64,000 nt of DNA from Xanthomonas sp. SI (GTDB taxonomy: Bacteria; Pseudomonadota; Gammaproteobacteria; Xanthomonadales; Xanthomonadaceae): the NCBI RefSeq assembly GCF_014236855.1, contig NZ_CP051261.1, forward strand, positions 372,001-436,000, in the 5' to 3' direction. A model generated the notes under the pieces. That model searched no databases. It worked only from the letters and a program-made list of their open reading frames with translations, and had not been told where the DNA came from. Of the stretch, positions 1-64,000 are shown one piece after another. The position numbers were made by a program, and so were the translations under genes. The number at the start of each line of letters is the position of its first letter. Positions within the stretch are counted from its first letter, which is position 1.

Positions 1-139
1 TGCGGATGCGCAAGCCGTCGCGCTGCAGGCGCTCGGCCCGCGCCGGGCGGACCAGGAAGGTGACGTCGGCGCCGGCCTGGGCCAGGCGTCCGCCGAAGTA
101 GCCGCCGGTCGCGCCGGCGCCGAGGATCAGGATGCGCAT
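1..139 (-). CDS. Ketopantoate reductase-like protein, N-terminal part
   Basis: The window edge cuts this leftward gene, leaving 46 codons from an ATG at 139. The visible protein begins [17 protein letters not shown], a Rossmann fold start with the GxGxxG nucleotide-binding loop at residues 7-12, followed by [16 protein letters not shown]. This is the pattern of the PanE/ApbA family, which reduces 2-dehydropantoate to pantoate with NADPH in coenzyme A synthesis. Many bacteria carry paralogues of PanE with other substrates, and only the cofactor domain is visible, so the true substrate is open. The gene lies in the same direction as the tad locus but starts 32 bases beyond its last gene. Confidence 0.85.
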
Positions 140-170
140 GCGCCGATGGTAGCAGCGACGCCGGCCTGGT

Positions 171-824
171 TCAGCGCGGCGGGTCGCGCGTCTGCGGCGT
201 GCGCAAGCCGTCCGGAGGCGCGAAGGCCTCGGCGGGCACGGGCTCGTAGCTGACCGCGTCCACGCGCAGGCTGCGTTCGTCGCGGCGGGTGCCGATACGG
301 CCGCGATAGCCGAGCAGCAGGCCGCTGCTGTCCAGCCAGAGCGTGCCGCTGGTGGTGCCGTCGGGCCCTTGCGTGGCGGATTGATAACGCCAGCCGGCGG
401 CGAGGCGGCCGGCGATGAATTCGCCGGGGACCGGCGCGCAGCGTCCGCCGATCCGTGCGCAGGGATCCTTGGGGTCGTACCAGTAAGGCCCACTGGCGTC
501 GGCGACCGGAAGCCGGTAGTCGCCGGAACGGCTGATCAGCCACGCGCGGCCGCGGGTACCGGGATTGACCAGATAGGCATCGGGCGCATGCGCGCCGACG
601 AAATCGACACGGATCGACTCGCCGCGCAGGCGCACCTCAATCTGTACCGACTCGCCGGCCTGTTTCGGACCCAGCGGACCGAACCCGTACGCGCGTGCCT
701 GCAGCCTGGCCTGGGGCGGTGCTGGTTCACCCGCTGCCGCCGCATCGATGGATTGCGCCCTGGACGGCGCAGCGATGCACAGCGCGCATGCCAGTAGCGC
801 CGTAGCCAGCCGCTCAGCGCGCAA
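171..824 (-). CDS. Secreted protein at the end of the tad operon
   Basis: I do not recognise a family. The 217-residue protein begins with a hydrophobic signal peptide ending near SRAQS (about residue 24) and is then soluble, with an Ala/Pro-rich linker and a predicted beta-rich body containing two cysteines close together (CARIGGRC). The start is inferred to be TTG at 824, because no in-frame ATG or GTG fits; it overlaps the TadE stop by 11 bases, so translation is probably coupled. Being last in the leftward tad operon suggests an envelope role in Flp pilus assembly or function, but this is inference from position only. Confidence 0.7.
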
Positions 825-1494
825 GGTTGCCGCTGTCGTAGATGGGTGACTGCATGCGTACCACCGCGTAGGACTCGATCGGCAGGCGGCGATGGCCGCT
901 GATGGGTTCTTCGATCAGCATCGATACTGGGCGATAGCTCTCGCCGCCGCTGACCAGGTCCGACAGTCCGACGATGACACGATCGACGAACGGCACGATC
1001 AGCGGCATGTTGTAGGTGACTTTGATCTTGAGGATGTTGGCATCCTGCACGTTGACCTGGCTGCCGCCGATATTGGCGTTGCGGAATGCCAGGCTATCGT
1101 TGGGCAATGCGTAGCGGCCGTCGTACTGGCGCTCGCGGAATTCGTTGAAGGCCGCGCGCGTCGGCGAAATCACTTCGATCTTCGAGAAGATCAGCACCTC
1201 GGTCAGCCTTATCTTCTGCTTGGTGATCAGCGCGTTGGCGATGTCCGGCGACTGCACGAACAGCGGCGTCAGGCCGCCGGCAAGCGCATCCTGCATATCA
1301 CCCTTCTTCACCCCGCTCACCGCGCCGGCCCGTGCGGCCTGGAAGGTGGCGTAGTCCAGCACGGTCTTGGCGCGGTAGATCAGGATGAACTGGAAGATCA
1401 CCAGGACCAGGAACAGAAAGGTGGGCACCACCACGCAAAATTCGACCAGGGACTGGCCGCGTTGGCGGCGCGGCGCATGGCGCAGCGCGTTCAT
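814..1494 (-). CDS. tadE: TadE-like pseudopilin
   Basis: A 226-residue membrane-anchored protein of the TadE family, minor pilin-like components needed for Flp pilus assembly. The N-terminus has a short basic leader followed by RGQSLVEFCVVVPTFLFLVL: the glycine-x-x-x-x-Glu-Phe type processing site of class III prepilins and one transmembrane helix, then a periplasmic domain. The ATG at 1494 is chosen because it overlaps the stop of the DUF192 gene by 4 bases (ATGA) and places the leader directly before the helix. It follows TadC and the DUF192 gene and precedes an unknown secreted protein in one operon. Processing would require a TadV-type prepilin peptidase, which is not encoded here. Confidence 0.82.
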   Translation of the reverse strand: MNALRHAPRRQRGQSLVEFCVVVPTFLFLVLVIFQFILIYRAKTVLDYATFQAARAGAVSGVKKGDMQDALAGGLTPLFVQSPDIANALITKQKIRLTEVLIFSKIEVISPTRAAFNEFRERQYDGRYALPNDSLAFRNANIGGSQVNVQDANILKIKVTYNMPLIVPFVDRVIVGLSDLVSGGESYRPVSMLIEEPISGHRRLPIESYAVVRMQSPIYDSGNLAR

Positions 1495-1886
1495 TGGCTT
1501 TCTCCTGCAAGCGCGGCCTGGCGGGCCGCAGGGGAGGGTTCCGCCGGCCACCAGGCCAGGCGCTCGCCGCGGATCGGCTGCAGCGCCTGCAGACTGTCCG
1601 CTGCCAGTTCCAGTGTGGTGTGGGCGCGCAGGCAGGCGGCACCGCGCCACGGCCGCACGCGATCGCGCCATTCCAGCACATGGCCGTCGCGGTCGAAGAA
1701 CAGCAGGTCCAGCGGATAGCTCATCGCGAAGGTATGCACACTTTTGCAGGGCTCGATCAACAGGCCTTGCCCGGGCTGCAGTGGCGTGCGCCCGAGCAGG
1801 CCGCGCAAGCGCAGCCACCAGGTGTCGGCCCGCCACACGCTGTGCAGCAGTATGTCGCCATCGCGGCGCAGCGTGCCGCACCTCAT
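1491..1886 (-). CDS. DUF192 family protein inside the tad operon
   Basis: A 131-residue protein of the DUF192 family, whose molecular role is unknown. The family signature is visible: a conserved RLRGLLGR segment (about residues 26-33), then a GLLIEPCKSVHTFAM stretch with a His, and a later LDLLFFDRDGHVLEW strand pair. Members are usually secreted, but no signal peptide is obvious here, so this copy may act in the cytoplasm. It overlaps tadC upstream and tadE downstream by 4 bases each (ATGA joints), so it is firmly integrated in the tad transcript rather than a chance neighbour. A role in pilus assembly or its control is inferred from that placement. Confidence 0.82.
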   Translation of the reverse strand: MRCGTLRRDGDILLHSVWRADTWWLRLRGLLGRTPLQPGQGLLIEPCKSVHTFAMSYPLDLLFFDRDGHVLEWRDRVRPWRGAACLRAHTTLELAADSLQALQPIRGERLAWWPAEPSPAARQAALAGESQ

Positions 1887-2773
1887 AGGATTCCCTGCTG
1901 TTTCATCTGCAGGTAGATGAAGTAGGCAAGCACCACGAAGATCAGCGGGAAGAAGAACAGCACCAGCGGCAGCATCATCTTCACCGGCGCTTCCAATGCC
2001 AGCTTCTCGGCGCGCAGGAAGCGTTCCTCACGGCGCTGCATGGCCTGCGAGCGCAGCGTTTCGCTGAGGCTGGCGCCGACCCGGTCGGCCTGAATCAAGG
2101 CGCTAGTGAAATTGGAGATCTGCGAGATGTCCATGCGGTCGGCCATACGCCGCAGCGCCTCGGCGCGCGGCAAGCCCGCGCGCAGGTCGCGCAGCATCCG
2201 TGAAAACTCCTGCGACAGCGGTCCGGGCGGACCCTTCTGCACCGATTGCTCGATCGCGCCGGTGATGTTCAGGCCGGCTTCGACCGCCATAGTGATGAAG
2301 TCCAGGAACGTCGGCAGGTCGCGTACGACGTGCTTGCTACGCTGCTTGCGACGTTCGCCCAGCCACAGCGTCGGATACATCCAGCCCAGTGGAATGCCGA
2401 ACAGCAGGCACATCGACAGCGCGCCCATGCTGAACTTGCCTAGCAGCATCACGATGACGGCGAATACCACGCTGACTACGCAGGCAGCGACGATGCGCGT
2501 GCCGTACAGCTCTTCCGGAGTCAATACGAAGTCCTGCCCGGCCGACTGCAGGCTGCGGTGCGCGCGTTCCAACTGCGCAGATTTGAGCCGCGGACCGACC
2601 AGATGGGTGGCGGCGGTCACCAATGGCCACAGCAGGCGCAGTGCCGAGGGCAGCGGATCCTGGTAGTTGCGATCGTCCTGCGGCACCGCCTGCAGCAGCC
2701 CGCGCAACGCGAACATCACCAGCCCGACTGCAGCCAGCGCCAACAGGGCGACCAGAGCGAGCATCCAGTTCAT
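1883..2773 (-). CDS. tadC: TadC, Flp pilus inner-membrane platform protein
   Basis: A 296-residue T2SSF/GspF-type integral membrane protein that pairs with TadB to form the inner-membrane platform of the Flp pilus machine. It shows an N-terminal helix (MNWMLALVALLALAAVG), a central pair of helices around residues 95-140, a cytoplasmic T2SSF domain with the typical LPTFLDFITMAVEAGLNI segment, and a C-terminal helix ending FFFPLIFVVLAYFIYLQ. The ATG at 2773 overlaps the tadB stop (ATGA); an in-frame upstream extension exists but adds a non-membrane stretch that reads through tadB, so it is rejected. The order tadA-tadB-tadC matches the canonical tad locus. Confidence 0.92.
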   Translation of the reverse strand: MNWMLALVALLALAAVGLVMFALRGLLQAVPQDDRNYQDPLPSALRLLWPLVTAATHLVGPRLKSAQLERAHRSLQSAGQDFVLTPEELYGTRIVAACVVSVVFAVIVMLLGKFSMGALSMCLLFGIPLGWMYPTLWLGERRKQRSKHVVRDLPTFLDFITMAVEAGLNITGAIEQSVQKGPPGPLSQEFSRMLRDLRAGLPRAEALRRMADRMDISQISNFTSALIQADRVGASLSETLRSQAMQRREERFLRAEKLALEAPVKMMLPLVLFFFPLIFVVLAYFIYLQMKQQGIL

Positions 2774-3621
2774 ATGTCGATCGTCATGATCTTGCGGCAC
2801 ATGCGGTAACCCAAGTACTCGAGCACGCACATCAGCGCGATGACGCACCAGCCGAGCAGGGTATGGAACATCGGATTCATGGTTTCCGGGTAGAACAGCA
2901 CCAGGAAGCCGACCAGGCCGGCCGGCAGCATTGCCATCACGATGCCCTGCAATTTTCCCTGGGCGGTCAGCGCCTTGACCTTGCCTTCCATGATCAATTT
3001 GCGGCGCAGGGTCTCGGCCAGGGTCGACAGGCTTTCCGCCAGGTTGCCGCCGACCTCGCGCGAGATGCCTACCGCGGCGACGAACAGCTTGACGTCGGGA
3101 ATCGGGACGCGCGCGGCGAAATTTTCCAGCGCCTCGTCGGTACGCACGCCCATGTGCTGCTCACGCAGGATCAGCGCCAGCTCCTGCGCCAGCGGCGGTT
3201 GACCATCGTGCGCCAGGGCCTCCAGCGCGGGGTTGAAGCCGACACCGGCGCGTAAGCTGCCGGACATCATCAGTAGGCTGTCCGGCAACTGCTGCTGGAT
3301 CTGGTCCAGCCGCCGCTGCTTCAGCCACAGATAGATCTTGCGCGGCGCCACCGCCAGCACGATCACTGCCACCACCGGCAACAGCAGGTTGCCGCTGATC
3401 AGCCACAGTAGCAGCGGGATCAGCGCCAGCATCACGCCGTTGGCCACGAACAGCATCTGCGGATCGACGAACAGGAACATGTCGGCCAGGTTCAGTCGCG
3501 CCGTGTCGACAAAGCGCTCGTGGTAGCGCTGCATGAAACTCGCGCTGGCCCGCACCAGCAGCAAGCCGGAGACGGTGACGCAACTGAACGTGAGCAGGGC
3601 GACCAGCCAGATGTTATCCAT
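2770..3621 (-). CDS. tadB: TadB, Flp pilus inner-membrane platform protein
   Basis: A 283-residue T2SSF-domain membrane protein, partner of TadC. It has an N-terminal helix, a second hydrophobic block near residues 60-90, a cytoplasmic T2SSF domain (LPDSLLMMSGSLRAGVGF, then a long helical stretch with EVGGNLAESLSTLAETLR) and two C-terminal helices. It probably contacts the TadA ATPase and drives pilin extraction from the membrane. The start overlaps the tadA stop by 8 bases and its stop overlaps the tadC ATG, so the three core motor genes are translationally coupled. Length and architecture are normal for the family. Confidence 0.92.
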   Translation of the reverse strand: MDNIWLVALLTFSCVTVSGLLLVRASASFMQRYHERFVDTARLNLADMFLFVDPQMLFVANGVMLALIPLLLWLISGNLLLPVVAVIVLAVAPRKIYLWLKQRRLDQIQQQLPDSLLMMSGSLRAGVGFNPALEALAHDGQPPLAQELALILREQHMGVRTDEALENFAARVPIPDVKLFVAAVGISREVGGNLAESLSTLAETLRRKLIMEGKVKALTAQGKLQGIVMAMLPAGLVGFLVLFYPETMNPMFHTLLGWCVIALMCVLEYLGYRMCRKIMTIDI

Positions 3622-5341
3622 GGCCCTGGCCGCCGTTGCGGAAGATCGACAGGTCCACCGGCACGCCGCGCTCGGCCAACTCCTCGTAGAACTCGGGCAC
3701 CGCGCCGGTGGCGATGAAATCGCCAGTGACCTTGCCGTCGCGCCCGGCGCTGGACCTGGCCTTGAACAGGAACACGTCCTGCAGCTGGATCGTGCCGCTT
3801 TCCACGCCGGTGATCTCGGTGATGTGGCTGACCTTGCGCGAGCCGCAGGGGAAGCGCTTCTGGTGCACGATCAGGTCCACGGCTGAGGAGATCTGTTCGC
3901 GCACCACGGTCATCGGCAGCTCCATGCCGGCCATCATCACCATCACTTCCAGGCGCGACAGCGCCTCGCGTGGATTGTTGGCGTGCGCGGTGGTCAGCGA
4001 ACCCTCGTGGCCGGTGTTCATCGCCTGCAGCATGTCCAGCGCCTCGCCGCCGCGGCACTCGCCCACCACGATGCGGTCGGGGCGCATGCGCAGCGCATTG
4101 CGGACCAGGTCGCGGATCGAGATGTGGCCCTTGCCTTCCATGTTCGGCGGGCGTGCCTCCAGCGCGACCAGGTTGGGCTGCACCAGCTTCAGCTCCGCGG
4201 CATCCTCGATGGTGACGATGCGGTCGGTGTCGGGAATGAAGTTGGACAGGATGTTGAGCAGCGTGGTCTTGCCGGAGCCGGTGCCGCCGGTGACCACGAT
4301 GTTGCGCCGCTCGCGCACCGCCATGATCAGGAACTCCAGCATCGGCGCGTTGAGCGAGCCGAAGTCGATCAGATCCTTGCCTTCCAGCTTGCGCTTGGAA
4401 AACTTGCGGATGCTGATGCTGGGCCCGCGCAGCGCGATCGGCGGAATGATCGCATTGACGCGCGAGCCGTCTTTCAGGCGCGCATCGACCATCGGCGAAC
4501 TCTCGTCGATGCGCCGCCCGAGCGGGGTCACGATGCGTTCGATCGCCGACAGCACGGCGCGGTCGCTGGTGAAGCACACCGGTGACTGCTCGATCCGACC
4601 GGCGCGCTCGATGAAGATCTGGTCGTAGGCATTGACCATGATCTCGGTCACCGTATTGTCCTCGATCAGGTCTTCCAGCGGTCCCAGGCCGATCGCTTCG
4701 TCCAGCACTTCCTTGGCCAGGCGCCGGCGATTGATGGTCTTCGGCAGGTTGGCGAACTCGCGCTCCAGCACGTCGTCGATCAGCGCGATCGTGGCCGTAC
4801 GCAGGGCGTCGTCGCCCATGCTGCGTACGTCCAGGCGGCGCAGATCCATCTGCTTGACCAGCGAGGCGTGGACCTGGGCGCGATAGACCGCGATATCCGG
4901 CGGCAGATCCTGAGGCCGTGCCAGTTGCCGCTGCGCCTGCACGTCGGCCATCGGCTGGTTGGCCGCGGCGGTTGCCGGGTCGGCGAGTGGTGCCGCGGCA
5001 GGTGCGTTGAATGTCGCCGGATCGTGGCGCGGCGGGGCCGCTTCCGGCTCGTCACCGACCACCTGCAGACGGTAGTCACCGATCTGTACCAAGTCGCGGC
5101 TGCTCAACGGACCGCGGCTGCCAGATACCTTTTCGCCGTTGACCAGCACCGAGGCGCGCCCGCCGAACGCTTCGATGAAGATGCCCGCGTCCTCGCGCTT
5201 CAGCGCCGCATGTTGCTGAGCGATGCTCCAGCCTTGCAGCACCACCAGATTGCCGTCACCGCGACCGATGCCGCATTCGCGATGCAGGCAGCGCACATGG
5301 CGCTGGTCCCGGTTCGGCGTATCGATGAGGATATTGAACAT
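3614..5341 (-). CDS. tadA: TadA secretion ATPase with N-terminal FHA domain
   Basis: A 575-residue fusion. Residues about 1-100 form a forkhead-associated (FHA) phosphothreonine-binding domain with the expected GR, S..H and N core (GIGRGDGN, WSIAQQHA, VLVNGEKV). After an Ala/Pro linker, residues about 160-550 are a CpaF/TadA-type hexameric ATPase of the type II/IV secretion superfamily, with a Walker A GGTGSGKTT (Lys358), an Asp box (RIVTIEDAAELKL), a Walker B-like RPDRIVVGECRGGE and a His box (GSLTTAHANNP). It powers Flp pilus assembly at the inner membrane. The ATG at 5341 begins the FHA domain; longer in-frame readings run through rcpA and are not real. The FHA part suggests control by threonine phosphorylation, possibly replacing TadZ, which is missing here. 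Confidence 0.94.
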   Translation of the reverse strand: MFNILIDTPNRDQRHVRCLHRECGIGRGDGNLVVLQGWSIAQQHAALKREDAGIFIEAFGGRASVLVNGEKVSGSRGPLSSRDLVQIGDYRLQVVGDEPEAAPPRHDPATFNAPAAAPLADPATAAANQPMADVQAQRQLARPQDLPPDIAVYRAQVHASLVKQMDLRRLDVRSMGDDALRTATIALIDDVLEREFANLPKTINRRRLAKEVLDEAIGLGPLEDLIEDNTVTEIMVNAYDQIFIERAGRIEQSPVCFTSDRAVLSAIERIVTPLGRRIDESSPMVDARLKDGSRVNAIIPPIALRGPSISIRKFSKRKLEGKDLIDFGSLNAPMLEFLIMAVRERRNIVVTGGTGSGKTTLLNILSNFIPDTDRIVTIEDAAELKLVQPNLVALEARPPNMEGKGHISIRDLVRNALRMRPDRIVVGECRGGEALDMLQAMNTGHEGSLTTAHANNPREALSRLEVMVMMAGMELPMTVVREQISSAVDLIVHQKRFPCGSRKVSHITEITGVESGTIQLQDVFLFKARSSAGRDGKVTGDFIATGAVPEFYEELAERGVPVDLSIFRNGGQGHG

Positions 5342-5376
5342 GGCGTCGTATCTACGGAGAGCGGGGGAAAGGCGAA

Positions 5377-6867
5377 CTACTGGACGTATTCCTTGCTGCG
5401 TTTGGGCATGGTTTCCTGGCCACGCTCCTGGATCTTGCGCGCGCGTTCCAGACCGTCGAGATTTTCCTGCGAATCGGGGGTGATGATGCGCGGGGTCACG
5501 AACATCACCAGCTCGGTGCGATTGCCGCGAAAGCCGTCGGAGCGGAACAGCTTGCCCAGGATCGGGATCTCGCCCAGCAGCGGGAACTTCTTCGCGTCCT
5601 GCTGCGCGCTGGAATCGATCAGGCCGGAGATGACGATGGTTTCGCCCGCCCGCACGTTCAACTCGGACTCGGTTCGCCGAGTGGTGAAGCCGGGCACGCC
5701 CTGTACGGTGACGGTCGGGTCGATGCGGCTCACCTCGGCCAGCAGACGCGTGGAGATTTCCTGGTTGCCGTTGACCAGCGGCTCGATATCGAGCTTGATG
5801 CCGTACTCCTTGAAATCCACGGTGACCTGGCCGAAGCCCTGCGGGATCGGAATCGGCACCTCGCCGCCGACCAGGAACTTGGCCTGGCCGCCGCTGCGCG
5901 CGCTCAGTTGCGGCGAAGCCAGCAGGAATGCCTTGCCCTTGTTCATCAGCAGATTGATCGCCGAGCCGATCTGGGTGGCGATGCCGAAGAAGGCCTGGGT
6001 GCCGGGCACGCGATTGGGCAGGACCACGCCGGCAGCCGGGCTGCCTTGCGGGTTGATCCGGTAGTAGTCGTTGGTGGTGAAGTCCTTCAGCAGCCCGCCC
6101 ACCGGCCCCTGGATCACGTTGTCCCACTGGATGCCGAGCTCTTCCAGCGCATTGCTGTCGAACTCCATGATCTTGACGTCCATCAGCACCATCGGACGCA
6201 TCCCGACCGGATCGGCGGAGGTGAAGTCGAGCAGGCTCGGATACAGCTTCTGCAGCGCCTCGATACGCTTGGCCACGCCGGGGTTGATGTCCTGGCCGGT
6301 GATCACCACGCGGTCGGCCACCGCATGCACGCCCAGGTTGGGCACGTCGGCGAGCAGGGTGCGCACCGTCTCCACCGTCGCCGGCGCGTTGCCTTCCATC
6401 ACTTCCACCGGCACATCGATCTGGCGCCCGTCCTGCAGCCACAGGTGCACGCTGGTCGCGCCCGGCTTCTGGCCGATGATGACCAGTTCGCGCTTGCCGA
6501 TATTGGTCACCTGGACCAACTCGCCGTTGCCGACGGCCACGCGCTTGAGCGCCTGCGGCAGGCTGTGCACGGCGGCCTGGCCGGCATAGATGCGTGCGCG
6601 CTCGGGTAATGGCGTGACCACCGCGCTGCCGGCGGCGCGGCGATACGCGGGATCCGGAACCGGTGCCGGAAAGCCGCTGCTGCCCATCGGCACCGGTGCC
6701 TGGTTGCCGGTGGTCGGCTTCGGGGCTTGGGTCCTGGATTCGGGCGCGATCTGGACCGGCACCGGAACCAGTCCGGTCTGCTGCTGTGCCTGCGCATTGC
6801 CGGTCACGGTCATGGTCGCCGCGGCGAGCATGGGAAGGAACGAAACACTCCATGTAGTCCTGCGCAT
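5377..6867 (-). CDS. rcpA: RcpA/CpaC, Flp pilus outer-membrane secretin
   Basis: A 496-residue secreted secretin that forms the outer-membrane channel of the Flp pilus. A signal peptide (cleavage near AQAQQ, about residue 26) is followed by a Pro-rich region, a pilus-formation N-terminal domain (residues about 85-155, ending in the conserved KRELVIIGQKPGATSVHLW), a BON-like segment (VHAVADRVVITGQD) and a C-terminal secretin domain (about 290-470) with GGEVPIPIPQGFG, the VPGF loop and the end motif LGEIPILGKLFRS. It starts 3 bases after the cpaB stop and is followed by tadA after 35 bases. The family name is CpaC in Caulobacter and RcpA in Aggregatibacter. Confidence 0.93.
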   Translation of the reverse strand: MRRTTWSVSFLPMLAAATMTVTGNAQAQQQTGLVPVPVQIAPESRTQAPKPTTGNQAPVPMGSSGFPAPVPDPAYRRAAGSAVVTPLPERARIYAGQAAVHSLPQALKRVAVGNGELVQVTNIGKRELVIIGQKPGATSVHLWLQDGRQIDVPVEVMEGNAPATVETVRTLLADVPNLGVHAVADRVVITGQDINPGVAKRIEALQKLYPSLLDFTSADPVGMRPMVLMDVKIMEFDSNALEELGIQWDNVIQGPVGGLLKDFTTNDYYRINPQGSPAAGVVLPNRVPGTQAFFGIATQIGSAINLLMNKGKAFLLASPQLSARSGGQAKFLVGGEVPIPIPQGFGQVTVDFKEYGIKLDIEPLVNGNQEISTRLLAEVSRIDPTVTVQGVPGFTTRRTESELNVRAGETIVISGLIDSSAQQDAKKFPLLGEIPILGKLFRSDGFRGNRTELVMFVTPRIITPDSQENLDGLERARKIQERGQETMPKRSKEYVQ

Positions 6868-6870
6868 GCG

Positions 6871-7653
6871 TCAGCCCTTGCCTCCGATGATGAATTCAAC
6901 GCCACTGCCGTTGCCGCCCGCCTTGGCGGTGCCGAGCAGTTCCTTTTGGGTCAGGCCATTGAGCCCGAACGGATTGCGGTCTTCGACCTGGCGCAACATG
7001 ACCCGCATCGCCCCGGCCTTGGCCGCCACGGTCAGCCGCTCGGCCTGCTGCGGGTTCAGTTCCAGGGTGATGTTGGAAAACCCTTGCTGGTCTTCCTGCA
7101 CCGGCGTATCGCCTACGCGATTGCCGGTGGCCAGCACGTTGATGTTCTCCAGCAGCGGGATGACGCGCGACCCCGTGTTTTCCTGCTCCACGGTCAGCAG
7201 AATGTCGACATGGTCGCCGGGGGCGATCATCCCCGAGATCGAATTGGTCTCGTCCACCGGCAAGGTATAGCCGACGTTGCCCGGCTTGATCACCCGCGAG
7301 AACTGGTCGTACAGCGGCACCAGCGCGCTGGCACCCAGCGGCGCGCCCTGGCGCACCGGTGCGCGCAGGACGCGTCCGCTGAATTGGTCCACGTTTTCCG
7401 GGGTCACCGCATCCGCTGGCTGCAGGTCGGCCGGGACCTCGCGCACCGCCAGATCCGATGTGGTGACCACCGTACCCGGTTCCATGTCGGACTTGGGTAC
7501 CGCCACCGTCACCGTTTCGCCGACCTTGGCGGTGCGTGCGGCGACCGCGCCCTGCACATAGCGCACCGCGACGAATGCTGCCAGCACGCCCAGGCCCAAC
7601 GCGACCACGATGAACAGCAGATTGCGGTTCGGCTTGAACCCGGCCGCTTTCAT
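6871..7653 (-). CDS. cpaB: CpaB/RcpC, periplasmic Flp pilus assembly protein
   Basis: A 260-residue bitopic membrane protein of the CpaB/RcpC family, a periplasmic partner of the secretin that is thought to modify or gate the Flp pilus channel. One N-terminal helix (NLLFIVVALGLGVLAAFVAV) is followed by an SAF/beta-clip domain (residues about 45-110, VTVAVPKSDMEPGTVVTTSDL) and the RcpC domain (GDHVDILLTVEQ). The ATG at 7653 is preferred because it overlaps the stop of the mini-pilin gene (ATGA); a GTG two codons upstream is also possible. The C-terminus is Gly-rich and low in complexity. Confidence 0.9.
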   Translation of the reverse strand: MKAAGFKPNRNLLFIVVALGLGVLAAFVAVRYVQGAVAARTAKVGETVTVAVPKSDMEPGTVVTTSDLAVREVPADLQPADAVTPENVDQFSGRVLRAPVRQGAPLGASALVPLYDQFSRVIKPGNVGYTLPVDETNSISGMIAPGDHVDILLTVEQENTGSRVIPLLENINVLATGNRVGDTPVQEDQQGFSNITLELNPQQAERLTVAAKAGAMRVMLRQVEDRNPFGLNGLTQKELLGTAKAGGNGSGVEFIIGGKG

Positions 7654-7850
7654 AGCCACCCCAGCGACAGCGCGTAGGTGAAGCTGGAATAGGCCTTGCG
7701 CAGCGACTCGACCAGTTCCAGGACGATATTGGGCTGGGCCACCAACACGGTCACCGCCAGCAGCGTGACGATGCTGTACTCGATCAGGGCCGCACCGCGT
7801 TGGCGCTGGACGGACGACAGGGAAACAGGTCTCAAGGCGTTCATCCTCAT
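7650..7850 (-). CDS. Small Flp/TadF-like prepilin
   Basis: A 66-residue protein that looks like a type IVb (Flp-class) prepilin or minor pilin. It has a basic leader of about 18 residues ending RQRG, then AALIEYSIVTLLAVTVLV: glycine at the cleavage site with Glu at +5 and Tyr at +6, the class III prepilin pattern, followed by one hydrophobic helix and a short tail. It is coupled at both ends: its ATG overlaps the upstream secreted-protein stop and its stop overlaps the cpaB ATG. It is a different sequence from the main flp pilin at 11797-12069, so the locus encodes two Flp-class peptides. It may be a minor pilin; no function is proven. Confidence 0.68.
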   Translation of the reverse strand: MRMNALRPVSLSSVQRQRGAALIEYSIVTLLAVTVLVAQPNIVLELVESLRKAYSSFTYALSLGWL

Positions 7851-8518
7851 TGCTGGAGCTGGTTGACCACGATGGAAGTTCCCTTCTCGCGGCGGTTGAA
7901 GGTGAGGGTCATCTGCTGCTTGCCCTTGCTGTAGCTGCTGACGCAGCTGTTGGAAATCATTGAGCAGGCGGTGGCCGAGGACTGCTGGCTCCAGCCTTCG
8001 GCCGGCAGCCGATTGCGGTAGAACGCATCGCCCTGATACGGCGAGAGCGGGCTTTCCAGGGCCAGCGTGCGCCCGGGGTTGTCCAAGTACTCGATATCGT
8101 TGACCACCGTGGTGCCGGAAGGCTTCAGGAAATCCGCGCCGGGCGCCTTGCGCGGCTTCTCCTTGAGCAGGCGCACGATGCCGACCTGGGCTTCGCTGCC
8201 GGCGCCGGCGCCGGTGATCTCGATGGTGACGTAGTGCTCGCCCTCGGCATGGCCGACGATGGTCTTGCTGCCGACCTCGTTGACCACCACCTGGCCGGGC
8301 CACTGCTTCCAGTAGAAGGCCACCAACTGCTGCGGCGACTCGTTCGCGGTGTAGCGCGAGGAGCGCATGTGCAGACCGTTGTAGATCATGTGCTTGGATA
8401 CCCACTCGCCCTTGGCGCCGTCGGGTTCGGGCACTTCGGGCCAGTCGGCAGCGCACGCCAGCGCCGGCGCCAACAGCGCCAGCGCCAACGATAGGCTGCG
8501 GTCAGCGCGCCTTGGCAT
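7847..8518 (-). CDS. Secreted protein of the tad locus
   Basis: A 223-residue protein with a clear signal peptide (LSLALALLAPALACAADW, cleavage near residue 23) and no further membrane helix, so it should be periplasmic or outer-membrane associated. Two cysteines near the C-terminus (SATACSMISNSC) could form a disulfide. I do not recognise the family. It overlaps the upstream TadE-like gene by 17 bases and the downstream mini-pilin by 4, so it belongs to the tad operon. A pilotin- or channel-associated role would fit a periplasmic protein encoded just before cpaB and the secretin, but that is inference. Confidence 0.76.
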   Translation of the reverse strand: MPRRADRSLSLALALLAPALACAADWPEVPEPDGAKGEWVSKHMIYNGLHMRSSRYTANESPQQLVAFYWKQWPGQVVVNEVGSKTIVGHAEGEHYVTIEITGAGAGSEAQVGIVRLLKEKPRKAPGADFLKPSGTTVVNDIEYLDNPGRTLALESPLSPYQGDAFYRNRLPAEGWSQQSSATACSMISNSCVSSYSKGKQQMTLTFNRREKGTSIVVNQLQQ

Positions 8519-9323
8519 ACGGTTCCAGCTTGTCGATCGGAACCACGTCCGGCGCGATATAGCCCGGATCGAACCTGCTGATGGTGCCGACGATGGGAAT
8601 GATGCTCAGGCCGTCGAACATCTTGGCTGCATCGCTAAGGTGCGAAGTCGGCACCAGCGTGCGCACCTGGCCGACGACAGAACGCTTGGCCGGATTGCTG
8701 CCGCTACCCGGTCCGGCGGCATTCCATGGATCGGCCAGCAGCGTGTTGCTGGCCTGCATGCGCAGGCCCAGCTGGTCGAACGGTTCCAGAAACGATGCCG
8801 TACCGCCATTAGCGAGTTTCAGGTCTTGGACGCTGACGCTGAGGTTGGAGGTGACCAGGCCCTTGTCGTTTGGCGGGAAATTGCCCGGGATCTTGCTGAG
8901 CAGCCCGCCGATGCGGTCGAGAATGCCGGAAGAGCGTTCGTTCTTGTACGCATCCACGCGGATGTCGCCGCGCTCGACCAGCGTCTGGTTGGAGAAGGTA
9001 TTGAGCAGCGGGTTCTCGACGCGGTCGCGGGCATTGCCGGTACTGGCGCGGCTGACGATCTGCGCATCGGCCTTGCCGAAATGGCGATCCACGGTCAGAT
9101 CACGCACGCGTGCCGTTGCCGGAAGCGTGTAGTCCTTGGCCACGGTCGCCTCCCAGGCCGCAGCGCGTGCGGCCTGCTGCGTGGTCTGGCGCAGGTGGAT
9201 GTACTTGCCCATGATCGGGATCAGCAGAAACAGCGGCACCAGCACGACGCACAGCACCGCCGCTTCGGTGAGGCTCTGGCCATCCTGGCGTCCGCGTAGG
9301 CGTGGTTGTCGTCGCTGGCGCAT
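8502..9323 (-). CDS. TadE/TadF-like pseudopilin
   Basis: A 273-residue bitopic protein. After a strongly basic leader (MRQRRQPRLRGRQ) comes DGQSLTEAAVLCVVLVPLFL, the class III prepilin-type processing region with Gly and Glu(+5 type) followed by one helix, then a periplasmic domain of about 230 residues. This is the TadE/TadF architecture: membrane-anchored pseudopilins that help Flp pilus biogenesis. The ATG at 9323 is chosen over an upstream in-frame TTG because a good AAGGAG ribosome site lies 5 bases before it. It is longer than the tadE product at 814-1494, suggesting a distinct minor component. Confidence 0.74.
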   Translation of the reverse strand: MRQRRQPRLRGRQDGQSLTEAAVLCVVLVPLFLLIPIMGKYIHLRQTTQQAARAAAWEATVAKDYTLPATARVRDLTVDRHFGKADAQIVSRASTGNARDRVENPLLNTFSNQTLVERGDIRVDAYKNERSSGILDRIGGLLSKIPGNFPPNDKGLVTSNLSVSVQDLKLANGGTASFLEPFDQLGLRMQASNTLLADPWNAAGPGSGSNPAKRSVVGQVRTLVPTSHLSDAAKMFDGLSIIPIVGTISRFDPGYIAPDVVPIDKLEPYAKAR

Positions 9324-9342
9324 GCTCGCTCCTTGCAACTCG

Positions 9343-10140
9343 CTAGTTGATCTTCCCGCGCGTGCGCGGGGCTTCCAGCGCGGCCCGATCGAACGGCTTG
9401 CCGACGCTGATGACCTGGGTGGTGACCGTGTAATCCGGGTCGCTGCCGGGCGTCTGCTCGAGCACGATGAAACCGCGATTGGGGCGGTATTCGTTCAAAG
9501 GCTCGGGCGTGAAGCCCCACTTGGCGCCGCCCGACCATACGCATTGGCGCAGGCCAGAAGGCTTGACCCATTCGTTGCACGGCTGGCCGGCGACGGTGCG
9601 TTGCGTCGGTCCACTGAATCCGGCGAGCGCGATCGCCTCGCTCTTCTCTGCGGGGTAGCGCGCCAGCGCATCGTCGGGCGCCGCGTCGTCGCTGTGTTCG
9701 TCGGTGGCCAGGTCGACCTGCTGGTAACGCTTAGCCGTCGTGGTTTCCTGGGATCCTGCGGTGTCCAGCCGGAACAGGCAGCTGCCGCCGGCACCATCGT
9801 TGGCCACTTCCCAGCTGGTCTGGCGCACGACTTCGGTGTCGCGGTCGAACCACAGTTCGTAGCGGGTGGTTCCCAGCAGGGCGACCTCTTCTTCGGGCAG
9901 CGGACGGCTCTGCAGTCCCCCTGCCTGACAGTCGCGGATCGCGCCGAGGTAGTTGTCGCGCGCTTCGTTGACGCCGTTGCGGGTCAGCTCCACGGTTTGT
10001 CTGACATGGATAGGCGGCATCGAGCTGCGGGTATCCTCCGCAGCGCCGTTGCCCTCGGCCGTCGCGCTGCACCCGCACAGCCACAGTGCCACAGCAGCAG
10101 ACAGCAACGCATTGCGAAAACGTGTTGCGCTACGGCTCAT
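9343..10140 (-). CDS. Lipoprotein of the tad locus
   Basis: A 265-residue predicted lipoprotein. The signal sequence ends in the lipobox LCGC, giving lipidation at Cys24; the next residues (SATAEGNG) lack an Asp at +2, so sorting to the outer membrane is expected. The body has three more cysteines and is acidic in the middle (DEHSDDAAPDDALA). I do not recognise a family. It overlaps the TadG-like gene by 4 bases (ATGA) and precedes a TadE-like gene, so it is part of the tad operon. An outer-membrane lipoprotein here could act as a pilotin like TadD or RcpB, neither of which is otherwise present, but no sequence similarity supports that. Confidence 0.76.
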   Translation of the reverse strand: MSRSATRFRNALLSAAVALWLCGCSATAEGNGAAEDTRSSMPPIHVRQTVELTRNGVNEARDNYLGAIRDCQAGGLQSRPLPEEEVALLGTTRYELWFDRDTEVVRQTSWEVANDGAGGSCLFRLDTAGSQETTTAKRYQQVDLATDEHSDDAAPDDALARYPAEKSEAIALAGFSGPTQRTVAGQPCNEWVKPSGLRQCVWSGGAKWGFTPEPLNEYRPNRGFIVLEQTPGSDPDYTVTTQVISVGKPFDRAALEAPRTRGKIN

Positions 10141-11672
10141 ATTCCGCCGACTCCTGCCACCAGGATCTTGATGCTGTTGGGCGTGTCGACCAGGCGCGCC
10201 TGCCAGTACGGGCTGAACAGATTGCCGGATTCCACCTTGTTGTCGCCGCGGCGGAACAGCGCGTAGTTCGGCGGCCGGTTGAAGTAGACCTGTGCCGAGG
10301 ACAGCGCCGACAGCTTGCCGTTCTGAGCCTTGTCCTCGGTCGCCATCGGCGAGCCGGCCGGTCCGCCGATGCCGTCGATGGTGGAGCTGGTGCGCGCGTT
10401 GCGCATGTCGGTCTCGGCATAGACGGTGAACACCGGCCCGGCGTTGTCGTCGAAGATCTCACTGCCGCTGCTCGCATACGGCCGCATCGCTTTGTTCTTC
10501 TTGACGTCGTGATAGTCGCGCAAGCCGTTGTAGCCGGTAAAGAACGCCTTCTTGTGTTGGCCGCCGTCCATCGCCACGTTGGCGTCACCATCAACCATGC
10601 GTGCCACGAAGCCGTTCTTGCGCAGGCTGTCGCCATAGGGGCGATAGCGGCGCCGGTCCCAGTCCGAATACCAGCCTTGGCCGTTGCCGAAGCCATTGAG
10701 GAAGCGCTGGTTCTTGTATCGGTCCACCGCCTGCGCGCCGCCCCAGCCGAGCGGGATATCGATGTCCGGCAGCGGCCACGGAAGATTGATGTCCAGCGCC
10801 ATCGTGTCCAATGCTGCCCAGCGGTTGTAGTCGACCATGTCGGTGCCGCCGGTGCTCTCGAAGCCGATCAACCCGATCCCGAAGCTGTCGCCGCGATCCT
10901 TGCTGAAGCCGTCTCGCGACTGCATTACAACATTGCGAAAACGGTCCGCACCGGCGCGCTGCGCCGCGCTGCCAGCGCCGGCAGTGCGTGGGATACGGTG
11001 GGTATCGAGGAATCTGTTTTCCGAGGTCAGCAACTGTTCGCCGAGCACGCCGAGTCCGACCGTTCCGATCTTGGCGTTGGCCGAGTTTCGTTGCACCACG
11101 TCCTTCGCGATCAGCATCCCGTCCACTCGCGAAACGCCTTCGATCACGGCGGTGGCGGCGGTGGCGAAGATGCCGTTGAGTTCGTCCAGCGCGGTCACCG
11201 CAGCCTGTGCGACTGGGTTGTAGGCCTTGCGTGCGGCCTTCAATATCTTTTCCGCGGCCTTGAATGCGACACCGATGGCTTTGAAGATCGGCCCGACATA
11301 GGGAATGGCCGAGAGCACATCCATTGTGGTGCGAATGATGATCGTGGTGCCGTGCAGCTGGTTCATCCACGAATACAGGCTGATCGCCTGCGCGATCGCC
11401 ACTTCGTTGGCCACGCGACCGCGATTCATGTAGGCGGCGAAATTGAGCGCGCGCGCCTGCTGCACCGCGACGCTGTACGCGGCGGCATCGGCCGCATTGG
11501 TGAGTTCGACCTTCTTGTTGACTGCCTGGCCGCTGTCGAACAGCACGATCGCGCCGACGCACAGCACCAGGATCAGCACCAGTCCAAGCACCATGGCTTG
11601 TCCGGCCATGCCGCGCTTGCCGTCGAAACGGGGCGGCACGCGCGACTTCGCGATTGCGAACGCTGCACGCAT
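10137..11672 (-). CDS. TadG-like pilus assembly protein
   Basis: A 511-residue bitopic protein. Residues about 22-70 match the TadG N-terminal family: a Gly-rich leader (RGMAGQAMVLG), one helix (VLILVLCVGAIVLFDSG) and the conserved VNKKVELTNAADAAAYS. The remaining 430 residues are a periplasmic domain without a recognised motif; no von Willebrand domain with a MIDAS pattern is visible, unlike some TadG proteins. TadG helps anchor or complete the Flp pilus. The ATG at 11672 has an AAAGGA ribosome site 7 bases before it; a longer reading from 11696 lacks one. It is the first gene after the pilin, separated by a stable hairpin. Confidence 0.82.
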   Translation of the reverse strand: MRAAFAIAKSRVPPRFDGKRGMAGQAMVLGLVLILVLCVGAIVLFDSGQAVNKKVELTNAADAAAYSVAVQQARALNFAAYMNRGRVANEVAIAQAISLYSWMNQLHGTTIIIRTTMDVLSAIPYVGPIFKAIGVAFKAAEKILKAARKAYNPVAQAAVTALDELNGIFATAATAVIEGVSRVDGMLIAKDVVQRNSANAKIGTVGLGVLGEQLLTSENRFLDTHRIPRTAGAGSAAQRAGADRFRNVVMQSRDGFSKDRGDSFGIGLIGFESTGGTDMVDYNRWAALDTMALDINLPWPLPDIDIPLGWGGAQAVDRYKNQRFLNGFGNGQGWYSDWDRRRYRPYGDSLRKNGFVARMVDGDANVAMDGGQHKKAFFTGYNGLRDYHDVKKNKAMRPYASSGSEIFDDNAGPVFTVYAETDMRNARTSSTIDGIGGPAGSPMATEDKAQNGKLSALSSAQVYFNRPPNYALFRRGDNKVESGNLFSPYWQARLVDTPNSIKILVAGVGGI

Positions 11673-11739
11673 CTGCAATTCCTTTGCCGAATGCACTCCC
11701 TACAGCGTCGTCATCGGCACGTCGGAAGATGATTGGGGA

Positions 11740-11768
11740 TATCTGGGCAGCGAAACGCTGCCCAGATA
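11740..11768 (-). terminator. Hairpin between flp and the rest of the tad operon
   Basis: A perfect 13-base inverted repeat (tatctgggcagcg and its complement) around an AAA loop lies 28 bases after the flp stop. In the leftward direction it is followed by ATCCCCAATC rather than a T run, so it is unlikely to be a full intrinsic terminator. It is more likely a processing or stability hairpin that protects the pilin mRNA or partly limits read-through, which would give much more pilin than assembly proteins. That role is inferred from position and structure. Confidence 0.55.
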
Positions 11769-11796
11769 CCTGGGTCGGTTACCGCAACAAGGTCGA

Positions 11797-12069
11797 TTAC
11801 TTGTTGTTGTAAGCGTCCATGCCCTTGGTCTTGTCGGCCTCGGACTGCGCACTGTTGGACTGGTTCTTGGCGCGGTTGATCGACTGCGTGGCGCTCTGGC
11901 CCGACAGTTCCTTGGACATACCCGCAACCTGGCTGCGCACGGTGCCACCAAAGAACGTGACGGCAGCGATGGCCGCGATCGCGATCAGTGCGGTGATGAT
12001 GATGTATTCGGTCATGCCCTGGCCGAGCTGCTTACGGCCAAAACGAATCTGCCTGCGTTGATTGTTCAT
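11797..12069 (-). CDS. flp: Flp-family type IVb pilin
   Basis: A 90-residue prepilin. The leader MNNQRRQIRFGRKQLG is cut after Gly16, giving QGMTEYIIITALIAIAAIAA: Glu at +5 and Tyr at +6 of the mature protein, the hallmark of Flp pilins, then a long hydrophobic helix and a polar Asn/Ser/Gln-rich tail ending in Lys. The mature form of about 74 residues is normal for the family. The ATG at 12069 has a strong AAGGAGAGGA ribosome site. It is the promoter-proximal gene of the tad locus and probably the major pilus subunit. A hairpin follows the gene. Confidence 0.9.
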   Translation of the reverse strand: MNNQRRQIRFGRKQLGQGMTEYIIITALIAIAAIAAVTFFGGTVRSQVAGMSKELSGQSATQSINRAKNQSNSAQSEADKTKGMDAYNNK

Positions 12070-12767
12070 TGAATCCTCTCCTTGGCTCTGGCGCCCACTG
12101 GACCGGCAGCACACTTACGTCCGCGCGGCGCGTGTAGGCGTGTGGGTTGCATAGGTGAAAACATGCACAGATATGAAAATAATCCTTGGCCCGCATTTGA
12201 CAGTCGATGGCAAATGTATCGCGGACGTAGCCACTCTAGCGTCAACATATTGCTGTTACAAGAAATGTTGCGTTAATGTTTTGGCGCAAACTGGAATGCT
12301 TATCCCGTAATTCAGTCAAACTTCGGACGCGGCATTCCATAAATAGATTCACTCTGTGCTGATATTCGAAGTATTGGAGCGGTATCCATCCGAAAGCTGG
12401 CTGCTTCAGCCACTGCAGGCGCATTCGCTATTCAGCGAGGTCAAATAGTTGACGTCCACCCTGGCTGAATAGGGCAAGCCCTACATGCGTGCTTGGTCAC
12501 CAGTTCGGCACTTTGAGATCGAAAAACTGGCGCGGACTCCCGAGGGCGGTGGTAGCCATGGCGGCGGAGTCTTGCGAGTAGCGATCGTGTCGCTATCGGT
12601 ACTCACTGGGGGCGTAGTGGCGTGTAGCGCCCGTGGCGATTAACCGGTTATCGAACCCGAGCATGCACTTACCACGGATAGTTGCGGTGTGCTCTTGAAT
12701 CACGGCCACCCATCAAGTGCGGGCCGTCGTCTTGATCGGAAAGGCGGCGTGTTGCGCGATCCGGCCG
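12070..12767 (-). promoter_or_regulatory. Gene-free region with the probable flp promoter
   Basis: No credible gene is seen in these 698 bases on either strand. The part from about 12140 to 12370 is clearly richer in A and T than its surroundings, as expected for a regulated promoter. On the minus strand a weak sigma-70-like pair CTGTCA (12203-12198) and TATTTT (12181-12176), 16 bases apart, would give a leader of about 100 bases to flp. I found no GG-N10-GC sigma-54 element in the expected place. The stretch 12540-12767 shows no motif I can name. Confidence 0.4.
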
Positions 12768-13802
12768 CTATAGCTTGACCAGTTCCACCCGTCGATTGCG
12801 CGCTTTGCCTTCTTCCGTGGTATTCGGCGCGATCGGCTGTTCCTGGCCGAAACCGGCGGCACGCAGGCGATCGGCGGCGATCCCGGCGCCGGTCAGATAG
12901 GCGACGACGGCTGCGGCGCGGGACTCGGAAAGGGACTTATTGTGCACGGCATCGCCGCTGTCGTCGGTATGCCCGTTGATCGCCAGGCGCAGCGCCGGGT
13001 CGGCCTGCAGCAGCTGCAGTACCTGTTCCAACTGCGGCTTGGAATCGGGCAGGATCTGCGCCGCATCGGAGGCGAAATTGACCTGGATGGCGACCTTGCC
13101 TGCGGATGCCAGTTGCTGCTGCAGCGCGTCGGCCGGCAGCAGTTTGGCGGTGGCCTGGAACGGCTTGGTCTCGGCGATCAGCAAGCCACCGCCGGCGCCG
13201 CCGCTGCACACGTGGATCCAGATGTTCCGATCCGCACGGTGGATGACGTAGGTGTCCGCCGGCTCGTTGTAGATGTCGCCGATGCCGCCGACGTAGGTCA
13301 CCGCGGCATTGCTGTCGCCGATCGCCTTGCTCGCTTCGGCAGGCAGCTGGCCGCTGGCGATGCGCTGGCCGCCCAGCGCTTCCACCATGGCCTGGATGTT
13401 GCGACTCAGTTCCAGTGGAGAATAGGGCTTGCCGTCGGTGGTGCCGATCGCGGCCGCGTAGATCTTGCCTTCGACCCATTCGACCCGGTCGCCGGTCCAG
13501 AACGGCGCGCGATCGAAGTCGTTGCGGACCGGGGCGTCCTTGGCGACGTAGCCGTCGGGAAGGCCGAGATACGGGAAACTGCCAAGCGGGGCATCAGACA
13601 CCGGCAAGGTGGCTGCGTCGAAGCGGCGTGCACTCTCGGCCGGCGCCGCCGAAGGCGCTGCAGCCGCTGTTGCGGGTTGCGCTTCGGGCTCGGCATGCGC
13701 CGCAGGCTGCGGTTCGGAACGTTTGCAGCCGCCCGCGGCGGCAATCAGGATCAGGCAGGCGCTGAGAACGGCGCGGCGCGCCGTGGGGACAATCGCGATC
13801 AT
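12768..13802 (-). CDS. OmpA-domain lipoprotein
   Basis: A 344-residue outer-membrane lipoprotein. The signal peptide ends AAAGGC with lipidation expected at Cys26, followed by an Ala/Pro/Glu linker to about residue 60. Residues about 240-344 are an OmpA-like peptidoglycan-binding domain: VNFASDAAQILPDS, INGHTDDSGD, LSESRAAAVVAYL and NRRVEL are all present in the right order. The middle domain (about 70-230) is not recognised. It should tether the outer membrane to the cell wall. It ends at the edge of the gene-free region before flp and is followed on the minus strand side by a separate small secreted gene, with no overlap. Confidence 0.87.
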   Translation of the reverse strand: MIAIVPTARRAVLSACLILIAAAGGCKRSEPQPAAHAEPEAQPATAAAAPSAAPAESARRFDAATLPVSDAPLGSFPYLGLPDGYVAKDAPVRNDFDRAPFWTGDRVEWVEGKIYAAAIGTTDGKPYSPLELSRNIQAMVEALGGQRIASGQLPAEASKAIGDSNAAVTYVGGIGDIYNEPADTYVIHRADRNIWIHVCSGGAGGGLLIAETKPFQATAKLLPADALQQQLASAGKVAIQVNFASDAAQILPDSKPQLEQVLQLLQADPALRLAINGHTDDSGDAVHNKSLSESRAAAVVAYLTGAGIAADRLRAAGFGQEQPIAPNTTEEGKARNRRVELVKL

Positions 13803-13833
13803 CGGAATTCTCTGGGGCGGGGACGGGATGCGC

Positions 13834-14169
13834 TCAGCGCATGTCGTTCAGCAATTGCTTGCAAAGTTCGGCGTCGGGCTTGTAGGTGCCGTCGGCATGC
13901 ACCTTCTGCATGCCCTGCAGCCCTTGCTTGTAGCCGTTGTCGAAGTCGCCGGAGAAGTCCGCGGCCTGGGCATAGAGGCCCTGCATCGTTTTCTTCTGCT
14001 TGGCCTTGTAGGCATCGGCCTGCGCTTGCGTGGCGCCGCAGGCCTTGCCATTGGCGACATTGCCGCCGACGATCTTGCCGAAGTTGACAATGCCCGCGTC
14101 CTGAGCGTGAACCCCGCCGCTGGCGCCCGCCAGCAGTGCCGCCGCGATGACTGCCGTGTATCGGTTCAT
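13834..14169 (-). CDS. Small secreted protein
   Basis: A 111-residue protein with a signal peptide (MNRYTAVIAAALLAGASGGVHA, cleavage about residue 22). The mature part is helical and basic with two cysteines (KACGATQ and ELCKQLL), near its start and end. No family is recognised. The ATG at 14169 is chosen for its AGGAGCAAGGA ribosome site; a longer frame upstream is not coding-like. It lies 31 bases upstream of the OmpA lipoprotein gene on the same strand and may be co-transcribed with it. Confidence 0.72.
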   Translation of the reverse strand: MNRYTAVIAAALLAGASGGVHAQDAGIVNFGKIVGGNVANGKACGATQAQADAYKAKQKKTMQGLYAQAADFSGDFDNGYKQGLQGMQKVHADGTYKPDAELCKQLLNDMR

Positions 14170-14286
14170 TCCTTGCTCCTCGTGCGGCCCGTTGCGAGCG
14201 GGCCGGTAAAACCCCTGTGCGCCGAGGATAGCAATGCCGTGCGCAAGCCCCAACCCTGGCCGCGCCACGCGTCAGGGCAACATTCA

Positions 14287-14497
14287 ACTAGCTGTGCAAC
14301 CCCACTCCGCGCCGCCGCAGCCACAACGCCCAGCGCGCTGAGCACCGCGACGAAGCCCAGCATCAGCGCGCAGGCCACCTACACCGGTACGTAGCTGCTG
14401 CCGAGCAGGCCATAGCGGAAGGCATTGGCCATGTAGAAGATCGGGTTGGCCAGGGTGGCGGCCTCGGCCCAGCCGGGTGGCAGCTTCACCGACGAAT
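14287..14497 (-). pseudogene. Decayed copy of the 3' end of the ABC permease gene
   Basis: This stretch repeats, on the same strand, the last ~205 bases of the permease gene at 15032-15847 with roughly 85% identity by eye, including a 33-base identical run. In the permease frame it reads ...AYALMLGFVAVLSAL-like residues (here ACALMLGFVAVLSAL), but the codon for Trp in VPVWVAYALM has become TAG and a one-base insertion shifts the last residues. Nothing of the first 200 permease codons is present. It is therefore a relic, separated from its parent by one small gene (14583-15035). Confidence 0.78.
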
Positions 14498-14582
14498 ACT
14501 CCCTGGTCGCGACGGCGCCGAGGATCGGGGTGCGCGTCTGGTGGTGCCCTCCGGCGATGTGGAATCCGCCGGCAGGGCCGCG

Positions 14583-15035
14583 CTAGCCCTTGGTGTCCTG
14601 CTTGGTCAGCGGGCCGATCAGGGTCTCGATCCCGGCGCGTACCTCGGCGCACTGCTCGCGGTAGTGCGCCTGGCGTTGCGCCAGGTCCTGGGCGCTGCCT
14701 TGCGCCTCGACGGCGGCCATCAGCTTGCGGAAATCGTCGAAGCCGGCGCGCATCGCAGCGTCGTGGGCGGCCGCATCGAAGGTCACGTTCGCGGCCAGCG
14801 CGCGCTCGCGCGCGGCCTGCTGCAGCGCGTCGGCAAGGCGGGACATCTCGGCCGGCGGCAGGTCGCAGTAACGGGCCTGGGCCAGCTGCGTGCCGTCGGC
14901 CTCGCCCAGCCGGTACAGCGTCTCGGCACCCGGCGCGGCCGGATCCTGGCCGGCGGCGGGCGCGGTAGCAGGCACCGCGGCGGCGCTGCACAGCAGCCAC
15001 AATGACAGCGGCCCGATGGCGCGGCGCGCGCTCAA
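14583..15035 (-). CDS. Secreted protein coupled to the ABC exporter
   Basis: A 150-residue protein that begins at a TTG at 15035 overlapping the permease stop codon (TTGA), which would couple its translation to the exporter. The start is chosen because it yields a good signal peptide (RRAIGPLSLWLLCSAAAVPATA, cleavage near residue 25). The mature part is mostly alpha-helical with two cysteines (ARYCDLPP and REQCAEV). I do not recognise the family. It lies between the intact permease end and a decayed copy of that end, so it may have arrived with the duplication. Confidence 0.65.
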   Translation of the reverse strand: MSARRAIGPLSLWLLCSAAAVPATAPAAGQDPAAPGAETLYRLGEADGTQLAQARYCDLPPAEMSRLADALQQAARERALAANVTFDAAAHDAAMRAGFDDFRKLMAAVEAQGSAQDLAQRQAHYREQCAEVRAGIETLIGPLTKQDTKG

Positions 15036-15847
15036 CTGCGCAATCCCACTCCACGCTTGAGCAGCCACAGCGCCAGCGCGCTGAGCACCGCGACGAAGCC
15101 CAGCATCAGCGCGTAGGCCACCCATACCGGAACGTCGCTGCTGCCGAGCAGGCCGTAGCGGAAGGCGTTGACCATGTAGAAGATCGGGTTGGCGTGGGTG
15201 GCGGCCTCGGCCCAGCCGGGCAGCAGCTTCACCGAATAGAACACGCCGCCCAGGTAGGTCAGCGGGGTCAGGATGAAGGTCGGCACGATCGCCACGTCGT
15301 CGAACTTCTTCGCGTAGACGGCGTTGATGAAGCCGGCCAGCGAGAAGATCGTCGCGCCCAGCAGCACCGTGGTCAGGGTCACCAGCGGGTGCGGGATGCG
15401 TACCGGGGTGAAGAACATGGCGATGATCAGCACCAGCACGCCGACCATCAGCCCGCGCAGCACCGCGCCGGCCACGTAGCCCCATAGGATCACCCAGTTC
15501 GGCATCGGGCTGACCAGCAGTTCCTCGACGTGGCGGCCGAACTTGGCGCCGAAGAAACTGGAGCTGATGTTGCCGTAGCTGTTCTGGATCACGCTCATCA
15601 TCACCAGGCCGGGAACGATGAACTGCATGTAGCTGTAGCCGCCCATGTCGCCCACGCGCGAGCCGATCAGCCCGCCGAAGATCAGGAAGTACAGGGTCAT
15701 GGTGATCGCCGGCGGCACCAGGGTCTGGCCCCAGATGCGCAGGATGCGCTTGACCTCGCGGCGTACCACGGTGCCCAGCGCGACCCAGTTGCGCTGGGTC
15801 GGGGTGGTCTCGGGGAGGAGGGATTGCGGTTTGGCGGTGGTGTTCAT
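15032..15847 (-). CDS. ABC-2 type permease (YadH-like)
   Basis: A 271-residue membrane protein of the ABC-2 permease family with six predicted helices, the membrane half of an exporter whose ATPase is encoded just upstream. Typical features are RREVKRILRIWGQTLVPP before helix 1, a PMPNWVILWGYV coupling region, and the late motif PLTYLGGVFYSVKLLP with WAEAATHANPIFYMVNAFRYG. This is the YadH/NodJ-like subgroup. The substrate is unknown. The ATPase stop lies 21 bases upstream, so the two form one operon with the secreted protein that follows. Confidence 0.93.
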   Translation of the reverse strand: MNTTAKPQSLLPETTPTQRNWVALGTVVRREVKRILRIWGQTLVPPAITMTLYFLIFGGLIGSRVGDMGGYSYMQFIVPGLVMMSVIQNSYGNISSSFFGAKFGRHVEELLVSPMPNWVILWGYVAGAVLRGLMVGVLVLIIAMFFTPVRIPHPLVTLTTVLLGATIFSLAGFINAVYAKKFDDVAIVPTFILTPLTYLGGVFYSVKLLPGWAEAATHANPIFYMVNAFRYGLLGSSDVPVWVAYALMLGFVAVLSALALWLLKRGVGLRS

Positions 15848-15868
15848 TGGCGTCCAGCGAAAGAGGGG

Positions 15869-16882
<1,014 letters not shown>

Positions 16883-16931
16883 GGCGGACCCTTTCGCGCC
16901 CTGTAGACGGCGCTGAAGAAATGCAGCCGCT

Positions 16932-16937
16932 ATTATA
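16932..16937 (-). promoter_or_regulatory. Candidate -10 element for the ABC exporter operon
   Basis: Read on the minus strand these bases are TATAAT, a perfect sigma-70 -10 hexamer, 50 bases before the exporter ATPase start. No convincing -35 is seen 16-18 bases further upstream, which is GC-rich. The same bases lie just before the ribosome site of the divergent reductase gene, so the two promoters must overlap. Confidence 0.38.
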
Positions 16938-16946
16938 GGAGACCTC

Positions 16947-17732
16947 GTGGGCTCGGCCCCGGCCATAGACTGTTGCATCCGCGTGCCTGCCCAATTCCCG
17001 TTGAAACTGGTCGACCGCCACATGCTGGCCCCGGCCGTCGGCCACTACCGCTTCGTCCGCGACGACGGCCAACCGCTGCCGTTCGTGCCCGGCCAGTTCG
17101 TGCAGGTGCACTTCCACTACGCCGACGGCACCGCGACCAAGCGCAGCTATTCGCTTGCCACCCGCCACGACCCGGCGCAGCCGGCCGATGCGACGGTCGA
17201 GATCGCGGTCAGCTTCGTCGCCGGCGGCGCGGCCACGGCATTGTTCGAAGGGCTGGAGATCGGCGGGCAGGTTTGCGCCAGCGGTCCGTACGGCCGCTTC
17301 TGCCTGAACCAGGGCGACAGCAACCGCCGCTACCTGCTGATCGCCACCGGCACCGGCGTCACCCCGTACCGCTCGATGTTGCCGCTGCTGGAAGCGGCGA
17401 TGGCCGAGCGCGGCGTGGAAGTGGTGCTGCTGCTGGGCGCGCGCACGCCGGCCGAGCTGCTGTACGGCGACGAGTTCCGCGCCTTCGCCGACGCGCACCC
17501 GGGCTTCCGCTTCGTGCCGTGCTTCTCGCGCGAGCTGCCGCAGGCGCCGCATGCCGACGTGCGCCACGGCTACGTGCAGCAGTTCCTGGGCGAGTTCGCG
17601 CCACAGGCCGACGGCGATGTCGCCTACCTGTGCGGCAACCCGAACATGGTCGACGCCTGCTTCGATGCGCTGAAGGAAGCCGGCCTGCCGGTGCAGCATA
17701 TCCGCCGCGAGAAGTACGTCAGCAGCAAGTAG
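16947..17732 (+). CDS. Ferredoxin-NADP reductase-like flavoprotein
   Basis: A 261-residue enzyme of the ferredoxin-NADP reductase superfamily that moves electrons between NAD(P)H and a carrier. The FAD domain (about residues 12-110) has the flavin motif RSYSLAT and a following GGAATALFEGLEIGGQVCASGPYGRF. The NAD(P) domain (about 118-255) has LIATGTGVTPYRSM and the late YLCGNPNMVD, and the C-terminus ends KYVSSK. The start is taken as GTG at 16947 because AGGAGA lies 5 bases before it. It is monocistronic and divergent from the ABC exporter. The physiological partner is not apparent from the neighbours. Confidence 0.88.
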   Translation: MGSAPAIDCCIRVPAQFPLKLVDRHMLAPAVGHYRFVRDDGQPLPFVPGQFVQVHFHYADGTATKRSYSLATRHDPAQPADATVEIAVSFVAGGAATALFEGLEIGGQVCASGPYGRFCLNQGDSNRRYLLIATGTGVTPYRSMLPLLEAAMAERGVEVVLLLGARTPAELLYGDEFRAFADAHPGFRFVPCFSRELPQAPHADVRHGYVQQFLGEFAPQADGDVAYLCGNPNMVDACFDALKEAGLPVQHIRREKYVSSK

Positions 17733-17833
17733 CGCCTGCGCGTCGCCGCTGGCCATGCACCAGCGCCTGGTTGCTCGCGTCCTGCCCGCGCCGGACGCTG
17801 CAGCGTTTGCTTGGCACGGGATCCGCGCCTCGG

Positions 17834-18727
17834 CTACGCGGCCGAAGTCAGGCGCTGCCGGGTGTGCTTCATGTCCTTGCCCGGCGGCATGCCGAACATG
17901 CGGCCGTATTCGCGCGTGAACTGGGGAACGCTTTCGTACCCTACGGCCGAGGCCGCCCAGCCGATCGTTGCGCCTTCCGCCAACAGCAGGCGCCTGGCCT
18001 CGATCAGGCGCAGCTGCTTCTGGAACTGCAGCGGGGTCAGCGAGGTGATCGCGCGGAAGTGCACATGGAACGTCGACAGGCTCATTCCCGCCGCGTCCGC
18101 CAACTGCTCCACGCGCAACGGCTTGGCGAAGTCCGAGCGGATCCTGGCCACCGCGCGGCCCACCCGCCGGGCATGGCTGTCGGTGACGCCCAGCGCACGC
18201 ATCGCGCCGCCGTGCCGCCCCGACAGCAGCCAGTAGTGCAACTCGCGCAGCAACTGCGGCCCCAGCACGTGGACCGACGCGGGGCGATCCAGCAGGCGGA
18301 TGAGCCTGTCCGCGGTGTCGGCGACTTCCGCCTCGGTCGGATCGACGCGTAGCGGCGATCCCATCGCGAAAGGGGCCGTGCCCATCTCGGCCACCAGCGA
18401 TGCGATCGTGGCCGGATCCAGCTCCACCACGCAGGCGTAGTAAGGCGCGGCGAGCGAGGCATGGGTGATCTGGCTGACCGTGGGCACTTCCGCGGTGACC
18501 AGCAGGGACTCGCCGGCACCGAAGTCGTAGCTGCTGCTGCCCATCGTGACCTGCTTCCTGCCCTGCAGCACCAGCGCCACCAGCGGCCTGCAGATGGCGT
18601 AGTGCAATGGCGTCGGCCGGGTCTCGCGCAGGATCGCAAGCCCGGGCAAGGGCGTATGCGCGACCCCGTCCTCGTCGACGTTCGCATCGGCGTAGCGACG
18701 CGCGGTTTCCAGCAGATTCGCAGGCAT
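17834..18727 (-). CDS. AraC-family transcriptional regulator
   Basis: A 297-residue regulator. Residues about 25-180 match the AraC_N type ligand domain found in regulators of small dehydrogenase genes (TPLHYAICRPLVALVLQGRK and the GAGESLLVTAEVPT strand). Residues about 195-290 are the double helix-turn-helix AraC DNA-binding domain (PLRVEQLADAAGMSLSTFHVHFR, then GWAASAVGYESVPQFTREY). The ATG is at 18727. It is divergent from the short-chain dehydrogenase at 18964, across 236 bases, the classic arrangement of an AraC protein that controls the neighbouring oxidoreductase in response to an aldehyde, ketone or similar ligand. That regulatory link is inferred. Confidence 0.92.
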   Translation of the reverse strand: MPANLLETARRYADANVDEDGVAHTPLPGLAILRETRPTPLHYAICRPLVALVLQGRKQVTMGSSSYDFGAGESLLVTAEVPTVSQITHASLAAPYYACVVELDPATIASLVAEMGTAPFAMGSPLRVDPTEAEVADTADRLIRLLDRPASVHVLGPQLLRELHYWLLSGRHGGAMRALGVTDSHARRVGRAVARIRSDFAKPLRVEQLADAAGMSLSTFHVHFRAITSLTPLQFQKQLRLIEARRLLLAEGATIGWAASAVGYESVPQFTREYGRMFGMPPGKDMKHTRQRLTSAA

Positions 18728-18963
18728 GCGCAGACCCTAGCGCGTGGCCGCAATGGGCACAATCGGATTGGATGATTGGGCAAGAAATTCGGAAGAAAAG
18801 GCAGGGCGGGGCGAAATTAGCGCAGGAAATTAGTGCTGTTCAAGGTCCGCTGGTGCGAAATCGGGATGAATAGGCAAGAAATGGATGGAATCGGGAAACT
18901 GCGCGGGGCCGTTCCGGCCGATCGTCTCTGCACCCCGCAACATCCACCCCGCTGGAGATTCCC

Positions 18964-19719
18964 ATGACGTCCATTTCGCTCATCACCGGTGCCAACCGCG
19001 GCCTCGGCCGCAATACCGCCATCAGCATCGCCCGCCGTGGCGGCGATGTCCTGCTGACCTACCGCAACGGCGCCGACCAGGCCAAGGCCGTCGTCGCCGA
19101 AATCGAGGCGATGGGCCGCAAGGCGGTGGCCTTGCCGCTGGACGTGAGCGACGTTGCGTCCTTCGGCACCTTCGCCGACGCTGTGCGCAGCGCGCTGTCC
19201 GGTACCTGGTCCCGCACCGGCTTCGACCACCTGCTCAACAATGCCGGTCATGGCGAGATGGCCATGCTCGCAGAGACGACCGAAGCCCAGTTCGACGCGC
19301 TGTTCGCGACCCACGTCAAGGGCGTGTACTTCCTGACCCAGGCGCTGCTGCCGCTGATCGCCGATGGCGGCCGCATCGTGAACTTCTCCTCCGGCCTGAC
19401 CCGTGTATCGATGCCGGGCTTCTCGGCCTACGCCGCCGCCAAGGGCGCGGTCGAGATCCTGTCGATCTACATGGCCAAGGAATTCGGCGGCCGCGGCATC
19501 GCGGTGAACACCGTGGCCCCGGGCGCGATCGAAACCGACTTCCTGGGCGGCGCCGTGCGCGACCTGCCCGATCTGAACAAGCAGTTCGCCGACATGACCG
19601 CCCTGGGGCGGGTGGGCGTGCCCGACGATATCGGCCCGATGGTCGCCAGCCTGCTCGGCCCGGACAACCGCTGGGTCAACGCGCAGCGGATCGAGGTCTC
19701 GGGCGGGCAAGCCATCTGA
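18964..19719 (+). CDS. Short-chain dehydrogenase/reductase
   Basis: A 251-residue classical SDR. It shows the cofactor loop TGANRGLGR (residues 8-16), NNAG, the active-site Ser in NFSSG, Tyr156 and Lys160 in YAAAK, and the late VNTVAPGAIETDF. An arginine after the first beta strand region (TYRNGA) favours NADPH. The substrate is unknown. The ATG has GGAGATTCCC before it. It is divergent from an AraC regulator that probably controls it. Length and motifs are complete, so it should be active. Confidence 0.93.
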   Translation: MTSISLITGANRGLGRNTAISIARRGGDVLLTYRNGADQAKAVVAEIEAMGRKAVALPLDVSDVASFGTFADAVRSALSGTWSRTGFDHLLNNAGHGEMAMLAETTEAQFDALFATHVKGVYFLTQALLPLIADGGRIVNFSSGLTRVSMPGFSAYAAAKGAVEILSIYMAKEFGGRGIAVNTVAPGAIETDFLGGAVRDLPDLNKQFADMTALGRVGVPDDIGPMVASLLGPDNRWVNAQRIEVSGGQAI

Positions 19720-19966
19720 CCGACGGTTCCACGAGGTTCGGGAGGGCGTCGGCCTGCTGGCCGGCGCCCTTCGTGCGGCGACGGCAGACCGAGTTGCCCG
19801 ACGGCATCGCCTGTTGCCAGTGGCTGTAAAGGACGCTTGACAGCTGCTGCCGGCGCGCGCATCCTCCTGTAAAGCGTGCTTGACAGGGGGATGTAATGCG
19901 GAACGTCGTAATGGCATTCAATCGGTACCGGCTGTGGCCGGCCAGCGTTGTGGTCGGGGTCCGGCC

Positions 19967-20548
19967 GTGACCCGCTGCAAGCGCAGTGCGATCGTGGTGT
20001 TGAGCGTGAGCGTCGCGTTGCTCGCGGTCACGCCATGGCTGCGGTGGTTGCGCGGCGACGATTACTTTCGCGGGCTGTGGTTCGGTGTGTGCATCGGCGG
20101 CGTGTTGCTGGCGCTGATGCTGTGGTGGTCGTCGGGCAGCATGCGCGACAGCGCGGTGCCGGCGCTGGCGCGCCGCTACTACCGTGAACTGGGTCCGCCG
20201 ATGCTGATCTACGTCGTGGTGATGCTGTGCTGGAAGCGCTTGCTCGACAGCGTGGACGCGGACTGGGCGCGGGTATTGATTGCGCTGCTGCCGGCAGTAC
20301 TGGTGGCGCTGGTGATCCGTGCGGTGGCGCGCTTCGTGCGCGACTCCGACGAGATGCAGCGGCGCATCGAGCTGGAGTCGATCGCCATCGCCGCCGGACT
20401 GGTCGCCGGCGGTTACATGACCGCCGGTTTCCTGCAGGCGGCGGGCACGATCGCGGTGCCGGCAACGGTGGCGATGCTGTGGGTGTTCCCGTTGCTGTGC
20501 GCGACCTACGGCATCGCCAAGGGCGTGAATGCGCGCCGCTACCAATGA
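19967..20548 (+). CDS. Integral membrane protein paired with an XRE regulator
   Basis: A 193-residue protein with about five or six hydrophobic helices and a basic N-terminus. No family is named with confidence; the combination of a small multi-helix membrane protein with a 66-residue XRE regulator overlapping its end is common in bacteria. The middle loop has RDSDEMQRRIELESIAIAAG, a segment shared by many such partners. The start is uncertain: GTG at 19967 fits the beginning of the first helix, while a frame extends upstream to 19880 without coding character. The last four bases overlap the regulator's ATG, so the two are co-translated. Confidence 0.68.
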   Translation: MTRCKRSAIVVLSVSVALLAVTPWLRWLRGDDYFRGLWFGVCIGGVLLALMLWWSSGSMRDSAVPALARRYYRELGPPMLIYVVVMLCWKRLLDSVDADWARVLIALLPAVLVALVIRAVARFVRDSDEMQRRIELESIAIAAGLVAGGYMTAGFLQAAGTIAVPATVAMLWVFPLLCATYGIAKGVNARRYQ

Positions 20549-20745
20549 ACAGCCGCGTCCGCGAACTGCGCGAGGCGCGCGGCTGGTCGCAAGGCGAGCT
20601 GGGCGAGCGGCTGGGCGTGTCGCGGCAGACCATCAACGCGCTGGAAACCGGCAAGTACGATCCGAGCCTGCCGCTGGCGTTCCGTATCGCGCGGCTGTTC
20701 GCGCACAGTATCGAGCAGGTGTTCCTGTTCGACGATTCCGAGTAG
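20545..20745 (+). CDS. XRE-family small transcriptional regulator
   Basis: A 66-residue Cro/C1-type helix-turn-helix protein with VRELREARGWSQGELGERLG and VSRQTINALETGKYDPSLPL, the complete five-helix DNA-binding fold and the YDPSLPLAFRIARLF end typical of the YozG-like group. The ATG overlaps the stop of the membrane protein (ATGA). It probably senses or regulates something together with that membrane protein, perhaps its own operon, but no operator is visible. Confidence 0.9.
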   Translation: MNSRVRELREARGWSQGELGERLGVSRQTINALETGKYDPSLPLAFRIARLFAHSIEQVFLFDDSE

Positions 20746-20827
20746 TCCTTCCGACCTGCCATCGGTCACCTACGACGCCATGCTCCGGCATGGCATCCTG
20801 CAAGCCATGAACTCAAGGATGCGAACC

Positions 20828-22345
20828 ATGCGACACCCATGCAGACCGCTCGCGATCGTCGCGGCGACCTTGCTGCTCGCCGCCTGCCAAGGCGGACACG
20901 GACCGGCACCGCAGAATGCGGGGCGCAGCTACGGCACGCTGCGCTTCCATCCCTGCACGTTGACCAGTCCGGTCGCGTCCAACAACGTCGAGGCGCAATG
21001 CACGCGCATGCCGGTGCCGGAGAATCCGGCGCTGCCTGGCGGGCGCAAGATCGAGCTCAACATCGCCTGGCTGCCGGTCACCGGCCAGGGCGGCAGCGAT
21101 CCGGATCCGGTGTTCTTCCTCGCCGGCGGTCCGGGCCAGGCGGCGACCGAGGTGGCCAGCATCGTCGACATGGCTTTGCGCGAAACGCGCAAGCGCCGCG
21201 ACGTGTTCCTGATCGACCAGCGCGGCACTGGCCAGTCCAATCCGCTGACCTGCCTGGGCGCGGACGGCAAAGAAATGCAGCTGGCCGATCCTGCGCGCGC
21301 GCCCACCGCCAACGAGTTGCTCGACTACGCGCGGCGTTGCGCGCAGTCGCTGCAGGGCCGCGCCGATCCGCGCTACTACACCACCACCCAGGCCATTGCC
21401 GACCTGGATGCCGTGCGTGTCGCGCTCGGCACGGACAAGCTCAACCTGATCGGCGGTTCCTACGGTACCCGCGTCGCCCAGCAGTATGCGGCGCGCTATG
21501 CGGCGCACACCCGCAGCGTGGTGATCGACGGCGTGGCGCCGAACGACCTGGTGGTCGGCGGCGAATTCGCCACCACCTTCGAGGATGCGATCAAGCTGCA
21601 ATCGGAGCAGTGCCGGGCCACCCCGGCCTGCGCCAAGCGCTTTCCCACCGACACCCGCGCGCAGCTGCGCACGGTGGTGGAACGGCTGCGGCAGGCGCCG
21701 GCGGACGTGGACTATCGCGACCCGGCCAGCGGCGAGAGCAAGCACGACCGGGTGACCGCCGACACCGTCACCAGCCTGGCGTTCTCGTTCTCGTATGCGC
21801 CGCAGACCGCGTCGTTGTTGCCGCTGGTGCTGGACGAGGCCGCGCACGAGCGCTATGCGCCGCTGATGTCGCTGGCGAAGATGATGGGCAAGCAACTGGA
21901 CGGGCAGATGAACCGCGGCATGCAGTGGTCGGTGATCTGCGCCGAGGATGCCGACCGTTACCATCCGCCTGCCGCCGGTGGCGAAACCCTGCTCGGCCCG
22001 GAGGTGGCGCAGATGTTCTTCGCCGCCTGTCCGGCATGGCCGACCGGGACGCGTCCGGCCGGTTTTACCGCGCCGTTCAAATCCGAACTGCCGGTGCTGC
22101 TGACCTCCGGCGAGCTGGATCCGGTGACCCCGCCGCGCTATGCCGCGCGCGTGTTGCAGGGCCTGCCCAACGGCCGCCACCTGGTGGTGCGCGGCCAGGG
22201 CCACGGCACCATGACGTTGGGTTGCATGCCCAAGCTGCTGAGCCAGTTCTTCGAGAACGCCGATGCCAAGCAGCTCGACGCCACCTGCCTGGACGCGATG
22301 AGCGGCGTGCCGGCCTTCACTTCATTCAACGGATGGGAACCATGA
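20828..22345 (+). CDS. Alpha/beta-hydrolase lipoprotein (tripeptidyl aminopeptidase type)
   Basis: A 505-residue secreted hydrolase of the proline-iminopeptidase/tripeptidyl-aminopeptidase type. A lipobox LLAAC places lipidation at Cys20. The alpha/beta-hydrolase core has an oxyanion loop LAGGPGQAATE, a DQRGTGQS segment, nucleophile GGSYGT (Ser211) and, in the TAP-like C-terminal part, Asp431 (SGELDPVTPP) and His459 (GQGHGT). It probably removes short N-terminal peptides in the periplasm or at the outer membrane. The ATG at 20828 is the last of three in-frame candidates and best fits the signal peptide and AAGGA spacing. It is followed 31 bases later by an ABC exporter operon. Confidence 0.89.
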   Translation: MRHPCRPLAIVAATLLLAACQGGHGPAPQNAGRSYGTLRFHPCTLTSPVASNNVEAQCTRMPVPENPALPGGRKIELNIAWLPVTGQGGSDPDPVFFLAGGPGQAATEVASIVDMALRETRKRRDVFLIDQRGTGQSNPLTCLGADGKEMQLADPARAPTANELLDYARRCAQSLQGRADPRYYTTTQAIADLDAVRVALGTDKLNLIGGSYGTRVAQQYAARYAAHTRSVVIDGVAPNDLVVGGEFATTFEDAIKLQSEQCRATPACAKRFPTDTRAQLRTVVERLRQAPADVDYRDPASGESKHDRVTADTVTSLAFSFSYAPQTASLLPLVLDEAAHERYAPLMSLAKMMGKQLDGQMNRGMQWSVICAEDADRYHPPAAGGETLLGPEVAQMFFAACPAWPTGTRPAGFTAPFKSELPVLLTSGELDPVTPPRYAARVLQGLPNGRHLVVRGQGHGTMTLGCMPKLLSQFFENADAKQLDATCLDAMSGVPAFTSFNGWEP

Positions 22346-22376
22346 GCCGCGCAGCGTTTCACAGGGGAGAGTGCGC

Positions 22377-23123
22377 ATGATCGTCGCCGACAATCTGCAC
22401 AAGGCGTTCAAGACCAAGGCCGGCACCGTGCAGGCGGTGCAAGGGGTCAGCTTCGAAGCCGCCGACGGCCAGATCACCGGCCTGCTCGGTCCCAACGGCG
22501 CCGGCAAGACCACCACCTTGCGCATGCTGTACACGCTGATGACGCCCGACCAGGGCCAGGTGCGCGTGGATGGCATCGACGTGGGCGCCGATCCGCTGGC
22601 GGTGCGCCGCGCGCTGGGCGTGCTGCCCGACGCGCGCGGCGTGTACAAGCGCCTGACCGCGCGCGAGAACATCGCCTACTTCGGCGAACTGCATGGGCTG
22701 TCGGCGGCGCGCATCGCCGAGCGCACGCGGCTGCTGTCGGCGGCGCTGGACATGGACGACATTCTCGACCGCCAGACCGAAGGCTTCAGCCAGGGCCAGC
22801 GCACCAAGACCGCGATCGCGCGCGCGCTGGTCCACGATCCGCGCAACGTGATCCTCGACGAACCCACCAACGGCCTGGACGTGATGACCACCCGCGCGAT
22901 GCGCGGCTTCCTGCGCGGGCTGCGCGCCGAAGGGCGTTGCGTGATCTTCTCCAGCCACATCATGCAGGAGGTGGCGGCGCTGTGCGATCGCATCGTCATC
23001 GTCGCCAAGGGCACGGTGGTGGCCGCCGGCACGGCCGACGAACTGCGCGCCCTGACCAGCGAAGACAATCTGGAAGACGCCTTCGTCAAGGCGATCGGCA
23101 GCGACGAGGGACTGCACGCATGA
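22377..23123 (+). CDS. ABC exporter ATPase (NatA-like)
   Basis: A 248-residue ABC ATPase with Walker A GLLGPNGAGKTTT (Lys44), the Q-loop region GVLPDARGVYKRLTARENI, signature FSQGQRTK, Walker B NVILDEPTNGLD and switch His in SSHIMQEV. The FSQGQ signature and short length match the NatA group, which with NatB exports sodium or other small ions in Bacillus; the substrate here is unknown. The ATG at 22377 has GGGGAGA before it. The stop overlaps the permease start (ATGA). Confidence 0.91.
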   Translation: MIVADNLHKAFKTKAGTVQAVQGVSFEAADGQITGLLGPNGAGKTTTLRMLYTLMTPDQGQVRVDGIDVGADPLAVRRALGVLPDARGVYKRLTARENIAYFGELHGLSAARIAERTRLLSAALDMDDILDRQTEGFSQGQRTKTAIARALVHDPRNVILDEPTNGLDVMTTRAMRGFLRGLRAEGRCVIFSSHIMQEVAALCDRIVIVAKGTVVAAGTADELRALTSEDNLEDAFVKAIGSDEGLHA

Positions 23124-24301
23124 GCCTGTTTCGAACCGTTTTCACCGTGATGCGCAAGGAATTGCGTGATCTGTCGCGCGACCGCCGGACCCTGGCGCTG
23201 GCCCTGCTGCTGGGCCCGCTGCTGTATCCGGCGCTGATCCTGGGCATGGGCGCGCTGGCCGAGAGCCGGGTCAGGACCCAGATCGACAAGCCGCTGGACA
23301 TCCCGGTGATCGGCCGCGAGCGCGCGCCGAACCTGGTCGCGTTCCTCGCCGCGCAAGGCCTGAACGCGGTCGCGCCGCCCAAGGACCTGACCGCGGCGAT
23401 CCGCAGCCAGGACGTGGACCTGGCGCTGAAGATCGACGAGGACTACGCCAACGCCTGGCGCGAAGGGCGGCCGGCGCTGGTGGAGATCATCAAGGACAGC
23501 ACCCGCCGCGACGCCGACATCCCGACCACGCGCGTGCAGACGGCGCTGAGCATGTACAGCCAGCAGGTCGGCGCGCTGCGGCTGTTGGCGCGCGGCGTCG
23601 ATGCGCAGGTGGCGCGGCCGCTGGACATGGCCGTCCAGGACCTGGCCACGGCCGAAGCCAAGCGCGGCGTGCTGCTGGCGATGCTGCTGCCGGTGCTGCT
23701 GAGCATCACTTCGTTCATCGGCGGCGCCTATCTGATCCTCGACGCCACCGCCGGCGAGCGCGAGCGGCAATCGCTGGAGCCGCTGCTGGCCACGCCTGCC
23801 TCGCGCGGCGCCATCGTCAGCGGCAAGATCGCCGCCGCGTGCGTGGTCGGGCTGGCCTCGCTGCTGCTGACCCTGCTCGCGTTCAAGCTCAGCGCGCAGG
23901 TCGCCAGCGGCATCGGCCGCCAGCTCAACGTCAGCTTCGTGGCGATGTTGCAGATGCTGTTCGTGCTGCTGCCGATGCTGTTCATCGGCACCTCGCTGCT
24001 GACCCTGCTGGCCGCGACGGCCAAGAGCATGAAGGAAGCGCAGAGCCACATGACCTGGCTGATGCTGCTGCCGATGCTGCCCGGCTACGCGTTGATGGTG
24101 TATCCGCTGAAGACCACGCTGTGGCAGTTCGCGGTGCCGTTCCTGGCGCAGAACCAGATGCTGCTGAAGATCATCCGCCGCGAACCGATCGACCTGCAGA
24201 TCTGGGCGGTGTACCTGGCCGCCGGTTTCGGCCTGGCCGCGGTACTGTGGCTGGCCGCGGTGCGCCGCTACCGGCAGGAGCGGTTGGCGATATCGGGGTG
24301 A
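23120..24301 (+). CDS. ABC exporter permease (NatB/ABC-2 type)
   Basis: A 393-residue membrane protein of the ABC2_membrane_3/NatB type: an N-terminal helix (RTLALALLLGPLLYPALIL), a periplasmic domain of about 150 residues, then five or six helices in the C-terminal half with the conserved ATAGERERQSLEPLLATPASR coupling segment. It is the membrane partner of the ATPase it overlaps. The periplasmic domain distinguishes it from the short YadH-like permease at 15032. Substrate unknown. Downstream is a repeat and a strong terminator shared with the convergent gene. Confidence 0.9.
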   Translation: MSLFRTVFTVMRKELRDLSRDRRTLALALLLGPLLYPALILGMGALAESRVRTQIDKPLDIPVIGRERAPNLVAFLAAQGLNAVAPPKDLTAAIRSQDVDLALKIDEDYANAWREGRPALVEIIKDSTRRDADIPTTRVQTALSMYSQQVGALRLLARGVDAQVARPLDMAVQDLATAEAKRGVLLAMLLPVLLSITSFIGGAYLILDATAGERERQSLEPLLATPASRGAIVSGKIAAACVVGLASLLLTLLAFKLSAQVASGIGRQLNVSFVAMLQMLFVLLPMLFIGTSLLTLLAATAKSMKEAQSHMTWLMLLPMLPGYALMVYPLKTTLWQFAVPFLAQNQMLLKIIRREPIDLQIWAVYLAAGFGLAAVLWLAAVRRYRQERLAISG

Positions 24302-24305
24302 AGCC

Positions 24306-24408
24306 GGGATTGGGGAGTCGGGATTGGGGATTCGTAAAAGCAGCGCAAATGCATGCTGCAGGAACGCCCTTCGCTCTTACGAATCCCCAATCCCGAATCC
24401 CCAATCCC
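24306..24408. repeat. Inverted repeat of the GAATCCCCAATCCC family
   Basis: Arms at 24306-24337 and 24377-24408 are inverted copies of 32 bases with a single mismatch; each arm itself holds two GAATCCCCAATCCC-like units in tandem. They sit between convergent genes just before a terminator. A single-arm copy of the same unit occurs at 39365-39395. Repeats of this type are common between Xanthomonas genes. Confidence 0.82.
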
Positions 24409-24441
24409 AAAAAAAAGCCCGGCAGAGCCGGGCTTTTTTTT
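24409..24441. terminator. Bidirectional intrinsic terminator
   Basis: A 7-base GC stem (gcccggc and gccgggc) with loop AGA is flanked by eight A residues on the left and eight T residues on the right, so it terminates transcription in both directions. It serves the NatAB-like operon from the left and the TonB-domain gene from the right. Confidence 0.92.
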
Positions 24442-24442
24442 C

Positions 24443-25456
24443 TCAGCCGCCGGGATTGAACGCCAGCGTGCGCCGTGTGGTCACCGGCGCGCTGACCGGC
24501 TCGAAGCGCCAGCGCTTGGTCGCGTTCAACGCCTCGCGGTCGAACACCCGTGCCGGGGTGGCGCGCAGCACGCGGGCGCTGGTGACCGAGCCGTCGGTGC
24601 CGACGGTGATCTCCACCAGCACTTCGCCGGCGGTGCCCGAGCGTAGCGCTTCGGGCGGGTAGCGCGGCGCCGGGGTGCTGATCGCGCGCAGCGATTGGGT
24701 GCTGGCAGTGGCCGTTGCCGCGGGCGCGGCGGCTGGCGGCGCGGCGGTGGGCTGCGCTGCCGGAGCCGCTGCCGGCGCGCTGCGTGCCGCTGCGGCCTGG
24801 CGCTCGGCGTCCTGGCGCGCAGTCTCGCGGCGCGCGGCTTCCTGTTGCGCGGCGATCTGCTGCGCAGCCTGCGCCTCGCTGGCCTGCTGTTGCGCCTGCT
24901 TCTGCTGCTCGGCCAACAGCTTGGTCTTCTGTTCGGCCTCCTTCTTGACCTTGTCGGTCTCTTCCTGGCTGCGCTGCGCCGCGGACTGCATGCCGTTGCT
25001 CACGCCCAGCTTCAGCCGCGGCAATGCCGGCGCCTGGCTGTCGATCTTTTCGATCAGCGCGACCAGCCGCTGCGCCTCCGGGAAGTCCTCGCGGTTGATG
25101 CTCTGCTCGGCGGCGATCAACGTGTACGGCATCAGGTCGGTCAGCGCGCTCTTCACCCCGGCGTCGTCCGGCTGTTTGTCGCGCAGCGCCAGGTAGTACT
25201 CGACCGCGTTGTTGCCGGCCGGCGCGTACATGCGGTTCTCGCGCAGCGCCTGGCTGGCCGATTCGTGCAGTTGTTCGGTGCCCATCGACTGCACCTTGGC
25301 CGAGACCGGCGGCGCGGCTGGCGCGGTTGCCGCGGGCTTGGCCGCCGGCGCAGCGGCCGGGGCGGCGTCTTCCTGCTTGGAACAGGCGGCCAGCGCGGCC
25401 AGCAGCAGTACCGGCGCCATGCGGCGCGCCTTTGCTAATGTCGTTACCTGCAACAT
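24443..25456 (-). CDS. TonB C-terminal domain lipoprotein
   Basis: A 337-residue protein. The lipobox LAAC predicts lipidation at Cys25; an Ala/Pro linker follows, then a helical domain (about 60-150), a Gln/Ala/Glu-rich coiled coil (about 155-225) and a TonB C-terminal domain (about 260-330) with APRYPPEALRSGTAGEVLVEITV, GSVTSARVLRATP and the closing RWRFEPV. Ordinary TonB is anchored by a helix, not a lipid, so this is an atypical energy-transducer-like protein and may link an outer-membrane receptor or cell wall instead. The ATG at 25456 follows GGGGGAAGC. It ends two bases after a strong terminator. Confidence 0.87.
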   Translation of the reverse strand: MLQVTTLAKARRMAPVLLLAALAACSKQEDAAPAAAPAAKPAATAPAAPPVSAKVQSMGTEQLHESASQALRENRMYAPAGNNAVEYYLALRDKQPDDAGVKSALTDLMPYTLIAAEQSINREDFPEAQRLVALIEKIDSQAPALPRLKLGVSNGMQSAAQRSQEETDKVKKEAEQKTKLLAEQQKQAQQQASEAQAAQQIAAQQEAARRETARQDAERQAAAARSAPAAAPAAQPTAAPPAAAPAATATASTQSLRAISTPAPRYPPEALRSGTAGEVLVEITVGTDGSVTSARVLRATPARVFDREALNATKRWRFEPVSAPVTTRRTLAFNPGG

Positions 25457-25634
25457 GCTTCCCCCTAATCCCCGGTGATGGCAATGAATACGCAGCGGTG
25501 GTTCTCCCGCGCAGCCGGTCCGGCTCCCCCGTCCCTGCCAGCGCACCCCACCTGCCAATCTAGCATCCGCTCCCGCGGCGTGCTTGACCGCCGCGTGGCG
25601 GCGGCCGCAAAAGCGTGAGCCCGCGCACGCGAGG

Positions 25635-26243
25635 TCAGTGCGCCGGTTTCGGCGGCGCCGACATCAGCCGATCGGTCCAGGCGATGCCGATCGCCGACAG
25701 GATGAAGATGCCGTGGATGATGGTCTGCCACAGCACGCCGGTCTGGGTCAGCGTCGCACAGCTCTTCAGGTCTACCGTGGCCGCGGCGCTGGCCAATTGG
25801 TCCGGCGAGCACAGCGGCATGCCGCCGAGCGCGCCGACCGCGATGAAGGTCTTGAGCAGGTGGATCGAGGAGATGCCGATGATCGACAGCGCCAGCTTCA
25901 CCTTCAGCACGCTGGCATTGACGTGGCTCAGCCACTCCGGCTGGTCCGGATGGCCCTCCAGGCCCAGCCGCGAGACGAAGGTCTCGTAGCCGCCGACGAT
26001 CACCATCACCAGCAGGTTGGAGATCATCACCACGTCGATCAGGCCGAGCACGATCAGCATGATCTGCTGCTCGCCCAGGCTCGGCGCTTCGTGGATCAGG
26101 TGCCACAGCTCCTTGCCGAACAGGAACACGTACACGCCCTGGGCCACGATCAGTCCCAGGTACAGCGGCAGCTGCAACCAGCGCGAGGCGAAGATCAGGC
26201 TGGACAGCGGATTCAGGCGGGGCGTCGGGCGCGGAGGGCTCAT
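25635..26243 (-). CDS. YqhA/UPF0114 family membrane protein
   Basis: A 202-residue membrane protein of the UPF0114 (YqhA) family, with four hydrophobic helices. Family hallmarks are the first segment SSLIFASRWLQLPLYLGLIV, the second helix LGLIDVVMISNLLVMVIVGGYETFVS and the SIHLLKTFI region. A variable loop with two cysteines (MPLCSPDQL, LKSCATL) lies between helices three and four, and may form a disulfide. Function is unknown. It is a single gene, divergent from the glutathione transferase at 26354. Confidence 0.88.
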   Translation of the reverse strand: MSPPRPTPRLNPLSSLIFASRWLQLPLYLGLIVAQGVYVFLFGKELWHLIHEAPSLGEQQIMLIVLGLIDVVMISNLLVMVIVGGYETFVSRLGLEGHPDQPEWLSHVNASVLKVKLALSIIGISSIHLLKTFIAVGALGGMPLCSPDQLASAAATVDLKSCATLTQTGVLWQTIIHGIFILSAIGIAWTDRLMSAPPKPAH

Positions 26244-26353
26244 GGCGTGGTATCGAATGCTGCGTTGCAGGAAGGCGCAGGGTACTGGCCCACCGTGATG
26301 CTGCCAAGCGCGCGGCGCGGCTACACTGGACGCCCCGTTTCCGGACCGCCGCC

Positions 26354-29351
<2,998 letters not shown>

Positions 29352-29390
29352 TCGTCACCCGCACCGTCTTTCGCCGAAAAGGAGTTCTGC

Positions 29391-29999
29391 ATGTCCACGC
29401 CGCCACCGCCGCTTCCCAATTCGCCCTCGCCCCCGCCCTCGCTCGATACCGCTGCCGCCGCCACGCCGCCGTTGGCGGTCCGCAGGGGCTGGTGGTCGCG
29501 TCACTGGAAATGGGCGGTGCCGTTGCTGGTGATGGTGCTGGGCGCAATGCTGCTGGCCTCGATCGCCGTGTTCGTGCTCGGCATCGCACGCGTCACCAAG
29601 TCGTCCGAGCCGTACCGCGTCGGCCTGATGGCCGCGCAGTTCGACCAGCGGGTCATCGATGCTCTGGGCGCGCCGGTCAAGGACGGGATCATGCCCAGCG
29701 GCAGCATTTCCACCAGCAACGGCACCGGTAACGCCAATTTCAGCGTCTCGCTGCACGGCGCGCGCGGCAACGGCACCTTGTACATCGAGGCCGAGCGCCA
29801 TGCCGGCGAATGGCATTACACGACGCTGCAGGTGCTGCCCGACGCCGGTGAGGCGATCCCGTTGCTCGACGATGTCGCACCGGACGAAGAGGACGCCGGC
29901 GAAACCGATGCCGAGTCCGATTCCGACGCGGATGCCGCTAGCGAGGTGCAGGCCGAAGCGGATCCGTCTGCGCCGGTCGGGGCGGATAGCACGCAGTAA
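29391..29999 (+). CDS. Coa1-like membrane protein
   Basis: A 202-residue bitopic protein. A Pro/Ser-rich cytoplasmic N-terminus is followed by one helix (about 40-64) and a periplasmic domain (about 70-160) whose pattern, SEPYRVGLMAAQFDQRVIDALGAPV, then a strand-rich GNANFSVSLHGARGNGTLYIEAER, resembles the Coa1/Tim21 fold linked with cytochrome oxidase assembly. The C-terminus is acidic and repetitive (DAESDSDADAASE). No cytochrome gene is near, so the assignment rests on the fold pattern alone. The ATG has a good AAAAGGAG site. Confidence 0.7.
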   Translation: MSTPPPPLPNSPSPPPSLDTAAAATPPLAVRRGWWSRHWKWAVPLLVMVLGAMLLASIAVFVLGIARVTKSSEPYRVGLMAAQFDQRVIDALGAPVKDGIMPSGSISTSNGTGNANFSVSLHGARGNGTLYIEAERHAGEWHYTTLQVLPDAGEAIPLLDDVAPDEEDAGETDAESDSDADAASEVQAEADPSAPVGADSTQ

Positions 30000-30318
30000 G
30001 CCCATACGCGGCTGCTGCACGCGCCGCGGTTGCGGGCGGGATACAAACAACCGCCCGGACGACTCCGTGAAGCCGCTGCGTTGCGCGGCCAGGGTGGATG
30101 CCATGCATCTCGCTATCGCCGTGCTGCGACCGCAGACGGCGCGGCCGTGTGTACGCGTCGCGTGCCTGCAGCGGCCGTCACGCAATTCGGGTCGCTGCCG
30201 CAACGCTTCCGTTTCGCGAGCGATCGCCGGCCACCCGGCGCGGCCATGACCTACGGCAGCTTGCCGGCCGCGCGCGCGCCGCGTACGGTCGCCGCATCGT
30301 CCCGCTGGAGATCCACCG
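30000..30318. other. Intergenic stretch without a gene
   Basis: I see no coding frame with proper codon use, no strong hairpin and no clear promoter in these bases. The last part carries the CTGGAGA ribosome site of the DUF885 gene. Confidence 0.6.
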
Positions 30319-32112
30319 ATGAAGCCACTCGTCCTCGCCATCGCGCTGGCCCTGGCCGCGCCCTTGCCTGTCCTCGCGCAGGCCGCGCCGGCTGCCGCTT
30401 CGGCCGAGACCGCCGGCCCGGCATGGGTGAAGCGCAGCAACGACTTCGCGCAGATCCTGCTGCAGGCGCAGGCGCCGTTCCAACCCGAGGAGGTGAGCTT
30501 CTTCGGCGTTCCAGGGTATGACGACAAGGTCACCGACCTGGGGCCGGACAATGCCCGCCGCTATCGCGACGCGATCGGCAAGGCCCGGCGCGCGCTGCAG
30601 GAAAAGCTGGAAGTCGAGCGCGACCCCAACGTCCGCCAGGACCTGGCGATCATGATCCACGCCGCCGACCAGGCCGCCGAAGGCAGCGCGTTGAACGAGC
30701 GCCTGATGCTGCCGTGGCAGGATGCGCCGCAGATGGTGTTCGGCGGCCTCAACAATCTGCTGTCCGAACAGGTGCCGGCGGCGCGCCGGGCCAAGGCGCT
30801 GGACCGGCTGCAGCGCTACGTCGGCCTGGCGCCCGGTAGCAGCTCCTCGCTCGTGTTGGCGCGCCAGCGCTACGAGGAAAAGCTGGCCGACGGCGCGCTG
30901 CTGCCGCCGACCCGGCGCGAGGTCGAGCAGGCCTTGAGCAACGTGGACACCTACGCCAAGGGCATTCGCGAACTGTTCGCGACCTACAAGATCGACGGCG
31001 CCGAACCGGCGCTGGCGGCGATGGACAAACAGTTCAAGGACTACGCCGCCTGGACGCGCAAGGTGGTGTTGCCGAAGGCGCGCGAGGACGCGCGCCTGCC
31101 GCCGGAGCTGTATGCCTTCCAGCTCAAGCAGGTCGGCATCGACATCGCGCCGCAATTGTTGATGCAGCGCGCGCAACTTGAATTCATGGAGACCCGCGCG
31201 GCGATGCAGCAGCTGGCGCCGCTGGTGGCCAAGGCCAAGGGCCTGAAGGTCGACAATCCCAGTGACTACCGCGCGGTGATCCGCGCGCTCAAGCGCGACA
31301 CCATCGCCAACGACCAGCTGGAAACCCATTACCGCGACGTCATCGCGCAGATCGATCCGATCATCCGCCAGCAGCGCATCGTCGATGTGCCGCAGCGGCC
31401 GATGCAGATGCGGCTGGGGTCGGCGGCCGAGAGCGCGGCGCAACCGGCGCCGCATTTCCGTCCGGCGCCGCTGGTCGGCAATACCGGCGAGCAGGGCACC
31501 TTCGTGCTGCCGCTGGGCAATCCGGATACCGCCGGCAAGGGCGAGCACTACGACGACTTCAACTTCGGCTCGGCGGCGTGGACGCTGAGCGCACACGAGG
31601 GCCGGCCCGGCCACGAACTGCAGTTCACCGCGATGGTCGAGCGCGGCGTGTCGCTGGCGCGCAGCATGTTCGCGTTCAATTCGGTCAACGTCGAGGGCTG
31701 GGCGCTGTATGCCGAGGCCGAAATGGTGCCGTACGAACCGCTGGACGGGCAGCTCATCGCGCTGCAGTTCCGCCTGCTGCGCGCCGCGCGCGCCATGCTC
31801 GACCCGATGCTCAACCTGGGCCTGACCGACCGCGAACGCGCGCGCCTGGTGCTGGAGAATGACGTCGGCCTGTCGCCGGCGATGGCGCGGCAGGAACTGG
31901 ACCGCTACATGATGCGCGCGCCCGGCCAGGCCGGCAGCTACTTCTACGGCTACAGCCGCATCATGGAACTGCGCATGCGCACCGAACTGGCGCTGGGCGC
32001 GAAGTTCGACCGGCTCAAGTTCAACAATTTCCTGCTCGACCAGGGCCTGCTGCCGCCGGATCAGCTGGCGACCGCGGTGGACGAGGTATTCGTGCCGACG
32101 CAGCGGAAGTGA
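30319..32112 (+). CDS. DUF885 family secreted protein
   Basis: A 597-residue protein with a signal peptide (VLAIALALAAPLPVLAQA, cleavage about residue 21) and a DUF885 domain over most of its length. The family's metallopeptidase-like signature is present as HEGRPGHELQ (His426, His431, Glu432), followed by EGWALYAEAEM and the C-terminal GQAGSYFYGYSRI. By analogy with characterised zinc carboxypeptidase-like relatives it is probably a periplasmic peptidase, but activity has not been shown for this group. Motifs and length are complete. It is transcribed alone after a 319-base gap. Confidence 0.91.
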   Translation: MKPLVLAIALALAAPLPVLAQAAPAAASAETAGPAWVKRSNDFAQILLQAQAPFQPEEVSFFGVPGYDDKVTDLGPDNARRYRDAIGKARRALQEKLEVERDPNVRQDLAIMIHAADQAAEGSALNERLMLPWQDAPQMVFGGLNNLLSEQVPAARRAKALDRLQRYVGLAPGSSSSLVLARQRYEEKLADGALLPPTRREVEQALSNVDTYAKGIRELFATYKIDGAEPALAAMDKQFKDYAAWTRKVVLPKAREDARLPPELYAFQLKQVGIDIAPQLLMQRAQLEFMETRAAMQQLAPLVAKAKGLKVDNPSDYRAVIRALKRDTIANDQLETHYRDVIAQIDPIIRQQRIVDVPQRPMQMRLGSAAESAAQPAPHFRPAPLVGNTGEQGTFVLPLGNPDTAGKGEHYDDFNFGSAAWTLSAHEGRPGHELQFTAMVERGVSLARSMFAFNSVNVEGWALYAEAEMVPYEPLDGQLIALQFRLLRAARAMLDPMLNLGLTDRERARLVLENDVGLSPAMARQELDRYMMRAPGQAGSYFYGYSRIMELRMRTELALGAKFDRLKFNNFLLDQGLLPPDQLATAVDEVFVPTQRK

Positions 32113-32157
32113 CATGCCGTGCCGCTGCGTCCAGGCGCAGCGGCACGGCCACGTAAC

Positions 32158-32529
32158 TCAGTGCTCGAACGGAACGTTTTCGGGCTGCCGCCCGTCCGTT
32201 CCCTTCCAGTTGCCTTCTTTCCGGGCCACAGGGCACACGCTCATGTATTGCCCGACGGCGGTCACCGCGGTTTGTGTCCATGGGAGAAAGCAGACATAGC
32301 CGAAGCAGCATGTGCCGGTGGTCGGGTAAGGGCAGTAGCCGGGGGCGGCGATCCAGGTTCCGCTGGTCGCGCTTATCGGAATCCAGTTTTTGTCTTTGCC
32401 CTTGCACCCCTGGGTGCAGAACACGAAGGGATCGTCGTCGCGACATGCCAGGGGCACATAAAAGCCTGCAGCTTCGGCGGTAACTTGTAGCCCGAAGAAC
32501 GCGACCAATATCCATATCCAGCGCTTCAT
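32158..32529 (-). CDS. Small cysteine-rich secreted protein
   Basis: A 123-residue protein with a signal peptide (WIWILVAFFGLQVTAEA, cleavage about residue 21). The mature part of about 100 residues has eight cysteines (LAC, FVFC, QGC, GYC, TCC, GYVC, SVC), enough for four disulfides, and several Trp and Tyr. No family is recognised. Its codon use is less GC-biased than the neighbours, which suggests transfer. It is convergent with the DUF885 gene and stands alone. A compact disulfide-stabilised exported protein could be an inhibitor, adhesin or toxin, but nothing in the sequence decides. Confidence 0.68.
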   Translation of the reverse strand: MKRWIWILVAFFGLQVTAEAAGFYVPLACRDDDPFVFCTQGCKGKDKNWIPISATSGTWIAAPGYCPYPTTGTCCFGYVCFLPWTQTAVTAVGQYMSVCPVARKEGNWKGTDGRQPENVPFEH

Positions 32530-32846
32530 AACGAGTCCTTCTGTCAATGACGGTCCATCCCGGGCGCTAAGACCAATGACGGGTCACTGCCCTCGCGGGT
32601 CCGGATCCATCCCCTGCAGTGCCCGAGGGTCAGGGAATACTATAACCCGGCCAATAGCTTACCAAGGGTTCCCGGGTGATGGCCGCGTGTCTTGGCTCGC
32701 TGGCGCCAGCCCTGGGACGGCCACGTCGGGGGACAGCACTGGGCCGGCCTTGGCGCCTGGCCGCACCCGGCCTCGGGTCGGTCCGATAGCCGGGGGTGAA
32801 CAGCGCTCCCAGTGAAAACGGCCGGGTGCACTCTTCCCGGTGGCGC
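32530..32846. other. Intergenic stretch without a gene
   Basis: No convincing gene. The sequence is rich in short GC palindromes such as gggtcactgccctcgcgggtcc near 32580-32600, but no stem with a T run. A minus-strand AT-rich patch (taatactataac-like, around 32636-32644) could be a promoter for something leftward; support is weak. Confidence 0.4.
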
Positions 32847-33320
32847 TCAGCGTTCCTGCGGCGGCAATGGCTGTTGGGGCTGCGCCTGTGGCGCTGCCGG
32901 CACCTGCGCCCCCGGCGGCACCCAAATGGCCATGCCGGCGGCACGCTTCTGCGTGGTCGGGATGCCGATGCCCAGACCGCCGCCGACGTGGCCGCCGTAG
33001 CTGCCGGCGCCGACCGACATGCCGCCGCCCGAGCGCTGCGAGGCCACGCCCATCAGCACCACGCCGTTGGCGCCGAGCTTGGCCGCCTCGCGCTTGAGCC
33101 GTGCCATCGCCGCGTCGGTCTGGCCCTGGGTGCCGAAGCCGGCCGCGCTGGACGATTCGAGCTGGGCGATGTCGACCGCGCCGAGCGGCGGGGTCGAATA
33201 GATCTGGACCAGGGCCGGGTCGATCGGCGCACGCGGCGCGCCGACCATCACCTTGGAGGAGCTGGCGCAGCCGGCCAGCGCGAACAGCAGCGCCAGCGGC
33301 AACAGCGGTCGGACGTTCAT
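32847..33320 (-). CDS. Small Gly-rich lipoprotein
   Basis: A 157-residue lipoprotein with lipobox ALAGC (lipidation at Cys18). Residues about 65-100 (GTQGQTDAAMARLKREAAKLGANGVVLMGV) resemble the conserved helix-strand of small heavy-metal-binding or YbjQ-like lipoproteins, in which a helix of KxxAxxLGAN is followed by a hydrophobic strand. The tail is Gly-rich then Pro/Gln-rich. The ATG at 33320 is the start that gives a proper signal peptide; the frame upstream is not coding-like. Function unknown. Confidence 0.76.
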   Translation of the reverse strand: MNVRPLLPLALLFALAGCASSSKVMVGAPRAPIDPALVQIYSTPPLGAVDIAQLESSSAAGFGTQGQTDAAMARLKREAAKLGANGVVLMGVASQRSGGGMSVGAGSYGGHVGGGLGIGIPTTQKRAAGMAIWVPPGAQVPAAPQAQPQQPLPPQER

Positions 33321-33498
33321 GGCATTACCCCCGTGGATCGGATACGAGGCGATGATAGGCGCGACCGGTGAACCGCGCCGCACCCGCCATTGCCGCGCCA
33401 CCGTGGCACGCCCGCCGTGAGTCCCGTGCCAAGAGTTGGCTTGCGCCGCCATGGCCGCGCGCTATGGTGCGCACTGGCATTCAGCGAAGGGCGGCGGC

Positions 33499-33747
33499 AT
33501 GGGCTTGATCAGTCTGTTGTGGGGCATCGTGGCGTTGCTGTGGATGATCCTGGCCTTCATCCCGCTGCTAGGCTGGGGCAACTGGTTCGTGATCCCGTTC
33601 GCGGCGGTCGGCGCGATCATCGCCGCGATCGGCCTGCTGTTCACCTCGGCCCCGAACCGCGGCCGCGCCAAGACCGGGCTGATCCTCAACGGCCTGGTGA
33701 TCGTGGTCGGGGTGATCCGGCTGAGCCTGGGCGGCGGGGTCATCTGA
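33499..33747 (+). CDS. Small integral membrane protein
   Basis: An 82-residue hydrophobic protein with two helices at the N-terminus (LISLLWGIVALLWMILAFIPLLG and FVIPFAAVGAIIAAIGLL), a short basic loop (APNRGRAKTG) and a third helix. The WG...NW...A.VG pattern is that of small DUF4190-like or similar inner-membrane proteins. The ATG at 33499 follows a GAAGGGCGG site. No function can be given. Confidence 0.72.
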   Translation: MGLISLLWGIVALLWMILAFIPLLGWGNWFVIPFAAVGAIIAAIGLLFTSAPNRGRAKTGLILNGLVIVVGVIRLSLGGGVI

Positions 33748-33899
33748 CGCACCCGTAGTGCGCCGCGCCGCCGGTCTGCATGGGGCGGCGTGCGTTGGGC
33801 CCGCCGTGCGTTTTCGCATGCCGTTGACCTTGCCCTGACGGATGCCGCACCGGCGCTGTGCTCTGCTCGCCTCGACGCAGTCGCGGACAGGAGCGAAGC

Positions 33900-35660
33900 A
33901 TGGCGCGCAACGGGGCGGACATCCTGATCGACACGCTGATGGCGTTCGGCGTGGACACGATCTTCGGCATGCCGGGCGACGGCATCAATGCACTGATGGA
34001 ATCGATCCGGGTGCGCGCACCGCGGGTGCGTTTCGTGCAGATGCGCCACGAGGAATCGGCAGCCTTCGCGGCCACGGCCCACGCCAAGGTCAGCGGCAGG
34101 CTCGGTTGCTGCCTGGCCACCACCGGCCCGGGCGGGGTGCATCTGCTGAACGGGCTCTACGACGCCAAGCTCGACCGCGCGCCGGTGATCGCGATCACCG
34201 GGTCGCCGTACCACGACCTGGCCGACACCTTCACCCAGCAGGACGTGGACCACAGCAAGCTGTTCATGGACGTGGCGGCGTATTCGGCCCGGGTCATGGG
34301 CGCCGGGCAGGTCGAGAACGTCGCCAGCCTGGCCTGCCGGCATGCGCTGGCGCTGCGCGGCGTGGCTCATCTGGCGATGCCGATCGACGTGCAGGACGAG
34401 CCGGAAGCGGCCGATGTCGCCTCCAGCCGCAACCTGCCGCACCATGCATCGCTGCTGCCCGCGGCCGGCCACGGCCGCGCCGATGCGGAGGCCATCGAAC
34501 GCGCCGCAGAACTGCTGAACGATGCCGAGCGGGTGACGATCCTGGCCGGGCAGGGTGCGCTTGGCGCCATCGAAGCGCTGACCGAGACCGCCGAGCTGCT
34601 CGGCGCGCCGATCGTCAAGGCGCTGCTCGGCAAGGGCCTGCTGGCCGACGACCATCCGCTCACCACCGGCGGCATCGGCCTGCTCGGCACCCGCCCCAGC
34701 CAGGAGGCGATGGAGGGCTGCGATGCCCTGCTGATCGTCGGCTCGACCTTTCCCTACATCGAGTACTACCCCAAGCCCGGGCAGGCGCGCGGCGTGCAAC
34801 TGGATTGCGATGCCACCCGCGTCGGCCTGCGCTTCCCGGTCGAGGTGGGCCTGGTCGGCGATGCGCGCAGCACGCTGCAGGCGCTCAACGCGCAGTTGCG
34901 GCGCAAGCAGGAGCGCGGCTTCCTGCAGCAGGCGCAGGAAGGCTACCGGCAATGGCGGGCCCTGTTGCGCAGCAGCGTCGAGCGGCAGGCGATCCCGATG
35001 CCGCCGGGGCGGATCGTGCGCGAGATGGGCGACCGACTGGACGAGGACGCCATCGTGGTGTGGGACTGCGGCCACAATACCGGGCTGATGGCGCGCTACG
35101 TGCAGGCGAAGGCGCGGCAGACCTACATCGGTTCCGGCCTGCTGGCGTCGATGGCCTGCGCGGTGCCCTACGCGATCGCCGCGGCGCTGGCGCATCCGGG
35201 CCGGCAGGTGGTCGTCTTCACCGGCGACGGCGGCTTGAGCATGCTGCTGGGCGAATTGGTCACCATCGCCCGCTACCGCCTGCCGATCAAGCTGGTGGTG
35301 ATCAAGAACAACACGCTGGGCCAGATCAAGTGGGAGCAGATGATGTTCCTGGGCAATCCGGAGACGGAATGCGACCTCACTCCCATCGACTTCGCGCAGG
35401 TGGCGCAAGCCTGCGGCGTCGCCAGCTGGCGCGTGCAAGATCCGGCGCAGTGCGCCGAGGTGGTGCAGGCGGCGCTGGCCGCGCCCGGCGCGGCGTTGAT
35501 CGAAGCGAGCGTGGATCCGAACGAACCGTTGCTGCCGCCCAAGCGCGTGGAGCAGTACGCCAGGCACTTGGAGCAGGCCTTGCAGCGCGGCACGCCGGGC
35601 GCGCAGGAACTGCGCGAAGCGCTGGCGCGCGAGCCGGCGCGGACCATGCTGCAGGACTGA
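33900..35660 (+). CDS. Thiamine-diphosphate enzyme, pyruvate oxidase/acetolactate synthase type
   Basis: A 586-residue ThDP-dependent enzyme. The N-terminal domain has the catalytic Glu51 (RHEESAAF) and the GMPGDGINALMES loop; the middle FAD/DHS-like domain is present; the C-terminal domain has the ThDP/Mg motif GDGGLSMLLGE...NNTLGQIKWEQ. The whole resembles pyruvate dehydrogenase (quinone) PoxB and pyruvate oxidases more than anabolic acetolactate synthase, because of the sequence around residues 25-35 and the KWEQM loop. A PoxB-like C-terminal membrane-binding helix is not obvious. It probably decarboxylates pyruvate or a related 2-oxo acid. It is a single gene. Confidence 0.9.
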   Translation: MARNGADILIDTLMAFGVDTIFGMPGDGINALMESIRVRAPRVRFVQMRHEESAAFAATAHAKVSGRLGCCLATTGPGGVHLLNGLYDAKLDRAPVIAITGSPYHDLADTFTQQDVDHSKLFMDVAAYSARVMGAGQVENVASLACRHALALRGVAHLAMPIDVQDEPEAADVASSRNLPHHASLLPAAGHGRADAEAIERAAELLNDAERVTILAGQGALGAIEALTETAELLGAPIVKALLGKGLLADDHPLTTGGIGLLGTRPSQEAMEGCDALLIVGSTFPYIEYYPKPGQARGVQLDCDATRVGLRFPVEVGLVGDARSTLQALNAQLRRKQERGFLQQAQEGYRQWRALLRSSVERQAIPMPPGRIVREMGDRLDEDAIVVWDCGHNTGLMARYVQAKARQTYIGSGLLASMACAVPYAIAAALAHPGRQVVVFTGDGGLSMLLGELVTIARYRLPIKLVVIKNNTLGQIKWEQMMFLGNPETECDLTPIDFAQVAQACGVASWRVQDPAQCAEVVQAALAAPGAALIEASVDPNEPLLPPKRVEQYARHLEQALQRGTPGAQELREALAREPARTMLQD

Positions 35661-37071
<1,411 letters not shown>

Positions 37072-37108
37072 GGCGACGGGGTACTTGCAATGCAGATGAT
37101 GCCGCTTG

Positions 37109-37180
37109 TTGTAGGAGCGGCTTCAGCCGCGACAGGACGCTACCGGTAGCATCCTGTCGCGGCTGAAGCCGCTCCTACAA
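37109..37180. repeat. 72-base palindromic TGTAGGAGCGGCTTCAGCCGCGAC repeat
   Basis: Two 36-base arms, inverted copies with one mismatch, meet at a GGTAGC/GCTACC centre with no loop. The outer 24 bases of each arm are the unit TTGTAGGAGCGGCTTCAGC plus CGCGA. It lies between the convergent hemB and epimerase genes and could form a long hairpin in either transcript, so it may also stop or stabilise mRNAs. The unit is also present at 42936-43008. Confidence 0.92.
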
Positions 37181-37224
37181 CGGCAGGATGCGCAGGGAAA
37201 GACCTGCAGGCATAGGCGCTGCAT

Positions 37225-38235
37225 TTATGACGTGGACGCTGGCTGCGCCAGCGGCATGGATGTCGCCGCCGGCAGGCAACCCAACCCTATCAGCGTCGCC
37301 TCCACCGCCTCGTCCAGTGGCGTGTGCGGTTCTTCGCCCAGCGTTTGCAGCAGGCGCGCGTTGCGCATGCGCAGCGGATGGCGCCACAGCGGGCGCATCT
37401 CGCGCAGTTCGCGCGCCAGCGGCCAGAACGGCATGGCCAGGGTCAGCAGCCACCACGGGAAGCGGCGGGTCTGCGGCGGCGCCATGCCGTGGCGTTGCAG
37501 TGCGCGTGCGATCGCCGCCGCCATCTGCGTGCCGTCGGCGTCCCAGTGGCCGTCCATGTGCAGCCGCGCGAACGCCGGCAGCGCATCGCGCTGCTGCAGC
37601 AGGCGCAGCATGGTCCGCGCCACGTCCGGTACGTACGCCCATTGATGGCCGACGCCAGGATCGCCCGGCAGCGTCACGCTGGCGATCGGCTGCCCTGGTT
37701 TCACCAGGCCCTGCGCGAACCAGCTGTTGCCCACGCGCGGGCCGAAGAAGTCGCCGGCGCGCACCACGATGACCCGCGCACCGTGCGCGGTCGCGGCCTG
37801 CAGGCGCCGCTCCAGCTCGACCCGGATCGCGCCCTTGCGTGTGGCCGGGGCCTGCGCCGCGTCTTCGTCCGGCGCCGGGTAGGCATCCAGGCCGTAGTTG
37901 TAGACCGTGCCCGGCAGCACGATGGTCGCGCCTTCGGCGCAGGCCGCGGCGATCGTGTTGTCGATCATCGGAAGCACCAGCTCGGCCCAGCGCCGGTAGC
38001 CCGGCGGATTGACCGCATGCACGATCGCCGCGCAGCCGCGCGCGGCCTGCAGCACGTCCTCGCGGCACATCGCGTCGCCGCGCAGCCAGTGGATGCCGTC
38101 GCGGGTTTCGCTGGCGGCCGCGAGTCCGCGCTGCAGGGCGCGTACCTGCCAGCCGGCGTCGCGCAGTTGGCGCGCCAGTTCGCCGCCGATGCCGCCGGTG
38201 GCCCCCAGGACCAGGGCGGTGGATGTCGTTGCCAT
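37225..38235 (-). CDS. NAD-dependent epimerase/dehydratase family protein
   Basis: A 336-residue extended SDR. It starts TSTALVLGATGGIGGELAR with the GATGGIG nucleotide loop (residues 11-17), then PGTVYNYG containing a Tyr, and WAYVPDVARTMLRLL, typical of NmrA/epimerase-like proteins acting on small nucleotide-linked or free substrates. No YxxxK catalytic pair is evident around the expected place (Tyr-Asn-Tyr-Gly instead), so activity may be unusual. The ATG at 38235 is the first Met of the fold. It is divergent from a LysR regulator, 95 bases away, which probably controls it. Confidence 0.86.
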   Translation of the reverse strand: MATTSTALVLGATGGIGGELARQLRDAGWQVRALQRGLAAASETRDGIHWLRGDAMCREDVLQAARGCAAIVHAVNPPGYRRWAELVLPMIDNTIAAACAEGATIVLPGTVYNYGLDAYPAPDEDAAQAPATRKGAIRVELERRLQAATAHGARVIVVRAGDFFGPRVGNSWFAQGLVKPGQPIASVTLPGDPGVGHQWAYVPDVARTMLRLLQQRDALPAFARLHMDGHWDADGTQMAAAIARALQRHGMAPPQTRRFPWWLLTLAMPFWPLARELREMRPLWRHPLRMRNARLLQTLGEEPHTPLDEAVEATLIGLGCLPAATSMPLAQPASTS

Positions 38236-38303
38236 GCGGATGCTCCGTTTGCGGGGAAGGCGATCAGTGTGGTCGCCGCCGCAGTTCAAAGGAATTGGCG
38301 AAC

Positions 38304-38319
38304 ATAGGCCATCGGCTAT
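38304..38319. promoter_or_regulatory. Possible LysR operator
   Basis: ATAGGCCATCGGCTAT is an imperfect 16-base palindrome in the divergent region, 11 bases before the LysR ATG. Its T-N(11-12)-A core fits LysR-type recognition sites, and it would overlap the LysR promoter and lie upstream of the epimerase gene. Confidence 0.35.
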
Positions 38320-38329
38320 ACATTTATGT

Positions 38330-39217
38330 ATGGACAACGCAATCGGTTGGGAGCTCTATCGGTCATTCCTCGCGGTGCTGGAGGAGGGCTCGCTGTCGGC
38401 GGCGGCGCGTGCGCTGGATCTGACCCAGCCCACGGTCGGCCGGCATGTGGCGGCGCTGGAGAAGGCGCTGGCGGTGCCGTTGTTCGTGCGCTCGCAGAGT
38501 GGGTTGCTGCCGACCGACGCGGCCCTGGCGCTGCGCGGCCATGCGCAGGCCATGGGCAGCATCGCCGCGTCGCTGCAGCGCGCGGCCGGCCGCCACGGCG
38601 AGGCGGTGCAGGGCACGGTGCGGATCTCCGCCAGCGAGGTGATCGGCGCGGAAGTGTTGCCGCCGGTATTGGCCGGCTTGCGCCGCACGCATCCGCAGTT
38701 GCGACTGGAACTGGTGCTGAGCAACCGCGTGCAGGACCTGCTGCACCGCGAGGCCGATGTGGCGGTGCGCATGACCCGGCCGCAACAGGATCTGCTCATC
38801 GCCCGCCGCATCGGCGAGATCGCGCTGGGCCTGTATGCCGATCGCGACTACCTGGCACAGCACGGCACGCCGCAAGACCTGGAGGAACTCGCACAGCACG
38901 CGCTGGTGGGTTTCGATGCGGAGACGCCGTTCCTGCGTGCCGCGCGCGCGGCGCTGCCGCAGTGGCGGCGCGAGGCGTTCGCACTACGTGCCGACAGCGA
39001 CCTGGCGCAGCTGGCCTTGATCCGCGCTGGCTGCGGTATCGGCTTCTTCCAGGCGGCCCTGGCCCGGCGCACGCCGAGCCTGCTGCCGGTACTGCCGCAG
39101 CAGGTGCACCTGGGCCTGGAGACCTGGATCACCATGCACCAGGACCTGCGCGGCAGCGCGGCCTGCAGCGCCGTGTTCGCGGCGCTGGCGGAAGCAATGA
39201 CCGCGCACGTGGCCTGA
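38330..39217 (+). CDS. LysR-family transcriptional regulator
   Basis: A 295-residue LysR regulator. Residues 1-65 are the winged helix-turn-helix (LYRSFLAVLEEGSLSAAARALD then QPTVGRHVAALEKALAVPLFVRS), and residues about 90-290 form the two-lobed LysR substrate-binding domain. The ATG at 38330 is close to an overlapping TATACATTTATG promoter-like stretch. It is divergent from the epimerase gene, the usual LysR arrangement, so that gene is the likely target. The ligand is unknown. Confidence 0.93.
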   Translation: MDNAIGWELYRSFLAVLEEGSLSAAARALDLTQPTVGRHVAALEKALAVPLFVRSQSGLLPTDAALALRGHAQAMGSIAASLQRAAGRHGEAVQGTVRISASEVIGAEVLPPVLAGLRRTHPQLRLELVLSNRVQDLLHREADVAVRMTRPQQDLLIARRIGEIALGLYADRDYLAQHGTPQDLEELAQHALVGFDAETPFLRAARAALPQWRREAFALRADSDLAQLALIRAGCGIGFFQAALARRTPSLLPVLPQQVHLGLETWITMHQDLRGSAACSAVFAALAEAMTAHVA

Positions 39218-39364
39218 GCCACGTGCACGGCGATTGCCTGGTGATGCGATGGGGCGAGCCGCCTGTCTGCGGAAATGCGGTCTGCTGGTGCAAATGCATC
39301 TGCAGACCGCTTTCTTAGCTCCATATGCTTACGGTATCGACACAGCCTCAGCAGGCGACGCGCC

Positions 39365-39395
39365 TACGAATCCCCAATCCCGAATCCCCAATCCC
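39365..39395. repeat. GAATCCCCAATCCC repeat, single arm
   Basis: TACGAATCCCCAATCC followed by CGAATCCCCAATCCC: the same tandem unit as the right arm at 24377-24408, without an inverted partner. It lies between the converging LysR and endonuclease genes, 5 bases after the endonuclease stop. Confidence 0.75.
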
Positions 39396-39400
39396 GGCCT

Positions 39401-40153
39401 TCAAGGCATCGTCAACGCGATCGGCGTCGATTTCATCGCCGCGGAGATCGACGGGAACGGATCGACGCTGGCCATGGTGATCACGTCGTCGATCGACACC
39501 ACGTCGCAGGTGATGCTGTCGTCGTTCACGCACAGGTAGGCGGCCGCGCCGACGCCCGGCTCGTACACTGCCTTCCAGACGTAGTCCGCCACTTCCACCT
39601 TGTCGGTGCCGATGGTCGTCACCTTGTCGTCGAAGGCCGGGCCGGTCACCACGTAGATCTCGCCGCGCTGCTTGGCCAGCTGCCGCACCTGCTCTTCGAT
39701 GCGCGCCCATTCGCCGGTGTTGAGCTTGTGGTCCTGCGGGACCACGTTGGCCATCGAGAAGGTCTCCTTCTCCGTGCTCTCGGTCGAGGCGTCGCCGGCC
39801 GGAGTCATGTGGCCGCGGTCGAACCCGGTGTTGGTGTAGTCCGAGCTCTTGGAGCGGTCGGCGGCGGGAATGGCGGTTTCCTCGTGGAACGAACCGACCC
39901 GGCCGATCGCCTCGGCACCGGCGACCTGCTGGTCGGTCAGGTGCTCGGCGGAGTACAGCGGGCCCTTGGTCACGCCCGAGGCCAGGATCGCGTATTCGGT
40001 GTGGCAGACCTCGGTGGTGCGCGCGGTCAGCGAGGCGTCCACGCTCGGCGGTTTGCCGCCTGCGTACAGCGTGGCGCAACTGGTGGCGGCCATCGCCGTT
40101 TGGGCCGTGAACAACGCAAGCAGAACCAGACAACCGCGCAGGGAGAAGGACAT
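39401..40153 (-). CDS. DNA/RNA non-specific endonuclease, secreted
   Basis: A 250-residue nuclease of the NUC1/EndA type. After a signal peptide (MSFSLRGCLVLLALFTAQTAMA, about 22 residues), it has the DRGH active site (FDRGHMTP, His115) and the metal-binding Asn in MANVVPQ (Asn136), followed by VTGPAF and the closing strand. Two cysteines near each end (SCATLY, EVCHTEY) could form a disulfide. It probably degrades nucleic acid outside the cell or in the periplasm for phosphate and nucleotide supply. The ATG at 40153 has a GAGG site. It is divergent from the PepSY-flavodoxin gene. Confidence 0.9.
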   Translation of the reverse strand: MSFSLRGCLVLLALFTAQTAMAATSCATLYAGGKPPSVDASLTARTTEVCHTEYAILASGVTKGPLYSAEHLTDQQVAGAEAIGRVGSFHEETAIPAADRSKSSDYTNTGFDRGHMTPAGDASTESTEKETFSMANVVPQDHKLNTGEWARIEEQVRQLAKQRGEIYVVTGPAFDDKVTTIGTDKVEVADYVWKAVYEPGVGAAAYLCVNDDSITCDVVSIDDVITMASVDPFPSISAAMKSTPIALTMP

Positions 40154-40349
40154 CGCGTACCTCGCTAGCCAAGGGGGAGTGAAGAAACTGGCGAGGGGCG
40201 ATGTCGCTACGGTGACCGCTGGATGTGCCGCGCATGGCAAAGGTGTTGCCAGTCACGTTTGCGGGTAGACGAGGCGGCTCGGCCCGACGCAGATCCGATA
40301 AGCGTTCTCATTTACAATGCGCGGCCGCCTTCCGAACCCGTCCTGCGCC

Positions 40350-42854
40350 GTGACCAAGAAGCTGTTGTTCCAGCTGCACTGGCTGTTCGGCATCAGTGCC
40401 GGGCTGGTGCTGTCGGTGATGGGCCTGAGCGGGGCCACGCTGGCGTTCGAGGACGAGATCGTGCGTTGGGCCAACCCGCCGCTGGCCGAGGTGGCCGCGC
40501 GCCATGCGGCCGGTGAGTCGCCGTTGCCGCTGGCCGAGCTGGCGCGGCGTCTGGACCTGGGCGGCACGCACCGCACCACGCGCATGCTGATCGACCCCAC
40601 CGGCACGCGTCCGTCCAATGTGCGCCTGACCGGCCGCGACGGCGGACGCCTGTATTTCGATCCCTATACCGGCCACACGCTGCCGCAGCCGCGGCTGAGC
40701 GGCTTCTTCGAATTCGTCGAGGACCTGCATCGGCGCCTGGCCGCCGGCGAACGCGGCAAGGCGGTCACCGGCGCCTGTGCGATCGCGCTGCTGTTCTTCT
40801 GCCTGTCCGGGCTGTACCTGCGCTGGCCGCGGCAGTGGTGGAGCTGGCGCGCATGGTGGGTGGTGGAATGGAAGCGGCAGGGCCGCAGTTTCCTGTGGAG
40901 CCTGCATTCGGTGATCGGCACCTGGTGCCTGGCGATCTATCTGTCGATCGCGCTGACCGGGCTGTACTGGTCCTACGACTGGTACCGGCAGGGACTGGTG
41001 GCGGTGCTCGGCGGCGAGCGCGCGGAAAACGAGGGCGGCGGCCGCGGCGGCAAACCGCCGGCGGTGGACTATGCGCGGCTGCAGGCCACGCTCGATGCGC
41101 TGCCGGACGTGCGCCGCGCCTATCTGGACCTGCGCCTGCCCGGCCGCCCCGGGCAGCCGCTGATCGCGCGCTATCTGGCCGCCGATCCGGTGCACAGCCG
41201 GGCCTTCGACGGCCTGGAGATCGATCCGCGCAGCGGCCGCATCCTGCGCCGCCTGGACTATCGGCAGCAGCCGCTGGGGCGGCAGCTGTTGAGCAGCGTG
41301 TTCGCCCTGCACACCGGCAGCTTCTTCGGCCTGGCCGGGCGCGTGGTGGTGATGCTGGCCAGCCTGTGCATGTCCTTGTTCTTCGTCACCGGCTGGTTGT
41401 TGTACCTGGACCGGCGGCGCAAGAAGCGCGCGTTGCACACCGCGCGGCGCGATCTGGCCTCGCCCGCGCAGGACGCCGCCGAGCCGTGGCTGGTGGGCTT
41501 CGCCAGCCAGAGCGGATTCGCCGAACGCCTGGCCTGGCAGGCCGCCGGCCAGCTGCAGGCGGCCGGCATGCCGGTGCAGGTGCAGTCGCTGGCGCAACTG
41601 GATGCGGTGCAGTTGCGCAGCGCGCGGCGCGCGCTGTTCGTGGTCAGCACCTTCGGCGACGGCGAGGCGCCGGATCCGGCGCGCGCTTTCGAGAAGAAGG
41701 TGCTGCGCCAGGCGCAGGCCCTGCCCGAGCTCGGCTATGCGCTGCTGGCGCTGGGCGATCGCCAGTACGCGCGTTTCTGCGGGTTTTCGCGGCGGCTGGA
41801 GCAGTGGCTGGCCGCGCAGGGCGCGCAGGCGCTGTTCCCGGCGGTGGAGGTGGACAACGCCGATCCGCAGGCGCTGGCGCAATGGCAGCGGCAGCTGTCC
41901 GCGGTCACCGGCGTGGCGGAAGCGGCGCCGGCTCTGCAGGCGCCGCCGGCGCTGGAGTGGCGCCTGGCCGGACGCACCCTGCTCAACCCCGGCAGTGCCG
42001 GTGCGCCGGTGTGGCGCATCGATCTGGCGTTACCGGCACAGGCGCAGTGGCAGGCGGGCGACATCCTGGAAGTGCAGCCGTGTCATGCGGAGGATGCCGT
42101 GCGCGCCTGGCTGTCCACGCATGGCCTGGCAGCGGACACGCCGCTGCGCGCCGGTGGCGTGTCGCTGCCGTTGCAGGCGGCGCTGGCCGATCGCGCACTG
42201 GCGCCGCCCGGAGACGCGCACGATCTGCAGGCCTGGTTCGATGCGTTGCCGCAGTTGCCGCTGCGCGAATACTCGATCGCCTCGGTGCCGGCCGACGGCC
42301 TGCTGCAACTGGTGGTGCGCCTGACCCGGCGCGACGACGGCAGCGCCGGCCTGGGCTCGGGTTGGTTGTGCCTGCATGCGCCGCTCGGTGCCGCGGTGCA
42401 GGCGCGGGTGCGCGCCAACCCCGGTTTCCGCCGACACGGTGATGCGCCCTTGCTGCTGATCGGCAACGGCACCGGCATTGCCGGCCTGCGCAGCCTGCTG
42501 CGCGAAGCCGAGCAGGCCGGTGTGCATGGGCATTGGCTGCTGTTCGGCGAGCGCAATGCCGCGCACGACGCGCTGTTCGGCACGGAATTGCAGGCCTGGC
42601 GGGACAGCGGCCACCTGCAGCGGCTGGACCTGGCGTTCTCGCGCGACCAGCCGGACAAGGTCTACGTGCAGGATCGCCTGCGCGATGCGGCCGACGAAGT
42701 GCGCGCCTGGCTCGCCCGCGGCGCCACGCTGCACGTCTGCGGCAGCCTGGACAGCATGGCCCGCGGCGTGGATGCGGCCTTGCGCGAGATTCTGGGCGAG
42801 GACGCGTTGGATGAACTCAGCGCAGCCGGGCGTTATCGGCGCGATGTGTATTGA
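40350..42854 (+). CDS. PepSY-flavodoxin-NADPH reductase fusion, membrane reductase
   Basis: An 834-residue fusion. Residues about 1-400 are the PepSY-associated transmembrane domain with four helices (LLFQLHWLFGISAGLVLSVMG, GACAIALLFFCLSGLYLRWP, GTWCLAIYLSIALTGLYWS, VVVMLASLCMSLFFVTGWLL) carrying conserved His residues that could bind haem. Residues about 400-520 are a flavodoxin (VVSTFGDGEAPDPARAFEKK), and about 540-834 a ferredoxin-reductase-type FAD/NADPH module (REYSIASV for FAD, LLIGNGTGIAGLRSLL and LHVCGSLDSMARGVDA for NADPH). So NADPH electrons may cross flavins to periplasmic haem, perhaps to reduce ferric siderophores. Start GTG at 40350 fits the first helix; ATG at 40317 is an alternative. 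Confidence 0.88.
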   Translation: MTKKLLFQLHWLFGISAGLVLSVMGLSGATLAFEDEIVRWANPPLAEVAARHAAGESPLPLAELARRLDLGGTHRTTRMLIDPTGTRPSNVRLTGRDGGRLYFDPYTGHTLPQPRLSGFFEFVEDLHRRLAAGERGKAVTGACAIALLFFCLSGLYLRWPRQWWSWRAWWVVEWKRQGRSFLWSLHSVIGTWCLAIYLSIALTGLYWSYDWYRQGLVAVLGGERAENEGGGRGGKPPAVDYARLQATLDALPDVRRAYLDLRLPGRPGQPLIARYLAADPVHSRAFDGLEIDPRSGRILRRLDYRQQPLGRQLLSSVFALHTGSFFGLAGRVVVMLASLCMSLFFVTGWLLYLDRRRKKRALHTARRDLASPAQDAAEPWLVGFASQSGFAERLAWQAAGQLQAAGMPVQVQSLAQLDAVQLRSARRALFVVSTFGDGEAPDPARAFEKKVLRQAQALPELGYALLALGDRQYARFCGFSRRLEQWLAAQGAQALFPAVEVDNADPQALAQWQRQLSAVTGVAEAAPALQAPPALEWRLAGRTLLNPGSAGAPVWRIDLALPAQAQWQAGDILEVQPCHAEDAVRAWLSTHGLAADTPLRAGGVSLPLQAALADRALAPPGDAHDLQAWFDALPQLPLREYSIASVPADGLLQLVVRLTRRDDGSAGLGSGWLCLHAPLGAAVQARVRANPGFRRHGDAPLLLIGNGTGIAGLRSLLREAEQAGVHGHWLLFGERNAAHDALFGTELQAWRDSGHLQRLDLAFSRDQPDKVYVQDRLRDAADEVRAWLARGATLHVCGSLDSMARGVDAALREILGEDALDELSAAGRYRRDVY

Positions 42855-42935
42855 GGTCTGAGGCAGGTGGAGCGATTCGGGGAGAGTTCTCGGCTCCGGA
42901 TCGAATTCGATGGCGTTGTCTTCACTGCTGCGTCT

Positions 42936-43008
42936 GTCGCGGCTGAAGCCGCTCCTACAAAAAGCGAGGCGCGCCTGCTGCCTTTGTAGGAGCGGCTTCA
43001 GCCGCGAC
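42936..43008. repeat. Inverted TGTAGGAGCGGCTTCAGCCGCGAC repeat pair
   Basis: Perfect 25-base arms at 42936-42960 and 42984-43008, inverted, with a 23-base loop. The arm is the same unit as in the 37109-37180 palindrome. The pair lies between the convergent reductase fusion and the WD40-like gene. Confidence 0.92.
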
Positions 43009-43093
43009 CAACTGCATCAGCGATCGCGTGGAAGCGAAGATGCAGCAACCAGCCTGCGGGCAAGCGCACATTTCGCCAGCGAAGCCGTCGCCG

Positions 43094-43993
43094 TCAGCGC
43101 GCACCCGCACAATCGCTGCTGCCGCTCGCAGCCGGCGCCTTCATCCGGTACACGTCGCGCTTGCCGGCCTTCGGCGCCCGCGCGCTGCCGACCACAAGCA
43201 GTTCGCTCGGCTTGGAGGCGTCCAGCACCGCGCCGCGGGTGTCGCCGTCGGCGCCGTTGAACGACAGCGCCAGCGGCTGTGCCTGCACGTAGTGCCCGCC
43301 GGCGCACTGCGCGAGCAACAGCTGCGCGCCTTGCGGCTTGCGCGCCCGCGCGAACACCAGCGCGCGGCCGTCGCCCAGCCAGGCGGCGTCGGTTTCGTCG
43401 TCGGCACTGTTGATGCCGTCCAGCGCCTGCAGTTGGACGAAGACCTGGCCTTGCAGCCGCGCCACGAACAGGTCCATGCCGCCGGCACCGCCGTGGCCGT
43501 CGCTGGCGAACAGCAGCCGGGTGCCGTCCAGCGACAGGATCGGGGCGCGCTCGTCGCCGCGCGAGTTCACTGCCGCGCCCAGGTTCTGCGGCGGGCCGTA
43601 GCGGCCGTTGGCCAGCAGCGGCGCGCGGTACAGGTCGCTGCCGCCCTGGCCGCCGGCGCGGTCGGAGGCGAAGTACAGCCAATGCCCGTCGGCGCTGAAG
43701 AACGGGTCGCCATCGGCAGCGGGCGAGTTCAGTGGCGCCGGCAACGGCTGCGGCTCGACCCAGCGCCCGTCGCGCAGCGTGGCCTGCCACAGGTCGCCGC
43801 CGCCGGGCGCGCCGGCGCGGTCGGGGCTGGCCCAGACGATGCGTTGTCCGTCGGGCGAAACGCTGGCACGGGTCTCGTCGGCCTTGGTCGAGACCACACC
43901 CATGCCCTCGATGCCGAACTCGGAAAGCGCGAACGCCGACGGCGCGCAGAGTAAACTCGCGGCCAGCGCGAGCGGCAGGGCGGGGGTCCGCAT
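43094..43993 (-). CDS. PD40/TolB-like beta-propeller protein
   Basis: A 299-residue secreted protein (signal peptide [17 protein letters not shown], cleavage about residue 22) built of repeated WD40-like PD40 units: [45 protein letters not shown], each with the SxDGxxLxFxS consensus. Such propellers are found in TolB and in peptidoglycan- or pilus-associated proteins. No enzyme domain is seen. It ends with a Ser/Asp-rich tail and a Cys. It is divergent from aroE, whose ATG is 53 bases away. Role unknown. Confidence 0.82.
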
Positions 43994-44045
43994 GTCGGAT
44001 TCCTTCGGATGTCGCGACCAGTCTAAAACAACCAACGAGCGTTCC

Positions 44046-44894
44046 ATGCCCACATCCCGCTATGCCGTGTTCGGCCATCCCGTCACCCATTCGCTGTCGC
44101 CGCGCATCCATGCCGACTTCGCCAAGCAGACCGGCATCGCCCTGCAGTACGACGCGATCGACGCCTTGCCGGACGGCTTCGCGGCGGCACTGGCGGCCTT
44201 TGCCGCGGAAGGCGGCGTGGGCGCCAACGTGACCCTGCCGTTGAAGGAAGCCGCGTATGCGCTGAGCGTGATCCACAGCGAGCGCGCGCAGCGCGCCGGG
44301 GCGGTCAACACGCTCAGCTTCCGCGACGGGCAGTGGCACGGCGACAACACCGACGGCGCCGGCCTGGTGCGCGACCTGACCGGGCGCAACGGCCTGGACC
44401 TGCGCGGCCGCCGCGCGCTGCTGATCGGTGCCGGCGGCGCCGCGCGCGGCGTGGCGCCGGCGCTGCTGGAGGCCGGCGTGCAGCAGCTGCTGATCGTCAA
44501 CCGTTCGCCCGAGCGCGCTGATGCGCTGGTCGATGCGCTGGGCGAACCGGCGCGCGCCATTTCCCGCTACTGGGAAGACCTGCGCGAACTGGGCGACTTC
44601 GAACTGATCGTCAATGCCACCGCCGCCGGCCGCGACGACAGCGCGGGGTTCTCGCTGCCGCTGTCGCTGGTCAACAGCATGACCCTGGCGGTGGACCTGA
44701 ACTATGGCGAGGTCGCGATCCCGTTCCTGGCCTGGGCGCGTGCGGCCAACTGCCGCGATACCGTGGACGGCCTGGGCATGCTGGTCGAACAGGCGGCCGA
44801 GAGCTTCGAGCGCTGGCATGGCGTGCGCCCGGACACCGACCCGGTCTACGCCGCGCTGCGCGCGCGCGACGCGGTGCTGGTCAGCGCCGACTGA
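44046..44894 (+). CDS. aroE: Shikimate dehydrogenase
   Basis: A 282-residue AroE, which reduces 3-dehydroshikimate to shikimate with NADPH in aromatic amino acid synthesis. The substrate site has SLSPRIHA, catalytic Lys67 (LPLKEAAY) and Asp103 (NTDGAGLV); the NADP site has [11 protein letters not shown] and the following NRSPERA with Asn and Arg that choose NADPH. The C-terminal [15 protein letters not shown] helix is complete. The ATG at 44046 begins [16 protein letters not shown]. Downstream is a small membrane protein gene. Confidence 0.97.
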
Positions 44895-44941
44895 CCTTTT
44901 TTGCGCCCCGGCGCTTGTTTCGTAGCTAAACGGAGATTCCG

Positions 44942-45268
44942 ATGGACGATGGATTCGTGATGCAGCTGTTGACCACGGTAGGCTTCCAGCTGCCGATCCT
45001 GATCGTGCTCGGCACCGGCCTGGTGCTGCTGGCCACGCGCCGCCCCGGCCGCGCCCGCACGCTGGGCCTGTGGGGCTTGAGCCTGCTGCTGCTCGGTGGG
45101 TTGTGCGGCACGGTGACCTCGCTGCTGCCGATGTGGATCATCGCGCAGGGCGGGACCTACTCCAGCTACGCGGTCTGGTTCGGCATCCTGCAGGCGGTGT
45201 TCACCCTGCTGCATGCGGTGGCGATGCTGCTGGTGGTGCTGGCGCTGCGCCTGGCGTTGCCGCGCTGA
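44942..45268 (+). CDS. Small integral membrane protein
   Basis: A 108-residue protein with three predicted helices (LPILIVLGTGLVLLATRR, LGLWGLSLLLLGGLCGTVTSLLPMWII and VFTLLHAVAMLLVVLALRLAL). No family is recognised. The ATG is preceded by AAACGGAGATTCCG. It is 47 bases after aroE and 106 bases before dinG and might be transcribed with aroE. Confidence 0.73.
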   Translation: MDDGFVMQLLTTVGFQLPILIVLGTGLVLLATRRPGRARTLGLWGLSLLLLGGLCGTVTSLLPMWIIAQGGTYSSYAVWFGILQAVFTLLHAVAMLLVVLALRLALPR

Positions 45269-45374
45269 CAGGCTGCGCGCGGCATCGGCGGCTAGCCGTT
45301 CACCTTTCCCCGGCACGCGGCGGCCAGACCTGGGAAAATAGCCGGCCGATCCCCGGCACGAGCAGACAGGCGGC

Positions 45375-47474
45375 ATGGAAAAGGCAGCACCCACGCGGCA
45401 GTTGACCGACGAGATGAAGGCCGGCATCCGCGACGCCTACACCAAGCTGCAGGCCAACACGCCCGGCTTCATGGTGCGCCGCGCGCAGAGCCAGATGATC
45501 GGGGTGGTGTCGCGCGCGCTGGGCACCTCCGGCGGCGTCGGTGTGGCCGAGGCGCCGACCGGCGTCGGCAAGAGCCTGGGCTACCTCACCGCCGGGGTGC
45601 CGATCGCGCTGGCCAGCAAGAAGAAGCTGGTGATCAGCACCGGCACCGTGGCATTGCAGTCGCAGCTGGTGGAACGCGATATCCCCGCCTTCCTCAAGGC
45701 CACCGGCATCGAGGCGACGGTGGCGCTGGCCAAGGGCCGCACCCGCTACCTGTGCGCGCGCAACGTCGCCGAACTGCATGGCGAAGCAGCGCAGAACAGC
45801 ATGTTCGAGGACGAGGCGCCGCTGTACGACCGCCCGCTGAGCCCGGCCGAGGCCGAACAGGCGCGCGCGCTGGCCAAGGCCTACGCCGACAAGACCTGGA
45901 ACGGCGATCTGGACACCGCGCCGGAGCCGATCCCGGCGTCGTTGCGCGCGCGCATCACCACCAACGCCGCCGGCTGCGCCGGGCGCCGCTGCTCGTTCGC
46001 GGTGCAATGCCCGGTGCTGAAGGCGCGCAGCGACGTGCGCGATGCGCAGATCGTGGTCACCAACCATGCGCTGCTGCTGTCGGCGCTGGCGTTGGGCGAC
46101 AGCGACAACGGCCAGCCGCTGATCGCGCCGCCGGCGGACATGCTGCTGGTGCTCGACGAGGGCCACCACATCGCCGGCGTCGCCATCGACCAGGGCGCCG
46201 CAAACCTGGCGCTGGACGACATGGCGCGGCGCACCGGCCGCCTGCAGGCGCTGGTCGGCGCCGCCTATCGGCTGGCCGACAAGGACACCATCGGCAACCA
46301 GCTGCCGAACGAAGCGATCGAACTGGCGACCCAGGTCAGCAAGGGGCTGAAAACCTTCCGCGCCGAGATCGAACGCGCCTGGGTGCCGGAGCCAGGCCAG
46401 GAAGAGCCGATGTGGCGCGCGCCCAACGGGCGCCTGCCCGAGGACTGGAAACCCTTCATCGATGCGCAGGCGCAGGACACCGCCGCGCTGCTCAACTGGG
46501 TGCAGGCCGCGCATCAACTGGTGGCCAAGTCCAAGCAGGAAGACGCGGCCAAGGAGCGCCTGCAGCGCAGCCTGGGCATGGCCCTGGAGATGGTCGAGCA
46601 GCAATACGCGCTGTGGCTGGGCTGGCGCCGCGAGGACCAGGACGGACAAGCGCCGATGGCGCGCTGGATCACCCTGTCGCGCGATGCCGACCTCGTCTGC
46701 CATTGCTCGCCGGTCTCGGCTGCGCAGGTGCTGCGCGCGCTGTTGTGGAGCGAAGTGGACTCGGCGGTGCTGACCTCGGCCACGCTGACCGGCGGCGGCG
46801 ATTTCCAGGCGCTGGCGATCGACAACGGCCTGCCCGCGCATGCGGAGATGGTGTCGCTGTCCTCGCCGTTCGACCTGCCCAACCAGGCCGAGCTGATCGT
46901 GCCGAAATTCCCGGTGGCGCCGGACGACCGCGAAGGCCATCCGCGCGAGGTCGCGCGCTACCTGGTCAAGGAACTGGACTGGGGCAAGGGCTCGATCGTG
47001 CTGTTCACCTCGCGCTGGAAGATGCTCAAGGTCGCCGACCTGTTGCCGATCGCGCAGCGCAACCGCGTGCTGGTGCAGGGCGATGGTTCCAAGTCGCAGA
47101 TGATCGGCGAACACATGCGCCGCATCGGTGCCGGCGAAGGCTCGGTGCTGTTCGGTTTGAATTCCTTCGGCGAAGGCCTGGACCTGCCCGGCGAGGCCTG
47201 CACCACCGTGGTCATCACCCAGGTGCCGTTCGCGGTGCCGACCGACCCGCAGACCGCCACCCTCGGCGAGTGGTTCGAAAGCCGCGGCCTCAACGCCTTC
47301 AACCTGATCGCAGTGCCGCACGCGCTGCGCACGCTGACCCAGTTCGCCGGTCGCCTGATCCGCAGTTCCAGCGACCACGGCCGCGTCATCATTCTCGATT
47401 CGCGCTTGCTGACCAAGCGCTACGGCAAGCGCATCATCGATGCGCTGCCGCCGTTCAAGCGGGTGATCGGCTAG
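45375..47474 (+). CDS. dinG: ATP-dependent DNA helicase DinG
   Basis: A 699-residue XPD/Rad3-type superfamily 2 helicase. It has Walker A APTGVGKS (Lys66), DEGH box (Asp261, LVLDEGHH), motif III LTSATLTGGG, motif V SFGEGLDL and motif VI QFAGRLIRS. Four cysteines that would hold the [4Fe-4S] cluster are Cys127, Cys201, Cys206 and Cys212. DinG removes R-loops and D-loops and helps replication pass transcribed genes, and is SOS-induced in E. coli. No clear LexA box was found before the ATG. The length matches the family. Confidence 0.94.
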   Translation: MEKAAPTRQLTDEMKAGIRDAYTKLQANTPGFMVRRAQSQMIGVVSRALGTSGGVGVAEAPTGVGKSLGYLTAGVPIALASKKKLVISTGTVALQSQLVERDIPAFLKATGIEATVALAKGRTRYLCARNVAELHGEAAQNSMFEDEAPLYDRPLSPAEAEQARALAKAYADKTWNGDLDTAPEPIPASLRARITTNAAGCAGRRCSFAVQCPVLKARSDVRDAQIVVTNHALLLSALALGDSDNGQPLIAPPADMLLVLDEGHHIAGVAIDQGAANLALDDMARRTGRLQALVGAAYRLADKDTIGNQLPNEAIELATQVSKGLKTFRAEIERAWVPEPGQEEPMWRAPNGRLPEDWKPFIDAQAQDTAALLNWVQAAHQLVAKSKQEDAAKERLQRSLGMALEMVEQQYALWLGWRREDQDGQAPMARWITLSRDADLVCHCSPVSAAQVLRALLWSEVDSAVLTSATLTGGGDFQALAIDNGLPAHAEMVSLSSPFDLPNQAELIVPKFPVAPDDREGHPREVARYLVKELDWGKGSIVLFTSRWKMLKVADLLPIAQRNRVLVQGDGSKSQMIGEHMRRIGAGEGSVLFGLNSFGEGLDLPGEACTTVVITQVPFAVPTDPQTATLGEWFESRGLNAFNLIAVPHALRTLTQFAGRLIRSSSDHGRVIILDSRLLTKRYGKRIIDALPPFKRVIG

Positions 47475-47694
47475 CGTCGCGCGCTGTCTACATTTTGCTG
47501 TCGCTTGCCTCGCATCGCGCCGCTTGTGCGATGCGCACATGCCACGAAGTGCAAAGCGCAACGCACATGGGCGAGTACCGCAGTCACAACAGCAGGCACG
47601 CATGCATCGTGCCTATCGCAGTCATAGCAACTAACGAATTCTCAGCCTGCAGTGCCGCCGCCATGCTTCAGCTCCCTCAACACGAGCTGACGCC

Positions 47695-49218
47695 ATGCGC
47701 CCTGGAACACTGTTGGTGCTCGCCCTGCTGTCGCAGACCCTGATCGTTCCCGCCGGGTTCGCGCAGTCCACGCTCACCCGCGACAACGGTGCGCCGGTCG
47801 GCGACAACCAGAACTCGCAGACCGCCGGCGCCACCGGCCCGACCCTGCTGCAGGACGTGCAGCTGATCCAGAAGCTGCAGCGCTTCGACCGCGAGCGCAT
47901 CCCCGAGCGCGTGGTGCATGCGCGCGGCACCGGCGTGCATGGCGAGTTCACCGCCAGCGCCGACATCTCCGACCTGACCAAAGCCAAGGTGTTCGCTGCC
48001 GGCGCGAAGACCCCGGTGTTCGTGCGCTTTTCCTCGGTGGTGCACGGCAACCATTCGCCGGAGACGCTGCGCGATCCGCACGGCTTCGCCACCAAGTTCT
48101 ATACCAGCGAAGGCAACTGGGACCTGGTCGGCAACAACTTCCCGACCTTCTTCATCCGCGATGCGATCAAGTTCCCGGACATGGTGCATGCATTCAAGCC
48201 GGATCCGCGCAGCAACCTGGACGACGATTCACGCCGCTTCGATTTCTTCTCGCACGTGCCCGAAGCCACGCGCACGCTGACACTGTTGTACTCCAACGAA
48301 GGCACGCCGGCCGGCTACCGCTTCATGGACGGCAACGGCGTGCACGCCTACAAGCTGGTCAACGCGCAGGGCGAGGTGCACTACGTCAAGTTCCATTGGA
48401 AGTCGCTGCAAGGCCTGAAGAACCTGGATCCGAAGCAGGTGGCGCAGGTGCAGGGCAAGGACTACAGCCACCTGACCAACGACCTGGTCGGCGCGATCAA
48501 GCAGGGCGACTATCCGAAGTGGGATCTGTACATCCAGGTGCTGAAGCCGGAAGACCTGGCCAAGTTCGACTTCGATCCGCTGGATGCGACCAAGATCTGG
48601 CCGGACGTGCCCGAGCGCAAGATCGGGCAGATGGTGCTGAACAAGAACGTGGACAACTTCTTCCAGGAGACCGAGCAGGTGGCGATGGCGCCGGCCAACC
48701 TGGTGCCGGGCATCGAGCCGTCGGAAGACCGCCTGCTGCAGGGGCGCATCTTCTCCTATGCCGATACCCAGCTATACCGCGTCGGCACCAATGGCCTGAG
48801 TCTGCCGGTGAACCGGCCACTGGTGGCGGTCAACAACGGCAATCAGGACGGGTCGATGAACTACGGCGCCACCGCGAGCGGCGTCAACTACGAGCCGAGC
48901 CGGCTCGCCCCGCGCCCCCAGGATCCGAACGCGCGCTACAGCCAGCTGCCGCTGTCGGGCAGCACCCAGCAGGCCAGGATCGCCCGCGAGCAGAACTTCA
49001 AGCAGGCCGGCGAACTGTTCCGCAGCTATAGCAAGAAGGAACAGCAGGACCTGATCCAGAGCTTCGGTGAATCGCTGGCCGGCACCGACGATGCAAGCAA
49101 GCACATCATGCTGTCGTTCCTGTACAAGGCCGATCCGGCCTACGGCAGCGGCGTCGCCCGCGTCGCCAAGGGCGATCTGGCGCGGGTCAAGCAGCTGGCC
49201 GCGCAACTGCAGGATTGA
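47695..49218 (+). CDS. katB: Periplasmic catalase (KatB-type)
   Basis: A 507-residue haem catalase with a signal peptide (LLVLALLSQTLIVPAGFAQ, cleavage about residue 24), so it protects the periplasm from hydrogen peroxide. Distal His75 (ERVVHARGTG), an Asn in VGNNFPTFFIRDA and the proximal haem-ligand Tyr355 (RIFSYADTQLYR) are all present. It lies 69 bases upstream of an ankyrin-repeat gene, the katB-ankB arrangement known from Pseudomonas, where the ankyrin protein supports catalase activity. The start is ATG at 47695. An OxyR-regulated promoter is expected but I see no sure site. Confidence 0.93.
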   Translation: MRPGTLLVLALLSQTLIVPAGFAQSTLTRDNGAPVGDNQNSQTAGATGPTLLQDVQLIQKLQRFDRERIPERVVHARGTGVHGEFTASADISDLTKAKVFAAGAKTPVFVRFSSVVHGNHSPETLRDPHGFATKFYTSEGNWDLVGNNFPTFFIRDAIKFPDMVHAFKPDPRSNLDDDSRRFDFFSHVPEATRTLTLLYSNEGTPAGYRFMDGNGVHAYKLVNAQGEVHYVKFHWKSLQGLKNLDPKQVAQVQGKDYSHLTNDLVGAIKQGDYPKWDLYIQVLKPEDLAKFDFDPLDATKIWPDVPERKIGQMVLNKNVDNFFQETEQVAMAPANLVPGIEPSEDRLLQGRIFSYADTQLYRVGTNGLSLPVNRPLVAVNNGNQDGSMNYGATASGVNYEPSRLAPRPQDPNARYSQLPLSGSTQQARIAREQNFKQAGELFRSYSKKEQQDLIQSFGESLAGTDDASKHIMLSFLYKADPAYGSGVARVAKGDLARVKQLAAQLQD

Positions 49219-49286
49219 CCGTTCACTGCGTAGTGCGGCGGCGCCTCCCCCACGCCGCGCTGCGCCTTCTTTGCCGGAGACCGAGC

Positions 49287-49832
49287 ATGCGTCGCTTCCT
49301 TCTTCTCGCCCTGAGCCTGGTCGCCGTCTCGGCGACCGCCGCGCCCGCACCCGCCGACCCGGCCAAGATCCAGGCGCAACTGCGCGACTACTTCTTCGAT
49401 GCCGCGCGCGAAGGCCGCCAGGACATGCTGGCCGAGTTCATCCAGGCGCACTACGACCTCGATACCCGCGACGACAAGGGCTATACCGCGCTGATCCTGG
49501 CCGCCTACCACGGCCAGCAGCCGGCGGTGGAGCAATTGCTGCGCGCCGGCGCCGATCCGTGCGCGCAGGACAAGCGCGGCAACACCGCACTGATGGGCGC
49601 GATCTTCAAGGGCGAACTGGCCATCGCCAAGCGGCTGATGCAGGCCGATTGCGCGCCCGACCAGCGCAACAACGCCGGCCAGACCGCAGCGATGTACGCG
49701 GCGCTGTTCCAGCGCACCGAAGTGCTGAAAGATCTCGCCGCCAAGGGCGCCGACCTGCAGGCAAAGGACGCACAGGGCAACGACGTGGCCAAACTGCAGC
49801 GTGGCGAGTTCGCGCAGGCACCGCTGCGCTGA
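49287..49832 (+). CDS. ankB: Ankyrin-repeat protein (AnkB-like)
   Basis: A 181-residue protein with a signal peptide (FLLLALSLVAVSATAAPAPA, about 21 residues) and three ankyrin repeats (about 55-165): KGYTALILAAYHGQQPAVEQ, RGNTALMGAIFKGELAIAKR and AGQTAAMYAALFQRTEVLKD. In Pseudomonas the homologous AnkB next to katB is needed for full periplasmic catalase activity, so the same helper or scaffold role is likely here. GGAGA lies before the ATG at 49287. No other function is evident. Confidence 0.88.
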   Translation: MRRFLLLALSLVAVSATAAPAPADPAKIQAQLRDYFFDAAREGRQDMLAEFIQAHYDLDTRDDKGYTALILAAYHGQQPAVEQLLRAGADPCAQDKRGNTALMGAIFKGELAIAKRLMQADCAPDQRNNAGQTAAMYAALFQRTEVLKDLAAKGADLQAKDAQGNDVAKLQRGEFAQAPLR

Positions 49833-50049
49833 GCCACGCAGGAGAAGCGCGGTGCGCCTAGGCATGGCCGGCGCGCTGCAGGCGAGCACGGTGGTTCAGC
49901 CGCCGACCATGGCGCCGAAGCCCCGGGATCGGCGAAAATACCCGCCCTGCCGGGCAACTACGGCTTCCTGAAACACGCTTCGCGCTGCCGCTGCCCGTTC
50001 GCTGCAAGGACTGGCTACGCCGCATCGCCGGCGCGCCCGCCGCGCTGTC

Positions 50050-51657
50050 GTGCCTTCGCTTCTTCCTGGATCCGTCTTGAACACCACCGCCTCGCCCCCT
50101 GCCGCCGACGACCTGCCCCTGACCGAGCGCCTGCGCGTCGCCCTGGACCTGCTCGAAGCCATCGATGCCGACCGCAGCGTGCTCGACGCGCTGCCCGAGG
50201 CCGACCGCGTGCGCCTGCACCAGGTCGTCGCCAAGGTCTATCACCCTGAGCCCAAGGCGCGCCGGCAACTGCTCAAGCAGCAGGCGCGCGAACGCCACCA
50301 GGAGAAGGTGCGCAAGGCCGAAGCGCTGCTCGAGCAGACCGGCATCCGCGCGCTGCGGCGCAAGCCGGTGTTCAGCACGCCGAACTACTTCCCGCCGCAT
50401 GCCGCCGGCCTGCACGACGCCAGCAATGCCGCGGCCGCCGAACCCGCGGCGGCGCAGTCGCCCGAGCTGCGCCACTGCTACGTGTGCAAGCAGAAATTCA
50501 CCCAGCTGCACCATTTCTACGACCAGATGTGCCCGGCCTGCGCCGAACTGAACTACTTCAAGCGCACCGAGAGCGCGGACCTGCGCGGGCGCGTGGCGCT
50601 ACTGACCGGCGGTCGGGTCAAGATCGGTTACCAGGCCGGGCTGAAGTTGCTGCGCGCCGGTGCCGAGCTGATCGTGACCACGCGCTTCCCGCGCGATTCG
50701 GCCGCACGCTACGCGCAGGAACCGGATTTCGCCGAGTGGGGCCATCGCCTGCAGGTGTTCGGCCTGGACCTGCGCCACACACCCAGCGTCGAAGCGTTCT
50801 GCAGCCAGCTGCTGGCCACGCGCGAGCGGCTGGACTTCATCGTCAACAACGCCTGCCAGACCGTGCGCCGGCCGCCGCAGTTCTACGCGCACATGATGGC
50901 CGGCGAGACCGCCGCGCTGCACGAATTGCCCGAGCACGTGCGCCGCCTGGTTGGTCATTACGAAGGCCTGCGCAGCCCGGAACTGCTGCCGGCGGCGTCG
51001 GCGACCACGCTGCCGGCGGGCCAGGGCCACGGCATCAGCGGCGCCGACGGGCTGACCCGTGCTGCCGAACTGTCGCAGGTGCCGTTGCTGGCCGACGAAC
51101 TGCTCGGCCAGCAGCACCTGTTTCCCGAAGGGCGTCTGGACCAGGACCTGCAGCAGGTGGACCTGCGCGGGCGCAACTCGTGGCGCCTGCTGATGGCCGA
51201 AGTACCGTCGGTGGAATTGCTGGAGACGCAGCTGGTCAACGCCATCGCCCCGTTCATCATCAACGCGCGGCTCAAGCCGCTGATGCTGCGCACGCCCGAG
51301 CGCGACAAGCACATCGTCAACGTGTCGGCGATGGAAGGGCAGTTCTACCGCAACTTCAAGACCACCCGGCATCCGCACACCAACATGGCCAAGGCCGCGT
51401 TGAACATGATGACCCGGACCTCGGCAGCCGATTACCAGAACGACGGCATCCACATGAACAGCGTGGATACCGGCTGGGTCACCGACGAAGATCCGGCCGA
51501 GATCGCCGCGCGCAAGGTGCAGGAAGAACGCTTCCACCCGCCGCTGGACATCGTCGACGGCGCCGCGCGCATCGTCGATCCGATCATCCACGGCTGCAAC
51601 ACCGGCGAGCACGTGTGGGGTCAGTTCCTGAAGGACTACGCGCCGACGGATTGGTGA
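50050..51657 (+). CDS. Zinc-ribbon short-chain dehydrogenase
   Basis: A 535-residue protein. Residues about 30-110 are helical and basic; about 140-170 form a zinc ribbon-like CYVC...CPAC pair; the rest (about 180-530) is an SDR-type domain with a nucleotide loop LTGGRVKIGYQAGL and the later FIVNNACQTVRRP, NVSAMEG and HTNMAKAALNMM, in which the classic YxxxK appears altered to TNMAK. The unusual long insertion between residues 280 and 370 and the N-terminal zinc part suggest a distinct family. Start GTG at 50050, with TTG at 50077 an alternative. The function is unknown. A decayed copy of its 3' end is found about 1 kb downstream. Confidence 0.85.
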   Translation: MPSLLPGSVLNTTASPPAADDLPLTERLRVALDLLEAIDADRSVLDALPEADRVRLHQVVAKVYHPEPKARRQLLKQQARERHQEKVRKAEALLEQTGIRALRRKPVFSTPNYFPPHAAGLHDASNAAAAEPAAAQSPELRHCYVCKQKFTQLHHFYDQMCPACAELNYFKRTESADLRGRVALLTGGRVKIGYQAGLKLLRAGAELIVTTRFPRDSAARYAQEPDFAEWGHRLQVFGLDLRHTPSVEAFCSQLLATRERLDFIVNNACQTVRRPPQFYAHMMAGETAALHELPEHVRRLVGHYEGLRSPELLPAASATTLPAGQGHGISGADGLTRAAELSQVPLLADELLGQQHLFPEGRLDQDLQQVDLRGRNSWRLLMAEVPSVELLETQLVNAIAPFIINARLKPLMLRTPERDKHIVNVSAMEGQFYRNFKTTRHPHTNMAKAALNMMTRTSAADYQNDGIHMNSVDTGWVTDEDPAEIAARKVQEERFHPPLDIVDGAARIVDPIIHGCNTGEHVWGQFLKDYAPTDW

Positions 51658-51707
51658 GTGGGCGGGGAGGCCATGCGTCGCCGGCCTCCCGGAAACCGCT
51701 GCGCGAT

Positions 51708-52004
51708 TCAGCCCGGTTGGCGCAGCCGGTGCGCCTTGAACAGGGTTCCCAGCCAGTTACCCAGCCGGCCGGTCATCCAGCGCAGGCCGAGAAACCAGAG
51801 ACAGGCAGGCCATACCAGCAAGGCGATGCCGAGCGTCAACAGCTCGAGGTCGAATGCCGTCATCGTGCCGGCCACGTAGCAATCTCCGCGAGGCGGGCAG
51901 CCCAGCTCCGCGTACAGGCGTTCGATCCTGTCGGAGAGCGCCAGCGGAACGTAGGCGAGCGCGAGCCACCACAAGGATTGGATGATGCGCTTGAGCAGGA
52001 CCAC
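51708..52004 (-). CDS. Small membrane protein
   Basis: A 98-residue protein with two hydrophobic helices (SLWWLALAYVPLALS and ELLTLGIALLVWPACLWFLGL) separated by a loop with two cysteines (GCPPRGDC). GAGGAG lies 4 bases before the inferred GTG start at 52004. It follows the 141-residue membrane protein gene after 7 bases and must be co-transcribed with it. No family recognised. Confidence 0.68.
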   Translation of the reverse strand: MVLLKRIIQSLWWLALAYVPLALSDRIERLYAELGCPPRGDCYVAGTMTAFDLELLTLGIALLVWPACLWFLGLRWMTGRLGNWLGTLFKAHRLRQPG

Positions 52005-52011
52005 CTGCTCC

Positions 52012-52437
52012 TCAACCTGATTGATCGGAGCCGGCCGTGGAGGCGGCCTGGTCGTTTTCGCGGCCCCAGAACTCCACCAGGATGGTCATGGCGGTCCACA
52101 CGATCAGCGTTGGCTGGACCTTGCCGGGGATGACGTCATTCGCTCTGAGCACCAGGTCGGCCATCCTGGGGAAGCTCAGCACCAGCACGGTCGTATAGAT
52201 CGCATAGGCGACCCTGTGCCGGCTGTTGGAGATGAAGAGGATGGAAATGACGATGCCGGACAGCAGGGTCAGCACGACGCCGAACTGCCAGTTGTTGAGC
52301 GTTTCGGTACCGGTGAGGACGAACCCCAGCACGGCGCCGAAGAACATGTTCATGCCGTTGAGGTTTGCCTGATATTCGTCACTGGACATTTTCCCCAGGC
52401 CGGTCTTGCCGAAGACACCGCCGAACTTCTTCCACAT
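52012..52437 (-). CDS. Membrane protein
   Basis: A 141-residue protein with about four hydrophobic stretches (MNMFFGAVLGFVLTG, WQFGVVLTLLSGIVISILFI, VAYAIYTTVLVLSFPRMAD, LIVWTAMTILVEFWG). The first 28 residues are polar and Gly-rich. The ATG at 52437 has AAGGGGAT before it. It forms a two-gene operon with the 98-residue protein. The operon points toward the zinc-ribbon SDR gene and lies between that gene's intact and decayed 3' ends. Function unknown. Confidence 0.68.
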   Translation of the reverse strand: MWKKFGGVFGKTGLGKMSSDEYQANLNGMNMFFGAVLGFVLTGTETLNNWQFGVVLTLLSGIVISILFISNSRHRVAYAIYTTVLVLSFPRMADLVLRANDVIPGKVQPTLIVWTAMTILVEFWGRENDQAASTAGSDQSG

Positions 52438-52622
52438 GAGACATCCCCTTTGTCTGCGACGCGATCTAGATCGCCCATTTCCCGCTGCATCGAGCGTTCG
52501 GCAACGCCTGCGCCCCCGCGCGGCATCCACCATGTTCCCCGTTCCCGGCCCCGGCCGGTCGGCCCTGCGGCCAGCAGCCAACTCTAGCGGAGATTGGCGA
52601 TGGCCACAGCACGACCGCTGCA

Positions 52623-52775
52623 GGGATCGCCGCACTCGCGGTGCGGGAAGAGCGCTTCTATCCAAGGTGGGGCAGCCTCGACGGCGCCATGCGCATCGTC
52701 GATGCGGATCATCCACGGCTGCAAAGCCGGGGAGTCGGCGTGCGGACATGGGCGTATCGCTTGGCCAAGGACGCT
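52623..52775 (+). pseudogene. Decayed copy of the 3' end of the zinc-ribbon SDR gene
   Basis: This stretch resembles the end of the gene at 50050-51657 (parent bases about 51499-51645), same strand. Translated, IAALAVREERFYPRWGSLDGAMRIVD matches the parent's IAARKVQEERF, DIVDGAARIVD; after a one-base insertion the match continues as IIHGCKAGE against IIHGCNTGE. Identity is about 70-75% by eye. No stop-to-start structure survives, so it is a relic. The two small membrane-protein genes lie between it and its parent. Confidence 0.68.
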
Positions 52776-52859
52776 TTCCGATGCGCGGCGCATTCCGGCG
52801 CTTGCGCTTTGCCGGCCGCGATGCAGAATCCGGCATCGACCCAAGCGCAGAGCGACGAC

Positions 52860-53222
52860 ATGGCCTCCGATGCCAGCTACGTGGATTACGTCATGGAACA
52901 GGCGGCGCTCGGCGCCGCGCTGACCTGCAAGAAGATGTTCGGCGAATACGCGCTGTATCTGGACGGCAAGGTGGTGGCGTTCGTCTGCGACAACCAGGTC
53001 TTCGTCAAACCGACCGCCGCCGGGCGCGCGCTGCTCGACGACGTGATCGAACAGGCGCCGTATCCTGGCGGCAAGCCGCACTACCTGATCGACGAGGGGC
53101 TGGAGGATCGGAGCCTGTTGCAGCGCCTGCTGCGCGCCACCGCACAGGCATTGCCCGCTCCCAAACCGGCCAAGGCGGCCAAGGTCGGCAAACGCGCAAG
53201 CCGGCCGCCGGCGCCGCGCTAG
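52860..53222 (+). CDS. TfoX N-terminal domain protein
   Basis: A 120-residue protein that is the TfoX_N domain alone: YVDYVMEQAALGAALTCKKMFGEYALYLDGKVVAFVCDNQVFVKPT, then EQAPYPGGKPHYLIDEGLED and a Lys/Arg/Pro-rich tail. Full-length TfoX/Sxy, which controls competence genes in gammaproteobacteria, also has a C-terminal HhH-type domain that is missing here, so this may be a small relative rather than the competence master. ATG at 52860 is chosen over 52821 because it fits the domain start. The upstream bases are the SDR relic. Confidence 0.85.
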   Translation: MASDASYVDYVMEQAALGAALTCKKMFGEYALYLDGKVVAFVCDNQVFVKPTAAGRALLDDVIEQAPYPGGKPHYLIDEGLEDRSLLQRLLRATAQALPAPKPAKAAKVGKRASRPPAPR

Positions 53223-53258
53223 GTCGCGCGTCGTTTCCCGGAATCCTGCAGCGACGCT

Positions 53259-53726
53259 TCAGGTCAGCGCGTGCAACTCGCCGCGGACGCCGCCTGCCTG
53301 CAGATGCAGATAGCCCACTCCGATCGGCAGGCTGAAACGGCGCGGTCCGGCACTGCCGGGATTGACGTACAGCACGCCGTCACGGGTCTGCAGCAGCGGC
53401 TTGTGCGAATGCCCGCTGACCACCACGTCCACGGATGCGGGGTCGCGCGCCAGCGTCTTCAGATCGTGCAGCACGTGTAGGCGGATGCCGGCGATGTCGA
53501 GGTCCAGCGTGTCGGGCAGCGCCTGCGCCCATGGCGCGGTATCGATGTTGCCGCGGATCGCATGCAGCGGCGCCAGCGCACGCAGCGCATCGAGGATCTC
53601 CGGCTTGCCGATGTCGCCGGCATGCACGATGGCCATGCAATCGCGCATCGCCGCCAACGCCTGTGGCCGCAACAGGCCGTGGGTGTCGGAGATCAGGCCG
53701 ATTCGCAGCGGCGGGACGGAAGGCAT
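53259..53726 (-). CDS. YfcE-like metallophosphoesterase
   Basis: A 155-residue calcineurin-type phosphodiesterase. The metal-binding motifs are complete: ISDTHG (Asp14, His16), HAGDIGK, IRGNID and SGHSHKP, plus NPGSAGPRR, all typical of the YfcE/MJ0936 group, which cleave phosphodiester model substrates with Mn2+. The natural substrate is unknown. The start MPSVPPLRIG is at 53726. A decayed copy of its first 100 bases and upstream region lies at 54251-54412, and the gene at 53832-54173 is between them. Confidence 0.93.
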   Translation of the reverse strand: MPSVPPLRIGLISDTHGLLRPQALAAMRDCMAIVHAGDIGKPEILDALRALAPLHAIRGNIDTAPWAQALPDTLDLDIAGIRLHVLHDLKTLARDPASVDVVVSGHSHKPLLQTRDGVLYVNPGSAGPRRFSLPIGVGYLHLQAGGVRGELHALT

Positions 53727-53831
53727 CGGCAGGGCTTGGCAACGGGACGGAGTGCTAGCCTAAACCCCACGTTCGCAAGGCCGCGTGCCGGTCTGAGCGA
53801 AAGACTCCTTTCACCACGTCGCGAGAACCAC

Positions 53832-54173
53832 ATGCCTGCAGCGCTCGATCGGGAACCAGCGGCCTACGTGGAAAAGGCCGACGCCGCCGCGATCCAGGTC
53901 CGGGCGATGCGTGGCGAACACGATGCGGCGCTGCGTGCGCTCGGTTTCGCATGCACCGGCGAGGCCGGCGTCCATGCCATGGTGGTGCACGACGACGCGG
54001 AAAAGGCCGAGGCCTTCCACGCGCTGCGCGAACTCGGCCTGGCCTTTGCCGCCGGAAGGGAATGGTGCCCGGCAGAGGTCTTCTGCTATCTGCGCGACAA
54101 GGGACTGCTGAGCGGACCGTTCCTGTGCATCGCCTGGACCCAGCCGGGCCGTTATCGAGTGGAGGAGGCGTGA
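53832..54173 (+). CDS. Hypothetical protein
   Basis: A 113-residue soluble protein with no signal peptide and no recognised family. It has a helical pattern (AIQVRAMRGEHDAALRALGFAC, EKAEAFHALRELGLAFAAG) and a cluster WCPAEVFCYLRDKGLLSG, which together recall small acetyltransferase- or antitoxin-like proteins, but no motif decides. The ATG at 53832 is the first in a coding-like frame. It is divergent from the metallophosphoesterase and lies inside its duplicated flank. Confidence 0.66.
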   Translation: MPAALDREPAAYVEKADAAAIQVRAMRGEHDAALRALGFACTGEAGVHAMVVHDDAEKAEAFHALRELGLAFAAGREWCPAEVFCYLRDKGLLSGPFLCIAWTQPGRYRVEEA

Positions 54174-54250
54174 TCGCGTGCCACGCGGACCGGCTGCTCG
54201 CGACCGCCGCATCCTGGCCGAGTCGTCACGCGCATTGGCGCGCGTGGTCG

Positions 54251-54412
54251 CTACGTCATGGTGACGCGATCGCGCATTGCCGCCTGCGGCCGCAGCAGGT
54301 CGCGGATGTCGGAGATCGGAGCCGATTCGCAGTGGCGCGACCGAAGGCATCTGCGGCGGCCTGACGGGAGGCCGATAGCCTACCGCTCAGGCGTCCACGT
54401 TCGCCCAGGCTC
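54251..54412 (-). pseudogene. Decayed copy of the 5' end and promoter of the YfcE-like gene
   Basis: Read leftward from 54350 it gives MPSVAPLRIG as in the parent MPSVPPLRIG, then a one-base insertion, then ISDIRDLLRPQAAMRDRVTM against ISDTHGLLRPQALAAMRDCM, and ends at a TAG. The metal-binding DTH has become DIR. Similarity continues upstream of the start for about 60 bases (TAGCCTA...CCACGTTCGC). About three quarters of bases match. It cannot encode an active enzyme. Confidence 0.75.
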
Positions 54413-56111
54413 AGGCGAAGTGCAGCGCGGCGGTCAGGTCGCCCGGGCGCACCCCACTGGCGGCCTGCATGGCGCGCTCCCGTTCGGCCAGGCCCGGCAG
54501 CGTCTCCAGCCCGAAGCGGCGGGTGATGAAGCGCAGGATCGAGCCGGTGTCGTAGACGTTGTGATCGACATGGCCGCGCCTGGCGTGCGGCGATACCACC
54601 AGCGCCGGGATACGCGAGCCGGGCCCCCAGCGATCGGCCTTGGGTGGGGCCACGTGGTCCCACCAGCCGCCGTTCTCGTCGAAGGTGATGAACACCACCG
54701 TCTTGTCCCACAGCGGACCGTTGCGCAGCGCGTCCACCACCATGGCGATATGGCGGTCGCCGGCGGCCACGTCGGAATAGCCGGCGTGCATGTTGAGGTT
54801 GCCCTGCGGCTTGTAGAACGCCACCGGCGGCAGCGTGCCGGCCTGCACGTCGGCGATGAAGCGGTTGTCCGGGGCGCTGTCGCCCAGCCCGCCGTCGCGC
54901 AGGCGTCGCGCGCGCGCGGCCGTGCCGGGAGCGAGATTGGCGAAATAGTTGAACGGCTGGTGGTGGATCTGGAAATTGGGGCTGGTCGGGAACTCGGGGG
55001 TGTCGCCGGTGTCGCCCTTGCCCTGCACCGCCAGGCCCCAGCCGCCGGCATACCACGCCCAGTCCACGCCCTTGGCATCGAGCGCGTCGCCGATGTGGCG
55101 GTGGCTCTGCGCCGGCAAGACGTCGGGGCTGTCGGGGGCGGCGTAGTCGGGGCGCGCCGGGTCCTGGCTGGTGCTGGGCTGGAACGGCGGGCTCAGGGTG
55201 TTGACCGCCCAGAAATCCGGGGTCAGCGCGCCGCCGCGCACGAAGCGCGGCTTGCCGTTGAGCGCGGTGTCCGGCGAATCCTCCTGCACCGCCAGGCGGA
55301 TCTCGTCGGGCCGATCGCTGGCCATGGCGCTGATCTGCAGCCGCGCCGGGCCGGTGTCCGCATGCGGGTAGTACGGCGCCTGCGCGGCGACCAGGTATTG
55401 GTGGTTGAGGAACGAGCCGCCGAATGCGCCCATGAAGAAGTTGTCGCACAGCGTGTACTCGCGCGCCAGGCTCCACAGCCGCAGCGTGGCCGGGGCATCG
55501 GCGTAATGGCCCATCACCAGCCCGCCGGCATCGCTCCAGGCGGCAAAGCCGTCGTTGCGGCCGCCATTGATCTGCATCTGGTTCTCGTAGAAGCGGTGCA
55601 CCAGATCGCGGGTGACCACGCCGTGCGGCAGCGGTTTGCCGTCGGCCGTGCGCAGCGCGAACGGCGCATTGGGCAGCGGGCCGATCGCATCCTCGCCGAT
55701 CTTGTAGCGGCGGTGGTCCACCACCTGCTCGTCCGGCGCCAGCCCACCCCAGATCGGCGGCAGGATGTCGAGCACGCTGCCGTCGCGATCGACCTGCCGC
55801 GCCTGCGCCGGCGTCACCGCCGACAGCGGCCGCTGCAGCCCGGGAAACTCCGGGAACAGATTGTTGAAACTGCGATTCTCGGCGTAGATCACCACCACGT
55901 GCAGGATCTTCTCGCGCAGTTGCTTGTCCAGGTCGCCGGCCGACAGCGGGCCTTGCGGCGCGCGCTTGGCGGCCTCGGCGAGCGCCTCGGTGGGGCCGAT
56001 GGCCAGCGCGCCGCCGGCCAGCGCCAGGCCGCCGAGCAGGCGACGACGCTGTGGGTTTTCGGGGGTGGCATCGGTGTCGGTGGACACGGGGTCCTGGGGC
56101 GGCTTCTTCAC
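54411..56111 (-). CDS. AcpA-type acid phosphatase/phospholipase C
   Basis: A 566-residue enzyme of the phosphoesterase family that includes non-haemolytic phospholipase C and AcpA. A twin-arginine signal (QRRRLLGGLALAGGALAIG, residues about 21-40) sends a folded protein to the periplasm or outside. Catalytic signature: VVVIYAENRSFNNLFPEFPG near the start with the Asn/Ser nucleophile region, later FITFDENGGWWDHVAPP and ALVVSPHARRGHVDH with His. It probably hydrolyses phosphocholine or other phosphate esters to feed phosphate uptake. It starts at an ATG at 56111. Length is as expected. Confidence 0.91.
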   Translation of the reverse strand: MKKPPQDPVSTDTDATPENPQRRRLLGGLALAGGALAIGPTEALAEAAKRAPQGPLSAGDLDKQLREKILHVVVIYAENRSFNNLFPEFPGLQRPLSAVTPAQARQVDRDGSVLDILPPIWGGLAPDEQVVDHRRYKIGEDAIGPLPNAPFALRTADGKPLPHGVVTRDLVHRFYENQMQINGGRNDGFAAWSDAGGLVMGHYADAPATLRLWSLAREYTLCDNFFMGAFGGSFLNHQYLVAAQAPYYPHADTGPARLQISAMASDRPDEIRLAVQEDSPDTALNGKPRFVRGGALTPDFWAVNTLSPPFQPSTSQDPARPDYAAPDSPDVLPAQSHRHIGDALDAKGVDWAWYAGGWGLAVQGKGDTGDTPEFPTSPNFQIHHQPFNYFANLAPGTAARARRLRDGGLGDSAPDNRFIADVQAGTLPPVAFYKPQGNLNMHAGYSDVAAGDRHIAMVVDALRNGPLWDKTVVFITFDENGGWWDHVAPPKADRWGPGSRIPALVVSPHARRGHVDHNVYDTGSILRFITRRFGLETLPGLAERERAMQAASGVRPGDLTAALHFA

Positions 56112-56423
56112 GGTGTCATGGGCGTTGATAGAAAGGCATCGGCCAGTGTGAGCCGCGCAAATGACAAGTCAAAGCGGACGCGACGGCTGGCCGGCACGGC
56201 GTTCAGCGGCCGTATCGCAGACCGCTGCCTTGCCCTGCTGCGATTGGACAGGAATGGTGCGCCGACCAGCCGATCCAGCGGTGTTTGACGGCGGAGATTT
56301 TCCACAAGGCCTTGCGTTGCGGGCAGCGCCTCACGCGATCGGTCGACGGCATGGCCGGCGCTTACGCCATTGGCAATCGGAGCGCAGGGCAAACGCCCGC
56401 CAACCGCCGCGGTGTCGCCGCGC
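56112..56423. other. Intergenic stretch without a gene
   Basis: I see no gene, repeat or terminator in these bases. The first 60 bases should hold the promoter of the phosphatase gene; no hexamer pair is good enough to name. Confidence 0.6.
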
Positions 56424-56822
56424 CTACGGCGCCCGATTGATGACGGCTTCGATGTGGTGGCCATCCGTATCCACGACGAACGCCGCGTAGTAATCGGGGC
56501 CGTAGTCCGGGCGCAGGCCGGCGGCGCCGTTGCTGCGGCCGCCATGCTGCAACGCCACTTCGTGGAACGCGGCGACCGCATCCCGGCTGGGTGCGGCGAA
56601 GGCGAGGTGGAAGCCGGGACCGGGCGCGCGGGCGCCGGCGCCGCGCAGCTTGATCGCCAGCTTGTCGCCGCCGCCGGGCAGTCCATAGCCAACGGCCTGG
56701 TCGTCGTCCCCGGGACTCAGGTCTTCCCACACCCGGACATAGCCGAGCGCACCCAGCACGGCATCGTAGAAGCGCGCGGCGCGTTCGATGTCTGCGACGC
56801 CGAGAGAGACGTGATGGAGCAT
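56424..56822 (-). CDS. VOC-family (glyoxalase-like) protein
   Basis: A 132-residue vicinal-oxygen-chelate protein. The first module begins MLHHVSLGVADIERAARFYD, with the metal His and the DxxxAxxFYxxxLG pattern; the second has GFHLAFAAPSRDAVAAFHEVAL and DTDGHHIEAVI, the latter supplying a metal-binding Glu. Such proteins include glyoxalases, dioxygenases and resistance proteins; this one is small and undetermined. The ATG at 56822 is the start that begins at the fold. It is complete. Confidence 0.9.
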   Translation of the reverse strand: MLHHVSLGVADIERAARFYDAVLGALGYVRVWEDLSPGDDDQAVGYGLPGGGDKLAIKLRGAGARAPGPGFHLAFAAPSRDAVAAFHEVALQHGGRSNGAAGLRPDYGPDYYAAFVVDTDGHHIEAVINRAP

Positions 56823-56998
56823 GCTGTGGAGTTCCTGATCGAGTGGACCGGCTCCGCCCTTGCGGGAGCGAAGTGCCATGTGTGTGGGACCGATCCGGAT
56901 CGGACGATTTGACGCTTGGTTCGACGCGAGTGGCAGCTTACCAACGCCAGCCGTACTTCTTCATTCGCTTACCGTCGTGGCCTCGGTCGAATGCATCG

Positions 56999-57487
56999 TC
57001 AGGAAACCTTGCCGCCTGCAGCCAGGACCCGGGCGCGGATGAACTCGGCGGCTTCCGGAGAAAGGTCGGCGAGAGGCAAGGTGACAAATTGAGACTTCGA
57101 AAGCAGCAGCAACCAATAGGATTCGAATCGCCACACTTCGGAAACGGCCGACCAGGGCAGTGTCGTGATGCCGGCACCCGAGGAAAGCGACAGCGAGGCT
57201 TCGGATGCTTCGAGCGTGCCGAGGGGAGCGCCCATCGCATCGAGCCTGACCAGCGAGTGGCGATAGTGGATGGCGTAGAGCGCTACGGGAAAGACAACGC
57301 CGAGCGCCAGTACGCCAGCCAGTACGCCGACCCACCAGGAGGCGTTGCCACCGCGAACGAGGAAGGCAAGGGGTCCCGCCACCAAGACCAGGGCTACGAG
57401 ATACCGCAGCCCAACAACGCGCCAGCAGAAGCTCGCCACGGCTTGCCGGATCAGCGTTCTGTCGTAGCTCAGAGTGGCGCGATGCAT
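56999..57487 (-). CDS. YcxB-like membrane protein
   Basis: A 162-residue protein with two hydrophobic helices (YLVALVLVAGPLAFLVRGG and WWVGVLAGVLALGVVFPVAL) after a short N-terminus, and a cytoplasmic C-terminal domain: LEASEASLSLSSGAGITTLPWSAVSEV, WLLLLSKSQFVTLPLADLS, the pattern of YcxB-like proteins, whose C-terminal domain often ends FIRARV. Function unknown. It lies between the VOC gene and the permease gene on the same strand. Confidence 0.75.
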   Translation of the reverse strand: MHRATLSYDRTLIRQAVASFCWRVVGLRYLVALVLVAGPLAFLVRGGNASWWVGVLAGVLALGVVFPVALYAIHYRHSLVRLDAMGAPLGTLEASEASLSLSSGAGITTLPWSAVSEVWRFESYWLLLLSKSQFVTLPLADLSPEAAEFIRARVLAAGGKVS

Positions 57488-57566
57488 CGGATAACGTCCG
57501 AATTGGGTGCCGCTGTATGGCGGCGTCGGTCATGAAGATCCGGAGTCTACGCGTTACGCGGCTGGA

Positions 57567-58619
57567 TCAATCCGCCGGTACGGCATCGTCTGCGTCGTCC
57601 AGGGCATGGTGGACGTACAGGTGCTTGACCAGCACGTAGATCACCACGGTCAGCGGCGCCGCCAGCACCACGCCCATCGGTCCGAACAGCACGCCGATGC
57701 CGAACAGCGAGAACAGCAGCAAGGCCGGCGGCAGGTCCACCGCACGCGCCTGGATCAGCGGTTGCAGCACATGGCCCTCGATCTGCTGCAGAACCACGAA
57801 CACCAGCAGCGCGCCCAGCGCCACCTGCGGACTGACGGTGAAGCCGAGCAGCACCGCCGGAACCGCCGCCACAATCGGGCCGACGATCGGGATGAAGTCC
57901 AGCAGCGCGGTCAACAGGCCAATGCCGAGCGCCACCGGAACGCCCAGCAGCCACAGCCCCAGACCGGTCAGGCTGCCGATCACCAGCATCGCCAGGAACT
58001 GACCGCCCAGCCACGCGCGCAACACCTGGCCGCTGGCGGCCAAGGCCTCGTCGGCGACATCGCGACGGTCGCGCGGCAGCAGCCGCAGCAGCCCGCGCCG
58101 ATACAGCTTGGGCTGCGCGGCCAGGTAGACGCCGCCGACGATCATCAGCACCGCGTCGGTGATGCCGCCACCGGCCGACAGCACGATCGCGCCGGCATGC
58201 GTGGCCAGCGTCGAAGCGCCGTCGCGCAACTGGTCGGGAATGCTTTCGATCTGCGGCCCGAGCGGGCCGGACTGCAACCACGCATGGAACTTGTTCCAGG
58301 CCGCCGGCAGCGTGGTCCGGAAGGCGTCGATCTGGGCGGCGACTTCCGCGCCGAACAGCAACACGATCGACGACAGGATCAGCACCAGCAGCAGGATCAC
58401 CAGGCCCAGTGCCGCCCATTCCGGGACCGGCAACCACTTGCGCAACGCCGACGCCAGCCCGTGCAGCAGCACGCCCACCACCACCGCGCCGAACACGACC
58501 AGCAGCAGTTCGGAGAGCTGCCAGGCCAGCAGCGCCAGGCCGACCAGCGCCATGACGACCAGCACGCGCGCCGCGAAAGGCCGCAGCGGGGACGGAGAAC
58601 TTGGGGCGGAGGAAAGCAT
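57567..58619 (-). CDS. AI-2E family transporter
   Basis: A 350-residue protein of the AI-2E/PerM permease family with about eight helices and a periplasmic helical region (residues about 80-140). The family C-terminal signature GIGLLTALLDFIPIVGPIVAAVPAVLLGF and GHVLQPLIQARAVDLPPAL is intact. Members move autoinducer-2 or, in Halobacillus-type paralogues, exchange sodium and protons, so the substrate cannot be named. The ATG at 58619 begins MLSSAPSSPSPLRPF; an ATG three codons earlier is equally possible. It is a single gene. Confidence 0.92.
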   Translation of the reverse strand: MLSSAPSSPSPLRPFAARVLVVMALVGLALLAWQLSELLLVVFGAVVVGVLLHGLASALRKWLPVPEWAALGLVILLLVLILSSIVLLFGAEVAAQIDAFRTTLPAAWNKFHAWLQSGPLGPQIESIPDQLRDGASTLATHAGAIVLSAGGGITDAVLMIVGGVYLAAQPKLYRRGLLRLLPRDRRDVADEALAASGQVLRAWLGGQFLAMLVIGSLTGLGLWLLGVPVALGIGLLTALLDFIPIVGPIVAAVPAVLLGFTVSPQVALGALLVFVVLQQIEGHVLQPLIQARAVDLPPALLLFSLFGIGVLFGPMGVVLAAPLTVVIYVLVKHLYVHHALDDADDAVPAD

Positions 58620-58763
58620 GTGGCACATCCCGGCAAACGGCAGTGTGCGGACGATACGGTCAGCGCAGTGCAAGGCGAGCGAAGAGCGCAAGGCGCTGCC
58701 GTTGCCTGAACCGTCCCGGCGCATGACGCGGGCTCGGCGCGAATGACCCGCCCGGGCGCATTC

Positions 58764-59078
58764 CTAGCACGTAAAGAAGAAGTACACGAACGCCAATCCC
58801 AGGCCGCCCACCCACACGGCGATCATCCCGCAAAACCCGAGGACGATGACGGCAGAGCGAGAGAACCAGCGCATGCCGCGCGAACGTCGGACAAGGTAAG
58901 CGAACAGCAGACTGCCGACGACGATGCCCATGGCGACGACGAGCCAGCCCAGCAGATTGACGATCGGATTCTTCGGGCCGAACTCGGGCGGGCATTGGCT
59001 CGTTGCGTATGCGGGGAAGGAGAACGCCAGCAGCGCAAAGAGCGTGCTGCCCGCCGAATGCCGCCACTCAGTCTTCAT
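58764..59078 (-). CDS. Small membrane protein
   Basis: A 104-residue protein with a possible signal helix (AGSTLFALLAFSFPAYATSQC) and two more helices (VNLLGWLVVAMGIVVGSLLFAYLV and SAVIVLGFCGMIAVWVGGLGLAFVYFF). It has a Cys near the start of the mature part and one at the end. No family recognised. It is followed by the AI-2E gene on the same strand after 144 bases. Codon use is a little less GC-biased than its neighbours. Confidence 0.68.
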   Translation of the reverse strand: MKTEWRHSAGSTLFALLAFSFPAYATSQCPPEFGPKNPIVNLLGWLVVAMGIVVGSLLFAYLVRRSRGMRWFSRSAVIVLGFCGMIAVWVGGLGLAFVYFFFTC

Positions 59079-59268
59079 GTGTGTTCGCTGGCGCAGGTCG
59101 CCGCAAAGAACGGGATACGCCAGGCTTCAAATGGTAGATACATGTAGGGTGGACAGCAGTCGAGTGGATGCACGATAGCGGGTTCGCGACTGCTGTTCGA
59201 GCATCGTGCGAAGCGGCTCATAGGTTCGACCGATCTGAGGTTCGACCCGAATGCACCGCTGGCTACCG

Positions 59269-59945
59269 TCAGTAGAACTGGCAAGACCATGACCATTGCC
59301 CTTCGGGCGAGCGAAAGAAGTAGCCGAATCCATTGTCCGACCACATCCAGCCCACTTTTTCCTCCGACGCGACTTGGAAGACGAAGTCCTTCAAGCCGAC
59401 CCCATGCTGGATCTCGGTGGGGTAACCGCCGAACTTGGTACAGGCGTGGCGGGCGAAGTCATCGAAGAAGGCCTTGGATGTCGTGGCGTCGTCGTTCACC
59501 GCAGTCAGATCGACGCAATCCCAGGCGTCTTCCCAGCCTGGAGCGTCGTCGTCCACTTCGCTCCATCGGATCGGGAAAGGCCGAAACGGGTGCGCAACCT
59601 GGGGAAGCGGCTCCAGGCCGTCCAGCGACCTGTACACGCGGACCAGCCAGCCATCGCCGTGTGGGCGATCGAATGGGTGGCGCTGCAGGTTCTGGAACAG
59701 TACCAAAAACGCGATGCCTTCCAACTGCGGGGAACGACGGGCAGCGCGTCGATGCGGACCTGCAACAGCGGAAACATTGGCTCGCCATTCCACGAGGGAA
59801 ACCCTTCGTTCGGCAGGCCGACTGCGCGGCAGAACCATGACGTCATTGGGTCTTCGGGTGGGCGGAAGCCTCCTGCCGTGGCGACGGAAGCACGGCGTAG
59901 CTTGGTACGCAGCAGGTTCAGTACTTCGAGTGCGGCAGGCGTCAT
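59269..59945 (-). pseudogene. Frameshifted DUF1963 (YwqG-like) gene
   Basis: The start MTPAALEVLNLLRTKLRRASVA, followed by WFCRAVGLPNEGFPSWNGEP and MFPLLQVRIDALPVVP, reads in one frame; the rest, QLEGIAFLVLFQN, DGWLVRVYRSLDGLEPLP, GYPTEIQHG and the end SPEGQWSWSCQFY, reads in another. These are the two halves of a DUF1963/YwqG protein, whose role is unknown. The break is at the GGGG run 59729-59732 (CCCC on the coding strand): one extra C would restore V-V-P-P-Q-L-E-G. It may be a real pseudogene or a homopolymer sequencing error. It adjoins the integron cassette array. Confidence 0.75.
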
Positions 59946-59990
59946 CAGGTCGCATCAATTGTCGGCGGCGCAACGTGGTCTGCAGCTTTC

Positions 59991-60536
59991 CTAGCGGCCG
60001 TCGCGCACCTGCATGAGGGCGAAGCCGAGGAGGTTGAGGCCAGGCCAGAGGTTCGGGTTGCTTGCCCTCCCGTCATCATGGGCCAGACCGATGCCCCAGA
60101 TGGAGTCGACGGGACTCGCCTCGACGAGAATACGAGAGCCCGTTTGCTTGAGGAATAGGCCCAACTCCGTGTTCTGAGCAAACTTGGCCTCGTTGGCACG
60201 GATGACGACGGAGAACCGGTTCTCCAGCCACGCTGCCTCGTCGAAGCCATATACCTGCCGGCCTAACGCTTTTGCTGCTCCAGGAGTGGGCGCCTGAAGC
60301 ACCAATGCCCTTGTTGCATGATCTCCGAATAGCGCGGCCTTCTCCGCCATCATGAAGTGCTCGGCTGTTGGATAGTGCTGCCCTTCAACGACGAACGGAG
60401 CTTCGTACCACTGGCTGAAGCAGGATGCGGTCACTTTGCCTTTGCTGGTCCGATGCCCCCAGAAGAAGAGGTACTTCAGCTGCTCGCCAGCGTCGAAACG
60501 GGAGCGAAGGACTTCCAGAGGTTGAGAGTCATGCAT
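59991..60536 (-). CDS. NADAR family protein (YbiA-like)
   Basis: A 181-residue protein of the NADAR superfamily, N-glycosidase-like enzymes that act on riboflavin intermediates (E. coli YbiA) or on ADP-ribosylated guanosine. Family hallmarks: YLFFWGHRTSKG, CFSQWYEAPFVVEGQHYPTAEHFMM, the KAALFGDHA helix, WLENRFSVVIRANEAKFAQN and the final DSIWGIGLAHDD. NADAR proteins have been linked with ADP-ribose and nucleotide metabolism and with anti-phage defence. It lies directly left of attC site 60544-60602 and has no clear attC of its own, so it appears to be the last recognisable cassette gene of the array. Confidence 0.9.
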   Translation of the reverse strand: MHDSQPLEVLRSRFDAGEQLKYLFFWGHRTSKGKVTASCFSQWYEAPFVVEGQHYPTAEHFMMAEKAALFGDHATRALVLQAPTPGAAKALGRQVYGFDEAAWLENRFSVVIRANEAKFAQNTELGLFLKQTGSRILVEASPVDSIWGIGLAHDDGRASNPNLWPGLNLLGFALMQVRDGR

Positions 60537-60543
60537 TATGCAA

Positions 60544-60602
60544 TCTAGTGCCTGGGCTAAGTCGCGCCGCGAAGCGGGTTCTGCTTGAATGAACCATTAG
60601 GA
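60544..60602 (-). other. attC-like recombination site, degenerate
   Basis: On the minus strand it runs TCCTAATGGTTCATTCAAGC, then a GC hairpin CGCTTCGCGGCG, and ends CCCAGGCACTAGA. The layout is that of an integron attC site, with core elements altered from RYYYAAC and GTTRRRY (here CTAATG and CACTAGAT). The stop codon of the 106-residue gene lies inside it, as is usual for cassettes. Confidence 0.78.
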
Positions 60603-60917
60603 CTGTACGGCAGCATTGCCGGGCTCTGAGAAGGTACCGAGTAGAGTTTGCTCGAAGCCGACTATGCTCACAGTCTTGTAGTCGATCATTCGGATGCGGG
60701 AGACGGCAAGCTCGACAAGCGATGGGTCCGCATTGGCCAGACGGTCCTTGACGCCGAGATTGAGGTCCAAGAGCGGAAAGGTCCAACGGGGATCGCCCAC
60801 CTCCAGGAAGTCGTGAAGAGGCAGCTCGCTTGGGCACTCGTAAACGGTGATCCAGTAGGATCGGAAGTCCCCGACCTCACGAAGCTCCAACCCGCAGTGG
60901 CTGCAATATCTGGACAT
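60597..60917 (-). CDS. Zinc-ribbon cassette protein
   Basis: A 106-residue protein beginning MSRYCSHCGLELRE, a CxxC zinc-binding start; the second pair is not clear, so the zinc site may be incomplete or shared between subunits. The rest is soluble with no known motif. The ATG at 60917 follows directly on the attC core GTTAGGTCG, so the attC may supply its AGG ribosome contact. The stop lies in the next attC. It is a typical single-gene integron cassette of unknown function. Confidence 0.7.
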   Translation of the reverse strand: MSRYCSHCGLELREVGDFRSYWITVYECPSELPLHDFLEVGDPRWTFPLLDLNLGVKDRLANADPSLVELAVSRIRMIDYKTVSIVGFEQTLLGTFSEPGNAAVQS

Positions 60918-60918
60918 C

Positions 60919-60980
60919 GACCTAACGTATGGGTTGAGCCGAGCCGCGAGCGACTTAGGCTTGAAGGAATTGTTGGCGTC
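60919..60980 (-). other. attC-like recombination site
   Basis: Minus-strand reading GACGCCAACAATTCCTTCAA, then a GC hairpin and ends CAACCCATACGTTAGGTC. The right-hand core GTTAGGT matches the GTTRRRY consensus exactly; the left-hand core ends CAAC. It separates the serine protease gene, whose stop is 4 bases away, from the zinc-ribbon gene. Confidence 0.87.
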
Positions 60981-60983
60981 CGC

Positions 60984-61790
60984 CTACGGTTGCATAGAGA
61001 CGATGCTTTCAATCCACTCGCTGTAATGACTCAGGCGAACATTGCAGGTGATTTGACCATATCTCCCGGGCGTTCTGACAGCGCTTTGAGGATCTGACCA
61101 GGAAGTCAGTCCGGCTACTAGCCAATTCTTGTCTGCCTGGAGAAGGACTGGTCCACCACTGTCACCACTTCCCGACCCGCCTTCAAGGGGAAGGGCGTCC
61201 GACGGCTTATCGAACATATAGCAGAGCCAGCGGCCATCGGCGCTGGTGACCTTGTTGTACGCACGACGAAGCTGCGTGCGGTGGGCGCTGCTGAATTCGT
61301 ATCCAGTGACCCCGTTGCCCGTAGCGCCTTTCCCTATGATCCTGACGATATGGCCGAACTCATCGCTACTCTTGTTGATTGCGGCTGGAGTGATATCGGT
61401 AACGGGCTGTGCCAATTTGAGAAGTGCGATGTCATCGGAGGAGGAGAGCACAACCCTGAACAGTGTCCAATCCCAGGTGGCCAGCGCTTGATCAAGTAGC
61501 GCTTGCGGAGGCTTTTTGTACCCGGGATGTATCACGAGACGTTCAACGTCCCTGGATATCCCATTGATAGTGACTTGCTTGATTTCGGATTGCCAGGTGA
61601 CCGCATGAGCAGCGGTAACAATCCATTGTGGCGCAATCAGCACGCCGTGTCCCTCGCCAGGCATGTCAACCAAGGCAGGAAACTCAGATGCCGGAACTCG
61701 ATACTTCGAGTCGTCAACGTCATCCCGAATGACGATTGCGCCCGCACTGAAGGGCACAACAAGCAGTGCGAGCAGCAAGAGCCGGGCCAT
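60984..61790 (-). CDS. Trypsin-like serine protease, secreted
   Basis: A 268-residue S1-type protease with a signal peptide (LLLLALLVVPFSAGAIV, cleavage about residue 18). The catalytic triad is complete: His62 (IVTAAHAV), Asp120 (DDIALLKL) and Ser211 (GSGDSGGP). A Cys pair near the C-terminus (WLCYMF, ITCNVR) could form a disulfide. It is not obviously made as a zymogen with a long propeptide. The ATG at 61790 is the family-like start; a longer frame runs through the neighbouring cassette. It is the gene of one cassette in the array, with attC sites on both sides. Confidence 0.9.
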   Translation of the reverse strand: MARLLLLALLVVPFSAGAIVIRDDVDDSKYRVPASEFPALVDMPGEGHGVLIAPQWIVTAAHAVTWQSEIKQVTINGISRDVERLVIHPGYKKPPQALLDQALATWDWTLFRVVLSSSDDIALLKLAQPVTDITPAAINKSSDEFGHIVRIIGKGATGNGVTGYEFSSAHRTQLRRAYNKVTSADGRWLCYMFDKPSDALPLEGGSGSGDSGGPVLLQADKNWLVAGLTSWSDPQSAVRTPGRYGQITCNVRLSHYSEWIESIVSMQP

Positions 61791-61819
61791 ATGCGATTCC
61801 TTTGGAATTCTCTTAGAGT

Positions 61820-61880
61820 GGCTAACGCTAAAATTGAGCCAAGCCACGAGACGGCTTCTGCTTGAGCAAAATACTAAGCC
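61820..61880 (-). other. attC-like recombination site
   Basis: Minus-strand ends are GGCTTAGTATTTTGCTCAAG and CTCAATTTTAGCGTTAGCC, with a GC hairpin between. The right core GTTAGCC is one base from GTTRRRY; the left core is more altered. It lies between the small membrane protein gene, whose TAG stop is inside the site, and the protease gene start. Confidence 0.82.
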
Positions 61881-62095
61881 GCCGCTGCGTGCCCCGGCCG
61901 CCAGCCAAGGAAGCGGGCAGGCAGGAGCAGGATGGCGTGCAGGAGCGCGAACACGGCAGAGAACGTGATCCCCACAAGCCGGAAGGGCAGGGTCAGTAGC
62001 CAAACGATTGGCCACAGGACCAAGGCCAGCAGGGCCAGTGGCCAGCACAGAACGAGGAGAAGGCACCACGCAACTGTCGCAATTAGCGCTTTCAC
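61874..62095 (-). CDS. Small hydrophobic cassette protein
   Basis: A 73-residue, almost wholly hydrophobic protein (LIATVAWCLLLVLCWPLALL, LALVLWPIVWLLTLPFRLVG, ITFSAVFALLHAILLLPARF) with a short polar tail. It should cross the inner membrane two or three times. It is the only gene in its cassette. Function unknown; small membrane proteins are frequent in integron cassettes. Confidence 0.64.
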   Translation of the reverse strand: MKALIATVAWCLLLVLCWPLALLALVLWPIVWLLTLPFRLVGITFSAVFALLHAILLLPARFLGWRPGHAAAA

Positions 62096-62224
62096 GATGC
62101 GGCTCCTTTGGCCGGTGGGGAGAACCGGAAGGATTGCAGCTGCATGGCAACGTGGCGACTGGCGTGCGACGAACGAGCCAAAGCACCCGATAAAACGCCA
62201 AATAGGGCGACGAACTCTCCCAGC

Positions 62225-62284
62225 GGGCTAACGCCTGAGTCAAGCCGATCTGCGAGGTGAGTTCGGCCGCAATGGTCGGGCAGC
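62225..62284 (-). other. attC-like recombination site, partly degenerate
   Basis: The right part on the minus strand is typical: CGGCTTGACTCAGGCGTTAGCCC, with core GTTAGCC. The left core is GCCCGAC, one base from RYYYAAC. It is placed between the sugar dehydrogenase cassette and the small hydrophobic gene. A conserved non-coding segment flanks it on the cassette side. Confidence 0.7.
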
Positions 62285-62478
62285 ATTCACGCCGCCGCCC
62301 GAGCCATGGCTTGATGTTACTGAGGTCAAGGGCGTTGACGCTCCGAGTGGCTATAGACCTCCAAGCCCGAAAGATGCTTGCCCAGCACCCAAGCGACTAG
62401 GCCAAGTGCTCAGCCTGGAGTGCACCACACTCTTGTCGGCGCTTGAGTTCTACCCTCATCCGCCGCCCTCCAGGGGCA
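62285..62478 (-). repeat. Non-coding end of the sugar dehydrogenase cassette, with a repeated segment
   Basis: No gene is seen. Bases about 62285-62357, next to the attC, are about 70% similar to those at 63923-64000, next to the last attC in the window; both read NIK(P/L)WLGRRR in one leftward frame. The shared module lies just 5' of an attC (in cassette orientation) in both places. Confidence 0.68.
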
Positions 62479-63699
62479 CTACTTCGGCGTGAGCCGGTAC
62501 AGGCCACCGGGTTGCGCATCTTCCAATACCCACAACGCGCCATCCGGCGCCTCTTCGATATCGCGGATGCGTTTGTCCAGGCTCCAGCGCTGGACCGCGG
62601 TGGCGCCGCCCTTGCGGTCAACGGTGACGCGAATGATTCCCCCGCTGACAAGGCCACTGATCAAGGCGCTGCCCCTCCACTGCGGGAACATGCTGCCCTT
62701 GTAGAACATGATGTTGCCTGGTGCGATCACCGGTACCCAATAGATCACGGGCTTGACGAGATCGGGCCGCGTGTCCGGGCTGGGGATGGGCACGCCGTTA
62801 TAGTTCATGCCATACGAAACCAGCGGCCAGCCGTAGTTCTTGCCGCGCTGGATCAGGTTCAGTTCGTCGCCGCCTTGAGGGCCGTGCTCAAGCTCCCATA
62901 GTCGACCGTCAGGCGCGAAGGCAAGGCCATAAGGCGTGCGGTGGCCGGTGGACCAGGTTTCGGCCGGCGTGAGGTTGCGGCTGGGGAAAGTATAGGTGCT
63001 GACAACCGGAGCCGTCTTGGCGGCTTCGGTATCGGCCGCCGGATCGATCAGCGGAATGGTGGCGGCACCGACCTTGCCTGCCCACGGATTGCCGGGCGCG
63101 GGTTTGCCGTCCAGCGTCAGCCGCAGGATCTTGCCAGCCGGTTGATCGGGATCCTGGGCCGGCGTGAAGCGCTGGCGGTCGCCCACGGTGAGGAAGAGGT
63201 ATTTGCCGTCCGGTGAGAAGGCGATCTGTGCGCCGGCTTGGCCACCCTTGCCCGTGGGCATCTGGCGCCACAGGACCTGGAAGTTGTGCAGCCGGGCCTG
63301 ATTGCCCTCCAGAACGAGCTGGCCTCGGCCCATCGCCAGGCCACCGCCATAGTCGCCGGGCGCGACATAGGTAAGGTACACACTGTGGTCAATGGCGTAG
63401 TGGGGCGAAAGGAACACGCCCAGCATGCCGTTCTGGCCTTCGACATAGCTGGCCGGCACGCCCTTGATCTCGGTCTTGGCGCCACCCGGCGTGACAAGCT
63501 GGAGGCGGCCGACTTTCTCGGTCACGAGCATTCGGCCATCGGGCAGGAAGGCAATGCGCCAGGGCAGGTCGAAGCTGGCGACCTTGGTGACCTTGAAGGG
63601 GAGGTCGGGATCGGGTTTCTGATTGCCTGCGTTGGTCTGTGCGTGGGCGGCGTTTGTGAGCAGAGCGCCAACCAGGAACCCGCTTGCCAGCTTCATCAT
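62479..63699 (-). CDS. PQQ-dependent sugar dehydrogenase-like protein, secreted
   Basis: A 406-residue protein of the soluble glucose dehydrogenase (GSDH/Yli/aldose sugar dehydrogenase) family with a six-bladed beta-propeller. After a signal peptide (ASGFLVGALLTNAAHAQT, about residue 21) come the family motifs SFDLPWRIAFLPDGRMLVTEK, QNGMLGVFLSPHYA, GQAGAQIAFSPDGKYLFLTVGD, GHRTPYGLAFAPDGRLWELEHGPQGGDELN (the PQQ- and calcium-binding region) and the end GALWVLEDAQPGGLYRLTPK. It probably oxidises sugars in the periplasm if PQQ is available. ATG at 63699. At 1.2 kb it is unusually large for an integron cassette gene. Confidence 0.93.
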   Translation of the reverse strand: MMKLASGFLVGALLTNAAHAQTNAGNQKPDPDLPFKVTKVASFDLPWRIAFLPDGRMLVTEKVGRLQLVTPGGAKTEIKGVPASYVEGQNGMLGVFLSPHYAIDHSVYLTYVAPGDYGGGLAMGRGQLVLEGNQARLHNFQVLWRQMPTGKGGQAGAQIAFSPDGKYLFLTVGDRQRFTPAQDPDQPAGKILRLTLDGKPAPGNPWAGKVGAATIPLIDPAADTEAAKTAPVVSTYTFPSRNLTPAETWSTGHRTPYGLAFAPDGRLWELEHGPQGGDELNLIQRGKNYGWPLVSYGMNYNGVPIPSPDTRPDLVKPVIYWVPVIAPGNIMFYKGSMFPQWRGSALISGLVSGGIIRVTVDRKGGATAVQRWSLDKRIRDIEEAPDGALWVLEDAQPGGLYRLTPK

Positions 63700-63861
63700 G
63701 TGCGTGTTTCCTTGCGGCCAAGTGACCTGGGAGATCCTAATGTCTGGAATGCCGTTTGGGTGTGACGGTTTGTTCAATCCTGGCGTGAAGTCGGAATGAA
63801 AGTCCTGATTTCGAATTTCCAGTTGAAAAAGAATTGTTGGGAGTGCCGCGAAATGTCCCTA

Positions 63862-63922
63862 GGTCTAACGCTGAATTAAGCTTGCCCGCTAAGCGGCTTC
63901 GGCCTGAATGGATTGTTAGGCC
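63862..63922 (-). other. attC recombination site, near-consensus
   Basis: On the minus strand: GGCCTAACAATCCATTCAGG, a hairpin of GCCGAAGCCGC/GCGGGCAAGC with loop TTA, then TTAATTCAGCGTTAGACC. Cores GCCTAAC and GTTAGAC both match the RYYYAAC and GTTRRRY consensus exactly. It is the best attC in the window and bounds the sugar dehydrogenase cassette on its right. Confidence 0.93.
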
Positions 63923-64000
63923 GCATCCGCGCCGCCGCCCGAGCCATAGCTTGATATTGTTGCCACCACTGGCAAGGACGCTGGGCGATCCGAGTAGCTA
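63923..64000 (-). repeat. Edge of the next cassette, repeated segment
   Basis: This is the tail of another cassette that is cut by the window edge. It resembles 62285-62357. A leftward frame reads VVATISSYGSGGGADAA with its TAA in the attC; whether that is the end of a gene or chance is not decidable from 78 bases. Confidence 0.65.

What the first reader, a model, noticed from the sequence alone, without database searches (positions are those of the whole stretch)
14287..54412. A recurring pattern: small accessory genes lying between an intact gene end and a decayed same-strand copy of that gene end
At three separate places a partial, same-orientation, decayed copy of an intact chromosomal gene end lies a few hundred bases from the intact gene (permease 3' end; zinc-ribbon SDR 3' end; YfcE-like 5' end plus promoter). 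In each case one or two small genes of unknown function sit between the two copies. Three such units in 64 kb, each with a different parent gene, is more than I would expect from chance. One explanation is uptake of related DNA in which recombination used homology at one end only, leaving an extra partial copy of the anchor gene and delivering new genes. Another is tandem duplication followed by loss. The mechanism is inference; the copies are visible.
Basis: partly seen in the sequence, partly recalled or inferred. Interest (0 to 1): 0.75.

Follow-up and report, generated by a model that had tools for sequence, protein, structure and literature searches.

The report
Stacked gene variants with leftover ends
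In this Xanthomonas-type chromosome, versions of one locus that sister species carry as alternatives have been joined end to end, and the decayed gene ends lying between them are the scars of those joins.

Summary
The three decayed same-strand gene-end copies are real and well above shuffled controls, but they mark two loci, not three. Unit 1: the window holds, end to end, two haplotypes that sister species carry as alternatives: panE-[Tad-pilus cluster]-OmpA-C-A (G014, G012, G011, G005) and panE-B-A (G013, G015, G007, G009). The 'copy' is the last ~200 bp of the first haplotype's A, joined to a ~33-bp stub of the second one's panE. Units 2 and 3 belong to one composite locus, shared by 3 of 20 genomes (G000, G004, G015). 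In G015 the SDR remnant runs on collinearly into the gene that follows intact SDR in G010 and G017, and three further joins of the same geometry follow. Two more such loci turned up in sampled parts of the same genome, with empty sites in sisters. Purely local duplication plus loss fits units 1 and 2 badly. Best reading: homologous recombination on one side, a non-homologous join on the other, stacking alleles instead of swapping them. The mechanism is known (HFIR; Vibrio T6SS immunity arrays). Its record at ordinary chromosomal genes, with parent haplotypes still extant, is the new part. Copy-to-parent identity does not identify the donor.

The parts
1..139 (-). 5' end of the intact panE gene (ketopantoate reductase), downstream anchor of the unit 1 locus; the gene continues left of the window
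   Evidence: window -801..139 collinear with panE of G013, G015, G007, G009; open frame in L365 carries ApbA and ApbA_C; intact orthologue L351:18176-19120, PF02558
200..12400 (-). Tad/Flp-pilus-type gene cluster (T2SSE+FHA, T2SSF x2, TadE x2, RcpC/CpaB, Tad), part of haplotype H2
   Evidence: Pfam; collinear with G014 at 91% and with G012, G011, G005 at 82-83%
12768..13802 (-). OmpA-domain protein, haplotype H2
   Evidence: next to C and A in G005, G011, G014, partly deleted in G012
13834..14169 (-). gene C, 111 aa, no family match, haplotype H2
   Evidence: next to intact A in G005, G011, G012, G014 (4 of 20); no Pfam, NCBIfam or PADLOC hit
14292..14492 (-). A': 5'-truncated decayed 3' end of the ABC permease gene, end of haplotype H2
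   Evidence: collinear with the A-C junction of G014 (14268-14492), G012, G011, G005; second copy listed in G000 only
14505..14537 (-). panE stub, first ~33 bp of a decayed panE, end of haplotype H1; joined head-to-tail to A'
   Evidence: 33-bp overlap in G013, G015 and G007
14583..15035 (-). gene B, 150 aa, no family match, TTG start overlapping the stop of A
   Evidence: present next to A in G006, G007, G009, G013, G015 (5 of 20); no hit
15032..15847 (-). A: intact ABC-2 permease
   Evidence: PF01061, NF011648
50050..51657 (+). intact SDR-domain gene, left anchor of units 2/3
   Evidence: PF00106, PF13561; present in all 20 loci compared
51708..52004 (-). M98, 98 aa, no family match
   Evidence: next to SDR in G004, G007, G013, G014; no hit
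52012..52440 (-). M142, 142 aa, no confident family match
52602..52748 (+). SDR': decayed 3' end of the SDR gene, start of the type I haplotype segment
   Evidence: shared with G004 and G015; in G015 collinear with the SDR-f20 junction of G010 and G017
52860..53222 (+). TfoX_N-domain gene
   Evidence: PF04993
53259..53726 (-). intact YfcE-family phosphodiesterase gene
   Evidence: TIGR00040, PF12850
53833..54173 (+). gene R, no family match
   Evidence: present in G004, G014, G015; no Pfam or PADLOC hit for the frame
54258..54410 (-). YfcE': decayed 5' end and promoter region of a second YfcE, next to the phosphoesterase gene
   Evidence: longer remnant in G015 7571-7828
54411..56111 (-). acid phosphatase / phosphoesterase gene ('PLC' in the text)
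   Evidence: TIGR03397, PF04185
57567..58724 (-). AI-2E-family transporter (f1), right anchor of the variable region
   Evidence: PF01594

Best explanation
Shown: unit 1 and the units 2/3 locus are junctions between alternative haplotypes of the same chromosomal locus, placed head to tail. At each junction the left-hand piece ends too late or the right-hand piece starts too early, so a gene end is present twice: intact in one haplotype and truncated at the join in the other. Unit 1 reads panE-Tad-OmpA-C-'A' | panE'-B-A. Units 2/3 read SDR-M98-M142 | 'SDR-(f20 lost)-TfoX-YfcE-R | 'YfcE-PLC. Inferred: related DNA entered the cell (transformation being the simplest route), paired homologously on one side of the locus, and was closed on the other side by a non-homologous join with little or no microhomology (homology-facilitated illegitimate recombination). 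A normal two-sided exchange would have swapped one module for the other; the unequal one keeps both. The truncated copy has no function, decays afterwards, and stays as a scar. Ku, present in this genome, is a candidate for making the non-homologous join.
For: Haplotypes found apart in sisters: B in 5 of 20 loci, C in 4 of 20, both only in the window. Collinearity over the whole pieces: window -796..12375, 12778-14256 and 14268-14492 with G014 3014..18597, the last piece being G014's intact A; window 14505-17000 with G013, G015, G007 and G009, with 28-33 bp of panE overlapping. SDR' of G015 continues through the intergenic stretch into f20 exactly as intact SDR does in G010 and G017; G004 keeps that intergenic stretch after losing f20. 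G015 carries further joins: R-f12' collinear with G014 6456-7128, then 'YfcE; f1' (95% to intact f1), then YfcE'' running on collinearly into the G007/G013 order. Junctions in G015: f1'|YfcE'' nearly blunt, f12'|'YfcE with a possible 4-bp AGTA; unit 1 a possible TTCGG (read by eye from decayed sequence). Ku in 17 of 20 genomes incl. G000; Competence domain PF03772 in 20 of 20, though that domain also rings in 10 of 14 control genomes. Two further loci with duplicated gene ends around inserts and single-copy sites in sisters, no recombinase among the ten insert or neighbouring proteins tested.
Against: Copy-to-parent identities do not point to a donor: 14 of 20 sites at which A' differs from A are private to A'; the other 6 lean to G014/G012/G018/G003 (5-6 shared with A'), but G003 and G018 are not H2 carriers. 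YfcE' groups with its own clade, not with the G003-type carriers of YfcE-f5-PLC, and no genome seen has YfcE directly beside PLC, so the parent haplotype of unit 3 was not found. G014 joins M142 to f20 with no SDR scar. Locus (c/d) needs a foreign insert and two non-homologous joins. Only 5 of 84 pairwise insertions show a duplicated flank, one of them att-like. Unit 1 rests on one assembly. Which haplotype was resident is open. Three genomes without Ku are too few to test its role.
Confidence: 0.7

Rival explanations
1. Local tandem duplication of the locus followed by loss of different parts from the two copies, with no foreign DNA.
For: The join geometry (right end of the locus against its left end) is exactly that of a tandem duplication; YfcE' is as close to its own parent as to any other; 30 of 31 non-adjacent repeat pairs in the 800-kb sample are direct.
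Against: Losses would have had to restore, on each side, the exact gene spacing of two haplotypes seen apart in sisters: A-C as in G014/G012/G011/G005 and panE-B-A as in G013/G015/G007/G009, and SDR-f20 as in G010/G017. Each lost gene would have to be lost from the one copy in which sisters also lack it.
Confidence: 0.12
2. A local tandem duplication or merodiploid formed first (as described for transformation in pneumococcus), and one of the two copies was later exchanged for a foreign allele by ordinary homologous recombination.
For: Gives the same final structure; transformation-induced tandem duplications with foreign alleles are documented (PMC3784515, abstract and passages).
Against: Two events per junction instead of one; described duplications are ~100-900 kb and form at repeats, whereas no repeat is visible at these joins.
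Confidence: 0.15
3. Circularised or plasmid-borne donor DNA integrated by a single crossover in the anchor gene (insertion-duplication).
For: Predicts an intact anchor on one side and a truncated one on the other, with nothing lost; fits unit 1, the f12'|'YfcE join and locus (b).
Against: Needs circularisation; does not by itself give the two-sided unit 2/3 insertion with part of the second YfcE missing. No plasmid search was run.
Confidence: 0.15
4. Site-specific integrative elements or integron cassettes using gene ends or attC sites.
For: Gene 3' ends are common integration sites; attC arrays lie near the units 2/3 locus in G006, G013 and G017; the window has two decayed attC-like sequences at 60557-60589 and 62228-62246.
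Against: Copies include a 5' end and vary from ~33 to ~380 bp; no tRNA in the window; no integrase among proteins tested; no attC-like match at the units.
Confidence: 0.04

Closest known systems
Orphan immunity-gene arrays of Vibrio cholerae T6SS clusters (Kirchberger et al. 2017, PMC5361080; abstract and passages seen)
   Same: Successive incoming modules anchored by homology on one side and joined illegitimately on the other; older modules stay downstream, and in their model the 3' end of an earlier effector gene is shifted back.
   Different: There the anchor is the secretion gene itself and selection on immunity keeps the old genes; here anchors are ordinary genes (permease, SDR, phosphodiesterase), the kept modules have mostly unknown function, and the scar is the duplicated anchor end.
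Homology-facilitated illegitimate recombination in Acinetobacter, Streptococcus and Pseudomonas stutzeri (de Vries and Wackernagel 2002; Prudhomme et al. 2002; Meier and Wackernagel 2003; seen only as cited in PMC3784515, PMC5361080 and PMC9711863)
   Same: One homologous side, one non-homologous join in related-plus-foreign DNA.
   Different: Those are laboratory events; donor, uptake route and time are unknown here.
Transformation-generated merodiploids of Streptococcus pneumoniae (PMC3784515; abstract and passages)
   Same: Unequal exchange that leaves tandem copies carrying donor and recipient alleles.
   Different: ~100-900 kb duplications through repeats; here kilobase-scale stacks joined without visible repeats.
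Minimal mobile elements of Neisseria and similar gene swapping between conserved flanks (recalled; the search listed no paper holding that phrase)
   Same: Alternative gene modules between conserved flanking genes, moved by recombination in the flanks.
   Different: Those swap modules cleanly; here modules add up and leave a scar.
T6SS effector swapping in Pseudomonas aeruginosa (PMC11751169; passages)
   Same: A dominant homologous breakpoint and a less precise second one, read as the same mechanism.
   Different: Replacement rather than stacking at effector loci.

Membership tests
Homology-facilitated illegitimate recombination product | One junction without extended homology, with no or short microhomology | tested here: met
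   Unit 1 and the G015 joins: unrelated sequences meet (A vs panE, f1 vs YfcE, f12 vs YfcE), at most ~5 bp shared, by eye in decayed sequence
Homology-facilitated illegitimate recombination product | The other boundary lies in homologous sequence | tested here: inconclusive
   Flanks are collinear with sisters on both sides, but no homologous crossover point could be located
Homology-facilitated illegitimate recombination product | Donor DNA from another lineage | tested here: inconclusive
   Haplotype content matches other species; copy identities do not single out a donor
Vibrio-type immunity-gene array | Stacked modules with remnants of the displaced gene | tested here: met
Vibrio-type immunity-gene array | Modules are effector-immunity pairs of a secretion system | tested here: not met
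   Anchors are permease, SDR and YfcE genes; B, C, M98, M142 and R have no Pfam match at 0.01; functions not tested at the bench
Local tandem duplication | Both copies carry the same neighbours in the same order, apart from losses | tested here: not met
   A-B-panE' and 'A-C-OmpA-Tad-panE match two different extant haplotypes; 'SDR-f20
Integrative element at a gene end | Recombinase gene between the repeats | tested here: not met
   No recombinase domain in the window or insert proteins given to Pfam; not every frame was scanned
Integron cassette insertion | attC site at the module boundary | tested here: not met
   Two patterns made from the genus' own attC sites match only at 60557-60589 and 62228-62246

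The most novel reading that the evidence does not exclude
In this genus, allele stacking is a standing route of genome growth: DNA of sister species is taken up, anchored homologously on one side and closed by Ku-type end joining on the other, so that variable loci ratchet upward by adding whole alternative alleles. The decayed anchor ends then form a readable record of order and direction, four or more layers deep at the SDR-f1 locus of X. bonasiae FX4 (G015).
Probability: 0.25. Interest if true: 0.75.

Novelty: new variant of a known kind. Interest (0 to 1): 0.5.

Why it matters
How genes with no mobile element of their own come to sit between conserved genes is usually inferred from presence and absence alone. 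Here the joins themselves are preserved, and the parent haplotypes still exist in sister species, so the order of events at a locus can be read and the role of end joining and of uptake becomes testable by counting scars. It also warns that a decayed gene copy beside its parent need not mean local duplication.

Tried and rejected
Copy-versus-parent phylogeny as a donor test: run for A', SDR' and YfcE' and uninformative, because private decay dominates (in one search the window and G004 SDR' rows align poorly). Integron cassettes as the cause: attC arrays are near the locus in sisters but not at the units; the genome-wide attC pattern had too short a gap and its zero result says nothing. Anti-phage function of the small genes: no PADLOC match for B, C, M98, M142, TfoX, R, f12 or f22. 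Two sampled repeat pairs were dropped as not of this kind: (a) L267, two proteins with a shared XVIPCD end; (e) L280, a dispersed intergenic repeat of ~550 bp with many copies. Other sampled pairs (for example L289 42342/49589 in block coordinates) were not checked in sister genomes. The blocks at 3.3 and 4.6 Mb were not compared with sisters. A Ku-less control genome was not scanned.

Rfam found nothing at gathering thresholds in the window. Structure prediction and homologous-protein searches were not used.
Full report
What the window is. The window is G000:C1:372001-436000 of a 5,246,417-bp single-contig genome. Nineteen other genomes of its genus are held. Equal contig lengths tie G002 to X. 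albilineans CFBP2523, G005 to Xanthomonas sp. NCPPB 1128, G009 to X. sp. AmX2, G015 to X. bonasiae FX4, G019 to X. sp. F10, G020 to Stenotrophomonas sp. MMGLT7 and G035 to X. arboricola NL_P126.

Observation. All three copies are there, on the same strand, partial and decayed, and well above shuffled controls. They are the only direct or inverted repeat pairs in the window at the thresholds.

Unit 1. Gene order around the permease A was mapped in 20 loci. Five have A followed by B (G006, G007, G009, G013, G015), four have A followed by C (G005, G011, G012, G014), the rest have neither, and only the window has both. In most A-B genomes and in several without B, panE follows; panE was confirmed by Pfam in G013 and, as an open frame, in the window's left neighbour. 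In 14 loci compared over 20-26 kb, the window from panE through the Tad-pilus cluster, OmpA and C to A' is collinear with G014 (91.1, 90.5 and 87.6% in three pieces), where the last piece is the intact A, and with G012, G011 and G005 at about 80-83%. From 14505 rightwards the window is collinear with G013, G015 and G007 (90-93%) and, from 14510, with G009 (88.8%), and here the 28-33 bp at the left end of the match are the start of panE. So the window reads haplotype H2, then haplotype H1, joined between a point ~200 bp inside A and a point ~33-45 bp inside panE. B starts with TTG overlapping the stop of A (sequence). The panE stub has lost its ATG (ACG in its place).

A' differs from A at 20 aligned sites; 14 are private to A'. 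At the other six, G012, G003 and G018 share the A' state at 6, G014 and G011 at 5, while G013, G010 and G009 share the A state at 4. This leans towards an H2 origin but is weak, since G003 and G018 do not carry H2.

Units 2 and 3. Between SDR and the AI-2E transporter gene f1 lies a variable region. SDR-f20 (a prolyl-oligopeptidase-family gene) is found in G010 and G017, with TfoX and YfcE following in G010. SDR followed by M98 and/or M142 and then YfcE is found in G007 and G013, and SDR-(f18)-M142-YfcE-f5-PLC-f1 in G005, G012 and G018, with close variants in G003, G008, G011 and G019. The window and G004 carry SDR-M98-M142, then SDR', then TfoX-YfcE-R, then YfcE', then PLC. G015 carries the same with better-kept remnants. 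In G015 the SDR remnant, the intergenic stretch and f20 align without a break to G010 and G017; G004 keeps the stretch but not f20; the window has lost more. G014 has M142 joined to f20 without a scar. Hence SDR' is the end of an SDR that came with f20-TfoX-YfcE, and not a copy thrown off by the neighbouring SDR.

G015 shows further joins of the same geometry: YfcE-R-f12' (collinear with G014 6456-7128, 83.7%) against 'YfcE; and f1' (199 bp, 95% to the intact f1) against YfcE'', which runs on into the order of G007 and G013 (11971-13961, 77-78%). The window lacks the ~260 bp of G015 that hold f12' and part of YfcE', so its R-YfcE' boundary is a later deletion. YfcE' of the window and G015 group together (0.84) and within the clade of G004, G010, G014, G015 and the window; no genome seen has YfcE directly next to PLC. 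Unit 3 is therefore the least explained.

Junctions. f1'|YfcE'' is nearly blunt; f12'|'YfcE may have used AGTA, and unit 1 TTCGG. These are readings of decayed sequence. None is a long homologous crossover.

How general is it? In 800 kb sampled from G000, one search lists 30 direct and 1 inverted repeat pairs; many of the direct ones are ordinary paralogues or repeats within one gene. Two were checked and are of this kind. (b) G000:725404-725784 and 730744-731117 (89%) flank a 4.96-kb insert with an HSP70-family gene and a DUF4259 gene; G007 has one contiguous copy; G004 has its own 0.9-kb insert with a 115-bp duplicated flank at the same place. (c/d) M24-peptidase 3' end and a piece of a beta-lactamase-fold gene recur on both sides of a 5-kb insert with a TonB-dependent receptor gene; G004, G014 and G006 have the two genes adjacent, and G015 shares the insert. 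Chaining G000, G004 and G014 over two 200-kb blocks gave 84 pairwise insertions of 200 bp or more, not independent of each other, of which 5 have a duplicated flank of 40 bp or more: two at (b), two at (c/d), and one of 44 bp that looks like an attachment site. All 5 lie in the 0.6-Mb block; the 1.5-Mb block had none. So this is a minority route, unevenly spread. At roughly 2 verified loci in the 400 kb compared, finding 2 in 64 kb is mildly more than expected, and the window was picked because it showed them; I do not claim an excess.

Machinery. Ku is found in 17 of 20 genomes, including G000, and not in G001, G002 and G016. The ComEC-type Competence domain is found in 20 of 20 but also in most control genomes, so it does not prove competence. 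No paper listed was read for transformation of Xanthomonas.

Known kinds. The mechanism that fits is homology-facilitated illegitimate recombination. Its nearest natural record is the Vibrio T6SS immunity array (PMC5361080, passages), with effector swapping in P. aeruginosa (PMC11751169, passages) and merodiploid formation in pneumococcus (PMC3784515, passages) as relatives. The searches listed no paper on such scars at ordinary chromosomal genes in Xanthomonas; only listings were seen, and most subscription papers are not held. The attC arrays near the locus agree with the ilvD integron of Xanthomonas (PMC12444791, passages; IlvD confirmed in G007) but do not explain the units.

Verdict. That the copies are ends of alternative haplotypes is strong for units 1 and 2 and open for unit 3. 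One-sided recombination is the best mechanism but is inferred; direction and donor are unknown.

Noticed in passing
L093 (G013) 7013-11342, L097 (G017) 8840-11630, L086 (G006) 9236-11898: Arrays of ~60-bp attC sites between small genes, lying between YfcE and ilvD in G013: the chromosomal integron borders the units 2/3 locus.
   Followed up: partly
window 60557-60589 and 62228-62246 (-): Two decayed attC-like sequences on either side of a trypsin-like gene: probably a remnant of the integron array in the window.
   Followed up: partly
L280:6389-6970 (G000:1566389-1566970): A dispersed intergenic repeat of about 550 bp with many copies in most genomes of the genus; unidentified.
   Followed up: no
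window 200-12400: The Tad-pilus cluster between panE and OmpA has two allele classes: ~82-91% alike in G014, G012, G011, G005, and only ~72% alike at the same place in G004, G017, G003, G018.
   Followed up: no
G001, G002, G016: The three genus members without a Ku match; G002 and G016 are the two small genomes (3.5-3.7 Mb).
   Followed up: no
window 59991-60536 (-): NADAR-domain gene that also matches the PADLOC candidate model PDC-M42C (5e-38), near the attC remnants.
   Followed up: no
L267:9802-14118: Two neighbouring genes share an 87%-identical 3' end that encodes an XVIPCD (X-Tfes) domain; interbacterial effectors by family name.
   Followed up: no
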